This document shows, piece by piece, positions 1 to 64,000 of a DNA stretch of 64,000 nt (position 1 is the first letter of the stretch; every line of letters starts with the position of its first letter). Position numbers and translations under genes: made by a program. The notes beneath the pieces are model-generated. The model had not been told where the DNA came from. It saw only the letters and a list, made by a program, of their open reading frames with translations, and did not search any database. Origin of the DNA: Fischerella sp. PCC 9431 (GTDB lineage: Bacteria > Cyanobacteriota > Cyanobacteriia > Cyanobacteriales > Nostocaceae); the NCBI RefSeq assembly GCF_000447295.1, contig NZ_KE650771.1, forward strand, positions 3,545,964 through 3,609,963. The letters run 5' to 3'.

Positions 1-410
1 AACGTTATACTCCCTTATTGCAAGCGCAAGTTGAGGAATTGGGTATCGCTAAGCAAGTCAAATTTTTAGATTACGTTCTCTACAGTGAATTACCAAAAAT
101 TATCAGTGGGGCGATCGCACTCGTTTTTCCTAGTCTCTGGGAGGGTTTCGGTTTCCCGGTTATCGAAGCAATGGGGTGTGGTACTCCTGTGATTACCTCT
201 AATATTTCCTCTCTTCCAGAAGTTGCTGGTGATGCTGCGATTCTCATCAATCCCTACGACATCAGAGAAATTACAGAAGCAATGGATAAAATTGCGACTG
301 ATACACAACTGCGCGATCGCCTATCTGTCGCTAGTATCAGCAGAGCACATCAATTTAGTTGGGAAAAAACAGGACTAGCAACAGCAGAAGTCCTGAAACA
401 ATTTATGTGA
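1..410 (+). CDS. Glycosyltransferase family 4, C-terminal part (5' end outside window)
   Basis: The frame is open from the first bases of the window, so this is the last ~135 residues of a longer protein. It shows the C-terminal Rossmann half of a GT-B glycosyltransferase: the stretch FPSLWEGFGFPVIEAMGCGT is the nucleotide-sugar binding EX7E motif of GT4 enzymes, followed by PVITSN and the usual SLPEVAGDAAILINP. Such enzymes move a sugar from an NDP-sugar to a lipid or polysaccharide acceptor at the cytoplasmic side of the membrane. The acceptor cannot be told from this piece. It converges on pyk with an AT-rich hairpin between. Confidence 0.9.
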   Translation, partial: RYTPLLQAQVEELGIAKQVKFLDYVLYSELPKIISGAIALVFPSLWEGFGFPVIEAMGCGTPVITSNISSLPEVAGDAAILINPYDIREITEAMDKIATDTQLRDRLSVASISRAHQFSWEKTGLATAEVLKQFM

Positions 411-417
411 ACTCGTC

Positions 418-453
418 AAAAATTAAAAATCAAAAATACAATTTTTAATTTTT
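418..453. terminator. AT-rich bidirectional hairpin between glycosyltransferase and pyk
   Basis: A perfect 13-base inverted repeat (418-430 against 441-453) of only A and T lies between the two convergent stop codons. Each arm gives a T-rich tail on one strand, so it could end transcription from both sides. Confidence 0.5.
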
Positions 454-465
454 AATTCTTAATTC

Positions 466-2235
466 TTAAGGAGTTCCCACTGCTCCAGAGTAAACTAAAC
501 CCCGTTGTATATCCATTGTTACAATCGAACCATCTCGAATTAGTTGTGTGGCCTTCTTGACGCCAACTATAACAGGAACACCGACACGTAAACCGATGAC
601 TGCTCCGTGAGAAGTAAGACTATCATCCTCAGTTATAAGACCTGCGGCTTTGCGAATTACTTCCACAAAATCGGCATTAGTGCGGGGTGCAACCAAAATA
701 TCACCAGGGTTAAAGTTACTTACATCCATACTGGTGTGTGCGACTCGTGCGCGACCACTGACCAAGCCTTGTCCGAGTCCAATTCCTCGTCCTAGTATTG
801 CTGTCACAACTTCTACTTTGATCAAATCCGTGGAGCCAGAAACACCTTGCAATGTACCGGCGGTCATTACTACCAAATCTCCTTCAAAAACGAGATTATT
901 TTCTAAAGCTACATTTATGGCTGCTTGGAATGTCTGGCCAGCTGAGGGTAATTCTAATACCAACAACGGTTTGACTCCCCATACCAGTTGCAATTGTCTG
1001 GCGACATTTACATGGGGTGTAATCGCTAAAATTGGTGTCCAAGGGCGGAATTTGGAAACATTGCGAGCTGTGGAACCTGTTTGAGTCAAGCTCATAATAG
1101 CTGCTGCTCCCAGTTGTTGAGCGATTTGTCCTACTGCTTGGCTAATTGCATTAGGAATAGAACGCTTGCGATCTCTAACTTGGCTAGCGTTATTGTTTTG
1201 GATGTTTTCTTGCTCGATTTTTTCTGCAATTCGCGCCATCGTCGCCACAGCTTCAACTGGGAACTTACCAACAGCAGTTTCATTAGAGAGCATCACCGCA
1301 TCCGTACCATCGAGAATCGCATTTGCCACATCCGACACTTCGGCACGAGTCGGACGGGGATTGCTGACCATGCTGTCTAACATCTGGGTAGCGGTGATGA
1401 TGGGAATTCCCAAGCGATTAGCAGTAGCAATCAAGCGCTTTTGCAGCATGGGGACATCTTCTGCTGGTAGTTCTACGCCTAAATCGCCTCTAGCAACCAT
1501 CACACCATCACACAAAGCCAAAATAGCTTCCATTTGTTCGATCGCTTCGTGCTTTTCTATTTTGGCAATCACTGGTACATTCTTACCAGCGCTGGAAATT
1601 AGTTCCTTAATTTCCATGACATCTTGGGGGTTGCGAACAAAGGAAAGTGCTACCCAGTCAACACCTTGATCCAGACCGAACATCAAATCTTCACGGTCTT
1701 TGTCGGTCATGGCTTTAATGGAAAGGTAAACTCCAGGAAAGTTTACGCCTTTGTTATTGGAGAGAGTGCCAGGAACGGTAATACGACAGTGAAGATCGCC
1801 TTTTTCCTTATCGATATCCTCAACGATCATTTCCACTCGTCCATCATCAAGGAGAATTCTCGCTCTTGCAGGTACTTCGTCTGCTAAATAATCGTAGGTA
1901 ACGCAGCTGATTTCTTGTGTACCAACTACTGGACGATTAGTCAAGGTGAAGCGATCGCCTTTTGCTAGCATTATTGAACCATTCTCAAACTTACCCAAGC
2001 GAATTTTCGGTCCTTGCAAGTCTTGGAGAATTCCCACCGGTTGATTAAGTTCAAAGGCTGTTTGCCTAATTAAGCGAATATTACGCTGATGATCAGCATG
2101 AGAACCATGAGAAAAGTTCAATCGGAGTGTCGTTGCACCAGCTTCGATAATAGCTTTGAGCATTTCTGGATTGCTGGTAGCAGGGCCAATGGTGGCAACA
2201 ATTTTAGTACGGCGTAAAGAGTCTTTCAATTGCAT
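466..2235 (-). CDS. pyk: Pyruvate kinase with C-terminal PEP-utiliser-like domain
   Basis: Converts phosphoenolpyruvate and ADP to pyruvate and ATP, the last step of glycolysis, in the cytoplasm. Visible motifs are the N-terminal TKIVATIGPA, the active-site segment VIAKIEKHEAI, and the metal/substrate motif MVARGDLGVELP. At 589 residues it is about 110 longer than a minimal pyruvate kinase. The extra C-terminal part carries LVAPRTNADF and TEDDSLTSHGAVIGLRVGVP, resembling the swivelling phosphohistidine domain of PEP-utilising enzymes; this long form is common in cyanobacteria and Bacillus. It starts at ATG (MQLKDSLRRTKIVATIGP). Transcribed alone. Confidence 0.96.
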   Translation of the reverse strand: MQLKDSLRRTKIVATIGPATSNPEMLKAIIEAGATTLRLNFSHGSHADHQRNIRLIRQTAFELNQPVGILQDLQGPKIRLGKFENGSIMLAKGDRFTLTNRPVVGTQEISCVTYDYLADEVPARARILLDDGRVEMIVEDIDKEKGDLHCRITVPGTLSNNKGVNFPGVYLSIKAMTDKDREDLMFGLDQGVDWVALSFVRNPQDVMEIKELISSAGKNVPVIAKIEKHEAIEQMEAILALCDGVMVARGDLGVELPAEDVPMLQKRLIATANRLGIPIITATQMLDSMVSNPRPTRAEVSDVANAILDGTDAVMLSNETAVGKFPVEAVATMARIAEKIEQENIQNNNASQVRDRKRSIPNAISQAVGQIAQQLGAAAIMSLTQTGSTARNVSKFRPWTPILAITPHVNVARQLQLVWGVKPLLVLELPSAGQTFQAAINVALENNLVFEGDLVVMTAGTLQGVSGSTDLIKVEVVTAILGRGIGLGQGLVSGRARVAHTSMDVSNFNPGDILVAPRTNADFVEVIRKAAGLITEDDSLTSHGAVIGLRVGVPVIVGVKKATQLIRDGSIVTMDIQRGLVYSGAVGTP

Positions 2236-2354
2236 AGAGGATGAATCTAGGGAGCTACTCAGGGAATTAGCTTCACCAAGGGTTTATGAGGTGTATGGGT
2301 GTAGGAAAATCAAAACCCTTATCATCACATCCTTACACCCTTACACCCTAAATT

Positions 2355-2429
2355 CAGTTATCAGTTATCAGTTGTTCAGTTGTCAGGTTGATAAATGGTC
2401 ACTGATCACTGTTTACTGTTTACTGTTGG
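2355..2429. repeat. Imperfect palindromic repeat of CAGTTAT type
   Basis: The 449-base gap between pyk and crtR holds this element: CAGTTATCAGTTATCAG on the left, a GGTCACTGATCACTG arm on the right, then heptamers of TTTACTG type. Related copies lie at 10663-10741 and 40208-40290. No gene is seen in the gap; the rest is AT-rich and probably contains both divergent promoters. Confidence 0.55.
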
Positions 2430-2699
2430 CTGATTTAATGGCGGTAACTTATAGAAGGTTAAAGAGCAAAGCTAAAAGCTTCGACTCGAATCATACGTTA
2501 TTTTGCCCATGATATGCGAAGATTATCGATAAATCTTGCTACACAAAACTTTAAAATTTTATTATTTTTCAGAGCGGATTGAGTGCTATCACTTTTCCTC
2601 TAGGGAAAACTGAAGGGAAATGTTGTTTACTTGACCCTTTTATGTTTTACCCTTACCCCTTAGTTAACTTGCAAAATTTGATTAATGAAGGAGTTCACG

Positions 2700-3626
2700 A
2701 TGCTGACGTCGGAGGTACAGAAGCCACTGACAGTCCCCCCTAAAGAATTGTTAGCGCCTCCTGGTGGCTTCAATCCGACGCTGCTAATGTTTTTGGCAGC
2801 TGTAGCGATCGTTGTGTTATCTTCCCTTGGTTACTGGGTTTGGCACTGGCCGCACTGGATATCATTTGTGATGAATATCCTTGCCTTACATATTTCCGGT
2901 ACGGTAATTCACGATGCTTGTCACCAGTCTGCCCATCGCAACAAGATTATTAATGCGATGTTAGGGCATGGTAGCGCTTTGATGCTAGTTTTTGCTTTTC
3001 CGGTGTTTACACGGGTTCATTTGCAGCATCATGCTCATGTCAACGATCCAAAAAACGACCCAGATCATTTTGTCTCTACAGGTGGTCCACTGTGGTTAAT
3101 CGCAGTACGTTTTTTCTATCACGAGGTGTTTTTCTTTAAAAGACGTCTGTGGCGGAAGTATGAACTTCTAGAATGGTTTCTCAGCCGCTTATTTGTGGTG
3201 ACTATTATTTTTACGGCAGTTCATTATCATTTTTTGGGTTACATTCTCAATTTTTGGTTTGTACCTTCTGGCATTGTAGGGTTAGCTTTGGGATTATTTT
3301 TTGATTATTTGCCCCATCGTCCATTTGCGGAACGTGATCGCTGGAAAAATGCTCGTGTTTATGCTAACCCAATTCTCAATATTCTGATTCTGGGACAGAA
3401 CTACCACTTAATTCATCATTTGTGGCCTTCTATCCCTTGGTACAATTATCAGCCTACATACCATCTCATGAAACCTCTGTTGGATCAAAAAGGTTGTCAT
3501 CTATCTTTAGGATTACTCCAGAAAAAAGATTTTTTTGATTTTCTTTACGACATTGTTTTAGGAATCCGTTTTCATGGGAAAAAAGCAGTGGAGTTGAAAG
3601 AAGAAAATAACGCCATTCGATCCTGA
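2700..3626 (+). CDS. crtR: Beta-carotene hydroxylase, membrane fatty-acid-desaturase family (CrtR type)
   Basis: A 308-residue membrane di-iron protein. The three histidine clusters of the desaturase/hydroxylase family are present: HDACHQSAH, HLQHHAH and HLIHHLWP, with four hydrophobic spans around them. In cyanobacteria this family hydroxylates beta-rings of carotenoids to make zeaxanthin and related xanthophylls, using oxygen and electrons from ferredoxin; overall similarity is to CrtR rather than CrtW ketolase. An in-frame ATG lies 15 bases upstream at 2685, but a strong AAGGAG at 2688-2693 lies between the two and sits 6 bases before ATG 2700, so 2700 is preferred. It is followed by a clear terminator. 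Confidence 0.85.
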   Translation: MLTSEVQKPLTVPPKELLAPPGGFNPTLLMFLAAVAIVVLSSLGYWVWHWPHWISFVMNILALHISGTVIHDACHQSAHRNKIINAMLGHGSALMLVFAFPVFTRVHLQHHAHVNDPKNDPDHFVSTGGPLWLIAVRFFYHEVFFFKRRLWRKYELLEWFLSRLFVVTIIFTAVHYHFLGYILNFWFVPSGIVGLALGLFFDYLPHRPFAERDRWKNARVYANPILNILILGQNYHLIHHLWPSIPWYNYQPTYHLMKPLLDQKGCHLSLGLLQKKDFFDFLYDIVLGIRFHGKKAVELKEENNAIRS

Positions 3627-3648
3627 CTTGTAACTTTTATCTATTTGG

Positions 3649-3679
3649 AAAACCTCTCTCCTACAAGAAGAGAGGTTTT
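3649..3679 (+). terminator. Rho-independent-like terminator after crtR
   Basis: An 11-base perfect stem (3649-3659 with 3669-3679) of AAAACCTCTCT type and a 9-base loop, ending in TTTT and lying 22 bases after the crtR stop. Confidence 0.75.
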
Positions 3680-3933
3680 AAATTATCCCCATTAATAATG
3701 GTTAATCTAAGGAAAATTCCTGTTAAAATACAAACTTTAAGTCCTATTTAAATAGGTGAAGTATGGGTATGAACCTTAAATATCGTCGTCATACTAAGCG
3801 ATAAAATCACACCAGATATAGTAGATATGCGTAAAAAATTAACCCTATTTTTTATGATTACAGATTCTATACAGTAGCTATTAGTAAAGCATAATACGCA
3901 AAATACTAACTGAAATCAGCACTGGTGAGTAAG

Positions 3934-4083
3934 ATGAAAATTTGGATGTGGAGTACTATTGGACTACTAATTACTAACTTTGTTGTGGTTGGAATTGTAG
4001 CATTTTTGATCTATAGAGATAGTGTCCAACCTAACCAGAATCGATCACTCGGCGAACATAGGTTAGTAATAAGCGAAACTTAA
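3934..4083 (+). CDS. Putative 49-residue single-span membrane protein
   Basis: A short frame starting ATG at 3934 encodes MKIWMWSTIGLLITNFVVVG and continues as one hydrophobic span (about residues 6-27), then a polar tail ending ISET. It has a typical small membrane protein profile. It overlaps the 3' end of the opposite-strand kinase gene by 4 bases. No family is recognised and the ribosome binding site is weak (GTGAG), so this is a candidate only. It is the only coding signal seen in the gap 3627-4079. Confidence 0.35.
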   Translation: MKIWMWSTIGLLITNFVVVGIVAFLIYRDSVQPNQNRSLGEHRLVISET

Positions 4084-5351
4084 GGGGAGACATCTTTGTG
4101 TAATTGCAAGTCTTGCACTTTAGGAGCAGGATTAACTATCTGCACTGACCAATAACTGACAACCATCAAAATTAAACCAGAAATCGTGCCTAGCACCAGA
4201 CCAATTAACAAAGCTGGTCTTTTTATAAAAATTGTCATAGTAGAATTTCTGGCGTGACTATTGTTATCAAAAGCTTGGTTGCAACTCTCTCCAGATAAGA
4301 CATTTTGCAGTTCCAATTTTTCCTGATCTTGGGTTGAGTTGTAGATATTGGTTGGTGAAAGTAATGTCTCTGGAAGTCTGAATTTGCTTGTTTGGTCGCT
4401 TAATGGTGGTAATAACGTCTTGTGATTTCCAGAAATTAGATAAGTGTTTTCTTCTGGTGGTAAGGTTTGAGGTGAAAAATTGAATAATAATGTAGAATTT
4501 GCTTCTTGTGTGGATGCGTAAATACTAGCCAAAGGTAGCAATGCTGACAGCGCTTCTTGTGCTGATTGATATCTGTCTTTAAAGTGATAATAGACCATTT
4601 TATTGAGTACTGAGGCTAACTCAACACTCACTGATGCTAGGTTTTGCCAAATTACTTCACCTGTATGATGATCTTCTGGTAGATGTGTCGGATGAACTCC
4701 TGTTAGTGCTTGGATACCAATCATACCTAGAGCATAAATATCACTATTTGGACGGGGTTTACCTCGCTCTTGTTCATGAGGCATGTATCCAGGTGTACCG
4801 ATCGCAATGGTAGTATTTTGATCGTGGGTAATAAAATCTTTGACCAATTGATTCCAGATAGGTTTAACAGCACCAAAATCAATCAAGATTAAGCGATCAT
4901 CTTGCTTACGTCTGAGAATGTTGCTTGGCTTAACGTCGCGATGAATCAACCCCTGAGTATGAATAAAATTCAGGATTTCTAAAACTTCTACCAGTAATTG
5001 CAAGACTTCTGTTTCTGACCAACGCTTACCAACAGGAAGTTCTACACTCAGGGGATGTCCCTCAATGAATTCTTGTACTAGGTAAAACTCAAGGTTATCT
5101 TCAAAATGAGTCAGAAGACTGGGAACTAAGTCATAATTGTCCAGCTTTTTTAAGGCTTCTGTTTCTCGAATAAATAGACGCCTACGTATTTCTACTGGTA
5201 TAGGACATTTATTACTTGGTAAAAAATGTTTGACTACACATATCTGACTGTCGGAAGAATAAATATCCTGAGCTATATACGTTTGACAAAATATACCTTG
5301 ACTTAAAACTTGAACAACTTGGTATCGCTCTCCTATTAACTGGCTTAACAT
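4080..5351 (-). CDS. Hanks-type serine/threonine protein kinase, membrane-anchored
   Basis: A 423-residue protein. Residues ~10-275 form a eukaryote-like kinase domain: ATP-binding lysine in VVKHFLP, catalytic loop HRDVKPSN, magnesium loop DFGAVK, and activation segment IGTPGYMPHEQ. The glycine-rich loop is poor (LSQGIFCQTY), as in several cyanobacterial kinases of this group. A linker of ~100 residues follows, then one transmembrane segment near residues 380-405 (PALLIGLVLGTISGLILMVV), leaving a short outer tail. It likely phosphorylates cytoplasmic proteins while anchored in the membrane; the substrate is unknown. Starts at ATG 5351 (MLSQLIGERYQV), the usual start for these kinases. Confidence 0.93.
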   Translation of the reverse strand: MLSQLIGERYQVVQVLSQGIFCQTYIAQDIYSSDSQICVVKHFLPSNKCPIPVEIRRRLFIRETEALKKLDNYDLVPSLLTHFEDNLEFYLVQEFIEGHPLSVELPVGKRWSETEVLQLLVEVLEILNFIHTQGLIHRDVKPSNILRRKQDDRLILIDFGAVKPIWNQLVKDFITHDQNTTIAIGTPGYMPHEQERGKPRPNSDIYALGMIGIQALTGVHPTHLPEDHHTGEVIWQNLASVSVELASVLNKMVYYHFKDRYQSAQEALSALLPLASIYASTQEANSTLLFNFSPQTLPPEENTYLISGNHKTLLPPLSDQTSKFRLPETLLSPTNIYNSTQDQEKLELQNVLSGESCNQAFDNNSHARNSTMTIFIKRPALLIGLVLGTISGLILMVVSYWSVQIVNPAPKVQDLQLHKDVSP

Positions 5352-5584
5352 TATGATTGTGTAGCTGACGGCTATATTAAGTAACTTTACTTAAAACAAA
5401 TTTACTTATAAATTTAATATATAGTTTCTACAAAAATATATTTACCTATAACCACCAGAAGTAATATTTAAATCTTATCAAGAGTTATCAAGAGTGCATT
5501 CAAAAATAGTAAGAAATTCGGAATTTAAAGTTCTTTATTTTAAATTCCAAATTGGTATAATCCAGTAAACGCCAGTAACAAAAG

Positions 5585-6664
5585 ATGACTAATGAACGCA
5601 GAAGAGGCGTACCACTGAGCAGAGACGCTGTACAAATAGTTAGAGGTCTAGTTGTCGGCGAACTGATCACAATCATAATTATTGGTGGACTGTGGTTATG
5701 GCTCAGACCGCGCTTGCAAATTGATAACGGTACCTTTTCCAGACCGATTAGTCAAGGTACAAGCACTACCTCTAGTAGTAGTGGTTCAACTTTCCAGACT
5801 ATTACTAATGTTCCCGTTGGCTCATTTAAACACGGTGGAAGTACAGCTTGGGCGTCAATTAGGTCATTAGTAGATGCTCAAATCCACAATGTTCGCCCAG
5901 AACTACAGTTAAATTATGTAGATCCTACCAGTAGTAGTCCGGGTTCTGGATCGGGAATTGAGATGTTACTTGACGGGAAATTGGATTTTGTAGAATCTTC
6001 TCGTCCTCCCAGCGCCGCAGAACAAAAAATTGCCACTCAACGAGGTTTCCAACTAGCATCACGTCAGGTTGCTGTTGATGGAATTGCGATCGCAGTTAAC
6101 CCATCATTGCAAGTCTCAGGTTTAACTGTCGAACAATTACAGCAGGTTTATTCCGGGAAAATCACTAATTGGCAACAACTAGGCGGGTCTGATCTAGCAA
6201 TTACTCCCTTCTCTCAACGCCCAGACAGTGCAGATACAGTCATCTTTGGTGACAAACAAATTTTAAACCCACAAACTTTTGCTTCTAACATCCAGTATGT
6301 TTACTCTCCAACAGAAGCAGTGCGCCAAATTAATCAGACTCCCGGTGGTATTTATTACGCTGCTGCTCGGACAATAGTACCTCAATGTACAGTTAAACTT
6401 TTAGCTGTAGGTTTGAATTCAACAAAATTAATTTCACCCTTCACTGAACCTCCAGTATCAAAGAATCAGTGTCCCCAAAAACGCAATCAAGTCAATACGG
6501 AGGCTATCAATGACGGTAGTTATCCAATCATCACTAAGTTATATGTGATTACGAAGCAAAACAACACTCAACAGCAGCAAGCAGGAGAAGCATATACAAA
6601 TCTTTTACTGACTGATCAAGGACAACGGCTAATAGAAGAAGCTGGTTTAGTCCCGATGCGCTAA
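5585..6664 (+). CDS. PstS-like phosphate-binding protein with N-terminal membrane anchor
   Basis: A 359-residue protein. An uncleaved-looking hydrophobic anchor lies at residues ~20-40 (GELITIIIIGGLWLWL), then a Ser/Thr-rich linker, then a periplasmic binding domain of the PstS family: GSGSGIEMLLDGKLDFVES, the SSRPPS loop, IAIAVNPSLQVSGLTVEQL and YSGKITNWQQLGG are typical. The role is binding phosphate or a similar oxyanion outside the membrane. There are no pst permease genes nearby, so it may be a stand-alone sensor or auxiliary binding protein rather than part of a transporter. The 3' end overlaps aroH on the other strand by 18 bases. Confidence 0.82.
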   Translation: MTNERRRGVPLSRDAVQIVRGLVVGELITIIIIGGLWLWLRPRLQIDNGTFSRPISQGTSTTSSSSGSTFQTITNVPVGSFKHGGSTAWASIRSLVDAQIHNVRPELQLNYVDPTSSSPGSGSGIEMLLDGKLDFVESSRPPSAAEQKIATQRGFQLASRQVAVDGIAIAVNPSLQVSGLTVEQLQQVYSGKITNWQQLGGSDLAITPFSQRPDSADTVIFGDKQILNPQTFASNIQYVYSPTEAVRQINQTPGGIYYAAARTIVPQCTVKLLAVGLNSTKLISPFTEPPVSKNQCPQKRNQVNTEAINDGSYPIITKLYVITKQNNTQQQQAGEAYTNLLLTDQGQRLIEEAGLVPMR

Positions 6665-7036
6665 GGGTAAAGACCAATCAGGGCGCAACTTTTGCGCCTT
6701 ACGTAAATAGATATGAGACACTGGAGCAGATGCAGGCAAATAGACATGAACTAAAAAGCGAATGCAATGTTCTAAACTGCTTTCGACATACATTTGTTGG
6801 ACATCTAGCATAGCAACAGTATCCCAGTGGGGACGTTGGCGTGCGATCGCAGCTGGAAAAGTTGCATCCAAATCTTGTGTGACTGTAAAAGTCATGCTAA
6901 CAATATCCGACGGATGCAGTTGATTGCGCTTTTCCAACTCATCTAATAGTTCCATGACTGATTCTCGCATTGCCTCAACCGTATTTTCTGAAACAGTTGT
7001 TGCGCCGCGAATTGCACGCATTCGCCACTCCACCAT
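6647..7036 (-). CDS. aroH: Chorismate mutase, AroH class
   Basis: A 129-residue enzyme converting chorismate to prephenate in phenylalanine and tyrosine synthesis. It matches the trimeric AroH (Bacillus) type, not the helical AroQ type: RAIRGATTV at the start (active-site Arg), TQDLDATFPA, CIRFLVHV, and the C-terminal IYLRKAQKLRPDWS. The start at 7036 is supported by AAGGAGG four bases upstream; an internal ATG at 7021 also begins where shorter homologues do. It is convergent with the PstS-like gene, with overlapping stop regions. Confidence 0.93.
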   Translation of the reverse strand: MVEWRMRAIRGATTVSENTVEAMRESVMELLDELEKRNQLHPSDIVSMTFTVTQDLDATFPAAIARQRPHWDTVAMLDVQQMYVESSLEHCIRFLVHVYLPASAPVSHIYLRKAQKLRPDWSLPLAHRD

Positions 7037-7057
7037 TTATCCTCCTTAAAATCTATT

Positions 7058-7113
7058 GGGCATCGGGCATTGGGCATCGGGCATTGGGCATTGGGCATTT
7101 GGCATCGGGCATG
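7058..7113. repeat. Heptanucleotide tandem repeat GGGCATY x8
   Basis: Eight consecutive 7-base units of GGGCATT/GGGCATC with few changes, between aroH and sppA. It is the reverse complement family of the CCCAATG array at 9253-9315 and matches the array at 40148-40196. Confidence 0.9.
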
Positions 7114-7186
7114 TCGTTAGTTTATCTCCCTGTTCCCCGTTAAGAGTTCCCTATCCACTGACAAATGACCAATGACCAATGACTAT

Positions 7187-7996
7187 TTATGGTCTATACA
7201 ACCACAAAGGTAAACCACTTGTAGACACTTCAAATTCTAGCCAGCTAATTCCAGATGCAGCCTGGCGATTCCCTGGTAGTAGGCGACTCAACAAAGGTTT
7301 GCGTTCTTCTAGGGTAAAGACTGGTGTTTTTCCCGGATCAAGACCAACTAGTTCTGCTGCCCAGCGACGGGCATCTTCTTCAGTGCCTAATCTGTCTACA
7401 ATACCCAATTCTAAGGCTTGCTGACCAGTAAAAATCCGACCATCAGCAAAAGTTCTCACAGTTTCTACAGCTAAATTTCTTCCTTCAGCGACTGTTTGCA
7501 CAAACTGTTGATAACTTGTATCTATTAATTCTTGCAAAATATTCTGCTCTGGTTCAGTCAGTTCTCGGTCAAATGCCAAAATGTCTTTGTAAGGGCCAGA
7601 CTTAATGACCTTGAAGGATACACCGACTTTTTGGAGCAGTCGTTCTAAGTTGTTGCCGCGTAAAATTACACCGATGCTACCCGTAATTGTCCCTGGGTTA
7701 GCCATGATGTGTTCAGCGCCCATGCCAATATAGACGCCACCAGATGCGGAAATATTACCAAAACTAGCTACAATTTTTACTTTTTCACGTAAGCGTTTGA
7801 GGGCGCTGTAAATTTCTTGCGAATCACCTACCGTACCCCCAGGACTATCAATACGTAGCAGTAAAGCTGGGAATTTCTTCTCTTCTACGGTTTCTAGGGC
7901 TTCTAGTACTCGTTTGCGAGTATTGCTAGCAATCGCACCAGTAATTTCAATTCGAGCTATTTGTTTACGAAATCTAGGCTTAAAAGGCCAAACCAT
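7187..7996 (-). CDS. sppA: Signal peptide peptidase SppA, short form
   Basis: A 269-residue S49-family serine protease that degrades cleaved signal peptides at the membrane. LLRIDSPGGTVGDSQEIY, the nucleophile loop SASGGVYIGMGAEHIMANPG, and the lysine region KSGPYKD form the Ser-Lys dyad of the short (archaeal/Bacillus type) SppA. The N-terminus lacks an evident long transmembrane helix, so the protein may be peripheral or soluble. Starts at ATG (MVWPFKPRF). Confidence 0.93.
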   Translation of the reverse strand: MVWPFKPRFRKQIARIEITGAIASNTRKRVLEALETVEEKKFPALLLRIDSPGGTVGDSQEIYSALKRLREKVKIVASFGNISASGGVYIGMGAEHIMANPGTITGSIGVILRGNNLERLLQKVGVSFKVIKSGPYKDILAFDRELTEPEQNILQELIDTSYQQFVQTVAEGRNLAVETVRTFADGRIFTGQQALELGIVDRLGTEEDARRWAAELVGLDPGKTPVFTLEERKPLLSRLLPGNRQAASGISWLEFEVSTSGLPLWLYRP

Positions 7997-8578
7997 GTGC
8001 AGTCAAACAATTTTGGATTTGAGATTTTGGATTGACCCCACGGATAAATCCAGGGGCTTGATAATTTTGGATTTTAGAAAACGGAATTGTTTCCACTGAT
8101 AAAGCCGGGGGCTTGTACCCTGCTCGGAATTATCGCTCAAAAATACTTCTAAAAGCCAATAAGATGCAAAAGTGCTAATCCGAATTTTAATGGAATTTTT
8201 ATGCTTTGGGTGTTTATTTTGGAAATAAGCTGTTTATTTTGCTTTACTCTACAATAGTTTTGCTTTAATTTTGTGATGATTCAGTCTCAGCCACAAAATA
8301 TATTATTATAAGATAATTTTTCTTGATAAATTTGATTTTTATATATAAAACTTAACGATAAAAGCTTGTTGTGATTTTTGCTTATCTTTGCTGAATGTAG
8401 TTTACACAGAAATGGGAAGAGTAGGAGAAGGCATCTATGGGAATGCCTCTGGCATAGAGAAAAACGCTAAAAGTCTACGCCCGCATACAGTATAAGTATC
8501 TTCTTTGACTGACGGCATCTTGACGTCCAATATGTACAATATAAAATCGCCTGGAATCACGCTACTGTGCCACAAACT
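7997..8578. other. Gene-free stretch with degenerate repeats
   Basis: Contains AATTTTGGATT-type repeats (about 8008-8085) and two imperfect copies of a GATAAA-CC-GGGGGCTTG motif (about 8040-8060 and 8096-8118). The remainder is AT-rich. No gene or RNA is recognised. Confidence 0.5.
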
Positions 8579-8866
8579 TTAGCGTAAAATTTGACATCTG
8601 TAATAAGCATAAGTGTCAAACAATCCCCCAACAAAGCTACAGGTCAAACTGATAGTAAATAAACCTTCGATAGCGTTGCCACTACCAAAAATAGCGAGAA
8701 ACTGCATAATTGGGTTAGCGATCGCTTCGGTTACAGCTTGCAAGATAGGGATATGACCCATTAGTGACACAGTTAATAGTATGCTGCCGACAAGAAACAG
8801 AGGTGCGACAAAACTAAAGATGATGGTCAGCAGTAGTGAGCGAAGAAAGTTAATCCAAATCGTCAT
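8579..8866 (-). CDS. Small conserved-looking membrane protein, unknown function
   Basis: A 95-residue protein with three or so hydrophobic spans: SLLLTIIFSFVAPLFLVGSI, a middle segment around PILQAVTEAI, and GLFTISLTCSFVGGLFDTYA. The frame can be extended to 8944 (121 residues), but the ATG at 8866 (MTIWINFLRS) has AGGGAG nine bases upstream, and the extension would add a polar non-membrane tail. No family is recognised with certainty. Stands alone between two gene-free repeat regions. Confidence 0.6.
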   Translation of the reverse strand: MTIWINFLRSLLLTIIFSFVAPLFLVGSILLTVSLMGHIPILQAVTEAIANPIMQFLAIFGSGNAIEGLFTISLTCSFVGGLFDTYAYYRCQILR

Positions 8867-9252
8867 GAAGGCTGGCTCCCTGAATGAAAAAGGCAATAGC
8901 CGTTTACCTGAGTAGTCACTTTCTACAATAAGTGCGATCGCCATACAACGGACGAGAATTCAAAAATCTTAAGTTTTCATTAAAATACCTACACACAAAT
9001 TTTCAGATGTGCTTTCAACCCAAACAAGGCATCCAATCTAGATAATCCCGAAAAATCAGCCTCACAGGACTCTTCATAAGCATACTTAGAGAAAAACTTT
9101 TATTGATTTGAATGTTAATTTCTGAGATGAGATTTAAAGTTAGTTAACCTAAATCGGAAGGGGGACAAGGAGGACAAGGGAGCAAAGGGAGCAGGGAGAA
9201 GGGAGCAGGAAGCAGGGAGAAGGGAGCAGGGAGAAGGGGAAACGGAGAGATC

Positions 9253-9315
9253 CCCAATGCCCAATGCCCAATGCCCAATGCCCAATGCCCAATGCCCAAT
9301 GCCCAATGCCCAATG
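9253..9315. repeat. Heptanucleotide tandem repeat CCCAATG x9
   Basis: Nine perfect consecutive CCCAATG units, with degenerate units on both flanks. It is preceded at ~9159-9250 by a purine-only tract built of GGGAGCA/GGGAGAA heptamers. Lies in the gap 8945-9389, in which no gene is seen. Confidence 0.95.
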
Positions 9316-9389
9316 CCCGATCCCTAATCCCCTATCCCCATTGACTAAATTGCTATTCTTATTGCAGTTACTGAGTTAGCTGGTGAACA

Positions 9390-10187
9390 TTGAGCGAGAC
9401 TACATCCATATCTAGTTTGGGAAAATGGAGTCAGCGGTTGCTGACGGCGGTTTTTTTAGGTGGACAAGTTATAATCCATCTCCTTAGAGGCAAAATCCAT
9501 CGGCGTAATACTGTAGAACAATTGGCTGTTGTAGGGCCAGATTCGCTATTTATTGCGCTATTAACGGCTGTTTTTGTAGGTGCGGTATTTACTATTCAGG
9601 TAGCACGGGAGTTTATCAACTTTGGTGCAGGAAATCTGGTTGGTGGAGTATTAGCAGTGGCGTTAACACGGGAACTTTCGCCTGTTCTCACAGCTGTAGT
9701 TATAGCAGGACGTGTTGGTTCGGCGTTTGCAGCCGAGATTGGGACAATGCGGGTAACTGAACAAATAGATGCTTTATTGATGCTCAAAACAGATCCTATT
9801 GATTATCTAGTTATTCCCCGCTTGCTAGCTTGCTTATTGATGATGCCAATTTTAACCTTGCTGTCGTTAGTAACGGGAATGCTAGGAGGCTTGATCATTG
9901 CTACAAATGTTTACAACCTCTCTGACACGCAGTTTCTGGACTCAGCCCGTAATTTTCTGGACACTTGGGATATTGTCAGCGCCATGCTCAAAGCGTGTTG
10001 CTTTGGAGTCTTGATCGCTATTATTGGTTGCAACTGGGGGTTGACAACAACTGGGGGAGCCAAAGGTGTGGGACAATCAACGACAACTGCTGTTGTTACT
10101 GCCTTGTTAGTCATATTTGCTAGTAATTTCTTCCTTTCTTGGTTAATGTTTCAAGGAACTGGAAGTGCGTTAACACAGGGGTTTTAG
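9390..10187 (+). CDS. mlaE: MlaE-family ABC transporter permease
   Basis: A 265-residue inner-membrane permease of the Mla/TGD1 class, which moves lipids between inner and outer membranes with an MCE-domain protein and an ATPase. Family signs: FTIQVAREFINFGAGNLVGG, LTRELSPVLTAVVIAGRVGSAFAAEIGTM and EQIDALLMLKTDPIDYLV, with five to six spans. The start used here is TTG at 9390 (MSETTSISSLGKWSQ); no ATG fits better. The next three genes run the same way and probably share the transcript. The partner ATPase and MCE protein are not in this window. Confidence 0.9.
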   Translation: MSETTSISSLGKWSQRLLTAVFLGGQVIIHLLRGKIHRRNTVEQLAVVGPDSLFIALLTAVFVGAVFTIQVAREFINFGAGNLVGGVLAVALTRELSPVLTAVVIAGRVGSAFAAEIGTMRVTEQIDALLMLKTDPIDYLVIPRLLACLLMMPILTLLSLVTGMLGGLIIATNVYNLSDTQFLDSARNFLDTWDIVSAMLKACCFGVLIAIIGCNWGLTTTGGAKGVGQSTTTAVVTALLVIFASNFFLSWLMFQGTGSALTQGF

Positions 10188-10240
10188 TCAAGGGTTAAAC
10201 AATTTTGGTTGGCTAACCACTAACTTCTAAAATAGGAATA

Positions 10241-10657
10241 ATGTCTACTAACAGAACAGGATTTGAGACTGTGACTACAACAAGCACACCATTATCAACT
10301 TCAACTGTGGAACTTAAGCCTAGTTACAACATCCCTGTAGTGTTAGTGATGGGGGCTATCCCACTGCTGTTGGTGCAACCTTGGGTAGGAGGTGCGATCG
10401 CCCTATTTGGATTATTTCTCATGTTTCAGACAGTAACATTGCGTTTACAATTTACTGCCACTGACTTAGATGTATACAGAGGAGAAAAATTAATTCGGCG
10501 CTTTCCTTACCAAGAATGGCAAAATTGGCGGATATTCTGGGATCGTGTTCCCATCCTGTTTTACTTTAAAGAAGTTAAAAGTATTCATTTTCTACCAATT
10601 TTATTTGACCCCAAGACTCTCAAAATTTGTTTGGAACAACGCTGTCCGCGTATTTAG
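10241..10657 (+). CDS. DUF3119-like cyanobacterial membrane protein
   Basis: 138 residues. A Ser/Thr-rich N-terminus is followed by two hydrophobic segments around residues 31-65 (NIPVVLVMGAIPLLLVQPWV and IALFGLFLMFQTV), then a beta-rich PH-like part with LDVYRGEKLIRRFPYQEWQN and FYFKEVKSIHFLPILFD. I believe this is the cyanobacterial family catalogued as DUF3119; the function is unknown. It starts 53 bases after mlaE, which suggests a joint transcript and a possible role in envelope lipid handling (inference from position). Confidence 0.7.
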   Translation: MSTNRTGFETVTTTSTPLSTSTVELKPSYNIPVVLVMGAIPLLLVQPWVGGAIALFGLFLMFQTVTLRLQFTATDLDVYRGEKLIRRFPYQEWQNWRIFWDRVPILFYFKEVKSIHFLPILFDPKTLKICLEQRCPRI

Positions 10658-10662
10658 GAAAT

Positions 10663-10741
10663 CAGTTAACAGTTAACAGTGATTCAGTTATCAATTAGTA
10701 GCTGATAACTTATCACTGATAACTGGTCACTGTTAACTGAT
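10663..10741. repeat. Palindromic CAGTTAACAGTG element
   Basis: A 79-base imperfect palindrome: CAGTTAACAGTGATTCAGTT at the left and its complement (CACTGTTAACTG) at the right. Related to copies at 2355 and 40208. May form a long hairpin between the DUF3119-like gene and the next gene. Confidence 0.7.
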
Positions 10742-10796
10742 TTGTATATTTGCTGAAAGTTCTTTAAATTGCATCGTAGGAATTACACTAATTTTT

Positions 10797-12026
10797 ATGT
10801 ATCCAGAGGAATATCAAAATCAACAACCCACAGAAGAAAAAAGCCTAATACCTACAAATGGAGAAACTGAAAACTTCGCTGTTGAACCAGTATTAGAAGC
10901 AACAGCGCCAAACTCGACAGAGGATACAGAACAAAATCAAAATCATTTAACAGCAAACTCACAAGCAACTAACTCTAATAATGAGTTTGCAGTGCAGGAA
11001 CAAGAAGAAATCACCACTTTCGGGTCAGAAAATCAACCAGAAGTTCAAGCTAAACAACAACAATTAGCTGAGTTACAGGCACAAGAACAAGCCTTAAAAG
11101 CAGAAATTGCTAACTTACAAGCTTCCTATAAAACCTTGCAAGTGCAAATGAATCAAACGCAAATTGCAATGGGAAATTTTGTGCAGGAGACGCTTTTTGA
11201 CTTAGAACAACGTAAAAATGCGCTGCAAATTTCTGTAGAACAACTAGAACGGCGTCAAGAACGCATCCGCAATGAAATGCGAACTACATTTGCAGGCGCT
11301 TCTCAAGAATTAGCAATCCGGGTACAGGGTTTTAAAGACTATCTAGCTGGTAGTCTACAGGATTTAGCAATAGCCGCAGAACAATTACAATTAGTTCCAC
11401 CATCAAGACCAGAACCAGAAAAAGTTTTGATCAAAGAAGTCAGACCGGCTGAAACCGAACTAGGAACACCACAATTTACTCAACAGCAATTTCAAGACAC
11501 CAACAAGCAAATTCGTCGCCTCATCGACCAATATCGCACCAAACCAGATTATTATGGTCCAGCGTGGCAGTTGCGTCGTACTTTTGAACCAGTCCATGCT
11601 GAACGAGTTTCTAGCTGGTTTTTCAACCAAGGTGGACGGGGCGCTTTACGGACAATGGGTAGTAGGTTGCAAAATATACTCGTTGCCTCAGCAGTAATTT
11701 CGATATTACATAAACTTTATGGCGATCGCGTCCGTAGTTTAGTTTTAGCGAATACACCGGAACGCTTAGGTGAATGGCGACGCGGTTTACAAGATTGTTT
11801 AGGAATTGGTCGTCCAGATTTTGGTCCTGATCGGGGCGTTGTATTATTTGAGTCTCCAGAAGCAGTTGCACAAAAAGCCGAACGCTTGGAAAAATCTAAA
11901 CAATTGCCTTTAATTATTATTGATGATTCTGAAGAAGTAATTAGCTTGGCACTTTTGCAATTTCCTTTGTGGTTAGCCTTCGCACCTGACCCCAAAATGA
12001 TGAGAAGTTACGAAGATGATTTTTAA
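10797..12026 (+). CDS. DUF3086-like protein with coiled coil
   Basis: 409 residues. The first ~85 are acidic, Asn/Gln/Glu-rich and probably disordered. Residues ~86-190 make a long coiled coil (KQQQLAELQAQEQALKAEIA onwards). The C-terminal ~170 residues are globular, with FNQGGRGALRTMGSRLQN and VVLFESPEAVAQKAERLEKS. I recognise it as the cyanobacterial family catalogued as DUF3086, often found next to plsY. No enzymatic motif is visible. It lies in line with mlaE and plsY. Confidence 0.7.
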   Translation: MYPEEYQNQQPTEEKSLIPTNGETENFAVEPVLEATAPNSTEDTEQNQNHLTANSQATNSNNEFAVQEQEEITTFGSENQPEVQAKQQQLAELQAQEQALKAEIANLQASYKTLQVQMNQTQIAMGNFVQETLFDLEQRKNALQISVEQLERRQERIRNEMRTTFAGASQELAIRVQGFKDYLAGSLQDLAIAAEQLQLVPPSRPEPEKVLIKEVRPAETELGTPQFTQQQFQDTNKQIRRLIDQYRTKPDYYGPAWQLRRTFEPVHAERVSSWFFNQGGRGALRTMGSRLQNILVASAVISILHKLYGDRVRSLVLANTPERLGEWRRGLQDCLGIGRPDFGPDRGVVLFESPEAVAQKAERLEKSKQLPLIIIDDSEEVISLALLQFPLWLAFAPDPKMMRSYEDDF

Positions 12027-12075
12027 TAATGGGTAATGGGTTAATTACCCATTACCAATTACCAATTACCAATTA
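12027..12075 (+). repeat. Hairpin plus CCAATTA heptamers before plsY
   Basis: A perfect 11-base inverted repeat (TAATGGGTAAT at 12027-12037 and its complement at 12044-12054) is followed directly by three tandem CCAATTA heptamers (12055-12075). It lies 7 bases before plsY and could attenuate or process the transcript. Confidence 0.65.
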
Positions 12076-12081
12076 CTAATT

Positions 12082-12759
12082 ATGTCTATTTGGTTAAGTT
12101 TGTGTGGGGCAATTTTATTAGTAGCTTATGTGTTGGGTTCTCTCCCCACAGGTTACACAGTGGTGAAACTATTAAAAGGTATTGACATTCGCGAAGTTGG
12201 TTCCGGTTCCACTGGCGCAACGAATGTGTTAAGAACATTGGGTAAAGGCCCTGGGGCTTTTGTGTTATTAATTGATTGCCTTAAGGGAGTTTTAGCCATC
12301 TTTCTTGTTTACTGGTTATTCCCTTTTGCCCAAACTCAAAATATTATTCCCTCAACAATCTATCCTGAAATCTGGCAAGCATGGATGGTGACTTTAGCTG
12401 GATTTTCAGTAGTTCTTGGACACAGCAAATCTATTTTTTTGGGATTTACTGGTGGTAAATCTGTTGCTACCAGTTTAGGAGTTTTGCTGGCGATGAATTG
12501 GCAAGTTGCTTTAGCGACAGCAGGAGTATTTGCTGTTGTTGTGGCAATATCAAGGATTGTGTCTTTAAGTTCGATTGCGGGTGCGATCGCAGTTTCCATT
12601 TTCATGACACTTCTGCATCAACCCTTACCCTATATTTTGTTTGGCGTTGCGGCTGGTTTGTACGTAATTCTGCGTCATCGTAGTAATATTGAGCGCATCA
12701 TCGCAGGTACTGAACCAAAGCTAGGACAAAAATTACAAACAGAAACATCTGAAGCTTGA
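12082..12759 (+). CDS. plsY: Glycerol-3-phosphate acyltransferase PlsY
   Basis: A 225-residue integral membrane enzyme that transfers an acyl group from acyl-phosphate to glycerol-3-phosphate, the first step of phospholipid and glycolipid synthesis. Three conserved loops are visible: GSLPTGY near residue 19, GSGSTGATNVLRTLGKGPG (residues ~41-59), and LGHSKSIFLGFTGGKSVATS with the GGK motif. The last ~25 residues are polar. Its place after mlaE-type genes suggests a lipid-related transcript. Confidence 0.97.
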   Translation: MSIWLSLCGAILLVAYVLGSLPTGYTVVKLLKGIDIREVGSGSTGATNVLRTLGKGPGAFVLLIDCLKGVLAIFLVYWLFPFAQTQNIIPSTIYPEIWQAWMVTLAGFSVVLGHSKSIFLGFTGGKSVATSLGVLLAMNWQVALATAGVFAVVVAISRIVSLSSIAGAIAVSIFMTLLHQPLPYILFGVAAGLYVILRHRSNIERIIAGTEPKLGQKLQTETSEA

Positions 12760-12763
12760 AGAA

Positions 12764-12885
12764 GACGCGGTGATGCGGTGATGAGGAGACGCGGGGACGC
12801 GGTGAGGTGGTGATGCAGGGGATAAGAATGAACCCTCCACGTCTTTCCTTCTCCCCTTCCCCGCGTCTCCGTGTCCTCTTCTTTC
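12764..12885. repeat. Intergenic copy of the GACGCGGGG/CCCCGCGTC palindromic repeat family
   Basis: Lies between plsY and the SDR gene. The left arm is G-rich (GACGCGG, GATGCGG, GGGGACGCGG units), the middle is AAGAATGAA, and the right arm is C-rich (CCCCGCGTCTCCGTGTCC). The arms are partly complementary, so a large hairpin is possible. The same family is inside four genes of this window; this copy is one of two in non-coding DNA. Confidence 0.75.
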
Positions 12886-12900
12886 CTCTTGTTTTATCTT

Positions 12901-13614
12901 TTACCACGCAAGAGGCTTCCCATCCCGGAAGAATCCACCTGTAGGCCCATCATCGGGTAACGTTGCTGCCCACACAACCCCTGCTGCACCATCTTCAACT
13001 GGTCGTCCTCCTGCGCCACCCATCTCGGTTGCAACCCAGCCTGGACAAACTGAGTTAACTAAAATACCACTTCCTTTTAATTCGTCAGCTAGCATTCGAG
13101 TCAGTGCATTAAGTGCTACTTTTGACACACTGTAGGCGGGTGTACCACCACTCATACTAGTTAACGATCCGGCTCCACTGGAAACATTAACGATTCGTCC
13201 ATGTTTGCTTTGGCGTAACAAGGGAATAAACGCTTGACACATACGCCAAGGTCCAAAGGTATTGGTTTCTAGTGCTTCGTGTACTGTGTCAAAGTTAGCG
13301 TTGATTGCTTGCTGCCAAGTGTCGTACAGAATACCAGCATTATTAATCAGGATATCTAATCGCCCAAATTCTTCTTTGACTTGAGTTACTAAGCGATCGA
13401 TACTTTCTTGATTAGTTACATCTAGCCAACGCGGTAAAACCTCAAGTCCTTTTTTTGCCAATGTTTCGGCTGCGGCTTTTCCCTTTTCTAGGTCACGCGC
13501 CCCTAAAATTACAGTAATATTTTGACGAGCAAGTTGACGTGCAACTTCCAGTCCGATACCTCGATTTGCCCCAGTTGCGATCGCTATACTTGGTATTGTC
13601 TTTTCTGAGTTCAT
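12901..13614 (-). CDS. Short-chain dehydrogenase/reductase
   Basis: A 237-residue classical SDR. The cofactor motif is ATGANRGIG (residues ~12-20), NNAG follows at ~90, the active-site serine lies in VNVSSGAG, and YSVSK carries the catalytic Tyr and Lys. Arg in the glycine-rich loop (GANRGIG) and GARDLEKG suggest NADPH. The overall pattern resembles carbonyl reductases, but the substrate cannot be assigned. Upstream (higher coordinates) is vapC on the same strand, 48 bases away and probably unrelated in function. Confidence 0.92.
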   Translation of the reverse strand: MNSEKTIPSIAIATGANRGIGLEVARQLARQNITVILGARDLEKGKAAAETLAKKGLEVLPRWLDVTNQESIDRLVTQVKEEFGRLDILINNAGILYDTWQQAINANFDTVHEALETNTFGPWRMCQAFIPLLRQSKHGRIVNVSSGAGSLTSMSGGTPAYSVSKVALNALTRMLADELKGSGILVNSVCPGWVATEMGGAGGRPVEDGAAGVVWAATLPDDGPTGGFFRDGKPLAW

Positions 13615-13662
13615 TAGCGCTCCTTTGTGGTTGTGATACTTACACCATAAAGGTTACTATCT

Positions 13663-14055
13663 CTACGGCTGTGTCTGAACGTGAGGGTAACTGCGGATCT
13701 TGCTATCCATTGTCACCAATGGACAATCAAAAAGTCGTGCTGTTGCAACAATAATTTGATCGGCAGGATCACGATGAAAATCACCAGGTAGTTGGGTAGA
13801 CTCTACACAAATCCGGGGTGTTAGCTCCACAAGACAAATACCAGGATAACCAAGGGCTTGATCTAGCCATTTATCTACAGAAAAAGGCAGAATCAATCGA
13901 CCACGCTCTACTAACTTTGCAACTTCCCAGCAAGAGATAGCACTAACGCCTAAACCTTGTAATTCCTGCGCTTGGATATAGTCTTGATATTCCTGAGTGA
14001 GCTGAGTATCTCCATGAACCCACCAAACCCAAATATGGGTATCAAGCAAAATCAT
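13663..14055 (-). CDS. vapC: PIN-domain toxin, VapC type
   Basis: A 130-residue PIN ribonuclease. Acidic active-site residues are seen in ILLDTHIWVWW, ISCWEVAK, and DPADQIIVATARLFDCPLVT with the final D of TMDSKI. VapC toxins cleave tRNA or rRNA when not held by their antitoxin. The ATG at 14055 overlaps the stop of the antitoxin gene as ATGA, a sign of translational coupling; a longer start at 14070 would overlap more and adds only MGSYT. Confidence 0.92.
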   Translation of the reverse strand: MILLDTHIWVWWVHGDTQLTQEYQDYIQAQELQGLGVSAISCWEVAKLVERGRLILPFSVDKWLDQALGYPGICLVELTPRICVESTQLPGDFHRDPADQIIVATARLFDCPLVTMDSKIRSYPHVQTQP

Positions 14056-14267
14056 TGTGTAACTTCCCAATCGTCTTGAGCTACAGGTTCAGTCGGCGCA
14101 ACATATTGAATAGCAGTTCCGCGAAGAGGATACCTGTTTTGCTCAGATGCTTTTTGGGGTTGAGACAGGATAATTACCTCAACCCGTTCCCCAGAGTGAA
14201 ATGGCAAGTTTTCTAACGTCAGCTTTCGATCTTGTCCGATTGTTGTTTCAACGCGGTGTGCCAGCAT
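14052..14267 (-). CDS. vapB: VapB-type antitoxin
   Basis: 71 residues, directly upstream of and overlapping vapC. The N-terminal half (VETTIGQDRKLTLENLPFHS, GERVEVIIL) resembles the short beta-rich DNA-binding antitoxins that pair with PIN toxins in cyanobacteria. The acidic C-terminus (TEPVAQDDWEVTQ) is likely the toxin-binding tail. The pair is expected to repress its own promoter just upstream of 14267. Confidence 0.8.
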   Translation of the reverse strand: MLAHRVETTIGQDRKLTLENLPFHSGERVEVIILSQPQKASEQNRYPLRGTAIQYVAPTEPVAQDDWEVTQ

Positions 14268-14627
14268 AGTATAGGTTCAAACAAGAACTGTAGCAACATT
14301 ATAAAACTAGAAAAGTAGGTCAGCTTAGGTTTGAACTCAATATCTTAAGTACTAAAGCTGCTTGCTAAGAAAGATTTATTAACCTGTAAACATTAGCAAA
14401 ATCTACAAAACAACTTCTAATTTCAAATTTGTTTGCAACGTCTTTAGTCTAGGAGTAACCCACTTTTTATGCCAATAGTCTACATTGTTAATGCATCGGC
14501 TTACATTGCTAATGTATCGATGCTACACCCAGATTGATTCCACGGTTCAATCCAAAATCCAAAATCGGATGACCAGTGACTCCCAGATTTGGTAAGCTAA
14601 AAACCTAGATAAACTATTATAAAAACC
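14268..14627. other. Gene-free stretch upstream of vapB and chlD
   Basis: Divergent promoter region. It holds two direct copies of a ~20-base sequence ending ATTGYTAATGYATCG (14484-14503 and 14504-14523) and a short AATCCAAAATCC repeat near 14549. No gene is seen. Confidence 0.45.
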
Positions 14628-16718
14628 ATGCCTGCGCCTACTATAACTGCTACAACTACCACCTTTCCCTTGGCTGCTGTCGTCGGTCAAGAAGCAATTA
14701 AACTAGCCTTACTCTTAGCAGCAGTTGATCCGGGGTTGGGGGGAGTAGCGATCGCAGGTCGTCGTGGTACGGCAAAATCTGTTATGGCGCGGGCGATTCA
14801 CGCTCTACTACCACCGATTGAAGTTGTCAAAGGTTCACTCAGCAATTGCGACCCCGACCACCCAGAAGAATGGGATGATAAACTTCTCTCTTTTGTGGAA
14901 GAAGGTGGACAAACAGAAACCGAAGTTATTCCTGCACCCTTCATCCAAATTCCTTTGGGAGTCACAGAAGACCGACTCATTGGTTCTGTAGATGTAGAAC
15001 AGTCGGTCAAACAAGGACAAACTATTTTTCAACCAGGACTACTCGCAGCTGCAAACCGGGGCGTTCTCTACGTTGATGAAATCAATTTATTAGATGACCA
15101 AATTAGCAACCAACTTTTATCAGTATTATCTGAGGGTCGTAACCAAATTGAGCGGGAAGGTATAAGTTTCCAACATCCTTGTAAACCCTTATTTATCGCT
15201 ACATATAACCCAGAAGAAGGTGCTTTACGAGAGCATTTACTCGATAGAATTGCGATCGTGCTTTCTGCGGATGGTGTTTTGGGTTTAGACCAAAGAGTGC
15301 AAGCAGTAGAACAAGCGATCGCCTACTCGAAATCTCCCCAAGAATTTCTCCAGCAATACAGCGAAGATATCGACGCCCTGAAAACTCAAATTATCTTCGC
15401 GCGGGAATGGTTAAAAGATGTCTGCATCACCCATGACCAAATTACCTACTTGGTAGAAGAAGCAATTCGCGGTGGTGTCCAAGGACATCGGGCGGAATTA
15501 TTTGCTGTGCGAGTAGCGAAAGCTTCAGCAGCGTTGGATGGACGCACCCAAGTAAACGCCGATGATTTGCGTCGAGCGGTGGAATTAGTCATCGTACCAC
15601 GGGCAACTCAGATCCAAACACCCCCACCTGACCAACAACAACCCCCACCACCACCTCCTCCTCCCCAAGATCAACAAGAACCTGACGACGAAGAACAAGA
15701 ACAGGAAGAAGAGGAAGATAACGAAGAACAACAAGAACCGCCCAATATTCCCGAAGAATTTATCTTTGACCCGGAAGGAGTGGTTCTGGATCAAAGTGTG
15801 CTTTATTTTGCTCAAATGGCACAGCGACACGGTAAATCCGGAAGTCGGAGTTTAATCTTTTCAGAAGACCGGGGACGTTACATCAAGCCAATGCTGGCTA
15901 AAGGCAAAGTTCGGCGAATTGCCGTAGATGCCACAATGCGAGCCGCAGCCCCGTATCAAAAAGCACGACGCGCTCGATATGAAAGACAGGGTGACGCGGG
16001 GACGCGGGGACGCGGGGACACGGGGAATATAAATGAAACACTCTCCGCGTCTTCTACGCAAAAACGGGTATTTATTGAACAAGGCGATATTCGCTCGAAG
16101 CGGCTAGCACGTAAAGCTGGAGCGTTGGTAGTATTTATTGTTGATGCTTCTGGCTCAATGGCGTTGAATCGGATGCAATCTGCTAAAGGTGCAGTGATGC
16201 AACTGTTGACAGAAGCATACCAAAATCGTGATCAAGTAGCTTTGATTCCCTTCCGGGGAGAACAAGCTGAAGTTTTGTTACCACCAACTCGTTCGATCGC
16301 ATTAGCAAGAAACCGTTTGGAAAGATTACCTTGTGGTGGCGGTTCACCACTAGCACACGGTTTGACGCAAGCTGTGCGGGTGGGATTAAATGCTCAAATG
16401 AGTGGAGATATTGGTCAAGTTGTCCTGGTGGCGATTACCGATGGTCGGGGTAATATTCCCTTGTCCCGTTCTTTGGGCGAACCACAAGAAGCGGGAGAAA
16501 AACCAGATATCAAAGCCGAACTGTTAGATATTGCTGCGAGAATCCGGGCTTTGGGAATGCAATTATTGGTGATTGATACCGAAAGTAAGTTTGTTTCCAC
16601 TGGTTTTGCCAAAGAAATAGCCAAAACAGCCGGAGGTAAGTATTATCATTTGCCTAAAGCTAGTGATAAAGCGATCGCAGCAATGACCAAAGGAGCGATC
16701 GCGGATATTAGAAAGTAG
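14628..16718 (+). CDS. chlD: Magnesium chelatase subunit D
   Basis: A 696-residue subunit of the ATP-dependent chelatase that puts Mg into protoporphyrin IX, the committed step to chlorophyll, with ChlI and ChlH. An AAA+ domain is N-terminal: Walker A-like GRRGTAKS at residues 44-51 and [13 protein letters not shown] Pro-rich and then Glu-rich linker follows (about residues 330-375), then a C-terminal integrin-I domain with the metal-binding DASGSM near residue 507. Between linker and I-domain, residues ~453-477 ([13 protein letters not shown] and on) are encoded by a copy of the dispersed GACGCGGGG repeat inserted without breaking the frame. Starts at ATG. Confidence 0.97.
15985..16055 (+). 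repeat. In-frame repeat copy inside chlD
   Basis: Three perfect GACGCGGGG units, then GACACGGGGAATATAAATGA, then a short C-rich arm CTCCGCGTCTTC. The unit is 9 bases (three codons), so the insert adds about 24 residues without a frameshift. It lies at the start of the linker-to-I-domain junction. Confidence 0.85.
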
Positions 16719-16731
16719 TCATCACGAAATT

Positions 16732-16792
16732 CTTTGTGTCTTAGTGTCTTAGTGGTTGATTTTTTTAACCACCAAGGCACAAAGACACCAAG
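16732..16792 (+). terminator. Long imperfect hairpin after chlD
   Basis: Two 26-base arms (16732-16757 and 16767-16792) are complementary except for four positions, around a GATTTTTTT loop. It resembles the common CTTGGTGTCTTTGTGCC repeat and may end or protect the chlD transcript. Confidence 0.5.
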
Positions 16793-16810
16793 TAAGAAAT
16801 TCGCTTCCGT

Positions 16811-16838
16811 TAAAAAAGCCTCTCAATTTTGAGAGGCT
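16811..16838 (-). terminator. Rho-independent terminator for the 1043-residue protein gene
   Basis: A perfect 10-base stem AGCCTCTCAA / TTGAGAGGCT (16817-16826, 16829-16838). Read on the minus strand it is followed by TTTTTT, 44 bases after the stop at 16882. Confidence 0.85.
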
Positions 16839-16881
16839 ACAGTAGGTTTAGCGGAGACAACTTTTGATTATTTTTGTGAAT

Positions 16882-19800
16882 CTACCAAACGGCGATCGCA
16901 GCTACTGCTCCGGAAATTGCTGAGAATATCGCCGATACTAAGGCTGTAGCAAATAACCACCAGGCTGCTGATGCGGCTGCTTTGCGGGTTTCTTCGGCTT
17001 GCTTTTGAGCTTGGTGCTTCACTTCTTCTAGGCGTCGCTGTGCTTCTTGTTGCAGCCGTTCTGCTCGTTGTAGGACGGTTTGACGCGCTCGTTCTACTTG
17101 GTCGATAATCCGATTCGCATCTTCTTCTGAGATATCCTCACGAGAACTCATGACTGCTACCAAGGTTTCGCGGTTGAAAGAAGACAGGCGATCGCGCAAT
17201 GCTTCAAATCCAGTTTGGGGATCATCAAATAATGTGCGAACATCCCGCTTAATACCATCATAATTCAGTTCGGGACGTTCTAGGGAGTTAAGGTAGTTAC
17301 GGATACGAGCAAAAATTGAGTCGATCGCATCTTGAATGCGTCGTTGAATCGCCCGTACTTGCTCTACAAAGGAATCCCGGACAGAGAAAATTGTATCAGC
17401 AATCCGCGCTGCTTCGTCGTCACTTAGGTCTTCACGCAGTTTCAGCAAGGTGATAATTGTAGAGCGGTCAAATTGAGCTAGGCGATCGCTCAAACTTTCC
17501 ATACCTACACGCGGGTCATGTAACAACAAATACAAGTCGCGTTTAATAGCTTCTGGGTTGAGTTCGTCTTTGCCACTGCGGCGCAAATATTCTTCCAAAT
17601 AAGTTTGGAATGTTTCAACTCTTTGTTGTGTGCGAGTCGCCAAACGACGAGGTGAGCGGACGATATTGCGAATTGTATCTTGAACAGAATCAATGACTTG
17701 ATTAACTTGTTCTTCGGATAAATCTCGACGTTGACTCAGTAGTTTTACTAAAGTATCTCTGTCTACATGAGACAAGCGACGGCGGAGAGCGATCGCTCCC
17801 TCTCTAGGATTTTGCAACAATCGATTCAAATCCCGTTGAATCCCTTCGGGGTTGAGTTCATCTTTGCCAGTGTTCCGCAGATAATCGGCGATAGTAGTTG
17901 TCACTGAGTCGTATTGTTGTTTCGCTTTATCAGCTACGACTTGGGGTGTGTGGCGAACACTATGCCAAGAATCTTCAACTGTGCTGAGAATTTGATGAGC
18001 TTGGTCTTCGCTGATGTCTCGGCGCTGACTCAACAATTTGACTAAAGTATCGCGGTCAAAACGAGACAGACGTGTCCGCAGCGCTGCAACTCCAGCTTGA
18101 GGATCTTGCAGCAGTCTTGTTAACTCGGCTCTAATGGCATTAGGATTTAGTTCCTCTTTGCCAGTATTACGCAGATATGATTCTAAATTTAGCCACAGTG
18201 TTTCGGCTTGATATTTGGCTTGATCTGCCAGGTTTTTGGATTCAATCAGGACGCGATCGCGCTGTCTTTCCAGTTCGTTGAGAATTGTGTCTGCTTCTTG
18301 TGGATTAATATCATTCCGTTCTAGCAGTGTTTCTCGCAGTTCTTGCCGATCCAACAATGCTAAACGGCGAGATAGAGTTTCATAATCTGCGTCGGAGTCT
18401 TGCAACAATGGTTTAAAGTTTTGCTCAATTCCCTCTGGAGTTAATTCTGATTTGGGAGTGACGAGTAAATAACTCTCAACGCGGCGTTGCAAGTCCTGGA
18501 CAATTTCTCTTTCTTCCTCAGCAGTAACTGTCACTAAGACATTTTGCCGCACAGCTTCTAACTGGTCAACAATACGTTGAATTTCTGTCTGTGTCAAAAG
18601 ACCACGCTGTTGCAGGGTATTAGCAAAATTGCTGCGAGACAGTTGTTCTAACTCCCGGCGCACTGTTCCAGGATCAGCAGCAGGGTCATAGATCACATCC
18701 CGGAAATCGTGGGCGATTCTTTCTTGGCTTAACTGCCAAATATAAGTATTCAACAGATAGTTTTCTACATCTGCACGAATCGGACTGTAGGGTGGCTTTG
18801 GTGTTGGTAGTCCTAATTGATCTGCTTTTTCACCGACTTTATCTTTGGCTGTAGTTAAAGCACCCAATATTTTTTCGACATCTAAATCTGACAAATCAGT
18901 CCGTCCCAACACAATCCCACTCAAAGCTGTTAGTCCCTGTTGTAATGTTCGCTGAATCGGGCCAGGGGTCGCTTCTTGGGCTGCTTTTTGGTCTGCTTCT
19001 TTGGCAGAACGCATTTCCGCAATTAGCTGATCGAGTTTGCGGTTGAGTTCGTCTGTGTTGGCTTGTCCTGGCTGGAGTGATTTGAGATAATCAACCAACT
19101 CAGCCATGCGGTCTTGGGGGCGAATTTGACCTACTACTTGTTGCCAAACACTATACAAGGTATCAGCAATCCGATTAACATCACGCTTTGATAGATCGGT
19201 GCGACTGCTGACTAAATCGATAAATTTCTGGCGATCAATATTGCGAATATCGCCAGAAGTGGCGATATCTCTGACTTGCGGATCACTCAACAATCTTTCA
19301 AAATCACCACGAATCCTAGAGATATCTAGTTCGGGGGGACGTAGCATTTCTAGATAATCTTCGACTTTTTCGCGGACGCTGGTAGGGTCGATCGCGCTAC
19401 CCAATTCCCGGCGTACGGCTGCGGCCGCGGCTTCGGTGGTGGCTACTACCTGTTGGTTAACAGCCTTTGCACCCAAGGCGGCGGTAGCTGTTCCCATAAT
19501 TGCCTGAAAGCCGGAAGTTGCGGTGTGAACTACATTACCAATTAAAGAGCCGACTGTGGTGGAACTTACCCACATCAATAATAGGAAGTATGCACCCCAA
19601 ATTACTAAACCGAGAATTGCACCCAGTCCTGGACTAAAAATCACCAGACTCATTTTAACTGCCAAAAAGCAAGCGATCGCTAGGGCGATGGTGACTGTGA
19701 TTAATGTCCAAATTCCAACTGCTGTACCAATTTTGCGGATAGTTCCCCCGAAACTTCCAACTTCCCCATGATCTGCATCAGATGAAGATGGACGTCCTAA

Positions 19801-20013
19801 ATAGGAAATACCTGCTGCAACTGACAAGTTAGTTAATACCAACTGAAACGCAAAAGCCAGGATTACACCGGAAATTAAAGCAGTAAAAAAACGCGGTCCT
19901 GAAACAGCAACCGATGCTTGTGCTGGTGAAATTCCTGGTGGCTCTGCTATAACCTGTGCTATCCAAAATAAAGACTGGTAGAGTTCCAGCGTTGTTACCG
20001 TACTCTGAAACAT
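16882..20013 (-). CDS. Large membrane protein with tandem ~95-residue repeats, unknown function
   Basis: 1043 residues. The N-terminal part has about four hydrophobic spans (FFTALISGVILAFAFQLVLT, GIWTLITVTIALAIACFLAV, LGAILGLVIWGAYFLLLMWV and a weaker one). The central ~750 residues consist of at least seven degenerate repeats. Each has Y-L-R-x-x-G-K-x-E-L-N-P-x-x-I, then R-L-L-x-D-P, then a turn, D-R-x-T-L-V-K-L-L-S-Q-R-x-D-I-S-E-E-x-A and I-x-x-V-x. A charged coiled coil (QRLEEVKHQAQKQAEETRKA) and one last span (WWLFATALVSAIFSAISGAV) close the protein. I do not recognise a named family. It could be an envelope scaffold or tether. Starts at ATG; has its own terminator. Confidence 0.88.
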   Translation of the reverse strand: MFQSTVTTLELYQSLFWIAQVIAEPPGISPAQASVAVSGPRFFTALISGVILAFAFQLVLTNLSVAAGISYLGRPSSSDADHGEVGSFGGTIRKIGTAVGIWTLITVTIALAIACFLAVKMSLVIFSPGLGAILGLVIWGAYFLLLMWVSSTTVGSLIGNVVHTATSGFQAIMGTATAALGAKAVNQQVVATTEAAAAAVRRELGSAIDPTSVREKVEDYLEMLRPPELDISRIRGDFERLLSDPQVRDIATSGDIRNIDRQKFIDLVSSRTDLSKRDVNRIADTLYSVWQQVVGQIRPQDRMAELVDYLKSLQPGQANTDELNRKLDQLIAEMRSAKEADQKAAQEATPGPIQRTLQQGLTALSGIVLGRTDLSDLDVEKILGALTTAKDKVGEKADQLGLPTPKPPYSPIRADVENYLLNTYIWQLSQERIAHDFRDVIYDPAADPGTVRRELEQLSRSNFANTLQQRGLLTQTEIQRIVDQLEAVRQNVLVTVTAEEEREIVQDLQRRVESYLLVTPKSELTPEGIEQNFKPLLQDSDADYETLSRRLALLDRQELRETLLERNDINPQEADTILNELERQRDRVLIESKNLADQAKYQAETLWLNLESYLRNTGKEELNPNAIRAELTRLLQDPQAGVAALRTRLSRFDRDTLVKLLSQRRDISEDQAHQILSTVEDSWHSVRHTPQVVADKAKQQYDSVTTTIADYLRNTGKDELNPEGIQRDLNRLLQNPREGAIALRRRLSHVDRDTLVKLLSQRRDLSEEQVNQVIDSVQDTIRNIVRSPRRLATRTQQRVETFQTYLEEYLRRSGKDELNPEAIKRDLYLLLHDPRVGMESLSDRLAQFDRSTIITLLKLREDLSDDEAARIADTIFSVRDSFVEQVRAIQRRIQDAIDSIFARIRNYLNSLERPELNYDGIKRDVRTLFDDPQTGFEALRDRLSSFNRETLVAVMSSREDISEEDANRIIDQVERARQTVLQRAERLQQEAQRRLEEVKHQAQKQAEETRKAAASAAWWLFATALVSAIFSAISGAVAAIAVW

Positions 20014-20520
20014 TCTATTTTCTTCCTCTATGTTTTAACTATCTGGTATAAAAAGTTTCTAATCACTTTTACATCTATATCATTCGCCATATACAATTCC
20101 TTAGCTCAGAATCGTGGAATTTAGGCTATTTCAGCATCCGCCCAAGGTCTGATACCATCTACTGCGTTGGATATAAGTTTTTATCACTAATACCTCAGTT
20201 TGCAATTATTGAGCTTTTCAACCGTAATATCACTTAGTTTACTGTTCAGTTTAATATTTATGTATAAATAAAAAATTTTCACCCTCTTAGGATATATCTA
20301 CGCATTCAAAAACAGATTGAATAATCGTCCGTTAGGAGTGCCTAGACTTTGTAACCACAGGAATACGGCAAGCTAATAATTCCTAGCTAAAGTAAACATA
20401 TGTAAAAAAGAGTTCGGAAGCACAAAATTAGTTATTAGTTATTCAGCTTTAAAAATAATCAATCACTAATAGCTAATAGCACAGAAATTAAGCAATCCAT
20501 AGAATAATTTCGGAGGCAAA
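20014..20520. other. Regulatory gap upstream of the hli pair
   Basis: 507 bases without a gene, AT-rich, between the divergent 1043-residue gene and the hli genes. It includes a possible HLR1-like site (separate entry) and the sequence CGGAGGC just before the first hli start, serving as its ribosome binding site. Confidence 0.5.
20391..20406 (-). promoter_or_regulatory. HLR1-like site (possible RpaB binding)
   Basis: Read on the minus strand the sequence TTTACATATGTTTACT matches the HLR1 consensus, two KTTACA half-sites spaced by four bases, in all but the last base. HLR1 binds RpaB and controls high-light genes including hli. It lies ~115 bases before the first hli start. Orientation and distance are not proof of function. 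Confidence 0.4.
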
Positions 20521-20724
20521 ATGGAAACTCGTCCTTCTACAGATTTACCGCCAATTGCTACGGAATATAACGGCAAAGATCGTAATGCTTTTCTATTTGG
20601 TTGGAATCCTCAAGCAGAACTATGGAATGGTCGCTTGGCAATGATTGGTTTTCTTGCCTATTTGCTTTGGGATTTAGCTGGTTATAGCGTGTTGCGTGAT
20701 GTTTTACATATTGTTGGTTATTAA
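20521..20724 (+). CDS. hli: High-light-inducible protein (Hli/Scp), copy 1
   Basis: A 67-residue one-helix protein of the LHC superfamily in the thylakoid membrane. The chlorophyll-binding helix is clear: ELWNGRLAMIGFLAYLLWDL, with the Glu/Asn/Arg ligands and AMIGF. Such proteins bind chlorophyll and carotenoid and protect photosystem II assembly and chlorophyll synthesis under high light. GGAGGC precedes the ATG. Nearly identical in its C-terminal half to the next gene; the two probably form one transcript and arose by duplication. Confidence 0.96.
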   Translation: METRPSTDLPPIATEYNGKDRNAFLFGWNPQAELWNGRLAMIGFLAYLLWDLAGYSVLRDVLHIVGY

Positions 20725-20792
20725 TACCAATAATATTTAATTTGCCATCATGCACTTTTAATGAACAATCTTGGTTTTAAAGGAGACAAAAA

Positions 20793-21005
20793 ATGGAAAC
20801 TCGTGAAAAACGTCCTTCTACAGATTTACCACCAGTAGCTAATGCTTATAACGGTATTGATCGTAACGCTTTTATCTTCGGTCTAAATCCCCAATCAGAA
20901 CTATGGAATGGTCGCTTGGCAATGATTGGTTTTCTTGCTTATCTGCTTTGGGATTTAGCTGGTTATAGCGTTTTGCGCGATGTTTTACACTTCATTGGTT
21001 ACTAG
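20793..21005 (+). CDS. hli: High-light-inducible protein (Hli/Scp), copy 2
   Basis: 70 residues, same helix motif (ELWNGRLAMIGFLAYLLWDL) and the same C-terminus type (GYSVLRDVLHFIGY). It differs from copy 1 by a three-residue insertion after METR and several N-terminal changes (YNGIDRNAFIFGLNPQ). AAAGGAGAC lies just before the ATG. It follows copy 1 after 68 bases. The strong identity of the helix, even at codon level, points to a recent tandem duplication or gene conversion. Confidence 0.96.
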   Translation: METREKRPSTDLPPVANAYNGIDRNAFIFGLNPQSELWNGRLAMIGFLAYLLWDLAGYSVLRDVLHFIGY

Positions 21006-21006
21006 A

Positions 21007-21030
21007 AGATTACTAGTATTCTAGTAATCT
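21007..21030 (+). terminator. Hairpin after the hli pair
   Basis: Perfect 10-base stem AGATTACTAG / CTAGTAATCT with a 4-base loop starting just after the stop codon. There is no T-run, so it may stabilise the 3' end rather than terminate. Confidence 0.55.
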
Positions 21031-21063
21031 ATTAACCAAATCGTCATAATTTGATTATGTAGA

Positions 21064-21234
21064 GCTGACTTTTCCCGTTATCTTTCTATCACAGCGATCG
21101 CGATCAAGAGTGCTATCCTAAAAGTCCTATTTTTCCGTTGTTTTATTCTCATTAAACGTCTTTTATCGATAATAGGCTTGTGGACTGAAACCCTTACTAT
21201 ATCCATGTTTCCAGACTTAACGGGAAAAGTTAGC
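21064..21234. repeat. 171-base segment with 17-base terminal inverted repeats
   Basis: GCTGACTTTTCCCGTTA at the left end and its complement with one mismatch at the right end (21218-21234). The interior has no gene. It looks like a MITE or a deleted insertion sequence; a target duplication could not be recognised. Confidence 0.45.
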
Positions 21235-21282
21235 ATCTTCATGGCTGTCAGAAAATAAGAGGATTTGACTATTAATATATGT

Positions 21283-22407
21283 TTAATCTTGAATCTGTAA
21301 TTTCGGTTTTAACAGCCTAAACCAAAATTGGGAACCTCCTTGTGCAAGAGGAACATAACCAATTTGACCACCCCACCGCTCTACTGTGATTCGGCAAAAG
21401 TATAGTCCCAGTCCAACTTTACCTGATTTTCCAATTTGGGAAAACTTATCAAAAATATTTTTAGCTTTTTCTGCTGGGATACCAACACCTTGATCATCTA
21501 TAGTCACAAGAATACTATCTTCTTCTTCCTGTAAACTGATTGTAACTGTGGAGTTAGTTGGACTGTAGCGAAAAGCATTTTCAAGCAAATTCGCAATAAT
21601 CCTATTTAAACGTGACTTATCACCGATAACCCTCCAATCTGCTATTATATCAATATTGTTCGCAAGTTGTAACTTTACTTTATTCAGTAAAAAAGTGGGT
21701 GACAAAAGTTGGATAACTTCCTGTGCAGAAGTTAAAATATTTGGAGCTAGATCAGCATCTACAGTAAAAGATTCTAGAGAATTTACTTCGGCGGAAAATG
21801 CATATAAAATATCTCTAATTAAGCTTTCTTCCTGAAGTGTTTGTTTTTTCCCGATTTCTAAATACTCTCTTGCTTTTGGTGTTAAATTTTCAGTTTCTAA
21901 CAGCATCAAACAGCAATTAATTCCACTGATGTGTCCAGCAATATCATGTATAATACAGTGAACCAAAATATCTTTTTTTTGGTTTTCTTTCATGATATAT
22001 TGATAGTTGAGTTGATTTTCCCTAGCTTTTTGTATCAGGTTTCTTTTTTCTTCATATTCTTCTTCTAACAATTTAATTAATAATATTTTATTATTTTTAA
22101 CGCAAATTGCTATGGCTTCAAAATGATATTCTTTGCCCGATAAATCTAATTGATGCCAAATACCTGATTTTAATTGATATTTGTCATTTTTGTTCCATAG
22201 CTGTTCAGCATCTATCAGAAAATTCTCTAAAAAGGGAAACTCCTGTTGGGGTATAAGTATTTGCATCCCAGATTTAACTTGCTCAAAACAAAATCTTTGT
22301 AACCAATCTGGTGGAGTTCCAGTAATTCTAAAGCGGCCAAAGTTTAATCTTTGCAATACTAGAGTATCTAAAGCAGCAAACACATCTGCTGTAATAGAGT
22401 CGTTCAT
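21283..22407 (-). CDS. Sensor histidine kinase
   Basis: 374 residues. The first ~130 residues are an unrecognised sensor region with no membrane span, then a short coiled coil. The phosphorylation region reads LVHCIIHDIAGHISGINCCL, with His in HDIAGH. The ATPase domain has N box NLLENAFRYSP, G1 DDQGVGIP, F box FDKFSQ and G2 GLGLYFC. It is cytoplasmic and has no receiver domain of its own. GTG at 22416 is an alternative start; the ATG at 22407 is preferred. It is the most downstream of four same-strand genes with the GTPase, OmpA-like and coiled-coil proteins, separated from the GTPase gene by 264 bases, so co-transcription is uncertain. Confidence 0.88.
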   Translation of the reverse strand: MNDSITADVFAALDTLVLQRLNFGRFRITGTPPDWLQRFCFEQVKSGMQILIPQQEFPFLENFLIDAEQLWNKNDKYQLKSGIWHQLDLSGKEYHFEAIAICVKNNKILLIKLLEEEYEEKRNLIQKARENQLNYQYIMKENQKKDILVHCIIHDIAGHISGINCCLMLLETENLTPKAREYLEIGKKQTLQEESLIRDILYAFSAEVNSLESFTVDADLAPNILTSAQEVIQLLSPTFLLNKVKLQLANNIDIIADWRVIGDKSRLNRIIANLLENAFRYSPTNSTVTISLQEEEDSILVTIDDQGVGIPAEKAKNIFDKFSQIGKSGKVGLGLYFCRITVERWGGQIGYVPLAQGGSQFWFRLLKPKLQIQD

Positions 22408-22671
22408 GATAGACACAATTGTGTTAAATGTATTTGTGATGAAATATTGTTAATTTTTTAATTGCTTAAAAATGAGCATCAAAGAATTTTATATTTTGGA
22501 TTTTGGATTTCGCCGTGTCATTTTGACAAACTCAGTGCAGAGACGCTCAGTCGAACTATTTTGCATCGATTCCAAAAATAAATCTGCTTTCTATGTACCA
22601 TCGAAGAGTAATTTATCAATATAACATAAATTTTATTTAAAAAATAAAAATCGAATAATTTAAACAAATAC

Positions 22672-23169
22672 TTAGGTTTCTAAAATTTTATTAGCAAGAA
22701 TTTGGAAAGATTCTTCGACACCCAAACCTGTCTTTGCGCTCGTTTTGACGACGATCCAACCCCTTTGTACAACTTCATTAATTTCGGCATCACTAATTTC
22801 CCATTCCTCGATTAAATCCCATTTATTGAGTATAAGTAAAAATGGGACTGTCCCAATAGTACTTTCTACTTTAATTTGTAAATTGAAAGCTTTTTCTAGA
22901 GTATTCTTTCTCGTTCCATCTACCACTAATAGATACCCTGATGCTCCACGTAAGTATGACATACGTACTTTTTGAAACTCATCCTCTCCATATAAATCCC
23001 AAAGAATAAAATTTATATCTTGTCCTTGAATATTGACTGTTTTTTTATCAATTTTTACACCAACTGTTGTTTGATACTTCTCAGAGAAAATACTGTGAAC
23101 AAATCTTCCTACTAAACTAGTTTTACCAGTTGCAAATGCACCTACCATGCAAATTTTTTTTTGCACCAT
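22672..23169 (-). CDS. Ras/Rab-like small GTPase
   Basis: 165 residues, a complete small GTPase: G1 GAFATGKTSL, switch I threonine in YQTTVGVK, G3 region WDLYGEDEF, G4 NKWD and G5 TSAKTG. The catalytic Gln of Ras is replaced by Glu (GED), so hydrolysis may depend on a partner. There is no lipidation motif. The start at 23169 (MVQKKICMVG) has GAAGGA nine bases upstream; a longer start at 23199 would overlap the preceding gene. It lies 13 bases after the OmpA-like gene, so the two are almost certainly coupled. Prokaryotic relatives (such as MglA) act as polarity or signalling switches. Confidence 0.92.
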   Translation of the reverse strand: MVQKKICMVGAFATGKTSLVGRFVHSIFSEKYQTTVGVKIDKKTVNIQGQDINFILWDLYGEDEFQKVRMSYLRGASGYLLVVDGTRKNTLEKAFNLQIKVESTIGTVPFLLILNKWDLIEEWEISDAEINEVVQRGWIVVKTSAKTGLGVEESFQILANKILET

Positions 23170-23182
23170 GAGTATTATTCCT

Positions 23183-25033
23183 TCAGTTATGAGCATCAAT
23201 TAAGAATACCTTAAAAGATACTCTACGATTAATGTGTTGATTTTGCTCTGTAAGTGCTGTGCTTGGAGATTGACTTGACCCTACACCCACGCTAGTGAAA
23301 TTATTTGTATTGATGCCTTGAGAATTTAAGTAAGCGCTAATCTTATTAGCACGAGCTTGACTAAGTATCATATTTCTTTGCTCTGTTCCAGTTATGTTTG
23401 TGTGTCCTATGACTTCAAAACGCACATTTTTGTCTAAAGACTTGGCTAAACTGGATAATTTTTTGATGGCGGATACTATATTTGGTAATTTATTACTTTC
23501 ACCTTGGGAAAATTCAGTAGTCCCCTCAAGGAATAAGAGTTGATACTGCTCAATTTTTTGTTTATATAATTGTAATTCTTGGAGTTCTAATTCAAGTAAA
23601 TTTTTATCAACGTATTGAGTGATACCAGGAATCAAACGCCAAGATTTTTTAGCTTCTAAAATCCATTGACGTGGTGCATTTCCTGTAGCATACAGAACAC
23701 CATTTTGATCAACTTTTAGTGATACAGTTTTGGGAGCTTGCAGTAATTCCGCAGCTCTTTTCGCTATTATTTGCGGTTCGAGGGATACATAAGGTTGCCA
23801 TTGACTAATAATAGTATTAGGATTAATATTAGCCTGTCTCATTATTAAATGCGGATTTACAGCTAAGGGATCGCGCATTCCAGAAATAAAATTTTTTCCA
23901 TATCCCCTCTTGGCTTGAATCACAACAATCCCAGCCTGAGAGTTAAGTTTTTCTACATACGTATTCCAACGTAATTGTTCTCTAAAGCTAAAAAAGCTCC
24001 ACATTCCTAATGCGATCGCGATCGCACCTAATAAACTCCATGCATAGATATATTTTTTCTTGGACGGAACTTTATACCTTGCTTCTAAACATTCCTCTAA
24101 ATAAGCTTTACTACTACTAAATCGTTTTGTTTCACCTCTAAAATCGTGAAGTTCTGTATGCAATTTCAGGTGAATATTTTCTATTGCATTTTGAAAAACT
24201 AATCGTAGTTCATTAGGAGCATTTCCTCGAATTATACCTGCTAATACTGCTTGTGGTCCTTCCTCAATCCATATAGTGAGTTCCCCAAACTGCAAACTTT
24301 GTAATGCTTCACCTTTTTCCACCTTGAAAGAGTCTTTGACAAAATCTTGAATAGCTGTCAACATAGCCGAAACTAAATCAGGATCTTGAGCAGCTACCTG
24401 TGGCGCTAAAATATGTTGCAGCAACAATCCACTTTCTTTGTGAATTAAAAATACTTGTTCCACTCTGTAAATCAAAGTGCGTAGTAGAACAACTTCAGCA
24501 AAAGTTTTCCCCGTCTGTCGTGCTTCTAGTCTCCACTTAAAACTTTGTGGTGACATACTGTGTTCTAGTGTTTGATTTAAAGATTGAATCATTTCACCTA
24601 GAACCGTGCTAATCGCCTTACGAGTCGCAGGGCCAATTATGGGAAAAAATGCTTCCGAAAGAACATTTAAATCTTGATTAACAGAAGATTGAATTGCTTT
24701 TTCAACTGTAGGAACCATTGCTTCAGCTAACAGCTGATCTTGCATTGTTCGCATGATCACAGCTTCTGGAAGCAAACGACTAATATCTTCTGCTTGAATT
24801 TGAGGATTTTCTAATCGCTTATATAATTTATCAAGTTGTGCAGTTTCTACTCCTAATAGCAAACTGCGGAGTTCACTTAGTTCATCAGTAGCTTCCCCAG
24901 GATTGTTATTTACAGATAAATCTTTATGGGGATTGCTACCATTAGCAACTTCGGGTGATTTGTACGTTAATTCATCAGGGTAATATTCATTCATTGCCAA
25001 AACTATCCAACTCACTTCTATATTGAGTTGCAT
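23183..25033 (-). CDS. Membrane protein with cytoplasmic sensor part and OmpA-like C-terminus
   Basis: 616 residues. Residues ~1-335 are cytoplasmic-looking, with a segment (YRVEQVFLIHKESGLLLQHI, then LVSAMLTAIQDFVKDSF and GELTIWIEEGPQAVLAGIIR) that resembles roadblock/longin-type GTPase-binding folds. One transmembrane span (YIYAWSLLGAIAIALGMWSF) follows, then a BON-like part (VSLKVDQNGVLYATGNAP) and an OmpA peptidoglycan-binding domain near residues 500-616 (EVIGHTNITG, MILSQARANKISAYL). It would link the cytoplasm to the cell wall. An alternative start is ATG 24994. Function unknown; the adjoining GTPase is the likely partner. Confidence 0.85.
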   Translation of the reverse strand: MQLNIEVSWIVLAMNEYYPDELTYKSPEVANGSNPHKDLSVNNNPGEATDELSELRSLLLGVETAQLDKLYKRLENPQIQAEDISRLLPEAVIMRTMQDQLLAEAMVPTVEKAIQSSVNQDLNVLSEAFFPIIGPATRKAISTVLGEMIQSLNQTLEHSMSPQSFKWRLEARQTGKTFAEVVLLRTLIYRVEQVFLIHKESGLLLQHILAPQVAAQDPDLVSAMLTAIQDFVKDSFKVEKGEALQSLQFGELTIWIEEGPQAVLAGIIRGNAPNELRLVFQNAIENIHLKLHTELHDFRGETKRFSSSKAYLEECLEARYKVPSKKKYIYAWSLLGAIAIALGMWSFFSFREQLRWNTYVEKLNSQAGIVVIQAKRGYGKNFISGMRDPLAVNPHLIMRQANINPNTIISQWQPYVSLEPQIIAKRAAELLQAPKTVSLKVDQNGVLYATGNAPRQWILEAKKSWRLIPGITQYVDKNLLELELQELQLYKQKIEQYQLLFLEGTTEFSQGESNKLPNIVSAIKKLSSLAKSLDKNVRFEVIGHTNITGTEQRNMILSQARANKISAYLNSQGINTNNFTSVGVGSSQSPSTALTEQNQHINRRVSFKVFLIDAHN

Positions 25034-25360
25034 CTTTGTGAAAAATTTATGGAAATAGGGATTAGCAACTATAACTTAGAGACTAGTACCGCAAGGCGGA
25101 AGTCAAAACTTAAAAGTCAAAACTTAAAAGTGAGCCAGCGCGGTCTTGGGGAGCCAGTGCGGTGGACGGGTTCCCCGGCATAAAGCACCTGGCGTGGTTT
25201 CCCCCATGAGTGACTGGCGAACTCCTTCGGAGTCAAAAGTTAAAATAATTATATTTCGGACTTTTGCATAATTTTAAATGGTATGTTTATTTCCGCCGCA
25301 TTGTACTAGTCAATGGTCAATGGTCAATAGTTATAATATTTCCACCTTCTCGCTTCATCC
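25034..25360. repeat. Intergenic repeats: GTCAAAACTTAAAA units and a GCGCGGTCTTGGGG element
   Basis: 327 bases without a gene. Two tandem AGTCAAAACTTAAAA units (about 25100-25130) are followed by a GC-rich segment (25134-25230) with CAGCGCGGTCTTGGGGAGCC, GGTTTCCCCCATGAG and GACTGGCGAACTCC, a pattern common between genes in Nostocales. Two CAATGGT units lie near 25312-25325. Confidence 0.55.
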
Positions 25361-25963
25361 CTACTGTCGAGAATTCAGCCGTATGGCTAACTCTGTAAAC
25401 ATAGCTGCAAGAGTGGAACGATCTGTTTTTTCTGCACGTATTTCTTGAGATTCTTGTTGCAGTAGCGCTAAAATCTCCTCGTATTTTTGACGAATGTCAT
25501 CTTGTAGACTTTGAGATTGATTAAGAAGTTGTTCACGTAATTCACGTGTTTTTGTGGCTGCTTGTTCGTCAAACTGAGAAAGTTTTCTTTCTATAGAAAG
25601 GTTGATTCCTTTTTGCTCTTCACTGAGTGTTGTGATGGCTTCTTCTCGTTTGAACTGTTCATTTTTTAACTGATCATTTACGGCTTCAATTTCATTTTTT
25701 ATATAATTTTCTAAATAGTCTAAACGTTTTTTTGTTTCATCCCGTAAGCTACCACATTCTTTTATTAGACGATCTTCTAGACGCGTAAACTTTTTTTCTA
25801 GTTCTCGCATCTGACCGCCAAAAAGAATATCTCTGACTTTATCTAAACTGCTAATGTCACCAAAGTTATTACTTATTGCAGCCTGGGTTATGCTTGGAAC
25901 TAAACCACCTGGGGTTGGGTCTGCAAAATTATGATTAATTTTTTCTCCTTCCATCGAACTCAT
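25361..25963 (-). CDS. Coiled-coil protein in the GTPase/OmpA cluster
   Basis: 200 residues, soluble, highly charged. After a ~40-residue N-terminus (ADPTPGGLVPSITQAAISNN), almost all the rest is predicted coiled coil, with DKVRDILFGGQMRELEKKFT at its start and RSTLAAMFTELAIRLN at the end. AAGGA stands eight bases before the ATG. It is first in the same-strand series with the OmpA-like protein, the GTPase and the histidine kinase. The name is unknown; a structural or adaptor role is inferred from shape and position only. Confidence 0.8.
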   Translation of the reverse strand: MSSMEGEKINHNFADPTPGGLVPSITQAAISNNFGDISSLDKVRDILFGGQMRELEKKFTRLEDRLIKECGSLRDETKKRLDYLENYIKNEIEAVNDQLKNEQFKREEAITTLSEEQKGINLSIERKLSQFDEQAATKTRELREQLLNQSQSLQDDIRQKYEEILALLQQESQEIRAEKTDRSTLAAMFTELAIRLNSRQ

Positions 25964-26271
25964 ATTGTTAATCCTTATTGTGTTGTAAGTTAGTTTAGCT
26001 TCTAGTTTGTTATATGTTAAGACAATTTATTTTATTATTCTTGCCTTAACCTTGATTTAAAGTATTATTTTATAGAGTAGCACTTTCTCATCAAGCAATA
26101 TAATGTACTTCTAAAAGCTGGAAATATATATTAACGTAATATAGTTCTTCAATAAAGAAAAGAGAAAAAAAGTATTGTCACACAGCTGTTTGTAGTGAGG
26201 ACTTTAGTCCTAAACCGCTTCTATTTTGAAACCCTAGTTTTTTGGAATCTGCTTTTATTCACTGTTAACGA
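25964..26271. other. Gene-free AT-rich stretch
   Basis: Only a partial GTAGTGAGGACTTTAGTCCT palindrome (near 26190-26212) stands out, related to the complete element at 38656-38713. It probably carries the promoter of the coiled-coil gene. Confidence 0.45.
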
Positions 26272-27609
26272 CTAGAGTAAAAAGCGAACTAGTACATACA
26301 CTGATGCGGTACATAGTTGCAATAGCATGACGGGAATTCCGTAGTGCAGAAAAGTTTTGAAGGAAATACGGCGTCCGTGTTGCTCAGAAATCCCTGCTGC
26401 TACGATGTTAGACGATGCACCGACTAAAGTTCCATTACCTCCCAAAGTAGCACCAAACATCATTGCATAAAAAAGTGGTAAGACTTCTGGTGGAAACTGT
26501 CCCTGAAAATCTGGTGCGAGGACTTCTGCTGGCGCTAACCCAACATTGACAATATATTGTTTGAGTAAAGGTATCATTGCTACCACTAAAGGAATATTAG
26601 GAACTACGCTAGACAATAATCCGATCAAAAATATTAAGCTCAGTGAACCTAAGAGAATATTTTTTCCCAAAATAATTGCTAATACTCCTGATAAACCGTT
26701 GATCACGCCAGTTTTTTCTAGCCCGCCAATCAATACAAAAGTACTCATAAAAAATATCAATGTACTCCAATCAACATCCCGCAAAATATTATTAACGGAA
26801 TCTATTTTGCTTTGATGTGACAAAAGCATTGCTAAAGCTGCTCCGAGTAAAGCTACAGCAGCTGGTGAAATCGGTACTGGAAGAGATTCTCCAATCACAA
26901 AAAATACTAATACAAGAGCTACAATTAATGCTCCTAATGATAAAACACGTGGATGATTAATTTGAGGAAGTGGTAACTGTTCTAAATTCTCTAGTTTTTT
27001 ATGCCAAATTTTGCGGAATAAAAATGGCAAGATAGCTATTACAGTAATAACTGCGATCGCTCCACCTAAACTCAAGCGCCATAGATAATCTTTAAAACTC
27101 AGATTGATCGCATCACCTACAATAAATGTAGCTGGATCACCAACTATCGTCAGCAATCCAGAACTATTAGCAATGAATACCATTAGAATTAATAATGGTA
27201 CGAAATTTACCCCAACTTCTTGAGCCATTGGCGGAATTAATGGAGCTAATAGCATTACTGTTGTCGCATTAGGTAAAACTGCACATATAGGAGTAGTAAT
27301 CGCCACAATACCTAGCAGCAGACGTTTACCTTGTCCTTTAGCTAATAGCACCATTTGAGTTGCTAAATACTCAAATATTTTTGTCGGTTCAAAGGCGCGT
27401 ACTAATACCATTACGCCAAAAAATAAACCAAGTGTACCATGACTTTTACCTATATAGCCAATTGCTTCTTGTAAAGTCATGACATTAGTAAATACTAATA
27501 GTAACGCACCTAACAATGCTGCAATTGTGAGATGTATCCACTCTGTCATAATAAAAAAAATGACAGCGATAAAAGTCAAAATGCTCAGAATAGCTTGCCA
27601 GTTTTCCAC
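26272..27609 (-). CDS. ArsB/NhaD (ion transporter superfamily) permease
   Basis: A 445-residue membrane protein with about eleven spans, two similar halves and the superfamily loops LPNATTVMLLAPLIPPMAQE, SSGLLTIVGDPATFIVGDAI and, in the second half, GGNGTLVGASSNIVAAGISE. It is related to ArsB, NhaD, SLC13 and the P protein; it exchanges or exports an anion or Na+ across the plasma membrane. The substrate cannot be fixed from sequence. No ars genes are adjacent. The next gene upstream on the same strand, 337 bases away, is a universal stress protein. Confidence 0.85.
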   Translation of the reverse strand: MENWQAILSILTFIAVIFFIMTEWIHLTIAALLGALLLVFTNVMTLQEAIGYIGKSHGTLGLFFGVMVLVRAFEPTKIFEYLATQMVLLAKGQGKRLLLGIVAITTPICAVLPNATTVMLLAPLIPPMAQEVGVNFVPLLILMVFIANSSGLLTIVGDPATFIVGDAINLSFKDYLWRLSLGGAIAVITVIAILPFLFRKIWHKKLENLEQLPLPQINHPRVLSLGALIVALVLVFFVIGESLPVPISPAAVALLGAALAMLLSHQSKIDSVNNILRDVDWSTLIFFMSTFVLIGGLEKTGVINGLSGVLAIILGKNILLGSLSLIFLIGLLSSVVPNIPLVVAMIPLLKQYIVNVGLAPAEVLAPDFQGQFPPEVLPLFYAMMFGATLGGNGTLVGASSNIVAAGISEQHGRRISFKTFLHYGIPVMLLQLCTASVYVLVRFLL

Positions 27610-27946
27610 AAATTGCTCCTGGATTCAGTATATCGGCTGAAATTTCTGCCGATTTCAGTTATCAGTTATTTGTTTTACTTGGTGTTTTCATTCATAATTA
27701 AACTTAGAACACTGGCAATTAGTTTCCTAACACCTGCTCTAATATTTTGCATATTAAACTAAAAAATATACATATCGTAGATGTATAAACGGCATTTTTT
27801 CAATTAATTAGTTATTTATAGAAACAATAAAAATATAAAATATATTTTTATTGCTATTTAAAAATAAAAAATATAATATTTTTAGTGAGTGCAGCAGAGG
27901 CGTAGTATTTGTTTATTAATTACTTATCCTTACAAGCTTTAAATAT
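27610..27946. other. Gene-free, very AT-rich stretch
   Basis: 337 bases, in parts more than 85 % A/T (27770-27880), with long runs of AAAATATA. It likely carries the promoter of the permease gene. No RNA or gene is recognised. Confidence 0.4.
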
Positions 27947-28600
27947 TCATTCTTCATCAATGCAATTAGGTATACCTAGTACGGAACAAGGGAAATTATA
28001 GCCAAGTTGTTGCACAATCGGATGTTTGGCTGATTTACAACCTAAAAATAATATAGTTGCAGCTTCTGATTCAACTACTTTTTTTAGTTCATCGGCTATA
28101 CAGCCAAACCGCAAATGAGCTTTAAAATAACTCTGCCATTCTTCAGCAAGACAACGTGCTTGCCATAATATTCTTTCTGCTTGTGCAAACTTATTTGTTT
28201 GAGTTAAGACAGGAGTTTGAACATTTTTAGATGGTAGACTGATTGGGCAATATGTTGGAAACTGATCAAAAGATTCACTTGTTTTAAATTCCTGTGTTGG
28301 CAAAATATCAAAAAAATCATTTGTTTGGTATTCTTCTAACACGTAGACAGCTTGAACTAAAACATGTGAATTTGTGGCTAAACGTGTTTGATGAGCCATC
28401 AACAAGCTAATATCCAACGCAGTGTGACTGTTAGGAGAACTGTTATAACCAACTATAAAATTGATTTTTTTGGTGGATTCGGCTTGTTCTGAAAAGGATG
28501 TTATTGGGTTGCAGTGCAATAACATTTGCTCAATTAAGTCATCTCTATTGATCGCGTCTTGCAAACGCACTAACATGGGTTTGATATTCACAGCATTCAC
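27947..28600 (-). CDS. Universal stress protein-like protein
   Basis: 217 residues with a split UspA fold: the first strand INFIVGYNSSPNSHTALDIS with LMAHQT helix (residues ~46-75), then a long low-complexity insertion, then LRFGCIADELKKVVESEAAT and ILFLGCKSA at the C-terminus. The ATP-binding GXXG(9X)G(S/T) motif of the ATP-binding subclass is not evident. It is probably a stress-responsive regulatory partner; neighbouring ion permeases often carry such partners. Confidence 0.7.
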   Translation of the reverse strand: MNAVNIKPMLVRLQDAINRDDLIEQMLLHCNPITSFSEQAESTKKINFIVGYNSSPNSHTALDISLLMAHQTRLATNSHVLVQAVYVLEEYQTNDFFDILPTQEFKTSESFDQFPTYCPISLPSKNVQTPVLTQTNKFAQAERILWQARCLAEEWQSYFKAHLRFGCIADELKKVVESEAATILFLGCKSAKHPIVQQLGYNFPCSVLGIPNCIDEE

Positions 28601-28735
28601 TTCTTTGCAATCAAAATTGGACGTTGGTAGCTGGATGTTACTTGTTGGCAGTTACTTGTGAGTAAGTAAAAATTACTCATACCAAACAATAAACAAGATT
28701 CAGCAAACTACTACCTACTATTTACTAACAAATAA

Positions 28736-29572
28736 TTATTCATCAGTCGTAAAATTCCGCTCCAGGAAATTTAGTGCATAATTGCGGAGTTCGTAGTACT
28801 CTTTTGAGTTTCGCATCTCGGCGCGATCGCGTGGATGTGGAAAAGGTACTTCTAGAATCTCTCCAATTTTAGCAGATGGGCCATTAGTCATTAAAACAAT
28901 GCGATCGGACATATAAATAGCCTCATCAACATCGTGAGTAATCATCATTACGGCTTGACGATTATTTTCCCAAATATCTAAAACTTGGCGCTGTAATTTT
29001 CCACGAGTTAAAGCATCTAAAGCACCGAAAGGTTCATCCATTAATAACATCTTTGGTCTAATTGCTAAAGCTCTAGCAATCCCAACCCTTTGTTTCATTC
29101 CTCCAGAAATTTCATCAGGATATTTATCTGCTGCCGCAGTCAAATTTACCATTGCTAAATGTTCGTTAACAATACTTATTTTTTCTGCACGATTAGCATC
29201 TTTGAGTACTTCATCCACAGCCAAGCGGATATTTTCTTTTACTGTTAACCAAGGTAGCAATGAATAGTGTTGGAAAACCATCATGCGTTCTGCACCAGGT
29301 TTACGAATTTCTTTGCCATCAAGTCGTACAGAACCAGCAGTTGCTTTTTCCAAACCAGCAACTATTTTTAGCAGTGTTGATTTACCACAACCAGAATGAC
29401 CAATTACAGAAATATATTCATCTTCGCCGACTGTGAGATTGACATTATCTAAGACGACAAACTCACCATTGCCATTTGTGGGATAAGACTTGACTAGATT
29501 TTCGATTTCTAAAAATGGAGTTTGATAAAATATTTCTTTATCAATCATAGAAAATGAAGTAGATTTAGTCAT
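28736..29572 (-). CDS. ABC transporter ATPase, nitrate/cyanate/bicarbonate class (NrtD/CynD type)
   Basis: A 278-residue ATPase. Walker A GHSGCGKST, Q-loop VFQHYSLLPW, signature ISGGMKQRVGIARALA, Walker B LLMDEPFGALD, and switch His in MITHDVDEA. The C-terminal HPRDRAEMRNSKEYYELRNY is typical of NrtD/CmpD. It powers import by the permease and binding protein encoded just upstream on the same strand. There is no NrtC-type fused ATPase in the set, which matches the CynABD layout. Confidence 0.92.
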   Translation of the reverse strand: MTKSTSFSMIDKEIFYQTPFLEIENLVKSYPTNGNGEFVVLDNVNLTVGEDEYISVIGHSGCGKSTLLKIVAGLEKATAGSVRLDGKEIRKPGAERMMVFQHYSLLPWLTVKENIRLAVDEVLKDANRAEKISIVNEHLAMVNLTAAADKYPDEISGGMKQRVGIARALAIRPKMLLMDEPFGALDALTRGKLQRQVLDIWENNRQAVMMITHDVDEAIYMSDRIVLMTNGPSAKIGEILEVPFPHPRDRAEMRNSKEYYELRNYALNFLERNFTTDE

Positions 29573-29697
29573 AAGTAAGCTCCAAAAATTTAGGAGAAAT
29601 TTGATAATTTCAGCAAGAAACGAGCAGATTTTGTATTCGCAAATACTCGAATTTATCTGGGAAATCCTACTCTGTAGTGATTAAAACTACAAGTCAA

Positions 29698-31149
29698 TCA
29701 AGACATATAGAAACGCGTAGGAGCATTGGCTCTAATTTCAAAACTGTTGAGATACCCTACAGGATCACTGGGATCAAAACCCTTATTGTCGATAAATACT
29801 TCTGGTGATTCGACTTTATAATCATCCTTTGGGGACTCAATACCCATTTCTGCGGCAATATCTCGATAAAGGTCTGTTCTCCAGGCTTTTGCTGCTAATT
29901 GATCAGCATTTTTGGGAAATTCCTTAATTTGTCCCCAACGAGCAGCTTGAGTCATCAACCAAATACTTTTAGATCTCCACAAGAATGTAGAGTTTTCACC
30001 AGGTTGTTTGGGAATATTATCTGGAATGTCAAAGAAAATAGTGTTATCAGCTGCTTTGATTGTGCGATCTTTGCCATCAAAACCACCATAATTGTAATTA
30101 CCGAGAATTGCGGGGCCTGTAAACTTGGTGATTGGCGCACCTGGTTTTTTGGGTTTAGCACCTGTAAATGAGCGTTCTGTGAGTAGTTGTGCAACTTCTT
30201 GGTGGTTTTCAGGTTTGCTGCAATATTGACAAGCTTCAATCATCGCTTTCACAAGAGAACGATAGGTTTTTGGGTAGTTGTCAATAAAAGATTGCATTAC
30301 CCCTAACAATCGATCTGGGTGTCCTAGCCAAACTTCTTTACCTTGAGCGAAGGTAAATCCGACACCTTCATTGCCAGTAATTGCCCGTGTATTCCAAGGT
30401 TCGGCAACCATGTAAGCTTGCATTGCACCAATCCGCACGTTAGTCACCATCTGCGGTGGAGGAACAATGATCACACGAAACTCTTTAAAAGGATCGACAC
30501 CAGCAGCAGCAGATACGTAGCGGATAAAGTATTCGTAAATAGCAGAACTAAGTACTACCGCCCAGACTTTGCGCTCTGGTGGCTGCTTGTCAAAGTAGTT
30601 TCTAAAATCACGACCGAAGGCTTCCAAAGCGCGATCGCCATATTGTTGTTTGTATTCATACCAAGGACGCAGCCCAAAATCCCACATGGCTTTGTTCATT
30701 GTCATCGCGTTACCGTGGCGGTGAATGGTCATCGCTGCACATAGGGGAGCATGACGTGCGCCTTCCGCACCAATTCTGGCGTTAGTAACAGCACCAGATA
30801 CCACAGGCGAAGCATCAAGGCGACCAAAAATTAAACCATCGCGGGATGTAGCCCAACTTGCTTCCCGGTTGAGTGTGACATTCAACCCATATTTGCGGAA
30901 AAAACCTTTTTTCCAAGCGATCGCAAAAGGCGCACAGTCGTTAACAGGAACGTAACCAACAGTAATATCTGGTTTTTCTAATGTTCCGGGATTGACTACA
31001 GGTTTAATAGCAGCAGCTTCTTCCGTCAATCCTTTAGCAGAGCGATTTCCTGAGATTGCACAGGAAGACAGTACCATTCCTGCTGCTGTTGCTCCTATTC
31101 CTTTAATAAAGTCTCGTCGATGCCAATAATTTTGGTCGGCGTTACTCAT
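29698..31149 (-). CDS. Solute-binding lipoprotein of NrtA/CmpA/CynA family
   Basis: 483 residues. A twin-arginine signal (RRDFIKGIGATAAGMVLSSC) ends in a lipobox cysteine, so it is exported folded and lipid-anchored. The domain has DITVGYVPVNDCAPFAIAWK, RLDASPVVSGAV and MQAYMVAEPWNTRAI, typical of binding proteins for nitrate, bicarbonate or cyanate. ATG 31149 (MSNADQNYW) has GGAG six bases upstream; a GTG at 31161 is less likely. The ligand is not determined; the three-gene set without NrtC favours cyanate, but no cyanase gene is in the window. Confidence 0.88.
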   Translation of the reverse strand: MSNADQNYWHRRDFIKGIGATAAGMVLSSCAISGNRSAKGLTEEAAAIKPVVNPGTLEKPDITVGYVPVNDCAPFAIAWKKGFFRKYGLNVTLNREASWATSRDGLIFGRLDASPVVSGAVTNARIGAEGARHAPLCAAMTIHRHGNAMTMNKAMWDFGLRPWYEYKQQYGDRALEAFGRDFRNYFDKQPPERKVWAVVLSSAIYEYFIRYVSAAAGVDPFKEFRVIIVPPPQMVTNVRIGAMQAYMVAEPWNTRAITGNEGVGFTFAQGKEVWLGHPDRLLGVMQSFIDNYPKTYRSLVKAMIEACQYCSKPENHQEVAQLLTERSFTGAKPKKPGAPITKFTGPAILGNYNYGGFDGKDRTIKAADNTIFFDIPDNIPKQPGENSTFLWRSKSIWLMTQAARWGQIKEFPKNADQLAAKAWRTDLYRDIAAEMGIESPKDDYKVESPEVFIDNKGFDPSDPVGYLNSFEIRANAPTRFYMS

Positions 31150-31293
31150 GGTCCGCTCCACTGGTTATTAGTTATTCTTAGCCAACCTCACGCCTAAATA
31201 TTGGTTTTAGGCTGCGTTTTTAGCACAATAATTGACGTCAAAATCAGGCGTTTTTGCTAATTTGGCGGCTATATATGCCAATTTTTACTTCTC

Positions 31294-32145
31294 TTAATTT
31301 GAAGTTCTCGGACGATGAGTTACTAATTCTTGAAGTTTGCCCACAGCATAATCAAGAATTAACCCAGTTAAGCCAATTACCAACACAGCAAGAAACACAG
31401 AACTCAAATTTAAACGGCTCCATTCATCCCAAACAAAAAAGCCGATACCAATGCCGCCTGTTAACATTTCCACCGCCACAATTACTAACCAAGCAATTCC
31501 TAAACTAATTCGTAAACCTGTAAAAATGTACGGCAAACTTGCAGGCAAAATAATCTTAGTAATCTGTCGCCAACGGGGCATTTCTAACACTTGCGCGACA
31601 TCTAAATAATCTTTAGAAACGCTAGAAACGCCTAAAGCAGTGTTAATAATTGTCGGCCACAAAGAAGTTATAAAAATCACAAAAATTGCTGAAGGATCCG
31701 CCAAATTAAATATGGCTAAAGCAATAGGTAACCAAGCTAGGGGTGACACAGGTTTAAAAATCTGAATTATCGGATTTATTGCTAGCATTGCCGATCGCGA
31801 CATGCCAATCAGAAAGCCTACAGGAATTGCCACCACAGCACCCAATAAAAAACCCAACAAAACCCGTCTGATACTTGCGAGTAACAACCAACCAATTCCC
31901 AAATTCCCCGGTCCCCGTTGGTAGAAAGGGTTGAGTATGTAATCCAAATTAGCAACCAGTGCTTCTGGGGGAGTAGGCATCAATTCGTGGTTCGCCAACG
32001 CGATCGCCCACCACAACAGGATAATTCCCAAGAATCCCAAAGCAGGATACAAGACTACATCCTTGAGAACTAAAGGTTTTCCCTTTTTCCAAGCAGTTTG
32101 CCCAGCGACTGCAAATATTGCAGCCAGATTCAATTGAAATATCAT
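31294..32145 (-). CDS. ABC transporter permease, NrtB/CmpB/CynB type
   Basis: 283 residues with about six spans. The coupling loop is LDVAQVLEMPRWRQITKIIL with PASLPYIFTGLRISLGIAWL, the EAA-type motif of this family. The start is set at ATG 32145 (MIFQLNLAA), with GAGG upstream; a longer frame to 32202 adds a Cys-rich non-hydrophobic tail unlike the family. It is the first gene of the transport unit, so the order is permease, binding protein, ATPase, unlike the usual binding protein first. Confidence 0.88.
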   Translation of the reverse strand: MIFQLNLAAIFAVAGQTAWKKGKPLVLKDVVLYPALGFLGIILLWWAIALANHELMPTPPEALVANLDYILNPFYQRGPGNLGIGWLLLASIRRVLLGFLLGAVVAIPVGFLIGMSRSAMLAINPIIQIFKPVSPLAWLPIALAIFNLADPSAIFVIFITSLWPTIINTALGVSSVSKDYLDVAQVLEMPRWRQITKIILPASLPYIFTGLRISLGIAWLVIVAVEMLTGGIGIGFFVWDEWSRLNLSSVFLAVLVIGLTGLILDYAVGKLQELVTHRPRTSN

Positions 32146-32613
32146 TCGATGCAACCTCAACAGAGTCAAGCAGGTACAAGAAACCTGAGCAGTACCAGCC
32201 AAGGAAGCTGATGAGGTTAAACATAAAAAAATGCTGCCTCTTCAGTCTCCTCTCAATGCCTACGAAGTTAGCTGACGGGCTAGGACTGAGAGATGTCCTT
32301 CTCATTTGAGATACGCCCCAAAAAATGGTTCCTCCGCTCCAGCGTTAGCGTTGTTATTAGCTAGATTAGGCTGACTTACTCTACTTAAGAAACTAAAGTA
32401 ACATATATTTCTTTATATTGTATATCTATCTCAAGGTAAATATGATTATTGATTATTAAGTTCAGTGTTACAAAACGTAATTGAGTTATTAGCAGAAATT
32501 CTATCAGTAAAATTTATGTTGACAAAGCCAATGTTGGGAAAAAAACCGACTTTACTAGTATTGAACATCCTTGTACAATATGCCGACAAAAAGCAATATT
32601 TGCAAGATTGAAG
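32146..32613. other. Divergent promoter region between two ABC transporter genes
   Basis: No gene. I looked for an NtcA site (GTA-N8-TAC) and found only an imperfect GTA-N8-TAT at ~32437. A TTGACA at 32519-32524 could be a -35 element for the downstream binding protein gene. Confidence 0.35.
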
Positions 32614-33516
32614 ATGTATAAAAATCTGGCGGCAATAACTACCTTGAGTCTCTTGTTAACAACATTCACACCTGCGATCGCTCATGCTGAAACAGTGATG
32701 GAAAAAGTATCACGGACGGGAGTATTAACAGCAGGGACTAGCAAAGATGCAATTCCCTTTGCCTACACCAATAATCAGGGACAATTGGTTGGTTATTCCG
32801 TAGATATGTTGAATCTGGTCAAAGAACAATTAGAAAAGGAACTGGGAAAAAAAATTCAATTGCAATTGGTAACAGTGACACCAGGAGAACGGATTCCAAA
32901 AATTATCAATGGACAAGTGGATATTGTTTGTGATGCTAGCAGTTTTACCTGGGAACGGGATAAAAAAGTAGATTTTTCACTGAGTTATGGTGCTACAGGT
33001 ACTCAATTATTAGTCAAAAAAGGCAGCAATTTAGGTTCTCCTCAGTCTTTAATCGGTAAACGTGTTGGTGTACTGAGCCAAACTACCAATGAATTCGCAC
33101 TCAAGCGAGTTCAACCTCAAGCAAAACTAGTTTTCTTAAAAGATCGAGCAGCAGGATATACTGCTTTGCAACAGGGGAAAATCGATGCTTTTGCATCAGA
33201 TAGTATTTTGTTAGAAGGATGGTTAGGAACAACGAAAAACGCGGATGCTTTTCAATTAGTACCAGATCGCCCTTACTCTAGAGAAGGTATTGCATGTATG
33301 GTTCCTGAGAATAATTCTAGATTTCTAGACTCAGTTAACTATACTCTCTACAAGTTTATGCAAGGATTCGTGGACGGGAACAAACGCAATGTTAGTATCT
33401 TTGATCGCTGGTTTGGTTCTAATGGTGTAGTTTTTCTGAACAATGATTTACGTGATTTAGCAGTTGAAACTATGCAAATCATGATTGAATCGCGCGAAGA
33501 GATCCCTCAAAATTAA
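32614..33516 (+). CDS. Amino-acid-type ABC transporter binding protein (family 3)
   Basis: 300 residues with a Sec signal peptide (MYKNLAAITTLSLLLTTFTP, cleavage likely after AHA). The mature part has RTGVLTAGTSKDAIPFAYTN, then DIVCDASSFTWERDKKVDFS and GKRVGVLSQTTNEFAL, typical of glutamate/aspartate or polar amino acid binding proteins. No permease or ATPase gene is adjacent, so it must work with proteins encoded elsewhere. ATG 32614 is preferred over the TTG six bases upstream. Confidence 0.9.
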   Translation: MYKNLAAITTLSLLLTTFTPAIAHAETVMEKVSRTGVLTAGTSKDAIPFAYTNNQGQLVGYSVDMLNLVKEQLEKELGKKIQLQLVTVTPGERIPKIINGQVDIVCDASSFTWERDKKVDFSLSYGATGTQLLVKKGSNLGSPQSLIGKRVGVLSQTTNEFALKRVQPQAKLVFLKDRAAGYTALQQGKIDAFASDSILLEGWLGTTKNADAFQLVPDRPYSREGIACMVPENNSRFLDSVNYTLYKFMQGFVDGNKRNVSIFDRWFGSNGVVFLNNDLRDLAVETMQIMIESREEIPQN

Positions 33517-33547
33517 ATAAGCAGGGCTAAAAGCCCTTACTACAAAC

Positions 33548-33577
33548 AACCTTGACATTAACATTAATGTCAAGGTT
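33548..33577. terminator. Palindrome after the amino-acid binding protein gene
   Basis: Near-perfect palindrome with AACCTTGACATTAA against its complement and a 2-base centre. There is no T-run. It sits 30 bases after the stop. Confidence 0.5.
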
Positions 33578-33707
33578 TAGCGTAAGAGAGTCGATTAGTA
33601 TTGACCGATAGTTCCTCCCAAGGTACAAGCCTCTAATCCCCAAATTGAGGGTTAAGGGGAGGTCAATCCAAAATCTAAAATCCAAAATCCAAAATTGGTT
33701 GACTCTC

Positions 33708-35813
33708 ATGCTTTATCCAGAACGGTTGCATCAACTTACCAAAGAACATGCAGATACTGTAGCAGCCCTTGTGTGTGGGTTGTTTTTATTTTGCGGATGG
33801 TTCGCCTTACACCTTGGGTTTTTGGGATGGGCGTTGTTGCTGTTACCCATCGCCTATGTGATTGGTGGTTACGAAAGCGCCCGTGAGGGACTCACAACCC
33901 TGATCAAAGAAAAAGAACTGGATGTAGATTTGCTGATGATAGTGGCGGCGCTTGGTGCAGCTGGGCTGGGTTTATGGCGAAGAGAATATTACTTAATAAT
34001 CGATGGGGCGATTTTGATTCTCATCTTTGCGATTAGTGGCGCCCTAGAAGGTTATGCAATGCGGCGAACTGAACGCAGTATCCAAAGTTTGATGAGCTTA
34101 ACACAGGATACAGCCAGGGTTGTGCGTCAAGATAAAGAAGAAGTCATTACGATCGCGCAGTTACAATTAGGAGATGAAATCATTGTCAAGCCAGGAGAGT
34201 TAATTCCTACAGATGCGGTAATTATCGAAGGTTACAGTACTCTCAACCAAGCTGCAATTACAGGCGAGTCTTTACCTATTGAGAAAACAGTCGGTGATGA
34301 AGTATTTGCAGGTACGCTAAACGGCTATGGGGCGCTGAAATTAAAACTACATCAACCACCGGAAAGTAGTTTGATTCAACGGGTGATTCGTTTAGTACAG
34401 CAAGCACAAACAGAAACACCTCCCTCTCAACAGTTTATTGAACGATTTGAACGAGGATATGCACGGGTAATTGTGCTTGCTGGCGTGCTGCTGTTGATTT
34501 TGCCACCATTCCTTGGATATTGGGACTGGGAAACATCGATTTATCGGGCTTTGACTTTTTTGGTAGTGGCTTCTCCCTGTGCATTAATGGCTGCAATTAT
34601 GCCAACCTTACTTTCGGGGATTGCGAACGGGGCCAAACAGGGAATTTTGTTTAAAAATGGTTCTCAATTAGAAATGATGGGGAAAGTCCGAGCGATCGCT
34701 TTTGACAAAACTGGTACTCTCACAACAGGAATCTTAGAAGTCTGTGAAGTCATCCCCACTAGTGAATATACAAAAGATGATGTATTAAAAGCTGCTGCTT
34801 CTGTAGAATCTCGTTCCGAACATCCCCTTGGTGAAGCAATTGTCAAAGCTGCAAAAAACCTGGATTGGACAGCCGCAACAGAAGTAAAAGCTTTCCCAGG
34901 ACAGGGAATTATTGGTATTGTAAATAACCAGGAAATAATCGCCGGGAAAGATGATTTTGTCAAAAACTATGTTGTTGATTTACCTCAAAACTTAATTGAG
35001 ATAGCGAGCAAATTCGAGTTACAAGGGAAAACGGTTGTTTGGATAGGAGAAAATGAAGAGGAGACGGGGACAGAGGGACAAGGGGACGCGGGGAAGCGGA
35101 GTAAAGAGGACACGGTGAGACGGAGTAAAGGGGACACGGTGAGACGGAGTCAACAAGACGCCGAGAATGTATCCTCCGCGTCTCCCCCTCTCCCCATCCC
35201 CGTGTCTCCCCCTGACTCTATCACCGCGTCTTCTTCACTCTCCGCTTCATATCAAGTGCTAGGTATTATTGCCATTGCTGATACAGTGCGATCGCAAGCA
35301 GGAACAACTATTTCTCATCTGAAAAAATTGGGAGTTGAGCAAATAGTCATGCTGACTGGAGATAATCAACAGACTGCTGAAAGTGTGGCGCGGGAATTGG
35401 GAGTAGATCGAGTGTATGCAGAGTTATTACCAGAAGATAAACTGCATGTGATTCGCCGTTTACAGCAAGAGTATAAAACAGTCGCTATGGTAGGTGATGG
35501 TATTAACGATGCACCAGCCCTAGCTCAGGCGTCTGTAGGTGTTGCTATGGGGACAGCAGGAAGCGATGTAGCATTAGAAACTGCGGATATTGTCTTGATG
35601 GCAGATAGATTAGAGAAAATCGAAGTAGCGATGCGATTAGGTAAAAGAGCGCAAGCAATAGTAAAACAGAATATTACTATTGCTTTAGGATTTATTGTTT
35701 TACTGTTAATTGGCAACTTTTTGGGTGATATTAACTTACCTATCGGTGTAGTCGGACACGAAGGTTCTACTGTATTAGTTACCCTGAGTGGTTTACGATT
35801 GTTGAAAAATTGA
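33708..35813 (+). CDS. P1B-4 type metal-transporting ATPase
   Basis: 701 residues: transmembrane helices, actuator TGES loop, SPCALMAAIMP in the metal site, phosphorylation motif DKTGTLT (Asp ~333), GDGINDAPALAQ hinge and a final HEGSTVLVTLSGLRLL. SPC in place of CPC with HEG(S/G)T marks the P1B-4 subclass (CoaT/CzcP/PfeT), which exports Co, Zn, Fe or related divalent ions. There is no N-terminal heavy-metal domain. ATG 33708 is chosen because the frame upstream to 33645 is encoded by an intergenic AAATCCAAAATCC repeat. Residues ~451-515 derive from a dispersed repeat inserted in frame between nucleotide-binding and phosphorylation parts. Confidence 0.93.
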   Translation: MLYPERLHQLTKEHADTVAALVCGLFLFCGWFALHLGFLGWALLLLPIAYVIGGYESAREGLTTLIKEKELDVDLLMIVAALGAAGLGLWRREYYLIIDGAILILIFAISGALEGYAMRRTERSIQSLMSLTQDTARVVRQDKEEVITIAQLQLGDEIIVKPGELIPTDAVIIEGYSTLNQAAITGESLPIEKTVGDEVFAGTLNGYGALKLKLHQPPESSLIQRVIRLVQQAQTETPPSQQFIERFERGYARVIVLAGVLLLILPPFLGYWDWETSIYRALTFLVVASPCALMAAIMPTLLSGIANGAKQGILFKNGSQLEMMGKVRAIAFDKTGTLTTGILEVCEVIPTSEYTKDDVLKAAASVESRSEHPLGEAIVKAAKNLDWTAATEVKAFPGQGIIGIVNNQEIIAGKDDFVKNYVVDLPQNLIEIASKFELQGKTVVWIGENEEETGTEGQGDAGKRSKEDTVRRSKGDTVRRSQQDAENVSSASPPLPIPVSPPDSITASSSLSASYQVLGIIAIADTVRSQAGTTISHLKKLGVEQIVMLTGDNQQTAESVARELGVDRVYAELLPEDKLHVIRRLQQEYKTVAMVGDGINDAPALAQASVGVAMGTAGSDVALETADIVLMADRLEKIEVAMRLGKRAQAIVKQNITIALGFIVLLLIGNFLGDINLPIGVVGHEGSTVLVTLSGLRLLKN
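35058..35240 (+). repeat. In-frame repeat copy inside the P1B ATPase gene
   Basis: Contains GACGCGGGG, then GGAGTAAAG-GACACGGTGAGA units, a centre GAGAATGTATCCTCCGCGTC, and a C-rich arm CTCCCCCTCTCCCCATCCCC. It stays open through ~60 codons. The segment 35100-35215 is close to identical with the reverse complement of 42956-43060 in another gene. Confidence 0.85.
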
Positions 35814-37019
35814 TCATTCGACCATTGATTGAATTTTATTCAAATCAACACTAAATTTATTGGCGATCGCCTCAATAACTTTTTGTTCTTTGGGTTTAAT
35901 TTCTCCATCTACTTTGGCAATTCTGTAAGCTTGAACTAACAGTGGTATGGCAAAATCTTGGTTAAGTTGATTTAGAAGTTGCTCCAATGGCTGGGGTGAT
36001 TTGATATTTTGGGCTATTGCTTCTAAAGAAGTTGGACTCAGATTTAAAGCTTGTAACTCTGGCGAAATTTCTTCCCAACTCTTGTCTGGATGTCTGGCGA
36101 GGATCATATGAACCAAGATTTGATCCATCACTGTTTGTTGAGCGATCGCAGTTTCTAAGTAATTTTCGCTTTCTTGCTTGAGTTGTGCTAAAGTTTCTTC
36201 GGAAGTCAGAGATTTGGATTCATCTAGCTTGGCTTCATAAAATCGACAAGCCGCATATCCTAAAGAATAAACCATCGTCGCGTTTGAGCTAGCACCAATC
36301 ACCGCCCCAGCAAAAGGTACATTTCGCAACAAGCCTAAACCTGCTGTTCTCAACAGACGACCACCACCGAAAGCTAAACCAAAAATTGCCAATACTTCAC
36401 CTCTACGGCTTTGATCTTTTAAATCTAACCCATAGGCAGCAGCAATCTCATAAATCATTTCTGACTGCAATTGAGTTGTAGCCGCTAAATCAATTGCCAA
36501 TAGCGCCGCCGCAAATCCTGGTAATATACTGCTTGCAAAGCCTATTCCACCTGCTTTAGCTGCTTTCTCTACCATAATTCGGTGAGCAATTTGGCTAGGT
36601 GACTCATGAGGATGTTCCTGCTGAAGTTGTTTCACCGCAGCTGCGGATTTTTCTAAATCAACATTGTCACTCGCACCAACTAACCAATTGAGATTTAAAA
36701 CGCCAGCTACTCTGCGAATCAGCCAATTCTCGCCCAGACGTTCTGTGACATGTCCTGCTGTATGAGTTGCTTTCTCAATGACGTGTCGTGCTTGCTTGGT
36801 TGCTGCTTCTCCTACCTCAGCAGCTGTTTGTGCAACTGCTTTACTCGCTTCGATAGCAGTGCTACCAGCTACTGTTCCTACTCCTACAGCAGTTCCAGCT
36901 GCACAGCCTAATGTTTCGGCAAAGGATTCTAATAAATTATGCTTATCTTCTTTGATATCGGTAGCGGGTACATTATCTGTTTTTTTATTTTTTGTATCTT
37001 TTTGAGACTTATCTGCCAT
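35814..37019 (-). CDS. EcsC-like protein with TerB-like C-terminus
   Basis: 401 residues. The N-terminal ~100 are charged and then small-residue-rich (GTAVGVGTVAGSTAIEASKA), possibly membrane-associating. A middle part resembles EcsC proteins (FASSILPGFAAALLAIDLAA, TQLQSEMIYEIAAAYGLDL). The last ~60 residues (LLVQAYRIAKVDGEIKPKEQ) look like a TerB/DjlA-type helical domain. Function unknown. It converges on the P1B ATPase gene with adjacent stops and no intergenic space. Confidence 0.75.
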   Translation of the reverse strand: MADKSQKDTKNKKTDNVPATDIKEDKHNLLESFAETLGCAAGTAVGVGTVAGSTAIEASKAVAQTAAEVGEAATKQARHVIEKATHTAGHVTERLGENWLIRRVAGVLNLNWLVGASDNVDLEKSAAAVKQLQQEHPHESPSQIAHRIMVEKAAKAGGIGFASSILPGFAAALLAIDLAATTQLQSEMIYEIAAAYGLDLKDQSRRGEVLAIFGLAFGGGRLLRTAGLGLLRNVPFAGAVIGASSNATMVYSLGYAACRFYEAKLDESKSLTSEETLAQLKQESENYLETAIAQQTVMDQILVHMILARHPDKSWEEISPELQALNLSPTSLEAIAQNIKSPQPLEQLLNQLNQDFAIPLLVQAYRIAKVDGEIKPKEQKVIEAIANKFSVDLNKIQSMVE

Positions 37020-37191
37020 TGCTTGGCACCTTCAATCATATTCCTTCTATCTCAGTTTTAACGGAAGTGCGATCGCCTTTACATCTTTCTCGGAGGATAA
37101 GTCGGTGGTGGAAATTTGGTAGAAATTGAGTATTTTTCTAAGTCACTGATAGAGTGGTTAATAGAGGCTTGATCATAAATAGGTAAGGATA

Positions 37192-37512
37192 ATGACGCTG
37201 CAAGAATTCAAGCAATTAATTGAAAAACAGCAAAAATGTCCTGATTCACTACCAAAAGCTCTCCAAGCATTATGGTTTGACTCTAAAGGTAATTGGGATA
37301 GAGCGCATGAAATAGTTCAAAATGCCAATGACCTTGATAGTGCTTGGGTTCACGCGTACTTACACAGAAAAGAAGGTGATTTGAGCAATGCGCGTTACTG
37401 GTACAGACGTAGTGGGAAACCAGAATTTCACGCAGGATTCGATCAAGAATGGGAGCAAATAGTTGCTGATTTGCTGATAAAGGTGCAAGGATTATGGATG
37501 CCGATGAACTAA
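37192..37512 (+). CDS. Small TPR-like hypothetical protein
   Basis: 106 residues with two or three short helical pairs: [54 protein letters not shown]. It matches a conserved small family found in several bacteria, with no known reaction. The last 19 bases overlap the start of the pentapeptide protein gene in another frame, so the two are translationally linked. Confidence 0.75.
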
Positions 37513-37862
37513 TACGGCGTTACGCCGCCGGAGAAAGGGATTTTACTGCTGTCAATTTAGCAGGAGCTAAGTTGATCGGAGCATATTTGGTTGGCATTAA
37601 TTTGTATGCAGCAGACTTGAGTAATGCTAACCTGGCTAAAGCTAAACTATGGGGTTCCAATTTAGGTGGAACCAACCTAGCCAAAGCCAATTTAACCAGA
37701 GCTAACCTCAGTTGTGCAAAGTTGATAGAAGCGAATCTGCGTGGAGCTAAACTACATTATACCAAGCTGTTTGGAGCAAATTTAACCGGAGCCTGCTACG
37801 ACGATAGTACCCGATTTTCTTATAGCTTTGATCCACAAAGTCGAAATATGCGAAAAATCTGA
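37494..37862 (+). CDS. Pentapeptide repeat protein
   Basis: 122 residues, about 15 tandem A(D/N)LXX repeats ([39 protein letters not shown] and so on), giving a right-handed quadrilateral beta-helix. A short helical N-terminus ([17 protein letters not shown]) is typical of cyanobacterial members. Function unknown; some members mimic DNA and bind gyrase, but there is no specific sign here. It overlaps the preceding gene. Confidence 0.93.
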
Positions 37863-37965
37863 CATTTTGTACAAACTACCTCTTACGGATGAGGGATTAA
37901 TTATCAGGAGAGATTAAGTTTTGTAAATATGTTTAGCTTATTTCGCTCAATTTTGGGAAAAAGCC

Positions 37966-38634
37966 ATGAAAGCAAGCAAAGGCATGTTACAAAAAGCTTT
38001 GTTGAGTTTAGTTGGTGTGGGTAGTCTCTTAGCCTTGTCTGCGTGTGGTCAACCGAATGCAGAAAATACGACTCCGACCGTTGGAGAAGCACCCACAGAA
38101 AACACCTCACCTGTTGCAGAAGTGACTCCAACAACTACTGCACCTGCAACAGAAACCCCTGCTGGTACAACCTCAAACCAAAATTTTGCACAACTTACTC
38201 AAGCAGCAGCCAGCCAAGGATCTTTCACAACTTTAACAAAAGCATATAAAGCCGCAGGTTTAGAAGAGCAGTTGACTGCACAAGGACCTTACACAGTTTT
38301 TGCACCAACTGATGCTGCTTTCAACGCTTTACCACCAGGTACTTTAGATAATCTCCTCAAGCCAGAAAACAAACAACAGTTAATCAAGGTTCTGAGTTAC
38401 CACGTCATACCCGGACAAGTTACCTCTAGTCAATTGACATCTGGAGATGTCAAAACAGTTGAGGGTAGTCCTGTAAAAATTGATGTGAATAATGCTACTA
38501 AAACAGTAACCGTCAACGGGGCAAAAGTTACTCAAGCCGATATCTTGGCTAGCAATGGTGTTGTCCACGTAGTTGACAAGGTAATTCTTCCTCCCGATTT
38601 GCAAGTAAGTCCTACTTCTAGTCCTACACCATAG
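37966..38634 (+). CDS. Fasciclin (FAS1) domain lipoprotein
   Basis: 222 residues. The signal ends in a lipobox (LLALSAC), so it is likely a lipoprotein. A Thr/Pro/Glu-rich linker of ~50 residues follows, then one FAS1 domain (FTTLTKAYKAAGLEEQL, GPYTVFAPTDAAFNALP, LSYHVIPGQV, NGVVHVVDKVILPP). FAS1 proteins of this kind act in surface adhesion. Starts at ATG 37966. Confidence 0.93.
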   Translation: MKASKGMLQKALLSLVGVGSLLALSACGQPNAENTTPTVGEAPTENTSPVAEVTPTTTAPATETPAGTTSNQNFAQLTQAAASQGSFTTLTKAYKAAGLEEQLTAQGPYTVFAPTDAAFNALPPGTLDNLLKPENKQQLIKVLSYHVIPGQVTSSQLTSGDVKTVEGSPVKIDVNNATKTVTVNGAKVTQADILASNGVVHVVDKVILPPDLQVSPTSSPTP

Positions 38635-38655
38635 GATTAGGTAAAGTTTCGATAG

Positions 38656-38713
38656 GTTTGTAGTAAGCACTTTAGTGCTTGCATATTTAAGGACTAAAGT
38701 CCTTACTACAAAC
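38656..38713. repeat. 58-base palindromic GTAGTAAG...CTTACTAC element
   Basis: Ends are GTTTGTAGTAAG and CTTACTACAAAC. Inside are two small palindromes (GCACTTTAGTGC and GGACTAAAGTCC). A related copy lies at ~55346-55398 within another mobile element, and partial ones near 26190 and 33523. Confidence 0.75.
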
Positions 38714-38715
38714 CA

Positions 38716-38750
38716 AGCAAAAAACCGGGGAACATAATTGCTACCCGGTT
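38716..38750 (-). terminator. Terminator for fba
   Basis: A 7-base GC-rich stem AACCGGG / CCCGGTT (38723-38729, 38744-38750); on the minus strand TTTTTTGC follows. It lies ~75 bases after the fba stop. Confidence 0.65.
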
Positions 38751-38823
38751 CAGTCTATGGAGTATGAGAATCCTCAGCTTAGGGACACAGCGTTATGTGT
38801 CCCTATTTACTTATCAGGCAAAA

Positions 38824-39903
38824 TTACAGAGCAACAGTTTTCTTGATTGCAGCAGCGAGTTCGCCTTTTGCATACTTAGCAGCAAACTCTTCCAAAGAAA
38901 CCTGCTTGATCTTGCTAGCATTACCAGCAGTTTCAAATTGTTGGTAACGTTCTGCACACACTTTTTGCATGTACTTAATAGAAGGCTTGAGGAAGTGACG
39001 GGGGTCAAATTCCTTGGTATTACCAGCCAATGCTTCACGAACAGCAGCAGTGATTGCCAAACGGTTGTCGGTATCGATATTTACCTTACGTACACCGCTC
39101 TTGATGCCTTTTTGAATTTCTTCTACAGGTACACCGTAGGTTTCGGGGATTGTACCACCGTACTGGTTAATCAAAGCAATCAAATCTTCTGGTACGGAGG
39201 AGGAACCGTGCATTACCAAGTGGGTATTAGGCAAACGGCGGTGAATTTCTTCAATGCGGCTGATTGCCAAAATTTCGCCTGTTGGCTTGCGGGTGAACTT
39301 ATAAGCACCGTGGCTAGTACCAATCGCAACAGCCAAAGCGTCTACTTGGGTTTGCTCAACAAAGTCAACAGCTTGGTCAGGGTCGGTTAACAGTTGAGAA
39401 TGATCGAGTTTACCCTCGAAACCATGACCATCTTCAGCTTCACCCATACCAGTTTCTAGAGAACCCAAGCAACCGAGTTCGCCTTCAACGCTGACACCCA
39501 AAGCATGAGCTACTTCCACCACTTGACGGGTGACTTTGACGTTGTACTCGTAGCTAGCAGGGGTTTTAGCATCAGCTTCCAGAGAACCATCCATCATCAC
39601 GCTGGTAAAGCCGTTTTTAATTGCTGAGTAGCAAGTGGCAGGTTCGTTACCATGATCTTGGTGCATGGCAATGGGAAGATGGGGGTAAGTTTCCACTGCT
39701 GCCAAAATCAAATGACGCAAGAAGTTTTCCCCTGCATATTTACGAGCGCCACGAGAAGCTTGCAAAATTACGGGGCTATCTGTTTCATGGGCAGCTTGCA
39801 TAATAGCTTGAATCTGCTCCATGTTGTTCACGTTAAAAGCTGGAATACCGTAATTGTTTTCAGCCGCGTGATCCAGCAGCAGCCGCATTGGCACGAGCGC
39901 CAT
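38824..39903 (-). CDS. fba: Fructose-bisphosphate aldolase, class II (Calvin cycle type)
   Basis: 359 residues. A zinc-dependent aldolase that joins triose phosphates to fructose- or sedoheptulose-bisphosphate in the Calvin cycle and gluconeogenesis. Zn-binding and catalytic segments are seen: [59 protein letters not shown] and [11 protein letters not shown]. The length fits the long class IIB-like (CbbA/Fba) form used in cyanobacteria. AGGAGGA lies just before the ATG. Ends in its own terminator. Confidence 0.97.
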
Positions 39904-40354
39904 AGATAGTCCTCCTAATTGTGTTGTCAGCTAGTCGGTTTGGAATATTGCGTAAATATATATTACGCCAATCTTAAGAAATTATTGTGAGTCTATAGGA
40001 AATTATAACTAGTGATGAGTGTCTATGCTGAAAAAGTTTCCACTATCTGTGGATAAATATCCCCTATTGTTGCTCAATGCTACTGTACAATTGGCTACCT
40101 AAGACTTTGAAGCTTTGGTAACACTGTATTCCAAAGGAGCAATCGGTGGGCATTGGGCATGGGGCATTGGGCATTGGGCATTGGGCATTGGGCATTGGGG
40201 ACAAGGGGGACAACTAATCAGTTATCAGTTATCAAATTAAACTGGTCACTGATAACTGTTCACTGTTCACTGTTCACTGTTTACTGATTCATGCCCAATG
40301 CCCAACAATCTGTGGATGTAAATATGATTCTTCTTACACGCCTAATATCTATAA
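39904..40354. repeat. Repeat-rich gap: GGGCATT heptamers and a CAGTTATCAG palindrome
   Basis: Seven tandem GGGCATT/G units at 40148-40196, then an imperfect palindrome at 40208-40290 with CAGTTATCAGTTATC and CACTGATAACTGTTCACTG arms, followed by TTCACTG heptamers. The part nearest 39904 should hold the fba promoter. No gene. Confidence 0.8.
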
Positions 40355-40362
40355 ATATAATT

Positions 40363-40396
40363 AAAGCTCCTTAGTCGAATAGACTTCAGGAGCTTT
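40363..40396 (-). terminator. Hairpin at the 3' end of 6S RNA
   Basis: Inverted repeat AAAGCTCCT / AGGAGCTTT with a 16-base loop; on the minus strand it is followed by AATTATATTT. It lies right after the closing stem of the 6S RNA. Confidence 0.6.
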
Positions 40397-40402
40397 GATT
40401 TT

Positions 40403-40586
40403 TATTCACCGCGACGCCGTTTTACCTAAGTTTTTGACCTGGAGTAAACCAGGTGGGTACCGTGTCTTCCGTTTAAAGTTTCCGGGTACAAGCCCGGTCT
40501 ACTGCCACGAAAAATGCTTGGTTCCCATACTTTTACAAGTCATAGATCACAAAACTTGTTGGCAGTCACCAACGTCGCAGTGCTAT
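40403..40586 (-). ncRNA. ssaA: 6S RNA (ssaA), regulator of RNA polymerase
   Basis: On the minus strand, the segment beginning CACTGCGACG (40582-40573) pairs with CGTCGCGGTG at the other end (40416-40407) with only one G-U pair, forming the closing stem of a rod-like RNA of ~180 bases. Internal helices are present (ACCTGG/CCAGGT, CCGGG/CCCGG). A TATAAT -10 box stands seven bases before the predicted start. 6S RNA of cyanobacteria has this length and shape and is known next to purK, which is exactly the neighbour here. It binds the housekeeping polymerase holoenzyme and modulates growth-phase transcription. The ends are approximate. Confidence 0.85.
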
Positions 40587-40592
40587 GAGTTG

Positions 40593-40598
40593 ATTATA
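40593..40598 (-). promoter_or_regulatory. -10 element of the 6S RNA promoter
   Basis: Perfect TATAAT on the minus strand, about seven bases upstream of the predicted 6S start and in the short gap after purK. No convincing -35 box at the proper distance. Confidence 0.6.
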
Positions 40599-40646
40599 GC
40601 TTTTAAAGATGATTTTGTGTATGCCAAATTAGATTTTTTTGTTGCT

Positions 40647-41858
40647 TTAATGGGCGTACCAAATATTTTCTATAGTGCGGGCGATCGCCATCGCTTGATC
40701 TTGATTTTGATCATCTAACAAAACGGTGACGTGTCCTAACTTTCGCCCTGGACGAGATTCTGTTTTCCCATACCAGTGAACGTTACTTTGAGGAATTTGT
40801 TTTATTTTTTGACGTTTAGTAATATAATCATTTTTTGATATTTCGTAGCCCAACAAATTTACCATAATAGCACATGGGCAAGTCAGTTTAGGGTTGCCCA
40901 AAGGTAAGCCAGAAACCGCTCTTAAATGTTGCTCAAACTGGGATGTTTCGCAAGCGTCAAGAGAAAAATGTCCCGAATTGTGAGTGCGGGGTGCGATCTC
41001 GTTTACTAGCACTTTGTCATCCGCACTAAGGAATAATTCAATTCCAAAAACTCCCACTGCTTCTAGGCTATTGAGGAGTGTGTGGGACATATTCTCAATC
41101 TCTTGTTGCACATGCGGTGGAATCTCTGCTGGTGCAATTACGCGCCGACACACTTGTTCTTCTTGTTGGGTTTCTACAATCGGGTAAATCACCACTTCAC
41201 CGTTTACAGAACGTGCTGCGATGACTGCTAGTTCTCGTTCAAATGGGATAAATTCTTCTAATATAAAAGATAAGTTATTTGTAGATTCTAATTTTTCTTG
41301 CAGAGTCTGAATGTCTTTAATAATGAAAGTACCCTGTCCATCATAACCGTGACGGCGAGCTTTTAAAACTATGGGAAATTTTAATTTACTTATAAGTGAA
41401 AAATTATGAAGATTTTCACTTTCTATTCCTAATTCTTGACTTTCAACAATTAATAGTTTATTTTCTGTTTGTGAATCTTCTTTCCAGTCTCCTTTGATAT
41501 CAAAGAATTGAGGAACTGGTAAACCCAAATCGCGTAAATAACAGCGTTGATGATATTTATCTAGTAGGGGAACTAATGCTTGTAGCGGCGGACGAAAACA
41601 AATCCCTTGTTCTGCTAAGACTGATAAAGCTTTAAGATTAACAAACTCGTTTTCAAAAGTAATGATATCGCATCTGGTTGCTAAAACTTTTGTAGCTGCG
41701 GCATCATCTATTGGGGCAAAAATAGTATCGTTGGCGATCGCCACAGCAGGATCATGAGGACTGGGGGTTTGTATTACCAATTCCACGTCTAATTTCTTTG
41801 CTGCACCACCCATCATCCAGGCGAGTTGTCCGCCACCGATTACACCAATACGCACCAT
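40647..41858 (-). CDS. purK: 5-(carboxyamino)imidazole ribonucleotide synthase PurK
   Basis: 403 residues. Makes N5-CAIR from AIR, bicarbonate and ATP in purine synthesis. An ATP-grasp enzyme: N-terminal RIGVIGGGQLAWMM, central FPIVLKARRHGYDGQGTFII, FERELAVIAARSVNGE and metal site VNEIAPRTHNSGHFSLDAC. ATG 41858 (MVRIGVIGGG) is the normal family start; a GTG at 41876 is in frame upstream. A polar insert of about 30 residues (ESQELGIESENLHNF) lies between the N domain and the ATP-grasp domain. 6S RNA follows directly on the same strand. Confidence 0.96.
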   Translation of the reverse strand: MVRIGVIGGGQLAWMMGGAAKKLDVELVIQTPSPHDPAVAIANDTIFAPIDDAAATKVLATRCDIITFENEFVNLKALSVLAEQGICFRPPLQALVPLLDKYHQRCYLRDLGLPVPQFFDIKGDWKEDSQTENKLLIVESQELGIESENLHNFSLISKLKFPIVLKARRHGYDGQGTFIIKDIQTLQEKLESTNNLSFILEEFIPFERELAVIAARSVNGEVVIYPIVETQQEEQVCRRVIAPAEIPPHVQQEIENMSHTLLNSLEAVGVFGIELFLSADDKVLVNEIAPRTHNSGHFSLDACETSQFEQHLRAVSGLPLGNPKLTCPCAIMVNLLGYEISKNDYITKRQKIKQIPQSNVHWYGKTESRPGRKLGHVTVLLDDQNQDQAMAIARTIENIWYAH

Positions 41859-41917
41859 CTTACCCCAAACAATCACGAGAAGTTACCCTGTCTTTGAGAT
41901 CATAGCGCGATTAGAAT

Positions 41918-41973
41918 CAGTTACCAGTTATCAGTTATCAGTTATCAGTTATCAGTTACCAGTTATCAGGTAT
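41918..41973. repeat. Heptanucleotide tandem repeat CAGTTAT x8
   Basis: Eight consecutive units CAGTTAT/CAGTTAC/CAGGTAT, ending five bases before the stop codon of the next gene. Confidence 0.92.
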
Positions 41974-41977
41974 CGGT

Positions 41978-43288
41978 TCAGACTTCCAATGAAGAACGGA
42001 ACAAAACTCGTCCTGGAATTACCTCATCGTTAATTTTGGCATATACTCGCAGACAGGCTGAAACTTCTCCTGGTACTCCACCAATCTCTAGTTGTAAATC
42101 GTCTTTTGAGTAACTATAGATATCGGCGTAGGTTCCCCACAATGGGCGAATTTGTACCTGATAACCAGCATCACGGGCTTTTCCCACGATACCATCAAGA
42201 GTCCGACGGGCTTCTTGTTGGAGTTTTCCCCACCAAGAAAAGCGATCGCACGGTGGCAAATATACTAAAGAATGAATCGCTTCATCTAAATCTAATCTCG
42301 CCCGGAGTGCGATCGCCGGGTCAGCATTGATAGTAGTAGAGACACGTTGAAACCGATCTACAAGTGCTGTTGCATACTTAGTTTTTTCTGCTTCCGAGTT
42401 TAAAGGTCTCACACCAAACCGATCTACGCTTTTAAAAGCATGGTGTAAACACGGGTCTGTTTCGATAAAATAGAGACAAACAGATACAATCCCCGCCAAC
42501 ACATCGAGTTTTCCGCCTCTTTTTTCGACTTGCAACTGAGGATCAAAATCAACCTGTTCTGATAGAAACAAACCAGTTGCATAAACATTTCCCTGTAAAC
42601 CAGGGTAAACAGGTTGATTGCGGCTAAAACCAACCTGTTGCACAGCAAACTTTTCTTCCAAAGCACCGAACTGACTTACTTCCGCCAAAATGCATTCCCG
42701 CCAAGTCTCAGCTAGTTTTTCCGGGACTCGTAGCAGCAAGCGTTGGATCTCATTCCACAAATCAAGATCATTGTTGCTGTGAAACTGGTACGCACCAACA
42801 TATTGCAACAAATCTTGATCAGCCAGCAAAAATTCACCAATGTCTTTGAGTTTTTGTTCTTTGGGAATTTCCAGTTGAATTGGTTCTAACACATCGTCCC
42901 AAGTGGGGGATGTGGGGACGGGAGGGGGAGACGCGGGGATGGGGGGAGGGGGAGACGCGGGGATGGGGAGAGGGGGAGACGCGGAGGATACATTCTCCGC
43001 GTCTTGTTGACTTCGTCTTACCGTGTCCCCTTTACTCCGCGTCACCGTGTCCTCTTTACTCCGCGTCACCGTGTCCTCTTTACTCCGCGTCACCGCGTCT
43101 TTGTCTGTCTGTGATTGCAAAAGTTGATCTAATTCGCGCACAAGTTCCTGACAAGCGCTCTTACCCGGATCTGTTGTATCTTCCTTGAGTGCTTCTTGTA
43201 ATTGAGTCCGCAGTCCATGTAAACCTAACCGCAGTACCCAAGCTAATTGTGAGTCCTCAATTTCTAATAATTTGCTGAGGTGCTGCAT
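41978..43288 (-). CDS. Unrecognised protein, third gene of the dynamin/actin-like unit
   Basis: 436 residues. N-terminal helical segment (LSKLLEIEDSQLAWVLRLGL), then residues ~60-132 encoded by the dispersed repeat (KEDTVTRSKEDTVTRSKGD, then Pro/Ser-rich PASPPPPIPASPPPVPTSP), then a globular ~300-residue part with RVPEKLAETWRECILAEVSQ, IVSVCLYFIETDPCLHHAFK, LDLDEAIHSLVYLPPCDRF and a C-terminal beta part (IGGVPGEVSACLRVYAKIND). No known fold recognised. The gene lies on the same strand as the Hsp70/actin-like and dynamin-like genes and is probably their partner. Confidence 0.8.
   Translation of the reverse strand: MQHLSKLLEIEDSQLAWVLRLGLHGLRTQLQEALKEDTTDPGKSACQELVRELDQLLQSQTDKDAVTRSKEDTVTRSKEDTVTRSKGDTVRRSQQDAENVSSASPPLPIPASPPPPIPASPPPVPTSPTWDDVLEPIQLEIPKEQKLKDIGEFLLADQDLLQYVGAYQFHSNNDLDLWNEIQRLLLRVPEKLAETWRECILAEVSQFGALEEKFAVQQVGFSRNQPVYPGLQGNVYATGLFLSEQVDFDPQLQVEKRGGKLDVLAGIVSVCLYFIETDPCLHHAFKSVDRFGVRPLNSEAEKTKYATALVDRFQRVSTTINADPAIALRARLDLDEAIHSLVYLPPCDRFSWWGKLQQEARRTLDGIVGKARDAGYQVQIRPLWGTYADIYSYSKDDLQLEIGGVPGEVSACLRVYAKINDEVIPGRVLFRSSLEV
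42893..43110. repeat. In-frame repeat copy inside the third gene of the unit
   Basis: On the plus strand: GGGGGAGACGCGGGGATGGG units, centre GGAGGATACATTCTCCGCGTC, then ACTCCGCGTCACCGTGTCCT units in tandem (18-base period). It is the longest coding copy, ~70 codons. Confidence 0.88.
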
Positions 43289-43314
43289 GTTCTCTCCATT
43301 ATTTCTGCAAAATT

Positions 43315-43478
43315 AGGGAACAGGGAACGGGGAACAGGGAACGGGGAACAGGGAATAGGGAATAATATAGGATTTGGGAGTAAAACCCGATTAAGAAAAA
43401 ACTATGGGTTTCAAGTCAGACGCGGTTTAATGAAACAATTTCTTACTCTGTTCCCTGTTCCCCGTTCCCTGTTCCCTG
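43315..43478. repeat. Segment flanked by inverted GGGAACA / TGTTCCC heptamer arrays
   Basis: At 43315-43371 GGGAACA and GGGAACG units alternate; at 43448-43478 the complement appears (CTGTTCCCTGTTCCCCG). The middle 75 bases are unique. It separates the Hsp70/actin-like gene from the third gene. Confidence 0.8.
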
Positions 43479-43484
43479 TGTTTA

Positions 43485-46400
43485 TCAATGCAATCCGCAA
43501 AATGGATCGCGTTCTGTTTCAACGTTGTTAGATTGGGGTTGGAGGGAATCTCGATAAACACATCCCTCTATTTTCAGACATTCGGGATTTGTTGATGTCC
43601 AGTAGGGTACTTCAAAAGCGTGAATTCGCAAAATACCTTGTTTGTTGAGGGAGACGTAATATTTACAAGGATATTCGGATTTGATTTCTGGTTGGGGAAG
43701 TTCGCCGATCAGTTCCCATGTGTTCGATTCGGGGTTGCGGAATTTGAAGTAAAATGTGTGTTTTCCACTGACGGGGAAGGGTGGTAATTCTGCGATTAAG
43801 CCGATACCTTGGATTTGGGTGTCACCTTCGTTGTAACGAAAGGTTTGTATTTCTTGGTTTTGATTGGTGGAAAATAGAACTGTGTGAGCATCAGTTTTAA
43901 AGACATTGGCTGATTCGGCGACATTGACGGCGATATCACAAACGACTTCTGCGTGATCAGAGATTACTGTTTGTGTGGCGATCGCTTTGGCGGCATCGAG
44001 ACAAGGTATGTTAACGGGGATGAGATAATGGGGTTTGCCTCGTGATAATAATAGATCAATGTCTAGTTTTTGGTTGATTTCAAATTGGACTTGAATGTTG
44101 TTTTTAAAGTCTTCTTCGTTCAATGCCAATTTTTTCATCAAGATATCGCCGTTGTAACTACCCCAAAGTTGGAGTTTCATATTCTCGAAGTCTTGACGTC
44201 TGATGTTGTTGGTTAATTGCATCCCCATCCAACGACTGCGATATTTGGCGATCGCATCCCCGGCTTGAAGTTGATATAATTCTTGTCCTGCGTGAAAGAT
44301 CGGATCGGGACTACCGCCGATGACTTCGCGGACGAAGGAACAGGGGAGAAAGTAAAATAGATTTTTGACATCTATATATAGTTGGTTTGCGCCTTTTTTG
44401 AGTAAGTCTTTGGCTTGTTGGGGAGAAAAGCTGAGTTGACGGAGTTTCTCAGCAAAGCAAGCACCGGCGGAGGTGGCGAGTTTGGTGTATTCTGGTTCAA
44501 AAGTCACCCGTTCTTCGTTCCACAGAAAATAATCTGATTTGCTGAAGACTCGATAAAGTTCGCGTTCGACGATTTCTAAATTGCAGGTTTTACCAGAAAG
44601 AATTAACCAATCAACTGTTTCCGGGGAGTCACTGGAATTGACAGATTTGTTTTTGAAGGCGTTTTCAATTAATCCTTGGGCGATTCCGACTGCTTCTTTG
44701 ACTACAGGTGCGACTGCTTTCTCAAATTGTTCGACAGTGAGGATAACATTGAGGCGATCGCTCACGGTAGTAGGTAAGGTAATATCGTTGTGTAGCAGCA
44801 ACTCCGAGATTTTTTGCCCATCGAGGACAAATATCGGTGTATCGAGGGTTTGACGCTTTTGTCCGAGGGTGAGTTTGGCTGCTTCGGCGTGTTCCCAAAG
44901 CGTGTAGAATGTTTGGGCGCGGGATGGGGCGTTTTTCCAGCGAGTCGGAAGGACTTTTTCGGCGTCGTTTAAAGCTTCTTTGTAAGCTTCACCTTCGCGG
45001 ACTTCGTTATCAACGCAAGCTAACAACGAACCTGGTTGGAATTTACCGTTTTGCAAAAAGCGATCGCTTAGTTCTTCTGGCTGAACTTTTAAGATATCTT
45101 TGGGTAAGGTTTCCTCTACAATGGCAGTGAGTAAACAATCGGCGACTGCTGCTTTTAATAATAAAAACAATCGCAAAGTAATTAATTCACCACCTAGTTG
45201 CAGATGTCCAGAGGAACCGAGTAACTTCGGTGTAAGTTTATAGTAGCGTCCGCCGTCGCCCCGATCTTCCCCTGGTTCAAAAGGATTAATTTCTTCTAGG
45301 GAAAGACGAATCAAGGCTAAATCGGTAGTTCCACCACCAATATCCAACACCATCACATTTTGCCACCACTTGTCCCCATCCCGGCGACAGCGAGTCTTAA
45401 AAGATTCGATTCCTAAATTTAAATCGCCGCCAAATTCTCGCCAGAGGAAAAAGATCGCCACAGAAACAGCTTCGTCATAAGCCATTTGTACGTCTTCAAT
45501 ATCTAGCTGTTTCACCAACTGTTCAATTTCCCGGCGGACAAAAGGTGAAGCGATGGTGGGGTATGTTACCACCGTGCGGTAAAATTTACCTTGGGAACAT
45601 TTGCCGGAACGCTGGCGATATTTTTCAGTTAACTCGATTAATTGAGCATAAGCTGCTTGCAATAGCTTGTTAACAGGGATGGAATCTTCTTTATCGTTGA
45701 GAGTAATTTGAAAAGAACGTTCTTGTCCAAAATAACGTTTGGGTGAATGCAGAAATCTGCTATCAATTCCCTCACCTTGTCTAATTGCATCCAGACGGTG
45801 TTGTTTTGCTTGTTCACCCAAACTGACTTTGACTTTGAGTGGATCGTTGGTTGGTAAAAACGGTTCTAAACCAATCACTTCCAACTCGCTTGCAATTTCA
45901 TTCAAGCGTCGGTCTTTATCCAACTCTACCGAGATTAAACTTTGCCATTCTAAAGGTGGAACCCGAAACACTTCATGATAAATTTGATTTAAACGTTTAC
46001 TCGCAGACCGCCGGAACCAAGGTAAACGCTTACTCAAAGCAATTTCAATTTGGCGAATTGCTTCTAAAAATTGTTCGCCATTTAAATTGCGTAAATTGAA
46101 GTTACTATCAACCTGGATATTCTTACTCACTTCAATTAAAAATCTTTGCCATTCCTGCGTCCAAGCATCTTGAGTCACACCAGCGATATTATCTACAGGA
46201 CGTTGACTTAACCATGTTGAGAGGCGATCGCGTAACCTTGCTTCTTGTTCGCTTGGTAAACTATGGGGTGTGACGATGACTTTGGGATCATACAGCGTCA
46301 CTGTCGAATTCGATGTACCAAAATCGATCGCAAACCAACCAGGATAAGTAATTTCCGGTTGATTTTCAGCTTGCTTGACTGGTACTTCCGCAGGTAACTT

Positions 46401-46904
46401 TACTTCTTCATCGGGTAAAGTTTGCGGTGTTGTATTTTTAAAAGAGTTTAAGACGGAATCGGTAAAAGACATGAGTGGATTTTTAATTGAGTAATCTTTG
46501 ATCGGATAAGTCCAGATATTGCACTCAGCAGTCGCTTGTTTGCTAATAGACAAAAGCGGTTCACCCGTTGCGCCTGATTCAAAATATTCGATAATTACTT
46601 GCAAGTTACAATTCACACCTGTGGGTAAAGATTCATTCCAGCGACAATCGCTTTGTCGTAATCGCTGGGGAGTATTTAGCTGTAAAAGCTTATGCGTACC
46701 AAAGTTTACACTTTTATAAGCCGATTGCATCGCGATCGCCAACTCTTCTGGTACACCTGCAACAAATATATTAATCCGAAAAATATGCGGAAAATGAGGA
46801 TTCGGAACAGGTTTAATTTCAATTGCAGGCAATAATAATAAAGATGGATCGTTCGGATGTGTACGTAATTGGTAACGATTAAAAATTTCTATTTTAATAG
46901 GCAT
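43485..46904 (-). CDS. Hsp70/actin-like ATPase, large (SrfB-like architecture)
   Basis: 1139 residues. After ~190 residues of N-terminal domain comes an actin/Hsp70 ATPase fold: phosphate-1 AIDFGTSNSTVTLYDP, phosphate-2 VMVLDIGGGTTDLALIRL, and adenosine-site WLILSGKTCNLEIVERELYR. Long insertions lie between these, and a ~280-residue C-terminal domain follows. The size and its pairing with a dynamin-like GTPase recall SrfB/SrfC of enterobacteria, but this is based on layout and motifs only. No membrane span is seen. The gene ends next to a repeat-flanked segment and starts at ATG 46904 after 380 bases of repeats. Confidence 0.85.
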   Translation of the reverse strand: MPIKIEIFNRYQLRTHPNDPSLLLLPAIEIKPVPNPHFPHIFRINIFVAGVPEELAIAMQSAYKSVNFGTHKLLQLNTPQRLRQSDCRWNESLPTGVNCNLQVIIEYFESGATGEPLLSISKQATAECNIWTYPIKDYSIKNPLMSFTDSVLNSFKNTTPQTLPDEEVKLPAEVPVKQAENQPEITYPGWFAIDFGTSNSTVTLYDPKVIVTPHSLPSEQEARLRDRLSTWLSQRPVDNIAGVTQDAWTQEWQRFLIEVSKNIQVDSNFNLRNLNGEQFLEAIRQIEIALSKRLPWFRRSASKRLNQIYHEVFRVPPLEWQSLISVELDKDRRLNEIASELEVIGLEPFLPTNDPLKVKVSLGEQAKQHRLDAIRQGEGIDSRFLHSPKRYFGQERSFQITLNDKEDSIPVNKLLQAAYAQLIELTEKYRQRSGKCSQGKFYRTVVTYPTIASPFVRREIEQLVKQLDIEDVQMAYDEAVSVAIFFLWREFGGDLNLGIESFKTRCRRDGDKWWQNVMVLDIGGGTTDLALIRLSLEEINPFEPGEDRGDGGRYYKLTPKLLGSSGHLQLGGELITLRLFLLLKAAVADCLLTAIVEETLPKDILKVQPEELSDRFLQNGKFQPGSLLACVDNEVREGEAYKEALNDAEKVLPTRWKNAPSRAQTFYTLWEHAEAAKLTLGQKRQTLDTPIFVLDGQKISELLLHNDITLPTTVSDRLNVILTVEQFEKAVAPVVKEAVGIAQGLIENAFKNKSVNSSDSPETVDWLILSGKTCNLEIVERELYRVFSKSDYFLWNEERVTFEPEYTKLATSAGACFAEKLRQLSFSPQQAKDLLKKGANQLYIDVKNLFYFLPCSFVREVIGGSPDPIFHAGQELYQLQAGDAIAKYRSRWMGMQLTNNIRRQDFENMKLQLWGSYNGDILMKKLALNEEDFKNNIQVQFEINQKLDIDLLLSRGKPHYLIPVNIPCLDAAKAIATQTVISDHAEVVCDIAVNVAESANVFKTDAHTVLFSTNQNQEIQTFRYNEGDTQIQGIGLIAELPPFPVSGKHTFYFKFRNPESNTWELIGELPQPEIKSEYPCKYYVSLNKQGILRIHAFEVPYWTSTNPECLKIEGCVYRDSLQPQSNNVETERDPFCGLH

Positions 46905-47283
46905 TATTTATAGATTCCCTTAACAATAAATGGGGGATAGGGGATAGGGGATAGGGGATAGGGGATAGGGGATTGGGGATTGGGGGTCGGCGATTGGGAA
47001 TAAAGGATTGGAGATGCGGGGACGCGGGGACGCGGGGATGTGGGGATGCGTGGATGTGGGGATGGGGATGTGGGGACGCGGGGATGTGGAGATGTGGAGA
47101 TGTGGGGACGCGGGGACGCGGGGACGCGGTGATGTGGGGATGCGGTGACGCAGTAAGTAGGAGACAAGGGAAAAATATATCAAAAATATTCAACCTGTCC
47201 TCCTTGTCCTCCTTGTCCTCCTTGTCCCCATTCCCCATTCCCCAATCCCCGATCCCCATTCCCCAATCCCCAATCCCCAATCC
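46905..47283. repeat. Dense tandem repeats between the dynamin-like and actin-like genes
   Basis: Seven GGGGATA/GGGGATT heptamers (46933-46981), then about fifteen units of the 9-base GATGTGGGG/GACGCGGGG type (47011-47156), then TCCTCCTTG 9-mers (47200-47226), then CCCCAAT-type heptamers to 47310. Frames in this segment are artefacts of the repeats. Co-transcription across it is expected but unproven. Confidence 0.92.
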
Positions 47284-49860
47284 CTATTCCCCAATCCCCA
47301 ATCCCCTATCCCCGATCATTGCTACTTGCGAAAGTGTTTCTAACCAAGGTGGAACTGATTTTGATTTGTTTTTGTCGGCGTCGGCGATATATCTTAGTAA
47401 TGGTTCGTGCTTTGATTTCAATAGTTCTTGTAAACTATCGACAATCTCTTTCAACGCCCTGGAAAAAGAAGATTTCACCTGTTTAGTTAACTGACTCACG
47501 TACTGTACTAAATGCAAACCAGCGCTGGCGGTGATTTCGTCTCGCAGGCGCAAAACGGCGATTTGATGATTAAATGGTCTGGGTGGAGTGGGAAATTGTT
47601 TATCAGGACTCCAATCTAAAATTTGCCCGTTGGGATGTTTCTCATCTTGACGCGCTAGGGGAAATAAAGCGTCGGCGTTGATGGCATGATTGTTATTAGC
47701 TAATCCACTATGATCGATAATTAATCTTTGCCATTTATTGGCTGGATCAACGGCGCGTAATAAGTTACGAAATAGACGGAGTTGATTTTTGCCAAAGTTG
47801 TCTTGAATGTACTTTTCGATGTCTGGCGAGAGGACAGAGTTAACTGTGTTACGTTCGTCAGCAACTTCGATCGCCAGCTTTTTGAAAAAATCAATTACTG
47901 CTTCGGTGGTGCGATCATGGGCGAAGCTTTGCATTTCTTGAATTGTTTGCACAAATGCAGAATAGAAATCATCGCTTTTTGTCGGAATACTATCTTCTAC
48001 TTCTTCGTCACCAAAAAAGCTGTCAGCTTTGGTGAGAGAAATTGTCCCATTTTTAGTGCGATCAAATAGTAATGTCCATTCACTCCATTCAAAGAAGATT
48101 TTATTAGTTAATTCGTCTTTGACAACATCACTGACAGCGACGCTATCCCGATTTTTTAATATGGGTTGCTTTTCTAATTCTTCTTGAAATTGTCTGTAAA
48201 TACTAACTAAATTTTCAATTCCTTGGCGCAGTTCAATAAATTTCGGGTTTTCTTCGACGGGGATATAAGCGGGTACTTGTTCGAGGAGAGTTTTTAAGTT
48301 GTCTTGGTCTTTTTGCAAAGCTTTGACGATTCTTTGAGTATCCTCAACAAGTTGTTTCAAACCATGTTGGGCGACATGATCTTTAATTAACGCCCGTAGT
48401 CTGCTGATTCCTCCGTCTTCTGCAAAGTCACCAAGTTGTTTTTGCAGAGTACTCGATGGCGGTAACATTTTACTGAGTTGTTGCCATTTTTCCCGCAGTT
48501 CCACTTCTGAGAGTTTGTTGGGGATGTCTAATTCTGGCAAAAACTCCGGTGAGGAAACCTGAATCAACGAAGAAAGTTCCGCGAGTTTAGCTAAACCGTG
48601 GAGTTGGGATAATAAAACTATATTTTTTTTCTCTGTGGTTAAATTACTGGCACTAGCAATGGTAAGTTGCAGAATACCGAGGTTTTCTAATATATCGGTT
48701 TCCGAAAGTAATGGTTCATCTACAAGTTCATCAAGGGCGCGTTCGTCACTTTGAGTTAGGGGAAGTTGATTGAAGCGTCCGACACCAACGATAATTCTAT
48801 CTCTTAAATCGTGTCCTTTGTCGCGTTCCAACATCGTGCGAATTTTTGAGGCGATCGCACCACCAGGATATCTACCGTTGAGTAACAACAGCAGAGTTTG
48901 CACGTCTCTGAGTTCCCGCAATGATAAAAAGGTATCCCGCACCCCGGAATCTGCGGAACCTAAACCGGGAAAGTCTAGCAAAACAAATTCGTTGGTTCCT
49001 TGCAGTCCAGATAAATCCCAGATTTCCTTTGATACTTCAACAGTAACATCAATGCGGCGAATCAAAGAAAAGCTTTTCTGTAAATCAACTGCTGATGGTT
49101 GAGCAAAATTTGTCCACGGTTGCGGTGGTGGTGGTAGTTGATCAAAGCTGAGTTCTAAGATATTCATGGGTGGTTCAGATAACCTCAGCCCTTTTTTGGC
49201 AGTAGTATGATCTATTTGGTAGCTTTTACCGCCGATAAATTTGCCGTAAGTATTGTAGGTACGCATATACACGACAATTTCGCGCAGTAGCGATCGCAGT
49301 TCTAAACTTTGCGTCTGATTCCAAGCTTGTTCGCACCATCTCAAGATTCCGTTGCTATCAACAATTGTTGTCGGGTGCAAATTTTTGAGATTAGTCAGCA
49401 AATCTAGAGATATTTCTGATGCTTTCGCCCGTGTTTCCACCTCCTGAAGCATAAACCGCAGACACTCTTTCACACCTTCATCGGAAAGATACTCAACGGT
49501 GTATTTCCCGACTTGGGTTGTTTGTAAATCTGGTTGTTGGCGCAAATGAATGGCGGTGACGTTCCCGGTAGTGGGGGTTTCACTGACTGGTAAAGCATCA
49601 GCGTAGCCGATGAGACTGCCAATCAATAAAGTTTTGCCACTACTAAATTCACCCATAACGCCGATTTTTACAGGCGAAGAGGCAATATCTACTACTCGTT
49701 GAGCAGATTCTTTTAAACTTTGAATGTTTTCATGTATACTTTGAGGAAACCAGCTTTCCTGGGGAGGCGGGTTTTGTGAGACTAACTCCAAGCTTTGGAG
49801 AACAGATTCCCCATATTCTTTGTAACAGCTCAGTTGTGCGATCGCCATGTCACTCTTCAT
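47284..49860 (-). CDS. Dynamin-like large GTPase (SrfC-like architecture)
   Basis: 858 residues. G1 GEFSSGKT (residues 70-77), G2 threonine in SETPTTGNVTAI, G3 LLDFPGLGSADSG, and a degenerate G4 (VGVGRFNQLP) with no canonical T/NKxD. Long helical middle and C-terminal parts follow, as in bacterial dynamins and clamp-like GTPases; no membrane span is evident. The start at 49860 has GGAG five bases upstream. The last eleven residues ([11 protein letters not shown]) and the stop codon are supplied by the GGGGATT heptamer repeat, so the original C-terminus has been replaced or extended. First gene of the three-gene unit. Confidence 0.88.
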   Translation of the reverse strand: MKSDMAIAQLSCYKEYGESVLQSLELVSQNPPPQESWFPQSIHENIQSLKESAQRVVDIASSPVKIGVMGEFSSGKTLLIGSLIGYADALPVSETPTTGNVTAIHLRQQPDLQTTQVGKYTVEYLSDEGVKECLRFMLQEVETRAKASEISLDLLTNLKNLHPTTIVDSNGILRWCEQAWNQTQSLELRSLLREIVVYMRTYNTYGKFIGGKSYQIDHTTAKKGLRLSEPPMNILELSFDQLPPPPQPWTNFAQPSAVDLQKSFSLIRRIDVTVEVSKEIWDLSGLQGTNEFVLLDFPGLGSADSGVRDTFLSLRELRDVQTLLLLLNGRYPGGAIASKIRTMLERDKGHDLRDRIIVGVGRFNQLPLTQSDERALDELVDEPLLSETDILENLGILQLTIASASNLTTEKKNIVLLSQLHGLAKLAELSSLIQVSSPEFLPELDIPNKLSEVELREKWQQLSKMLPPSSTLQKQLGDFAEDGGISRLRALIKDHVAQHGLKQLVEDTQRIVKALQKDQDNLKTLLEQVPAYIPVEENPKFIELRQGIENLVSIYRQFQEELEKQPILKNRDSVAVSDVVKDELTNKIFFEWSEWTLLFDRTKNGTISLTKADSFFGDEEVEDSIPTKSDDFYSAFVQTIQEMQSFAHDRTTEAVIDFFKKLAIEVADERNTVNSVLSPDIEKYIQDNFGKNQLRLFRNLLRAVDPANKWQRLIIDHSGLANNNHAINADALFPLARQDEKHPNGQILDWSPDKQFPTPPRPFNHQIAVLRLRDEITASAGLHLVQYVSQLTKQVKSSFSRALKEIVDSLQELLKSKHEPLLRYIADADKNKSKSVPPWLETLSQVAMIGDRGLGIGE

Positions 49861-49940
49861 ACTTACTCCAGTAAATTAGGGGATCGGGGAAGGTGGGGTC
49901 TCCTTTGGGGGAAGGTGGGGTCCCCTCTGGGGATAAGCTA

Positions 49941-50079
49941 CGTTGTACATACAAATCCTCTGATCCCCCTAAATCCCCCTTAAAAAGGGGGACTTTGATT
50001 CTGTTTCCCCCCTTTTCAAGGGGGGTTAGGGGGGATCGAAACGCTACTAGGCAACTTTATAAGACTTGTGTGTACACCG
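49941..50079. mobile_element. MITE-like element A1, TA target
   Basis: 139 bases. Left end CGTTGTACATACAAATC and right end GACTTGTGTGTACACCG are imperfect inverted repeats, flanked by TA on both sides. The interior is a palindrome of CCCCC/GGGGG blocks (GATCCCCCTAAATCCCCC and its complement). It shares its ends with elements A2 and A3. Such TA-flanked ends fit the IS630/mariner group. Confidence 0.7.
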
Positions 50080-50353
50080 TAGCTGGGGATAAGGGGGAAA
50101 GGGATCGGGGATAAGAGTGTAAGACAAATAATTGTCAATTGATGTTATCTATCCACACTCCTACATCCCCTACACCCTTACACCCTCATACCCCTACACC
50201 CCTTTCTTTACAGCAATAGTCATAGTTATAGCCTGTTTTTTAATCAAAGAAGTCTAGCAGTTTGTTCGTGACAATTGTTTCCAAATTGCAAAACTTTGTA
50301 GAAATTTGCTTGACCTCTCCCCTGGCTAAAGCCGAGGGGATTCTAAACTGTTG

Positions 50354-51643
50354 CTACAAGGGAGGCGTTGCATCCATCCCTCTGCGCTTTTTAGTTTTGG
50401 TTTCCCAGATGCGAAATCTGGTAGCGAGGGTCAAAACTCGCCTACAGACCTTGACTAGATTGAGTCCTAGTTGTGTCTCTACTTTGCGAAGAATATTCGC
50501 CGCGCCGTTTAAATCAGCGTTGATTAGCTGTCCTTTGGCTGTTCGATACATCCCACGCTTAACTCGTTTCCCGCTTGGTGTCCACCCTTCAGGTTTTGCG
50601 CCGAAAGTAGGTAGAAAATCGCCGTCTAGAAAACTAGTGTTGCTGGTGTAGGATTCCTCGGTTTCAACAAATTTGATACGATATTCTTCACACAGTTGTT
50701 TAACTCGTTCTTTGAGTTTGGCAGTAGGTATCTGCACAAAAGATTGAGTTGTCTGACCCAAGGTTGCTTGTTGTCGTTGACCTTGGTTCCACCCAAAAAC
50801 AACAACACCAATTTGGTGTTTGATGCAACGGTCAACAACCAATCTTGCAGCTTTGTTAACCGCGTCTCTGATTTGGCGATTACGTTTCTCAGTGATGTGG
50901 GCTAATTGGTCATCCCAGTAGCCGTGTGGTTTACCTTCTTTGAGTGTGGAAACACGCTTGTTGTACCACTGATTGAGAGACTTAACTTTGCGACCATCAA
51001 CGATAAAACTAGTGCCAACGTTAGAAACGCAACTTAGCCAGTTGTTAATACCTGGGTCAATTGCCAAAGCGTTATTTGGGTTGAGGTAGTATCGCGGAAC
51101 GGATTCTTTTTTGTAGACAAACTCAGCGTAGAAACATTGATTTCTAGGCAGTATTCGCAACTCTTTTATATTCTCAAACTCCAAGTTAGAAGGCATTGGA
51201 ATTGTGAAACTATCCAGATTGAACCAACGTTTAACAGTGTTCCCCAAAGGAATCTTGATGTTGTTACCAACAAGTTTCAATGCTTGTTTTGGATATGTCA
51301 CCAAAGCATATCCCGCACCTTTACGGTACTTAGGAAGCTTGGGCTGAAAGTGCAATTCACCTTTGCTGTACTTCTTGTTTAATTCTTTGAACGATTTAAA
51401 AGACTCCCAGACAGACATTAATACTTGTTGCGCTGCCTGAGAATGTAGCACTTGATAATGCTTGTTTGTCTTGTACTCGTTAATCAAATCAAACTTGCCA
51501 ATCAACTTGCCAGTCTTGAAATATAGTTGACGGGCATAGTAGATACCGCAATTTGTCAGTTTGTGAGATTCTGAACAAATAAACTCAAGTACTGCCCTTA
51601 ATTCAGTATTTGAATTAATTAGATTTTGCTGGCATCCGTACAA
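50354..51643 (-). CDS. tnpB: TnpB-like protein of IS605 family, atypical RuvC site
   Basis: 429 residues. N-terminal KLYGCQQNLI and helical part, then KALKLVGNNIKIPLG-type wedge region, then RuvC: NALAIDPGINNWLSCV (first Asp) and LINADLNGAANILRK (last Asp). The usual Glu (IVxEDL) is replaced: VVVFGWNQGQ. The region that normally holds the four-Cys zinc finger reads YTSNTSFLDGDFLPTFGAKP and has none. TnpB proteins are RNA-guided nucleases of transposons; this one may use another Glu (VETEESYTS) or be inactive. AAGGAGGGG lies nine bases before TTG 51643, so this start is preferred over 51700, which would translate through it. Confidence 0.8.
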   Translation of the reverse strand: MYGCQQNLINSNTELRAVLEFICSESHKLTNCGIYYARQLYFKTGKLIGKFDLINEYKTNKHYQVLHSQAAQQVLMSVWESFKSFKELNKKYSKGELHFQPKLPKYRKGAGYALVTYPKQALKLVGNNIKIPLGNTVKRWFNLDSFTIPMPSNLEFENIKELRILPRNQCFYAEFVYKKESVPRYYLNPNNALAIDPGINNWLSCVSNVGTSFIVDGRKVKSLNQWYNKRVSTLKEGKPHGYWDDQLAHITEKRNRQIRDAVNKAARLVVDRCIKHQIGVVVFGWNQGQRQQATLGQTTQSFVQIPTAKLKERVKQLCEEYRIKFVETEESYTSNTSFLDGDFLPTFGAKPEGWTPSGKRVKRGMYRTAKGQLINADLNGAANILRKVETQLGLNLVKVCRRVLTLATRFRIWETKTKKRRGMDATPPL

Positions 51644-51706
51644 CTTGCTTTTCCCCTCCTTATTATGCTCATGCGTAGCATAGGCGTATATCATAAACAA
51701 TTCAAT

Positions 51707-51865
51707 ATGAGAGATACAAGTTATGGAGAGAAGAAGGAAAAGTTAAATTTGACTGTTACACCTACGGTTAAAAAATGGCTTAAGCAACAACAAAAACTAT
51801 TAGGGGCTACAAGCCTGTCTGATACTTTAGAGAAAATGTCAAGACTGGAGCAGGCGCTTGATTAA
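51707..51865 (+). CDS. Small protein divergent from tnpB, ribbon-helix-helix-like
   Basis: 52 residues: KEKLNLTVTPTVKKWLKQQQ, then LLGATSLSDTLEKMSRLEQA. This looks like a ribbon-helix-helix DNA-binding protein (short strand, then two helices). ATG 51707 is chosen; the frame upstream overlaps the tnpB start. Divergent arrangement with a palindrome TATGCT...AGCATA (51663-51681) between the two suggests it may repress tnpB. Confidence 0.55.
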   Translation: MRDTSYGEKKEKLNLTVTPTVKKWLKQQQKLLGATSLSDTLEKMSRLEQALD

Positions 51866-52035
51866 TCCTGCGCTGGCAGCTTTCATCCCTCCTCTAAAAC
51901 AGAGAGGGTTTTCAGCCTGCTGTCCTTATAAATTTGTAGAAGCAGGCGCGTGTTTTGATATTGTTTTTCATGAAAAAATTATATGAGCGCCTAACGCACC
52001 ATGATCACGGCTTTGGTGTGCGATCGCGAAGTTAT

Positions 52036-52133
52036 ATCTTGCACCAACTTTCCGTCCCCCCAAGAAATAAATTTCACAGGTTAATAGCCAAAGTTAGATA
52101 AATCTGACTAGGAAAGTCTTTGAGTCCGTTTCA
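52036..52133. repeat. Family B repeat, partial copy
   Basis: About 93 bases from CTTGCACCAACTTTCCGTCC to TTTGAGTCCGTT, differing from the second copy (52268-52360) at only four positions. The right half of the element is missing here. Just after it is a GAGACGCGA/TCGCGTCTC hairpin (52198-52219). Confidence 0.85.
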
Positions 52134-52263
52134 ATTTATCCCGATTCAAAAAATGTTTGCGACACATTCAGAATATGAGACGCGATCATCTGGATATGAG
52201 ACGCGATAAATCGCGTCTCTACAACAAAATTTATCTGTCGCATTCTTTTTTCAAATTGCTATC

Positions 52264-52427
52264 ATCTCTTGCACCAACTTTCCGTCCCGCCAAGAAATAA
52301 ATTTCACAGGCTAATAGCCAAAGTCAGATAAATCTGACTAAGAAAGTCTTTGAGTCCGTTGAAACGGACTTGTGCTATTAGCCTGAGAATTAATTCTCAG
52401 GCGGGATATGGGGTAAGTGCAAGATCT
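52264..52427. repeat. Family B repeat, complete copy
   Basis: Bounded by CTTGCACC and GGTAAGTGCAAG in inverted orientation. Contains a chain of hairpins: AGTCAGATAAATCTGACT, GTCCGTTGAAACGGAC and GCCTGAGAATTAATTCTCAGGC. It ends 36 bases before the first CRISPR repeat. The hairpin chain suggests a non-autonomous mobile element. Confidence 0.75.
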
Positions 52428-52462
52428 AAGATTAGCAACATTTGCTTGCGAGACGGGTCAGT

Positions 52463-53826
52463 GTTTTAGTCCCCTTTCGGGGTTTTGCGAGTTAGAAACC
52501 CGTTTCTGGGCTATAAGCATATGCACTTGTGATAGTTTCAATCCCCTTTCGGGGTTTTGCGAGTTAGAAACTATCAGCACCCAAGACTGGGTCAGGTTAT
52601 TGTCGTCGGTTTCAATCCCCTTTCGGGGTTTTGCGAGTTAGAAACCCTCCTGGGATGACTACAAAAAAGCTTTAGGCTAGAGTTTCAATCCCCTTTCGGG
52701 GTTTTGCGAGTTAGAAACTCTCTGGCAACTGAGCGATGTTTACGCTCATGCCACCGTTTCAATCCCCTTTCGGGGTTTTGCGAGTTAGAAACTTGAGCAA
52801 GTCGAAAAAATGATTGAGCAGTATAAAGTTTCAATCCCCTTTCGGGGTTTTGCGAGTTAGAAACTTGTTGGTGTTAAGGCATCAATAGATGCCGACTTCT
52901 AGGTTTCAATCCCCTTTCGGGGTTTTGCGAGTTAGAAACCTGATGAGGTGTACATCATTAGAACAGGAATAGAAACCGTTTCAATCCCCTTTCGGGGTTT
53001 TGCGAGTTAGAAACCAAAATTTAGGTATAACAGGAGTTGGAGGAGATTTTGTGTTTCAATCCCCTTTCGGGGTTTTGCGAGTTAGAAACTTGGATTGTGG
53101 CAAATTCAGTGGGTAGGGCCACTGAAACGTTTCAATCCCCTTTCGGGGTTTTGCGAGTTAGAAACGAATTGTTCGAGTCATTGATTTTAGCCTTTCTTTT
53201 CTGTTTCAATCCCCTTTCGGGGTTTTGCGAGTTAGAAACATAAATAATTCGTTCGACACATTAATTTGAGGGTTGTTTCAATCCCCTTTCGGGGTTTTGC
53301 GAGTTAGAAACCGAGGCTTTAGCCAGAAGAATTGAAGGGATAGAAGTTTCAATCCCCTTTCGGGGTTTTGCGAGTTAGAAACAAAAATATTCGACATTTT
53401 TAATGGCTATAAGCGCATGTTTCAATCCCCTTTCGGGGTTTTGCGAGTTAGAAACTTTTATCAGTAGCTTTGGATTGCGTCATAACGAGATTGGTTTCAA
53501 TCCCCTTTCGGGGTTTTGCGAGTTAGAAACTCTAGAATTCGTTCCGGGTATTCCGGGTAGTTCCTGTTTCAATCCCCTTTCGGGGTTTTGCGAGTTAGAA
53601 ACTTTATCAGATTTTGGTGGTGTTGAAGCGTTTAACAATGCGTTTCAATCCCCTTTCGGGGTTTTGCGAGTTAGAAACGAGAATATCCAACAGTCAATCG
53701 AAAAAATCATCGAAAGTTTCAATCCCCTTTCGGGGTTTTGCGAGTTAGAAACCTCAAAGTTTGTTGGCGTCTATATATAAGGGACTAACGTTTCAATCCC
53801 CTTTCGGGGTTTTGCGAGTTAGAAAC
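52463..53826 (-). CRISPR. CRISPR array, 19 repeats of 37 bases and 18 spacers
   Basis: Repeats start at 52463, 52535, 52609, 52682, 52756, 52828, 52903, 52978, 53053, 53129, 53203, 53275, 53346, 53419, 53494, 53566, 53642, 53716 and 53790. The plus-strand unit begins GTTTCAATCC, has a CCCCTTTCGGGG stem and ends GTTAGAAAC. Spacers are 34-39 bases and none repeats. The repeat at 52463 is degenerate (GTTTTAGT at its edge); all others are identical. On the minus strand the repeat ends GGGGATTGAAAC, the usual cyanobacterial crRNA handle, so transcription is right to left with the leader beyond 53826. There are no cas genes in the window. Confidence 0.98.
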
Positions 53827-54060
53827 CCTACCATACTGAAACTGTTGCAGAGTAAGCATTCTGGGAACGATTTTGGCAGGTCTCAAAAATAAGTCTATTT
53901 CAGCCCATCTTATTGCAAGTAAATTGCAACTTCCCAGATATTGAAAACGCTGTAATTATTAACTTGTCTAGGTTCTGGGGATTTTGGCAGACCTCCAGGG
54001 TTTTTGACCCCGCTTAGACGCGCCAAAAATCTCATACATTCAGGGTAATACTAGCTTGAT
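53827..54060 (-). promoter_or_regulatory. Probable CRISPR leader
   Basis: Adjoins the end opposite to the degenerate repeat. It contains two related TTTTGGCAG-CCTC boxes (53872-53886 and 53980-53997), a CCAGGGTTTTTGACCCCG segment and CGCGCCAAAAATCTC, features seen near cyanobacterial arrays. Orientation is inferred from repeat degeneration and handle sequence. Confidence 0.6.
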
Positions 54061-54181
54061 GTTATTGTCAAGATTTTGACTAATTGTCACACCCGCACCT
54101 CTTAAGGGGAAGTTTTATGGAAAGGGCAAGGCGATCAACAGCAATATCTTTAGTATTCTAGCGTTTTCTCCCCGTTAGCTA

Positions 54182-54385
54182 CGGTGTACACACAAATCCA
54201 GGTTGAGCGCATATGTACGCCTCGGAATAAATTCCGAGTCTCATAGCGCAAGTCCTCTGAAGAGGACTCATAGAGAAATTCGATTTAGTCCATGAAGTGG
54301 ACTTAAGCTATTAGCCTGGAACTTTAGTTCTAGGCGGGATATTGGTTCAGCTTGAAGATTTTCGACTTGACTTGTGTGTACACCG
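54182..54385. mobile_element. MITE-like element A2, TA target
   Basis: 204 bases with ends CGGTGTACACACAAATC and GACTTGTGTGTACACCG, flanked by TA. The interior has four hairpins: CTCGGAATAAATTCCGAG, AGTCCTCTGAAGAGGACT, AGTCCATGAAGTGGACT and GCCTGGAACTTTAGTTCTAGGC. The same core is in A3. Confidence 0.75.
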
Positions 54386-54577
54386 TAGGTTCTCTTCATT
54401 GATCAGAGGCGATCGCACAAACACGAAATTGACGATTCTTAAGCCTATCCCTTTGAGGAGTGTGATCAGCCTCTGTAACATATCCAGTAACTATTGTGAT
54501 ATAAATAATATTTAAAAGTACAAAATAATATCTAATTAGCTATTGCCAATAATAATAATTCGTATTAATATACAAAT

Positions 54578-54618
54578 AAGAGAGGCGCTCCCACCTGCAA
54601 GTAGACAACGCCTCTCTT
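54578..54618. repeat. Hairpin upstream of the small gene at 54649
   Basis: 10-base perfect stem AAGAGAGGCG / CGCCTCTCTT around a 21-base loop. It lies 31 bases before the start codon and might act in the 5' leader. Confidence 0.5.
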
Positions 54619-54648
54619 ACCCAACCTTCATTAAAGGTCTTATTAAAT

Positions 54649-54864
54649 ATGATGCCACAACCGATTCTTTGTCAAACACCCACAAGAGGTTTGTTAAATT
54701 TAACTCACGCTCGTCAAATCCGATTTTGTGATGTTTATTTGCAGAGGTCGTGGCAATTTATTTGTTTTATTACCTGGAATAATGGCGATGAGCAAACCTT
54801 TGACGGTAAAGACGCCAAAGCGATCGCTCAAACGATGAACAAAATTAGCCAAACTAAATCTTGA
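54649..54864 (+). CDS. Small conserved-looking protein, unknown
   Basis: 71 residues. The core ILCQTPTRGLLNLTHARQIR, then QFICFITWNNGDEQTFDGKD and AKAIAQTMNKI has the look of a small cyanobacterial family with a Trp-Asn-Gly-Asp beta hairpin. Two ATGs in a row (54649, 54652) and AAAGG upstream. No function known. It lies among mobile elements. Confidence 0.55.
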   Translation: MMPQPILCQTPTRGLLNLTHARQIRFCDVYLQRSWQFICFITWNNGDEQTFDGKDAKAIAQTMNKISQTKS

Positions 54865-54885
54865 GCCAGCCTTAGCTTAACTGAT

Positions 54886-54934
54886 ATCTTCCACCAAGCT
54901 CATATTCCGGCGGGATATGGGGTTAGTGGAAGAT
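54886..54934. repeat. Minimal family B remnant
   Basis: 49 bases bounded by perfect inverted ATCTTCCAC and GTGGAAGAT. The interior keeps GGCGGGATATGGGGTTA as in the right arm of the complete copy at 52264-52427. Looks like an internally deleted element. Confidence 0.65.
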
Positions 54935-54980
54935 GTAAGGTCACAAAAATCTCTTATTCATAGATAAATCACGACACTTG

Positions 54981-55150
54981 GAGCAATTGTTGTAACGTTA
55001 GTTGATAACATTGTTCCATTCATAGATAACATCGTAACAATTGGGGCAATTGTTACAACCTTACTTATTAATGTTGTTCCATTAATAGATAACATCGTAA
55101 CAATTGGGTCAATTGTTACGACCTTACTTATGAATGAGACGACATTTGCC
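54981..55150. repeat. 63-base tandem repeat with palindromes, open on both strands
   Basis: About 2.5 units; full units start at 55016 and 55079. Each contains GTAACAATTG-GG-CAATTGTTAC, a long palindrome. The minus strand has an 89-codon open frame (54958-55227), and the plus strand also encodes an open repetitive peptide (IVTIGAIVTTLL-like). Either or neither may be a gene; no ribosome binding site supports one. Confidence 0.7.
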
Positions 55151-55212
55151 CCAAATGTTAAAACAATAGTGACAAAGAAAAAATTTAGATCCCCTCGCAA
55201 GTTCCTATACTT

Positions 55213-55555
55213 TGGGTGTACACACAAATCTTGGTGCAGTATTTATCCCGCCTCGGAATAAATTCCGAGTCTAATAGCGAAAGTCCTCTAAAGAGGACTC
55301 ATAGAGAAATTCGATTTAAGTAGAACAGGTTAAATAATTAAAGGCTCGTAGTGAGAACTTTAGTTCTCAAAAAAGGACTAAAGTCCTTACTACGAACTGA
55401 ATCCGAGTCTTTTACATTACTTAACATAGTTTGGTTTTTTCAAGTCGTTCTACTTAGTCCACTTGAGTGGACTTAAGCTATTAGCCTGGAACTTTAGTTC
55501 TAGGCGGGATATTGGTTCAACTTGAAGATTTTCGACTTGACTTTTGTGTACACCG
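55213..55555. mobile_element. MITE-like element A3, interrupted by another insertion
   Basis: The left end (GGGTGTACACACAAATC) is slightly decayed; the right end (CTTTTGTGTACACCG) is followed by TA. It has the same hairpin core as A2 but is split by a 136-base insertion at 55319-55454. Confidence 0.75.
55319..55454. mobile_element. Nested 136-base insertion with TA duplication
   Basis: Begins AGTAGAACAGG and ends CGTTCTACT (8-base inverted ends AGTAGAAC/GTTCTACT), flanked by TA on both sides. The uninterrupted sequence in A2 (GATTTAGTCC at 54281-54290) shows exactly one TA there, which proves the insertion. The inner part carries a GTAGTGAG...CTTACTAC palindrome as at 38656. Confidence 0.82.
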
Positions 55556-55726
55556 TAGTTGCAAAGGGAGGGTCTTTGTATGCGTCTTCATATTAAATCA
55601 GTATTAGGTTGAAAAACTAGTGAAAACAAATACAAACTTTTGGAAAATCTAGTGATTTTCCTGAGCCATAATCTAGTCTTTCTAAGCCAAGCTAATACTG
55701 TAATAACTTACAGGGTGTGTAAATTT

Positions 55727-56131
55727 ATGCCTCGTAAAAAACGTTCATCCACGATTCTCAAAAAAGCTAAATCAAGGTTTTTGGGACTGAAAGCGATTGA
55801 TTCAAACTTAGATTTTGGCACTGGAGGTAACTTACGAAGCCTCGCAGAACAAATAGAACAATTACAGGCTAAACTTGATACTTATAATACAGCATTAACA
55901 ATTATCGATAGTTCCAAAATCGATATTGAAGAGCTAGAAAGAAGCTTAAGCGCTTTGTGTGCAAGGTTACTATTGTCAGTTGCCGCAAAATACGGTCAAG
56001 ATAGCCACGAATATATGATGGCTGGTGGTGTTCGCACAAGCGATCGCATCCGTAAGAGAACATCCAACCGCTCAAAAGATACTTCCGAAGAAGCACCTAT
56101 TGAGAATGTTGAAGATGTTCAAATTGCTTGA
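55727..56131 (+). CDS. Conserved cyanobacterial hypothetical protein
   Basis: 134 residues. A basic start MPRKKRSSTILKKAKSRFLG, central LEELERSLSALCARL-like helical coiled segment (residues ~38-85), and KYGQDSHEYMMAGGVRTSDR, a motif I recognise from a small family common in cyanobacteria near mobile elements. Function unknown; the basic ends and central coiled coil suggest nucleic-acid or protein binding. ATG 55727 is chosen rather than the longer frame from 55640, whose first 29 residues (SHNLVFLSQANTVITYRV) do not fit. Confidence 0.7.
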   Translation: MPRKKRSSTILKKAKSRFLGLKAIDSNLDFGTGGNLRSLAEQIEQLQAKLDTYNTALTIIDSSKIDIEELERSLSALCARLLLSVAAKYGQDSHEYMMAGGVRTSDRIRKRTSNRSKDTSEEAPIENVEDVQIA

Positions 56132-56232
56132 AAAGTGAGGGCTTCTGGCTGTTAATAAGCGCTTGATTGGTTTGATCTGTTCACAAATGATTTAGGATTG
56201 CTATATACGGGTAGTGATTCATTGAGGTGTTG

Positions 56233-57699
56233 ATGATCAACCAATCGCAACTTCCTGCATCAGCCTTTATTGATCCACGGGGTGGAAACAAAACCGCAGT
56301 TGATCAACTCGCCCAGCAAGTTTTACAGCTTCTTTTAACTCACCTGCAAACTGCTGATGCTGGTTCTCCTTTACCTCAACTAACAAAACTTCCCGTTTTA
56401 ACTGAGATTCCACATACGCCTGTATCGGAAAGCAAAATACTTGAGCAACTGCAAACCATTCTCACCAGTTCAATGAACACAGCCCATTCAGGTTGTATTG
56501 GACACATGGATTGTATGCCGACTACCTTTTCTATTTTAGGTGAAATGGTAACGGCAGCAATCAACAACAATATGCTCAGTTTAGAAATGTCGCCTTTGTT
56601 CTCACGCTTAGAGTCTGCGTTACTCCAAGAATTTGCGACATTATTTGGCTTTGATACACAAGCTGGTGGAATCATGGTCAGTGGAGGAAGTTTAGCTAAT
56701 TTGCAAGCCTTAGCTGTGGCTCGCAATGTCAAATTTGATGCACTTCAACAAGGTATAACCGCGCAAACACACCAGCCTGTTTTATTTGCTTCTGAGGTAG
56801 CCCATACTTCTATTCAAAAGGCGGCGATGCTTCTGGGATTAGGCACATCTGCTGTTGTTCCTATTAAGACAAATGCCAATTCGCAAATGAATGTCAGCGA
56901 GTTGAGATATGCAATTGAAAACGCCAAGCAAAATGGCAAAGTCCCATTTTGTATTGTGGCAACCGCAGGTACAACCACAACGGGAAATATTGATCCGCTT
57001 TTAGAAATTAGTCAAATCGCCCGTCAGTATGGACTTTGGTTTCATGTTGACGCTGCCTATGGTGGAGCATTAGTATTATCAGAAAAACAACGTCCAAGAC
57101 TTGCGGGAATTGAATACGCCGATTCAATTACCTTCAATCCGCAAAAGTGGCTTTACGTGGCTAAAACCTGTGTGATGGTTTTGTTTAAAGATATAGCAAC
57201 GCTTGTAAATGCATTTCGCATTCAAGCTCCATATATGAGTGATCCAGACGATTTTATCAATCTTGGCGAAATAAGTGTGCAAGGGACACGCCATGCTGAA
57301 ATACTAAAACTATGGCTTTCTTTACAGCACATTGGCAAAATTGGTTATTCTCATCTTATAGAAGAAAGCTACCACCTGACAGATTATTTTATTCAACAAA
57401 TCAACAAGCGTTCATTTTTGGAAATAGCCAGCCAACCAGAAACAAACTTAATCTGCTTTCGGGGTGTACCTGCTTGGGTATCAAAAACAAAATGGGATGA
57501 CTGGAACGCCGATCTCCAAGCCCATTTGTTGCAAAAGAGCAAAATATTTTTGTCGCTTCCAATTTATAGAGGTTCGCGTTGGCTAAGGGCAATTTTACTC
57601 AATCCGTATACAGACGAAAAAGTTATAAGTCGGTTGTTTGATGAAATAGATATCTATCAAATTCAAAGGGAACTCTTAATAGGGAACAGGAAACAGTAA
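56233..57699 (+). CDS. PLP-dependent decarboxylase, group II
   Basis: 488 residues. A pyridoxal-phosphate enzyme of the glutamate/aromatic/diaminobutyrate decarboxylase group: [60 protein letters not shown] (cofactor Asp) and [13 protein letters not shown] (Schiff-base Lys). The nearest pattern is L-2,4-diaminobutyrate or tyrosine-type decarboxylases, but the substrate is uncertain. GAGG lies five bases before ATG 56233. It stands alone between mobile elements and a small RHH gene; horizontal gain is possible. Confidence 0.9.
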
Positions 57700-57763
57700 C
57701 GCACCGTATTCTGGGCTTTGGTGCGTTGCGCTGCGCGACAACACACCCTACGTATTTGGTAAC

Positions 57764-57898
57764 TTATTTTTCCTCAGATTCCTTGAGCTGCTCAACCATA
57801 AAGCAGATTTGAGCTGACATGGATCGCTTCTGCTTATTGCAATACTCTTTAAACCACTCAAATAGTGGATCGGGAATTGTGATACTAGTCCGGCTCAT
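57764..57898 (-). CDS. 44-residue ribbon-helix-helix protein
   Basis: Minus-strand frame from ATG 57898: MSRTSITIPDPLFEWFKEYC, then NKQKRSMSAQICFMVEQLKE and a short acidic tail. This is the classic ribbon-helix-helix pattern (TSITIP strand, two helices), as in CopG/ParD-type repressors and antitoxins. No toxin gene lies next to it. Codon start and length fit other very small cyanobacterial RHH proteins. Confidence 0.7.
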   Translation of the reverse strand: MSRTSITIPDPLFEWFKEYCNKQKRSMSAQICFMVEQLKESEEK

Positions 57899-58048
57899 TT
57901 TTTCAGTCACAGTACTATTTCCTCACGCGACATATCCAGTATAGCCGTTGATACTATGAATATAAGATAGTACCGTTCAATATCTAAAAAGATATTATAA
58001 ATAAGAAGCCTTCGTACTAAGAGCCAAATAAATCATCCAAAATTTCAC

Positions 58049-58813
58049 CTATTGCTTCATCACAATAAATACAGCGACAGCAATCATAAACAAACCAAAA
58101 CCAGTTTCTAGGCGTTTTGCTTGGATAATTTGGGTGAAATAAGCACCAGCTAATGTACCTAAAATCGCAGCTAGAGTAAAGAACATCATCAGATGAAAAT
58201 CTATGGGTACATTACCGAAATAACCAGCAAAACCTGTGACTGATTTTAAGGAAATAATCACTAAAGAAGTTCCTATGGCTTCTTTCATTGGTGTTTTACC
58301 AAGTAAAACCAATGCTGGGATGATCATAAAACCGCCACCAATCCCCACAAACCCGGTGAGTATCCCGACTCCCAATCCTTCGATTGGTATTGCTAACCAC
58401 TGATAATTGAGTTGATGTTGTTGATGTTCATGATCGTCGAAATCACTACTATCTTCGTTGCGAATCATGAGAATAGCACCTACCACCATCAGCACAGCAA
58501 AACAAATAAGTTGAAATGTGGGTGTAATTATCGGAAGGGAACCAATTCTCGCGCCAAGGTAAGTCCCTAACATCGCAGTCGGAGAAAATAAGGCGACGGT
58601 TTTTAAATTAACATTACCTTGTTGCCAATGAGGAATAGCGCCAATTAAACTCACAACACCTACAATAACTAAACTCATGGCGATCGCTGATTTTGGTGCT
58701 ACACCCAGAACATAAATTAAAATAGGTACTGCTAATACTGAACCACCACTTCCCACTAACCCCAAACTGACACCGACACCAGTTGCCAAAATAATTCCCA
58801 AAGTTAAGTTCAT
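58049..58813 (-). CDS. TauE/SafE-type sulfite/sulfonate exporter family permease
   Basis: 254 residues, seven to eight spans, with duplicated halves: GVGVSLGLVGSGGSVLAVPI near the N-terminus and GVGILTGFVGIGGGFMIIPA in the second half, the signature of this family. A His-rich, acidic loop lies between halves (DDHEHQQHQ). Family members move sulfite, sulfoacetate or other organic anions across the plasma membrane. The substrate is not determined. Confidence 0.92.
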   Translation of the reverse strand: MNLTLGIILATGVGVSLGLVGSGGSVLAVPILIYVLGVAPKSAIAMSLVIVGVVSLIGAIPHWQQGNVNLKTVALFSPTAMLGTYLGARIGSLPIITPTFQLICFAVLMVVGAILMIRNEDSSDFDDHEHQQHQLNYQWLAIPIEGLGVGILTGFVGIGGGFMIIPALVLLGKTPMKEAIGTSLVIISLKSVTGFAGYFGNVPIDFHLMMFFTLAAILGTLAGAYFTQIIQAKRLETGFGLFMIAVAVFIVMKQ

Positions 58814-59343
58814 AAATAATTAAATGAGCGATCGCTTCTGTTTTATATTGAGCTTTTTAACCAAAATATTAAAAAAGTTCTGTAAAAATGCAATATTTTA
58901 GAAATCATTCATTAACTTAAAAATCATAAGTTTGATATTATATTTATTGGGCAGATATTAATGAGAGGTTATTTATCAAGTAAAAATAAAATTACTGTAG
59001 GATGTGTTGTGTTAGAGCCGTATTTTGCTCTAATTTTTCACGAAAAAGCTATACAGCAGATTTCAGGTAAATGAGGTACAAATTTTAAAAACAAAGCCAT
59101 ATACCAAGAGACTTTCAAACCTGTTCCCCGTTCCCTGTTCCCCGTTCCCTGCTGTATGAGCGCTATCATACACCAATAGATCACATGGTGCGTGATAGCG
59201 AAGTCATAACTCACCCTACTACTACTAATATTACTATTAAGAGGTGTTTGCCTGCTGTTCCCCGTTAAGAGTTCCCTGTTCCCTCTGAATTATTTTAGGT
59301 TTTACACTTTTGAAGCTGGAAGATTAATTGCTTCACCACATTC
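58814..59343. other. Gene-free stretch with repeats
   Basis: AT-rich first half; near 59119-59150 TGTTCCCCGTTCCC heptamers; at ~59160-59202 an imperfect hairpin (GCTATCATACACCA against TGGTGCGTGATAGC); near 59258 another TGTTCCCCG unit. No gene seen. Confidence 0.5.
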
Positions 59344-62043
59344 ATGAAAGCTCTACCCAATAATCAGGAAAAAGCAAGATTAGCAGCTCTTCGTCACTAC
59401 CAAATCCTCGATCATGTCACCGAAGCAGCTTTTAAAAATCTTGTTGAATTAGCAGGTATTATCTGTAATACACCCATCGCTTGTATTAATTTTATCGATG
59501 AACATCGACAATCGATCCCAGCAAAAGTGGGTTGGGGTGTGACTGAATTACCGCAGGATGTGGGGATGTGTCCTGTTTGCATTCAGCAAAAAGATATTTT
59601 GATTGTTGCTGATAGCTTGACAAATCAAGTATGGGCAGAAAATCCCATCACAGCCGAACCTTACAATATCAGATTTTATGCTGGCGTACCTCTGTTGACA
59701 CCAGAAGGATATGCGATCGCCACTCTGTGCGTCATGGATCGTCAACCCCGACAACTAAATTCTGAACAAATCACAGCTTTGCAAAAATTAGCTCAACAAG
59801 TAATGCTACTACTGCAAAGACAATCACTCAACGCTCCATTACAAGATTGTCAACGTGTAGAAGCAGCACTCCGAGAAAATGAACAACGCTTGAAGCTAGC
59901 ATTGCAAGCTGGTAAGCTTGGCTCTTGGCAGTTGGATTTAAAAACAGGGGAATTGTTTACATCTAATCAATGTAAAGCCAATTTTGGTGTACTTCCCAAA
60001 ACAGATTTTTCCTTCACAATGCTGTTAGATTGCATCCACCCAGAAGATCGCGACTATGTACGTGACTCTGTGAAGCAAGCTTTGGAACAGCAAATTGATT
60101 ATGAAGCAGAGTATCGAACAATTTGGCCAGATCGTAGCATCCATTGGATGTTATCGCGGGGTCGTGGCATCTACGAAACCGATGGTACACCAATACGGAT
60201 GATTGGTGTGACTTTAGATATTACCGAACGCAAGCAAGCAGAAGAAGCTTTGCGTCAAAGTGAAGAAAGATTACAGTTAGTGATTGATGCGACAAACGAT
60301 GCAATTTGGGATTGGGATATTGTCAAGAATACATGCTTTTGGTCAAAGCGATTTTATGAATTATTGGGTGTAAAACACACAGGCAAAAGGCACTTTTATG
60401 AATCTCTTTATCACTTAGTATATCCTGATGATCGAGAAAAATTTGCAGAGTTACTTTACCAACATCTGGAATTTAATCAGCCTTATCAAATAGAAGTGCG
60501 ATTACGTCGGATTGATGGTAGATACAACTGGTTTTTAATCAGAGGAAAAGTAATTCGCGATGACGATGGTCGAGCGCTACGAATGGTGGGAGTATTAAGT
60601 GATATCTCAGAACGCAAGCGCACAGAAGAAGAATTAAAACAACAAAATCAGCGATCGCAACTCTTAGCTGAAATTGCTTTGAAAATTCGCCAACACTTAG
60701 AAACAGAAGAAATTCTCCGCACCACAGTTACAGAAATCCAAAAACTTTTATATGCGGATCGGGTGATTATCTATCGACTGTGGAATGATGGTTCTGGCAC
60801 AGTTGTACAAGAAGCAGTCGTCAATGGTTGTAATTCAATTTTAGGGCGAAAGCTTTTTGAGCGGTGTTTTCAAGAAAATTATCACGAAGCTTATCGCCAA
60901 GGCAGAATTAATATTATCTGTGATGTCAAATCAGAAAGCGTCCATCCTTGTCATCGAGAATTTCTGAAAAATATAGATGTTAAAGCTCATATACTTGTAC
61001 CAATTATTGTCAGAGATACACTTTGGGGTTTATTAATTGCTCAACAATGTATCCGTCCGAGAAAGTGGAGTAATTGGGAAATTGAGTTATTACAACAACT
61101 AGCAAATCAGATTGGTATTGCTTTAGCCAAAGCGCAATTACTGGAAAAAGAAATACAGCAACGTGAAGAATTAGCTCGTTCCAACGGCGAATTAGAGCAA
61201 TTTGCTTATGTTGCTTCCCATGACTTGCAAGAACCACTACGCATGGTCACAAGTTACTTACAATTACTAGATAGAAAGTATAAAGGTAAACTTGACAATA
61301 AAGCCGATGAATTTATTGCCTACGCCGTAGATGGTGCAAAACGGATGCAAATCTTGATTAATGATTTGTTGAGTTTTTCCCGTGTCAGTACCCGTGGACA
61401 ACCATTTGGAGTCGTTGATTGTCATAGTGTATTACAACAAGCGATCGCCAATCTCAAAATCGCAATTACCGAAACTCAAGCAGTCATCACCTACGACGAA
61501 CCTCTACCCCAACTCATCGCCGACGCTACCCAATTAACACAAGTATTTCAGAATTTAATTAGTAATGCCATTAAATTTCGCAGCGACCAACCCCCACAAA
61601 TTCATATTGGTGTAGCGAAGAGAGATGAGGGAGACGCGGAGAATATCAGACACGGGAACGCTTGTGAAGACGGGGAGAATATTAGACGCGGTGACGCTTG
61701 TGAAGACGGGGAGAATATTAGACGCGGTGACGCGGGGATTATTGTTGATAGATTCACCGCGTCCTCGCGTCCTCATATCTCCGTGTCCTTTCCCCCCGCG
61801 TCCTCTTCCCCCGAATGGCTCTTCTGGGTACGTGATAATGGAATTGGGATGGAACCTCAGTATAGCGATCGCATCTTTATCATTTTTCAGCGTTTGCACA
61901 CTCGCGACAAATATCCCGGTACTGGTATTGGTTTGGCAATTTGTAAAAAAATTGTTGAACGTCACGGTGGACAAATCTGGGTTGAGTCAAAACTTGGTCA
62001 AGGAACCACCTTTTACTTCACAATTCCAGATAGGATTAGGTAG
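59344..62043 (+). CDS. Multi-domain sensor histidine kinase (GAF-PAS-PAS-GAF-HisKA-HATPase)
   Basis: 899 residues, soluble. Order: GAF (~20-160, with MCPVCIQQKDILIVAD), PAS (~185-310) and PAS/PAC (~312-435, WFLIRGKVIRDDDGRALRM), GAF (~450-600, ADRVIIYRLWNDGSGTVVQE), HisKA with His 626 in YVASHDLQEPLRMV, and ATPase domain with N box FQNLISNAIKFRS, G1 WVRDNGIGM, F box IFIIFQRLH and G2 GTGIGLAIC. The GAF lacks an evident bilin-binding Cys motif. Residues ~760-822 come from a dispersed repeat inserted between N and G1 boxes. The next gene, a response regulator, is the likely partner. Confidence 0.93.
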   Translation: MKALPNNQEKARLAALRHYQILDHVTEAAFKNLVELAGIICNTPIACINFIDEHRQSIPAKVGWGVTELPQDVGMCPVCIQQKDILIVADSLTNQVWAENPITAEPYNIRFYAGVPLLTPEGYAIATLCVMDRQPRQLNSEQITALQKLAQQVMLLLQRQSLNAPLQDCQRVEAALRENEQRLKLALQAGKLGSWQLDLKTGELFTSNQCKANFGVLPKTDFSFTMLLDCIHPEDRDYVRDSVKQALEQQIDYEAEYRTIWPDRSIHWMLSRGRGIYETDGTPIRMIGVTLDITERKQAEEALRQSEERLQLVIDATNDAIWDWDIVKNTCFWSKRFYELLGVKHTGKRHFYESLYHLVYPDDREKFAELLYQHLEFNQPYQIEVRLRRIDGRYNWFLIRGKVIRDDDGRALRMVGVLSDISERKRTEEELKQQNQRSQLLAEIALKIRQHLETEEILRTTVTEIQKLLYADRVIIYRLWNDGSGTVVQEAVVNGCNSILGRKLFERCFQENYHEAYRQGRINIICDVKSESVHPCHREFLKNIDVKAHILVPIIVRDTLWGLLIAQQCIRPRKWSNWEIELLQQLANQIGIALAKAQLLEKEIQQREELARSNGELEQFAYVASHDLQEPLRMVTSYLQLLDRKYKGKLDNKADEFIAYAVDGAKRMQILINDLLSFSRVSTRGQPFGVVDCHSVLQQAIANLKIAITETQAVITYDEPLPQLIADATQLTQVFQNLISNAIKFRSDQPPQIHIGVAKRDEGDAENIRHGNACEDGENIRRGDACEDGENIRRGDAGIIVDRFTASSRPHISVSFPPASSSPEWLFWVRDNGIGMEPQYSDRIFIIFQRLHTRDKYPGTGIGLAICKKIVERHGGQIWVESKLGQGTTFYFTIPDRIR
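61620..61815 (+). repeat. In-frame repeat copy inside the histidine kinase ATPase domain
   Basis: GACGCGGAGAATATCAGACA opens it; a 48-base unit (AGACGCGGTGACGCTTGTGA and on) is present twice in tandem (about 61641-61740); the centre is GATTATTGTTGATAGATTCA; the C-rich arm has CCGCGTCCTCGCGTCC and CCCCCCGCGTCC. It remains open for ~63 codons. Confidence 0.85.
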
Positions 62044-62070
62044 GCCATCGTGAATATTTTGATAGATGTT

Positions 62071-62496
62071 ATGCCTATTGAGATTTTGTTAATAGAAGAC
62101 AATCCCGGTGATGTAGAGTTGACCAAAATTGCCTTAGAAGACAGCAAAATCTCTGTTAACTTAAATGTAGTTGAAGATGGTGTAGAGGCGATCGCCTTTC
62201 TCCGTCGAGAAGGTAAATATACTCAAGTTCCCCACCCAGATATTGTTTTACTAGATTTAAATTTGCCAAAAAAAGATGGTAGAGAAGTATTAGCAGAAAT
62301 TAAAGCAGATGACAGACTCAAGCGAATTCCCGTAGTAGTCCTGACGACTTCTCAAGCAGAAGAAGATGTTTTGAGGGTATATAACCTATCCGCCAACTGC
62401 TACATTACCAAACCCGTTGACTTCGATCAATTTGTCAAAATTGTACAATCTATCGAAAGCTTCTGGTTTACCATTGTCAAGCTTCCGTCGGAATGA
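62071..62496 (+). CDS. Response regulator, Rcp1-like single receiver
   Basis: 141 residues, one receiver domain: acidic pocket [13 protein letters not shown], phosphoacceptor Asp in [14 protein letters not shown], Thr in VVLTTS and Lys in CYITKPVD. The EDNPGD start and long alpha-helix spacing match Rcp1-type regulators that pair with phytochrome-like kinases. ATG 62071 (MPIEILL) is chosen over the GTG at 62050. It lies 27 bases after the kinase gene. Confidence 0.93.
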
Positions 62497-62501
62497 AGCA
62501 A

Positions 62502-62605
62502 GGGAACAGGGAACAGGGAACAGGGACAAGGGAGACAAGGGAGAGAATAAACACCAATGACAAATGACTATTGTACAGACGCGATTCATCGCGTCTCTAC
62601 TAATG
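62502..62605. repeat. GGGAACA heptamers and GACGCGATTCATCGCGTC hairpin
   Basis: Three GGGAACA units plus GGGACAA variants (62502-62529), and a palindrome AGACGCGAT/ATCGCGTCT (62578-62597) related to the one at 52198-52219, between the response regulator and the next kinase. Confidence 0.75.
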
Positions 62606-62623
62606 ACCAATGACTAATAACTA

Positions 62624-64000
62624 ATGACACAACAAGTGATCAAAATTTTGTTGGTAGAAGATAATCCCGGTGATGTTCGTTTGTTGCAGGAATTTTTGTG
62701 GGATGTGACTACTACACAGTTTCAATTAACACCTGTGGAGCGATTAGAGCAAACGCTAAAGTTGCTCAATCAAGAGAGTTTTGATGTCATTTTATTAGAT
62801 CTTTCTTTGCCAGATAGTCAAGGTTTAGAAACTTTTATCACCCTACATCATCAAGCACCAGCGATTCCGATTATTGTGCTGACTGGTTTGGATGATGAAA
62901 ATTTGGCTTTGCGAGCTATGCAGCAGGGAGCGCAGGATTATTTGGTCAAGGGACAGGTGAGCGGTGATTTGTTGGTGCGCTGTATGCGCTATGCTATTGA
63001 GAGACAAAGAATTGAAGAAGCATTGCGCCAAAGCGAAGAAAGATTTCGAGTCGCGCTCAAAAATTCTCCGATTGTTGTTTTTAACCAAGATAAAGAATTA
63101 CGTTATACCTGGGTTTATAATACTTATCCAGGCTTTATTAACGAAGAAATTTTAGGTAAACAAGATTTAGACCTGATTGCGGTTGCAGATGGGGAACAAC
63201 TTTTTAATATTAAACAACGTGTTTTGTCAACAGGAATAGGAATACGAAAAGAAGTATCAATAAATACTGCCCAAGGAATTAGATATTTTGATTTGACGAT
63301 CGAACCGTTACGAAATGAAGCCCAAGAAGTAGTTGGGGTGACTTGTGCGAGTATTGACATTAGCGATCGCAAACTTGCGGAAGAAAAAATCCGTGAACAA
63401 GCTGCATTGTTAGACGTCACTACAGATGCAATTTTTGTGCGCGATTTAGATAATCGCGTTATTTTTTGGAACAAAGGCGCGGAAAATCTCTATGGTTGGC
63501 TAGCACATGAAGCTTACGGAAAAACAGTTGTAGAACTTTTATACGACGATGAACCCCCAGAAATAGTAGAAAGAGCATTTTTGGCAGTTATTAAACAAGG
63601 TAAATGGCAAGGGGAGTTAACAAGAGTTACCAAAAGTGATAAGAAAGTTTTGGTTGCGAGTCGTTGGACTTTAGTTTCTCAAGCAGACGGTACACCAAAA
63701 TCTATTCTCACCGTTGATACCGACATTACCGAGAAAAAACAGCTAGAAACCCAATTATTTCGCGCCCAACGTCTAGAAAGTATCGGTACTTTAGCAAGCG
63801 GTATCGCCCACGACCTGAATAATATTCTCACACCAATTTTGGCTGTATCTCAACTATTGCCGTTGAAATTCCCCGATATTTATTCTGAACATCAACACTT
63901 GCTAGAAATACTCGAAGATAGCGCCAGACGTGGTGCGGATTTAGTCAAGCAAGTTTTGTCCTTTGCACGGGGTGTAGAAGGCAAGCGCATGACTTTGCAA
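62624..64000 (+). CDS. Hybrid sensor kinase REC-PAS-PAS-HisKA (3' end outside window)
   Basis: 459 residues visible; the frame runs open to the window edge. N-terminal receiver domain (ILLVEDNPGDVRLLQEF, Asp 59 in DVILLDLSLPDS, VLTGLDD, YLVKGQ), then PAS (~140-255, RFRVALKNSPIVVFNQDKEL, ending CASIDISDRKLAEE) and PAS (~260-380), then HisKA with His 396 in GIAHDLNNILTPILAVSQL. The ATPase domain must follow outside. The HDLNN form of the H-box is common in cyanobacterial hybrid kinases. It probably shares the transcript with the two preceding signalling genes. Confidence 0.92.
   Translation, partial: MTQQVIKILLVEDNPGDVRLLQEFLWDVTTTQFQLTPVERLEQTLKLLNQESFDVILLDLSLPDSQGLETFITLHHQAPAIPIIVLTGLDDENLALRAMQQGAQDYLVKGQVSGDLLVRCMRYAIERQRIEEALRQSEERFRVALKNSPIVVFNQDKELRYTWVYNTYPGFINEEILGKQDLDLIAVADGEQLFNIKQRVLSTGIGIRKEVSINTAQGIRYFDLTIEPLRNEAQEVVGVTCASIDISDRKLAEEKIREQAALLDVTTDAIFVRDLDNRVIFWNKGAENLYGWLAHEAYGKTVVELLYDDEPPEIVERAFLAVIKQGKWQGELTRVTKSDKKVLVASRWTLVSQADGTPKSILTVDTDITEKKQLETQLFRAQRLESIGTLASGIAHDLNNILTPILAVSQLLPLKFPDIYSEHQHLLEILEDSARRGADLVKQVLSFARGVEGKRMTLQ

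Follow-up and report, generated by a model that had tools for sequence, protein, structure and literature searches.

In-frame palindromic repeats are known above all from Rickettsia, Wolbachia and other intracellular bacteria. Among other dispersed repeats, STRR are tandem, G-rich 7-nt units that occur genome-wide, while the SDR that Elhai is said to have described in 2008 from Nostoc punctiforme are reportedly dispersed repeats of 21–27 nt in eight families, some with a common fold and often located within heptamer arrays. The palindromic elements of Rickettsia (RPE) and Wolbachia (WPE) are, according to the accessible parts of their descriptions, dispersed, palindromic and inserted in frame in unrelated genes, with several families per genome (PMC10969869, PMC2996958, PMC3733652). 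The available portion of PMC3733652 defines CGTC REPs by stems of 8–9 bp, loops of 4–5 nt and an unpaired terminal CGTC, reports GTAG-12/15/16 from cyanobacteria and does not list CGTC repeats from this group. Heptameric G-rich SSRs of Nostoc and Xanthomonas are, in the part of PMC4692102 available, mainly intergenic and under-represented on the coding strand of ORFs. Among the titles and abstract openings listed, with subscription journals mostly beyond reach, none reported palindromic repeats lying in frame within cyanobacterial genes.

The repeat analyzed here resembles the RPE and WPE, as far as the accessible descriptions go, in being dispersed, palindromic and in frame within unrelated genes, and in the presence of several families per genome, a likeness of description and not of aligned sequences. 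It differs from them in that its arms consist of tandem octamers of variable length, its host is a free-living cyanobacterium and its loops swap repeat families between species. With the CGTC and GTAG REPs, in the portion of PMC3733652 available, it has in common short palindromes, some of them inside ORFs, but its core lacks the unpaired tag, its stem and centre are longer, and no association with a transposase was seen. With the heptameric SSRs it shares G-rich tandem units spread across the genome, whereas those have a unit of 7 and no palindromic core described in the accessible part of PMC4692102. The best explanation, to which we assign a probability of about 0.78, is that of a dispersed, non-autonomous, protein-coding palindromic repeat, acting in the manner of the Rickettsia palindromic elements.

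Repeat unit, core and the six places in the window

In the window (the whole stretch of 64,000 nt analyzed), 34 matches to GACGCGGNGACGCGG with at most two mismatches were detected, all within six places, against a mean of 0.08 and a maximum of 2 in 100 shuffles. An earlier note, made from the letters of this DNA, had listed repeats near 12764, 15985, 35058, 42893, 47011 and 61620, and all six exist (Table 1). As it had also stated, four of them fall within frames that stay open across the repeat, with the residues that it gave (GDAGTRG... and ...SASPRLPLSASS). These frames are those of ChlD, a P-type ATPase, a 436-aa protein and a histidine kinase.

Table 1. Positions of the repeat copies in the window
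Feature	Position	Strand	Evidence
Copy between genes, 3' of plsY, made up of an octamer arm, the core (12812-12843) and a C-rich arm	12754..12880	+	R1 31.9 bits; TRF period 8
In-frame copy in chlD, core 16017-16051, ends approximate	15986..16054	+	R1 40.4 bits; ORF 14628-16718
In-frame copy in the gene of a P-type ATPase (33645-35813); arms of period 24 and a core (35157-35182) that is degenerate	35046..35241	+	16.0 bits, E 0.82
In-frame copy in 436-aa protein (41978-43288, minus strand): core 42978-43003, period-24 arms	42911..43105	-	R1 26.0 bits
Octamer array between genes, with 8/16 period and about 17 units; lacks a core	47005..47145	+	TRF
In-frame copy in PAS/GAF histidine kinase (59344-62043), core 61729-61763, period-36 arm	61613..61812	+	R1 48.7 bits

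The tandem unit is an octamer, GACGCGGN, and the arrays at the six places have TRF periods of 8, 16, 24 and 36, which exclude both the nine-base unit proposed earlier and the STRR heptamers. Nine-base units (TGTCCTCCT and GGGGACAAG type) are present, although as flanks of some copies, and are frequent in relatives. According to the genome-wide R1 model, the consensus core reads GACGCGGRGA, followed by an AT-rich centre and then TCTCCGCGTC; it comprises 35 nt, with near-palindromic 11-bp arms around a 13-nt AT-rich centre, and has on its flanks arms of tandem octamers that vary in length. This core could be a described SDR of N. punctiforme. The ORF preceding the first intergenic copy (Pfam G3P_acyltransf, plsY) ends at 12759, and the core of the histidine kinase copy reads best from the opposite strand. 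No R1 core match was obtained at 47011 at E up to 1; beyond the octamer array at this place come C-rich arrays of 9-mers and heptamers.

The unit being an octamer, the argument that nine bases equal three codons fails: the frame is kept, but not because one repeat unit corresponds to three codons. Whichever of the three frames of a strand is used, a pure GACGCGGG array encodes an identical cyclic octapeptide, as read off the sequence. TRF arrays with a period divisible by three make up 21 of 41 coding vs 3 of 18 noncoding arrays. Strong in-gene arrays mostly have such periods (17/19 coding vs 1/5 noncoding at a TRF score of at least 95, a cut-off set after the list had been seen).

Genome-wide distribution and reading frame

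The genome-wide search proposed in the earlier note yielded 84 matches to the exact pattern in the 7.17-Mb genome, compared with none for a control read backwards, and 88 core copies with the R1 model. Fifty-five of these 88 cores sit within ORFs of 200 aa or more (all ORFs being computational), and 51 of the 55 share one codon phase, in both orientations, against a phase-0 share of 0.41 or 0.52 expected from open frames (p = 8e-16 and 6e-11, respectively). This list, which underlies the ORF and phase counts, the expected phase share and the kinship counts below, leaves out seven places (22.7–30.3 bits, match span of at least 47 nt), four of which lie in ORFs, all in phase 0; the 95-core count that includes these gapped matches mends it, giving 59 of 95 cores in ORFs and 55 of 59 in one phase. 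One of the 88 places was listed by the coordinates and strand of a weaker match (phase 0 either way, sense same instead of opposite), likewise put right in the 95-core count, and a core place on contig C2 (37.9 bits) was left out. The genes that carry copies include those of regulators and enzymes.

The pattern recurs in four further genera (five genomes), where 22 cores were counted; 13 of these fall in ORFs, 12 of the 13 in phase 0. One octamer-rich genome (G004) gave 542 matches; its core matches were weak (18.4 bits or less) in twelve stretches, but its whole genome held 20 with an E value of 0.001 or less.

The remaining 33 of the 88 cores have no ORF of 200 aa around them, and 15 of these are flanked on both sides, within 260 nt, by ORFs of at least 100 aa on the same strand. 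None of the 11 pairs with Pfam families on both sides represents a split protein, the other 4 of the 15 pairs, with no Pfam family on one side, being not judgeable; among these pairs there is so far no sign of frames being broken as often as chance predicts, which the earlier note would take as a refutation. LeuC/LeuD-like and KdpA/KdpB-like pairs, seen among the flanking ORFs, are natural neighbours.

Copying, mobilisation and selection

Positions 35080-35231 in the ATPase gene and 42929-43080 in the gene of the 436-aa protein are 90% identical over 152 nt. The two genes are neighbouring and unrelated, and therefore a whole element was copied from gene to gene. When copies were compared with their arms included, coding copies mostly had another coding copy as nearest relative (same class 73/89 vs 47 by shuffling). 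Restricted to the core, the comparison separates coding from noncoding copies weakly (57/88 vs 46, a value reached in 36 of 2,000 shuffles). Another possibility is that the loops are home-grown, i.e., that slippage in the tolerant loops of each gene produced low-complexity sequences, alike through the same slippage-prone units and not through copying. The arms do expand stepwise, and the sites are hypervariable between species and differ in unit type, as slippage would have it; however, the AT-rich centre is common to 88 places, the 152-nt stretch is common to two unrelated genes, and octamer slippage would not create two inverted halves around a defined centre, which makes this origin unlikely.

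As to the claim that the repeat is mobile, the copying of the 152-nt element upholds it, but the analysis turned up neither a mobilising enzyme nor fixed ends nor a target duplication. A MITE would have a target-site duplication and fixed terminal inverted repeats; at six sites aligned at the DNA level, no target duplication or fixed ends were visible, the junctions were fuzzy, and the junction flanks were often replaced too. The repeat might also be a REP or a relative of REPs, moved by a tyrosine transposase of the RAYT type, given that its GACGCG arms resemble the GTAG-type palindrome (GTAGAGACGCG...CGCGTCT) that relatives hold in the same loop, at 8 of 86 site/relative pairs and mostly read as RRDESRLYIT. 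The genome does contain three Y1-transposase genes, but their loci, about 3.4 kb in length, gave no core match with an E value of 1 or less, so that no RAYT neighbour was seen; this and the lack of GTAG in the consensus speak against a GTAG REP. The definition of a CGTC REP in the available part of PMC3733652 does not fit either, since GACG pairs with CGTC within the stem, and the arms of 11 bp and the centre of 13 nt exceed the stems and loops given there. A REP origin is accordingly quite improbable.

It is very doubtful that the inserts are retained and spread by selection for a benefit as linkers, in RNA structure or in expression control. The single dominant phase, the hydrophilic peptides of the four inserts of the window and the occurrence in regulators and enzymes would fit this view, whereas many orthologues have no insert or unrelated repeats, and neither the stem nor the codons give a corresponding signal. 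Among 61 distinct gapless cores, 4 both-sided cells were counted vs 13.5 by shuffling; as the stem shows no compensatory base changes, a hairpin maintained by selection is unsupported. Third codon positions are no more variable than the others, and thus no purifying selection was seen on the peptide itself.

Sites compared with relatives

At 30 coding sites, 83 of 86 length differences from relatives are multiples of three. The three exceptions are an anchor error with an open frame (L254), an assembly gap (L227) and a frameshift in a draft genome (L222). Since any indel in a working gene is expected to be a multiple of three, this proportion demonstrates that frames are kept, not how; at the sole intergenic site compared, the differences were 0, 2 and 1 mod 3. 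Together with the location in ORFs and the single phase, these lengths support the comparison in principle with the Rickettsia elements made in the earlier note.

The insert of chlD adds 66 nt relative to each of the four nearest orthologues, and that of the ATPase 183 nt relative to each of three relatives; the core is absent from all of them, consistent with later insertion. The 436-aa protein insert adds 135–138 nt in comparison with three relatives, in none of which a core was found at this site. The kinase insert, within the HATPase_c domain, adds 30–117 nt, and relatives have 9-mer or GTAG-type inserts at this site, without the core. For all four genes of the window, the core search detected no core at the orthologous positions of the relatives examined. 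Over all 30 sites, the same search found the family in no relative examined at 19, a figure replacing the 24 obtained by motif counts, and in at least one relative of the same genus at 11. At a few sites (orthologues of those at 4362288 and 4883748) the element is carried in other genera, which goes partly against the earlier note, for which shared inserts in distant cyanobacteria would count against a mobile repeat. Sites shared with relatives are older or re-used places. At many sites, the loop that holds the element here is occupied in relatives by a different repeat family.

We judge the element to be a cyanobacterial protein-coding palindromic repeat with octamer arms, one dominant frame, and loops exchanging repeat families between species. 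Whole elements would be copied to new places, as in the one gene pair that shows copying; those entering genes would persist only if in frame and in tolerant loops or linkers, as length, phase and alignment data suggest. Afterwards, the arms may grow or shrink by codon-preserving steps of 24, 36 or 9 nt, and inserts in the same loop may be exchanged for other repeat families. The dominant frame probably results from stop codons in the other frames of the core and from copying mainly out of in-gene copies. More tentatively, and with somewhat less than even likelihood, a coding-adapted repeat lineage may spread from gene to gene in one frame, with loops of core proteins as docking places where unrelated families replace each other between species, a common pool rewriting the loops.

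A large, free-living filamentous phototroph with more than 50 copies in ORFs, and with close relatives giving a before/after comparison for each site, makes testable how a repeat enters proteins without breakage, why one frame prevails and how fast loops are replaced. As predicted from the ORFs, the proteins carry extra hydrophilic loops derived from the repeat, and annotation should take into account that such inserts mimic species-specific domains. The AlphaFold model of ChlD (mean pLDDT 47.7) was uninformative. The Pfam Hydrolase match of the ATPase falls in two stretches, and the HATPase_c match of the kinase (811-897) begins at profile position 28.

Composition, copy number and range of the element

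The window belongs to the 7.17-Mb cyanobacterial genome of Fischerella sp. PCC 9431, and the sequences closest to its ChlD, at 94-92% identity, are those of Pelatocladus, Fischerella and Westiellopsis. The six places at which the earlier note had claimed a dispersed palindromic repeat (near 12764, 15985, 35058, 42893, 47011 and 61620) account for all 34 matches in the window to GACGCGGNGACGCGG with at most two mismatches (0.08 expected); the 9-base unit claimed there has to be corrected, the periods returned by Tandem Repeats Finder (TRF) being 8, 16, 24 and 36. In the whole genome, GACGCGGNGACGCGG has 84 exact matches and the reversed pattern, used as control, has 0. A palindromic pattern matches 26 times on either strand, at 23 places. 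The core, flanked by tandem octamer arms, has the consensus GACGCGGRGA, then an AT-rich centre near ATTTATCAAAAACAC, then TCTCCGCGTC. The core model R1, built from thirteen cores, most of them taken from palindromic-pattern matches, detected at least 88 places of at least 22 bits in the genome stretches examined, or at least 95 when seven places with matches drawn out to 47 nt or longer are included; both counts are lower bounds, because the best 150 of 3958 first-look candidates were scored and one further place, on contig C2, is not counted.

With the best 48 candidates scored per genome, R1 cores (E ≤ 0.001) occur in at least 28 of 145 family genomes and in at least 15 of 56 genera. One genome of another genus (G004) has 542 octamer-pair matches, far above the Fischerella genome, yet few core matches, 20 at E ≤ 0.001 among the candidates scored.

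Residence in genes and reading frame

Fifty-five of the 88 cores lie inside open reading frames (ORFs) no shorter than 200 aa that extend 60 aa or more to either side of the core. Of the 55, 51 begin at codon position 1 (GAC GCG G.., phase 0), 32-33 in the sense of the gene and 18-19 reversed. With the seven stretched matches added, 59 of 95 cores are in ORFs and 55 of 59 in phase 0; the degenerate core of the P-type ATPase (16.0 bits) stands outside these intragenic counts. In the 33 non-ORF cores, taken with 16 nt per side as control, phase 0 is open in 52% (same direction) and 61% (opposite), and the other phases in 27-58%. The observed phase-0 share of 0.93 compares with 0.41 expected for a random choice among open frames (binomial p = 8e-16) and with 0.52 when the intragenic copies' own open frames are used (binomial p = 6e-11); these p-values are too strong, because the copies are related to one another, but the excess is nonetheless large. 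Among 22 cores from four other genera, picked regardless of frame as the best-scoring places of five genomes (G054, G066, G068, G082 and G110), 13 lie in ORFs, 12 of the 13 in phase 0, and the sole exception is apparently in the same gene as one of the four Fischerella exceptions. Of 89 octamer elements with at least three exact units, 61 are found in ORFs that extend 30 aa or more beyond them on either side, and 56 in ORFs no shorter than 200 aa.

As read from the sequence, an array of GACGCGGG is stop-free in every frame and gives one and the same cyclic octapeptide whichever of a strand's three frames is read; GACGCGGT units introduce TGA. Among elements with a TRF array, the period is a multiple of 3 in 21 of 41 that are coding and in 3 of 18 that are not (p = 0.02); for strong TRF arrays, at a cut-off set after viewing, the figures are 17 of 19 and 1 of 5 (p = 0.006). 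Third codon positions were not more variable than other positions, and thus give no sign of peptide selection. Inserts interrupt Pfam domain matches in the histidine kinase and the ATPase, that of the kinase lying ahead of the DNGIGM motif, in what we take to be a beta-hairpin loop. Frame disruption at the chance rate, which the earlier note held would count against its reading, has so far not been seen: for 11 of 15 pairs of ORFs flanking non-ORF copies, Pfam allowed a judgement, and no split protein was among these 11.

Comparison with relatives and copying between genes

Thirty coding sites (the first 26 of the 55 by coordinate and the window's four) were compared with up to three same-genus genomes each, or, for ChlD, with four named relatives. 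Length differences were 0 mod 3 in 83 of 86 comparisons, which, with the dominant phase, bears out the earlier claim that the repeat lies in genes in frame; the other three trace to a misplaced anchor, a gap in the assembly and a single frameshift in a draft genome. The single intergenic site compared gave differences of 0, 2 and 1 mod 3. The ChlD insert adds 66 nt relative to each of the four nearest relatives, and the ATPase insert 183 nt, its anchors being 236 apart versus 53 in three relatives. Of 80 ChlD orthologues, 63 have 35 aa between two conserved motifs, 4 have 38 aa and 13 have 46-78 aa, a tally counted again for 77 of the 80; by eye, some of the longer linkers resemble other G-rich/C-rich repeat inserts, and none was recognised as carrying the octamer-element family. 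In the same linker, Scytonema, Hassallia, Tolypothrix and an uncultured cyanobacterium (stretches L135, L141, L144, L145 and L189) have differing G-rich/C-rich repeat-like inserts.

Motif counts in the 86 site/relative pairs, which overlook octamer units used as anchors, gave at least two octamer units in 8, 9-mers of the GGGGACAAG type in 26, a GTAG-type palindrome (RRDESRLYIT or reverse) in 8 and none of the scored families in 44; R1 detected a core (E ≤ 0.1) at the matching position in 10 stretches of relatives, from 9 sites. By both tests combined, the family is absent from all relatives examined (same-genus, or the four named for ChlD) at 19 of the 30 sites, including all four window genes, and present in at least one at 11. 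The same insert at the same place in distant orthologues, likewise named earlier as counting against a mobile repeat, is partly observed, some sites being common to genera: stretches L312 and L305 carry the element in apparently the same gene and place as Fischerella sites 4883748 and 4362288, and such sites are old insertions or re-used places.

Positions 35080-35231, within the ATPase insert, and 42929-43080, within that of the 436-aa gene, share 152 nt at 90% identity, oriented alike relative to their genes; the match stops inside the inserts, the flanks are unrelated, and octamer units or core are absent from these sites in three of three relatives. This match is the best direct evidence that a whole element moved between genes. 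At the 436-aa-gene site, a palindrome of the GTAG type is present in genomes G002 and G003. When elements are classed as inside or outside genes, the best match is of like class for 73 of 89 elements versus 47 by shuffling, and for 57 of 88 cores alone versus 46; since the core-only split is small, the coding/noncoding split lies mainly in the arms.

Relation to known and neighbouring repeats

The likeness to Rickettsia coding palindromes drawn in the earlier note holds in that the repeat is dispersed, sits in genes in frame, mostly keeps to one phase and was copied from one gene to another in one case, and the element works as those elements do; we rate it a further variant of this already known kind of repeat. 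After insertion, copies that break the frame would be selected against, and new copies would come mainly from coding ones. No target duplication is visible at six aligned sites, and no compensatory change was seen in the core stem.

Membership of the REP families was rejected on the features tested. PMC3733652 describes GTAG and CGTC REPs with tags and dimensions that the core does not share, and no cores were found in the loci of the genome's three Y1-transposase genes.

A second palindrome, with a GTAG tag (AGACGCGATTCATCGCGTCT), lies in frame in several relatives' genes, in one phase, RRDESRLYIT (L216, L224, L225, L260, L272, L275 and L276). Another recurrent in-frame insert peptide of relatives, EPLRCAGSPRCSTWRGQG, with similar and reverse-type variants (L252, L261, L215 and L268), is perhaps a third family. 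In G003, the orthologue at Fischerella site 2512668 (L284) has an in-frame tandem 24-nt repeat (NIETYHGT) in the same loop, and that at site 1435519 (L222) a frameshift inside a 9-mer insert, either real or a draft-assembly error.

Other repeats in the window
Feature	Window position	Remarks
CRISPR-like array	52460-53852	19 repeats (GTTTCAATCCCCTTTCGGGGTTTTGCGAGTTAGAAAC)
Other dispersed palindromic repeat (CCTCGGAATAAATTCCGAG, GCCTGGAACTTTAGTTCTAGGC)	54218-54388, 55249-55558	Near-identical copies; also in stretches L098 and L109
Heptamer arrays	7055-7112, 9172-9340, 40147-40291, 41916-41978, 43315-43479, 46933-47002, 47225-47317	TRF
63-nt tandem repeat	54956-55136	About 2.9 copies; TRF

Some of the heptamer arrays pair G-rich with C-rich units, the same general design as in the octamer element.
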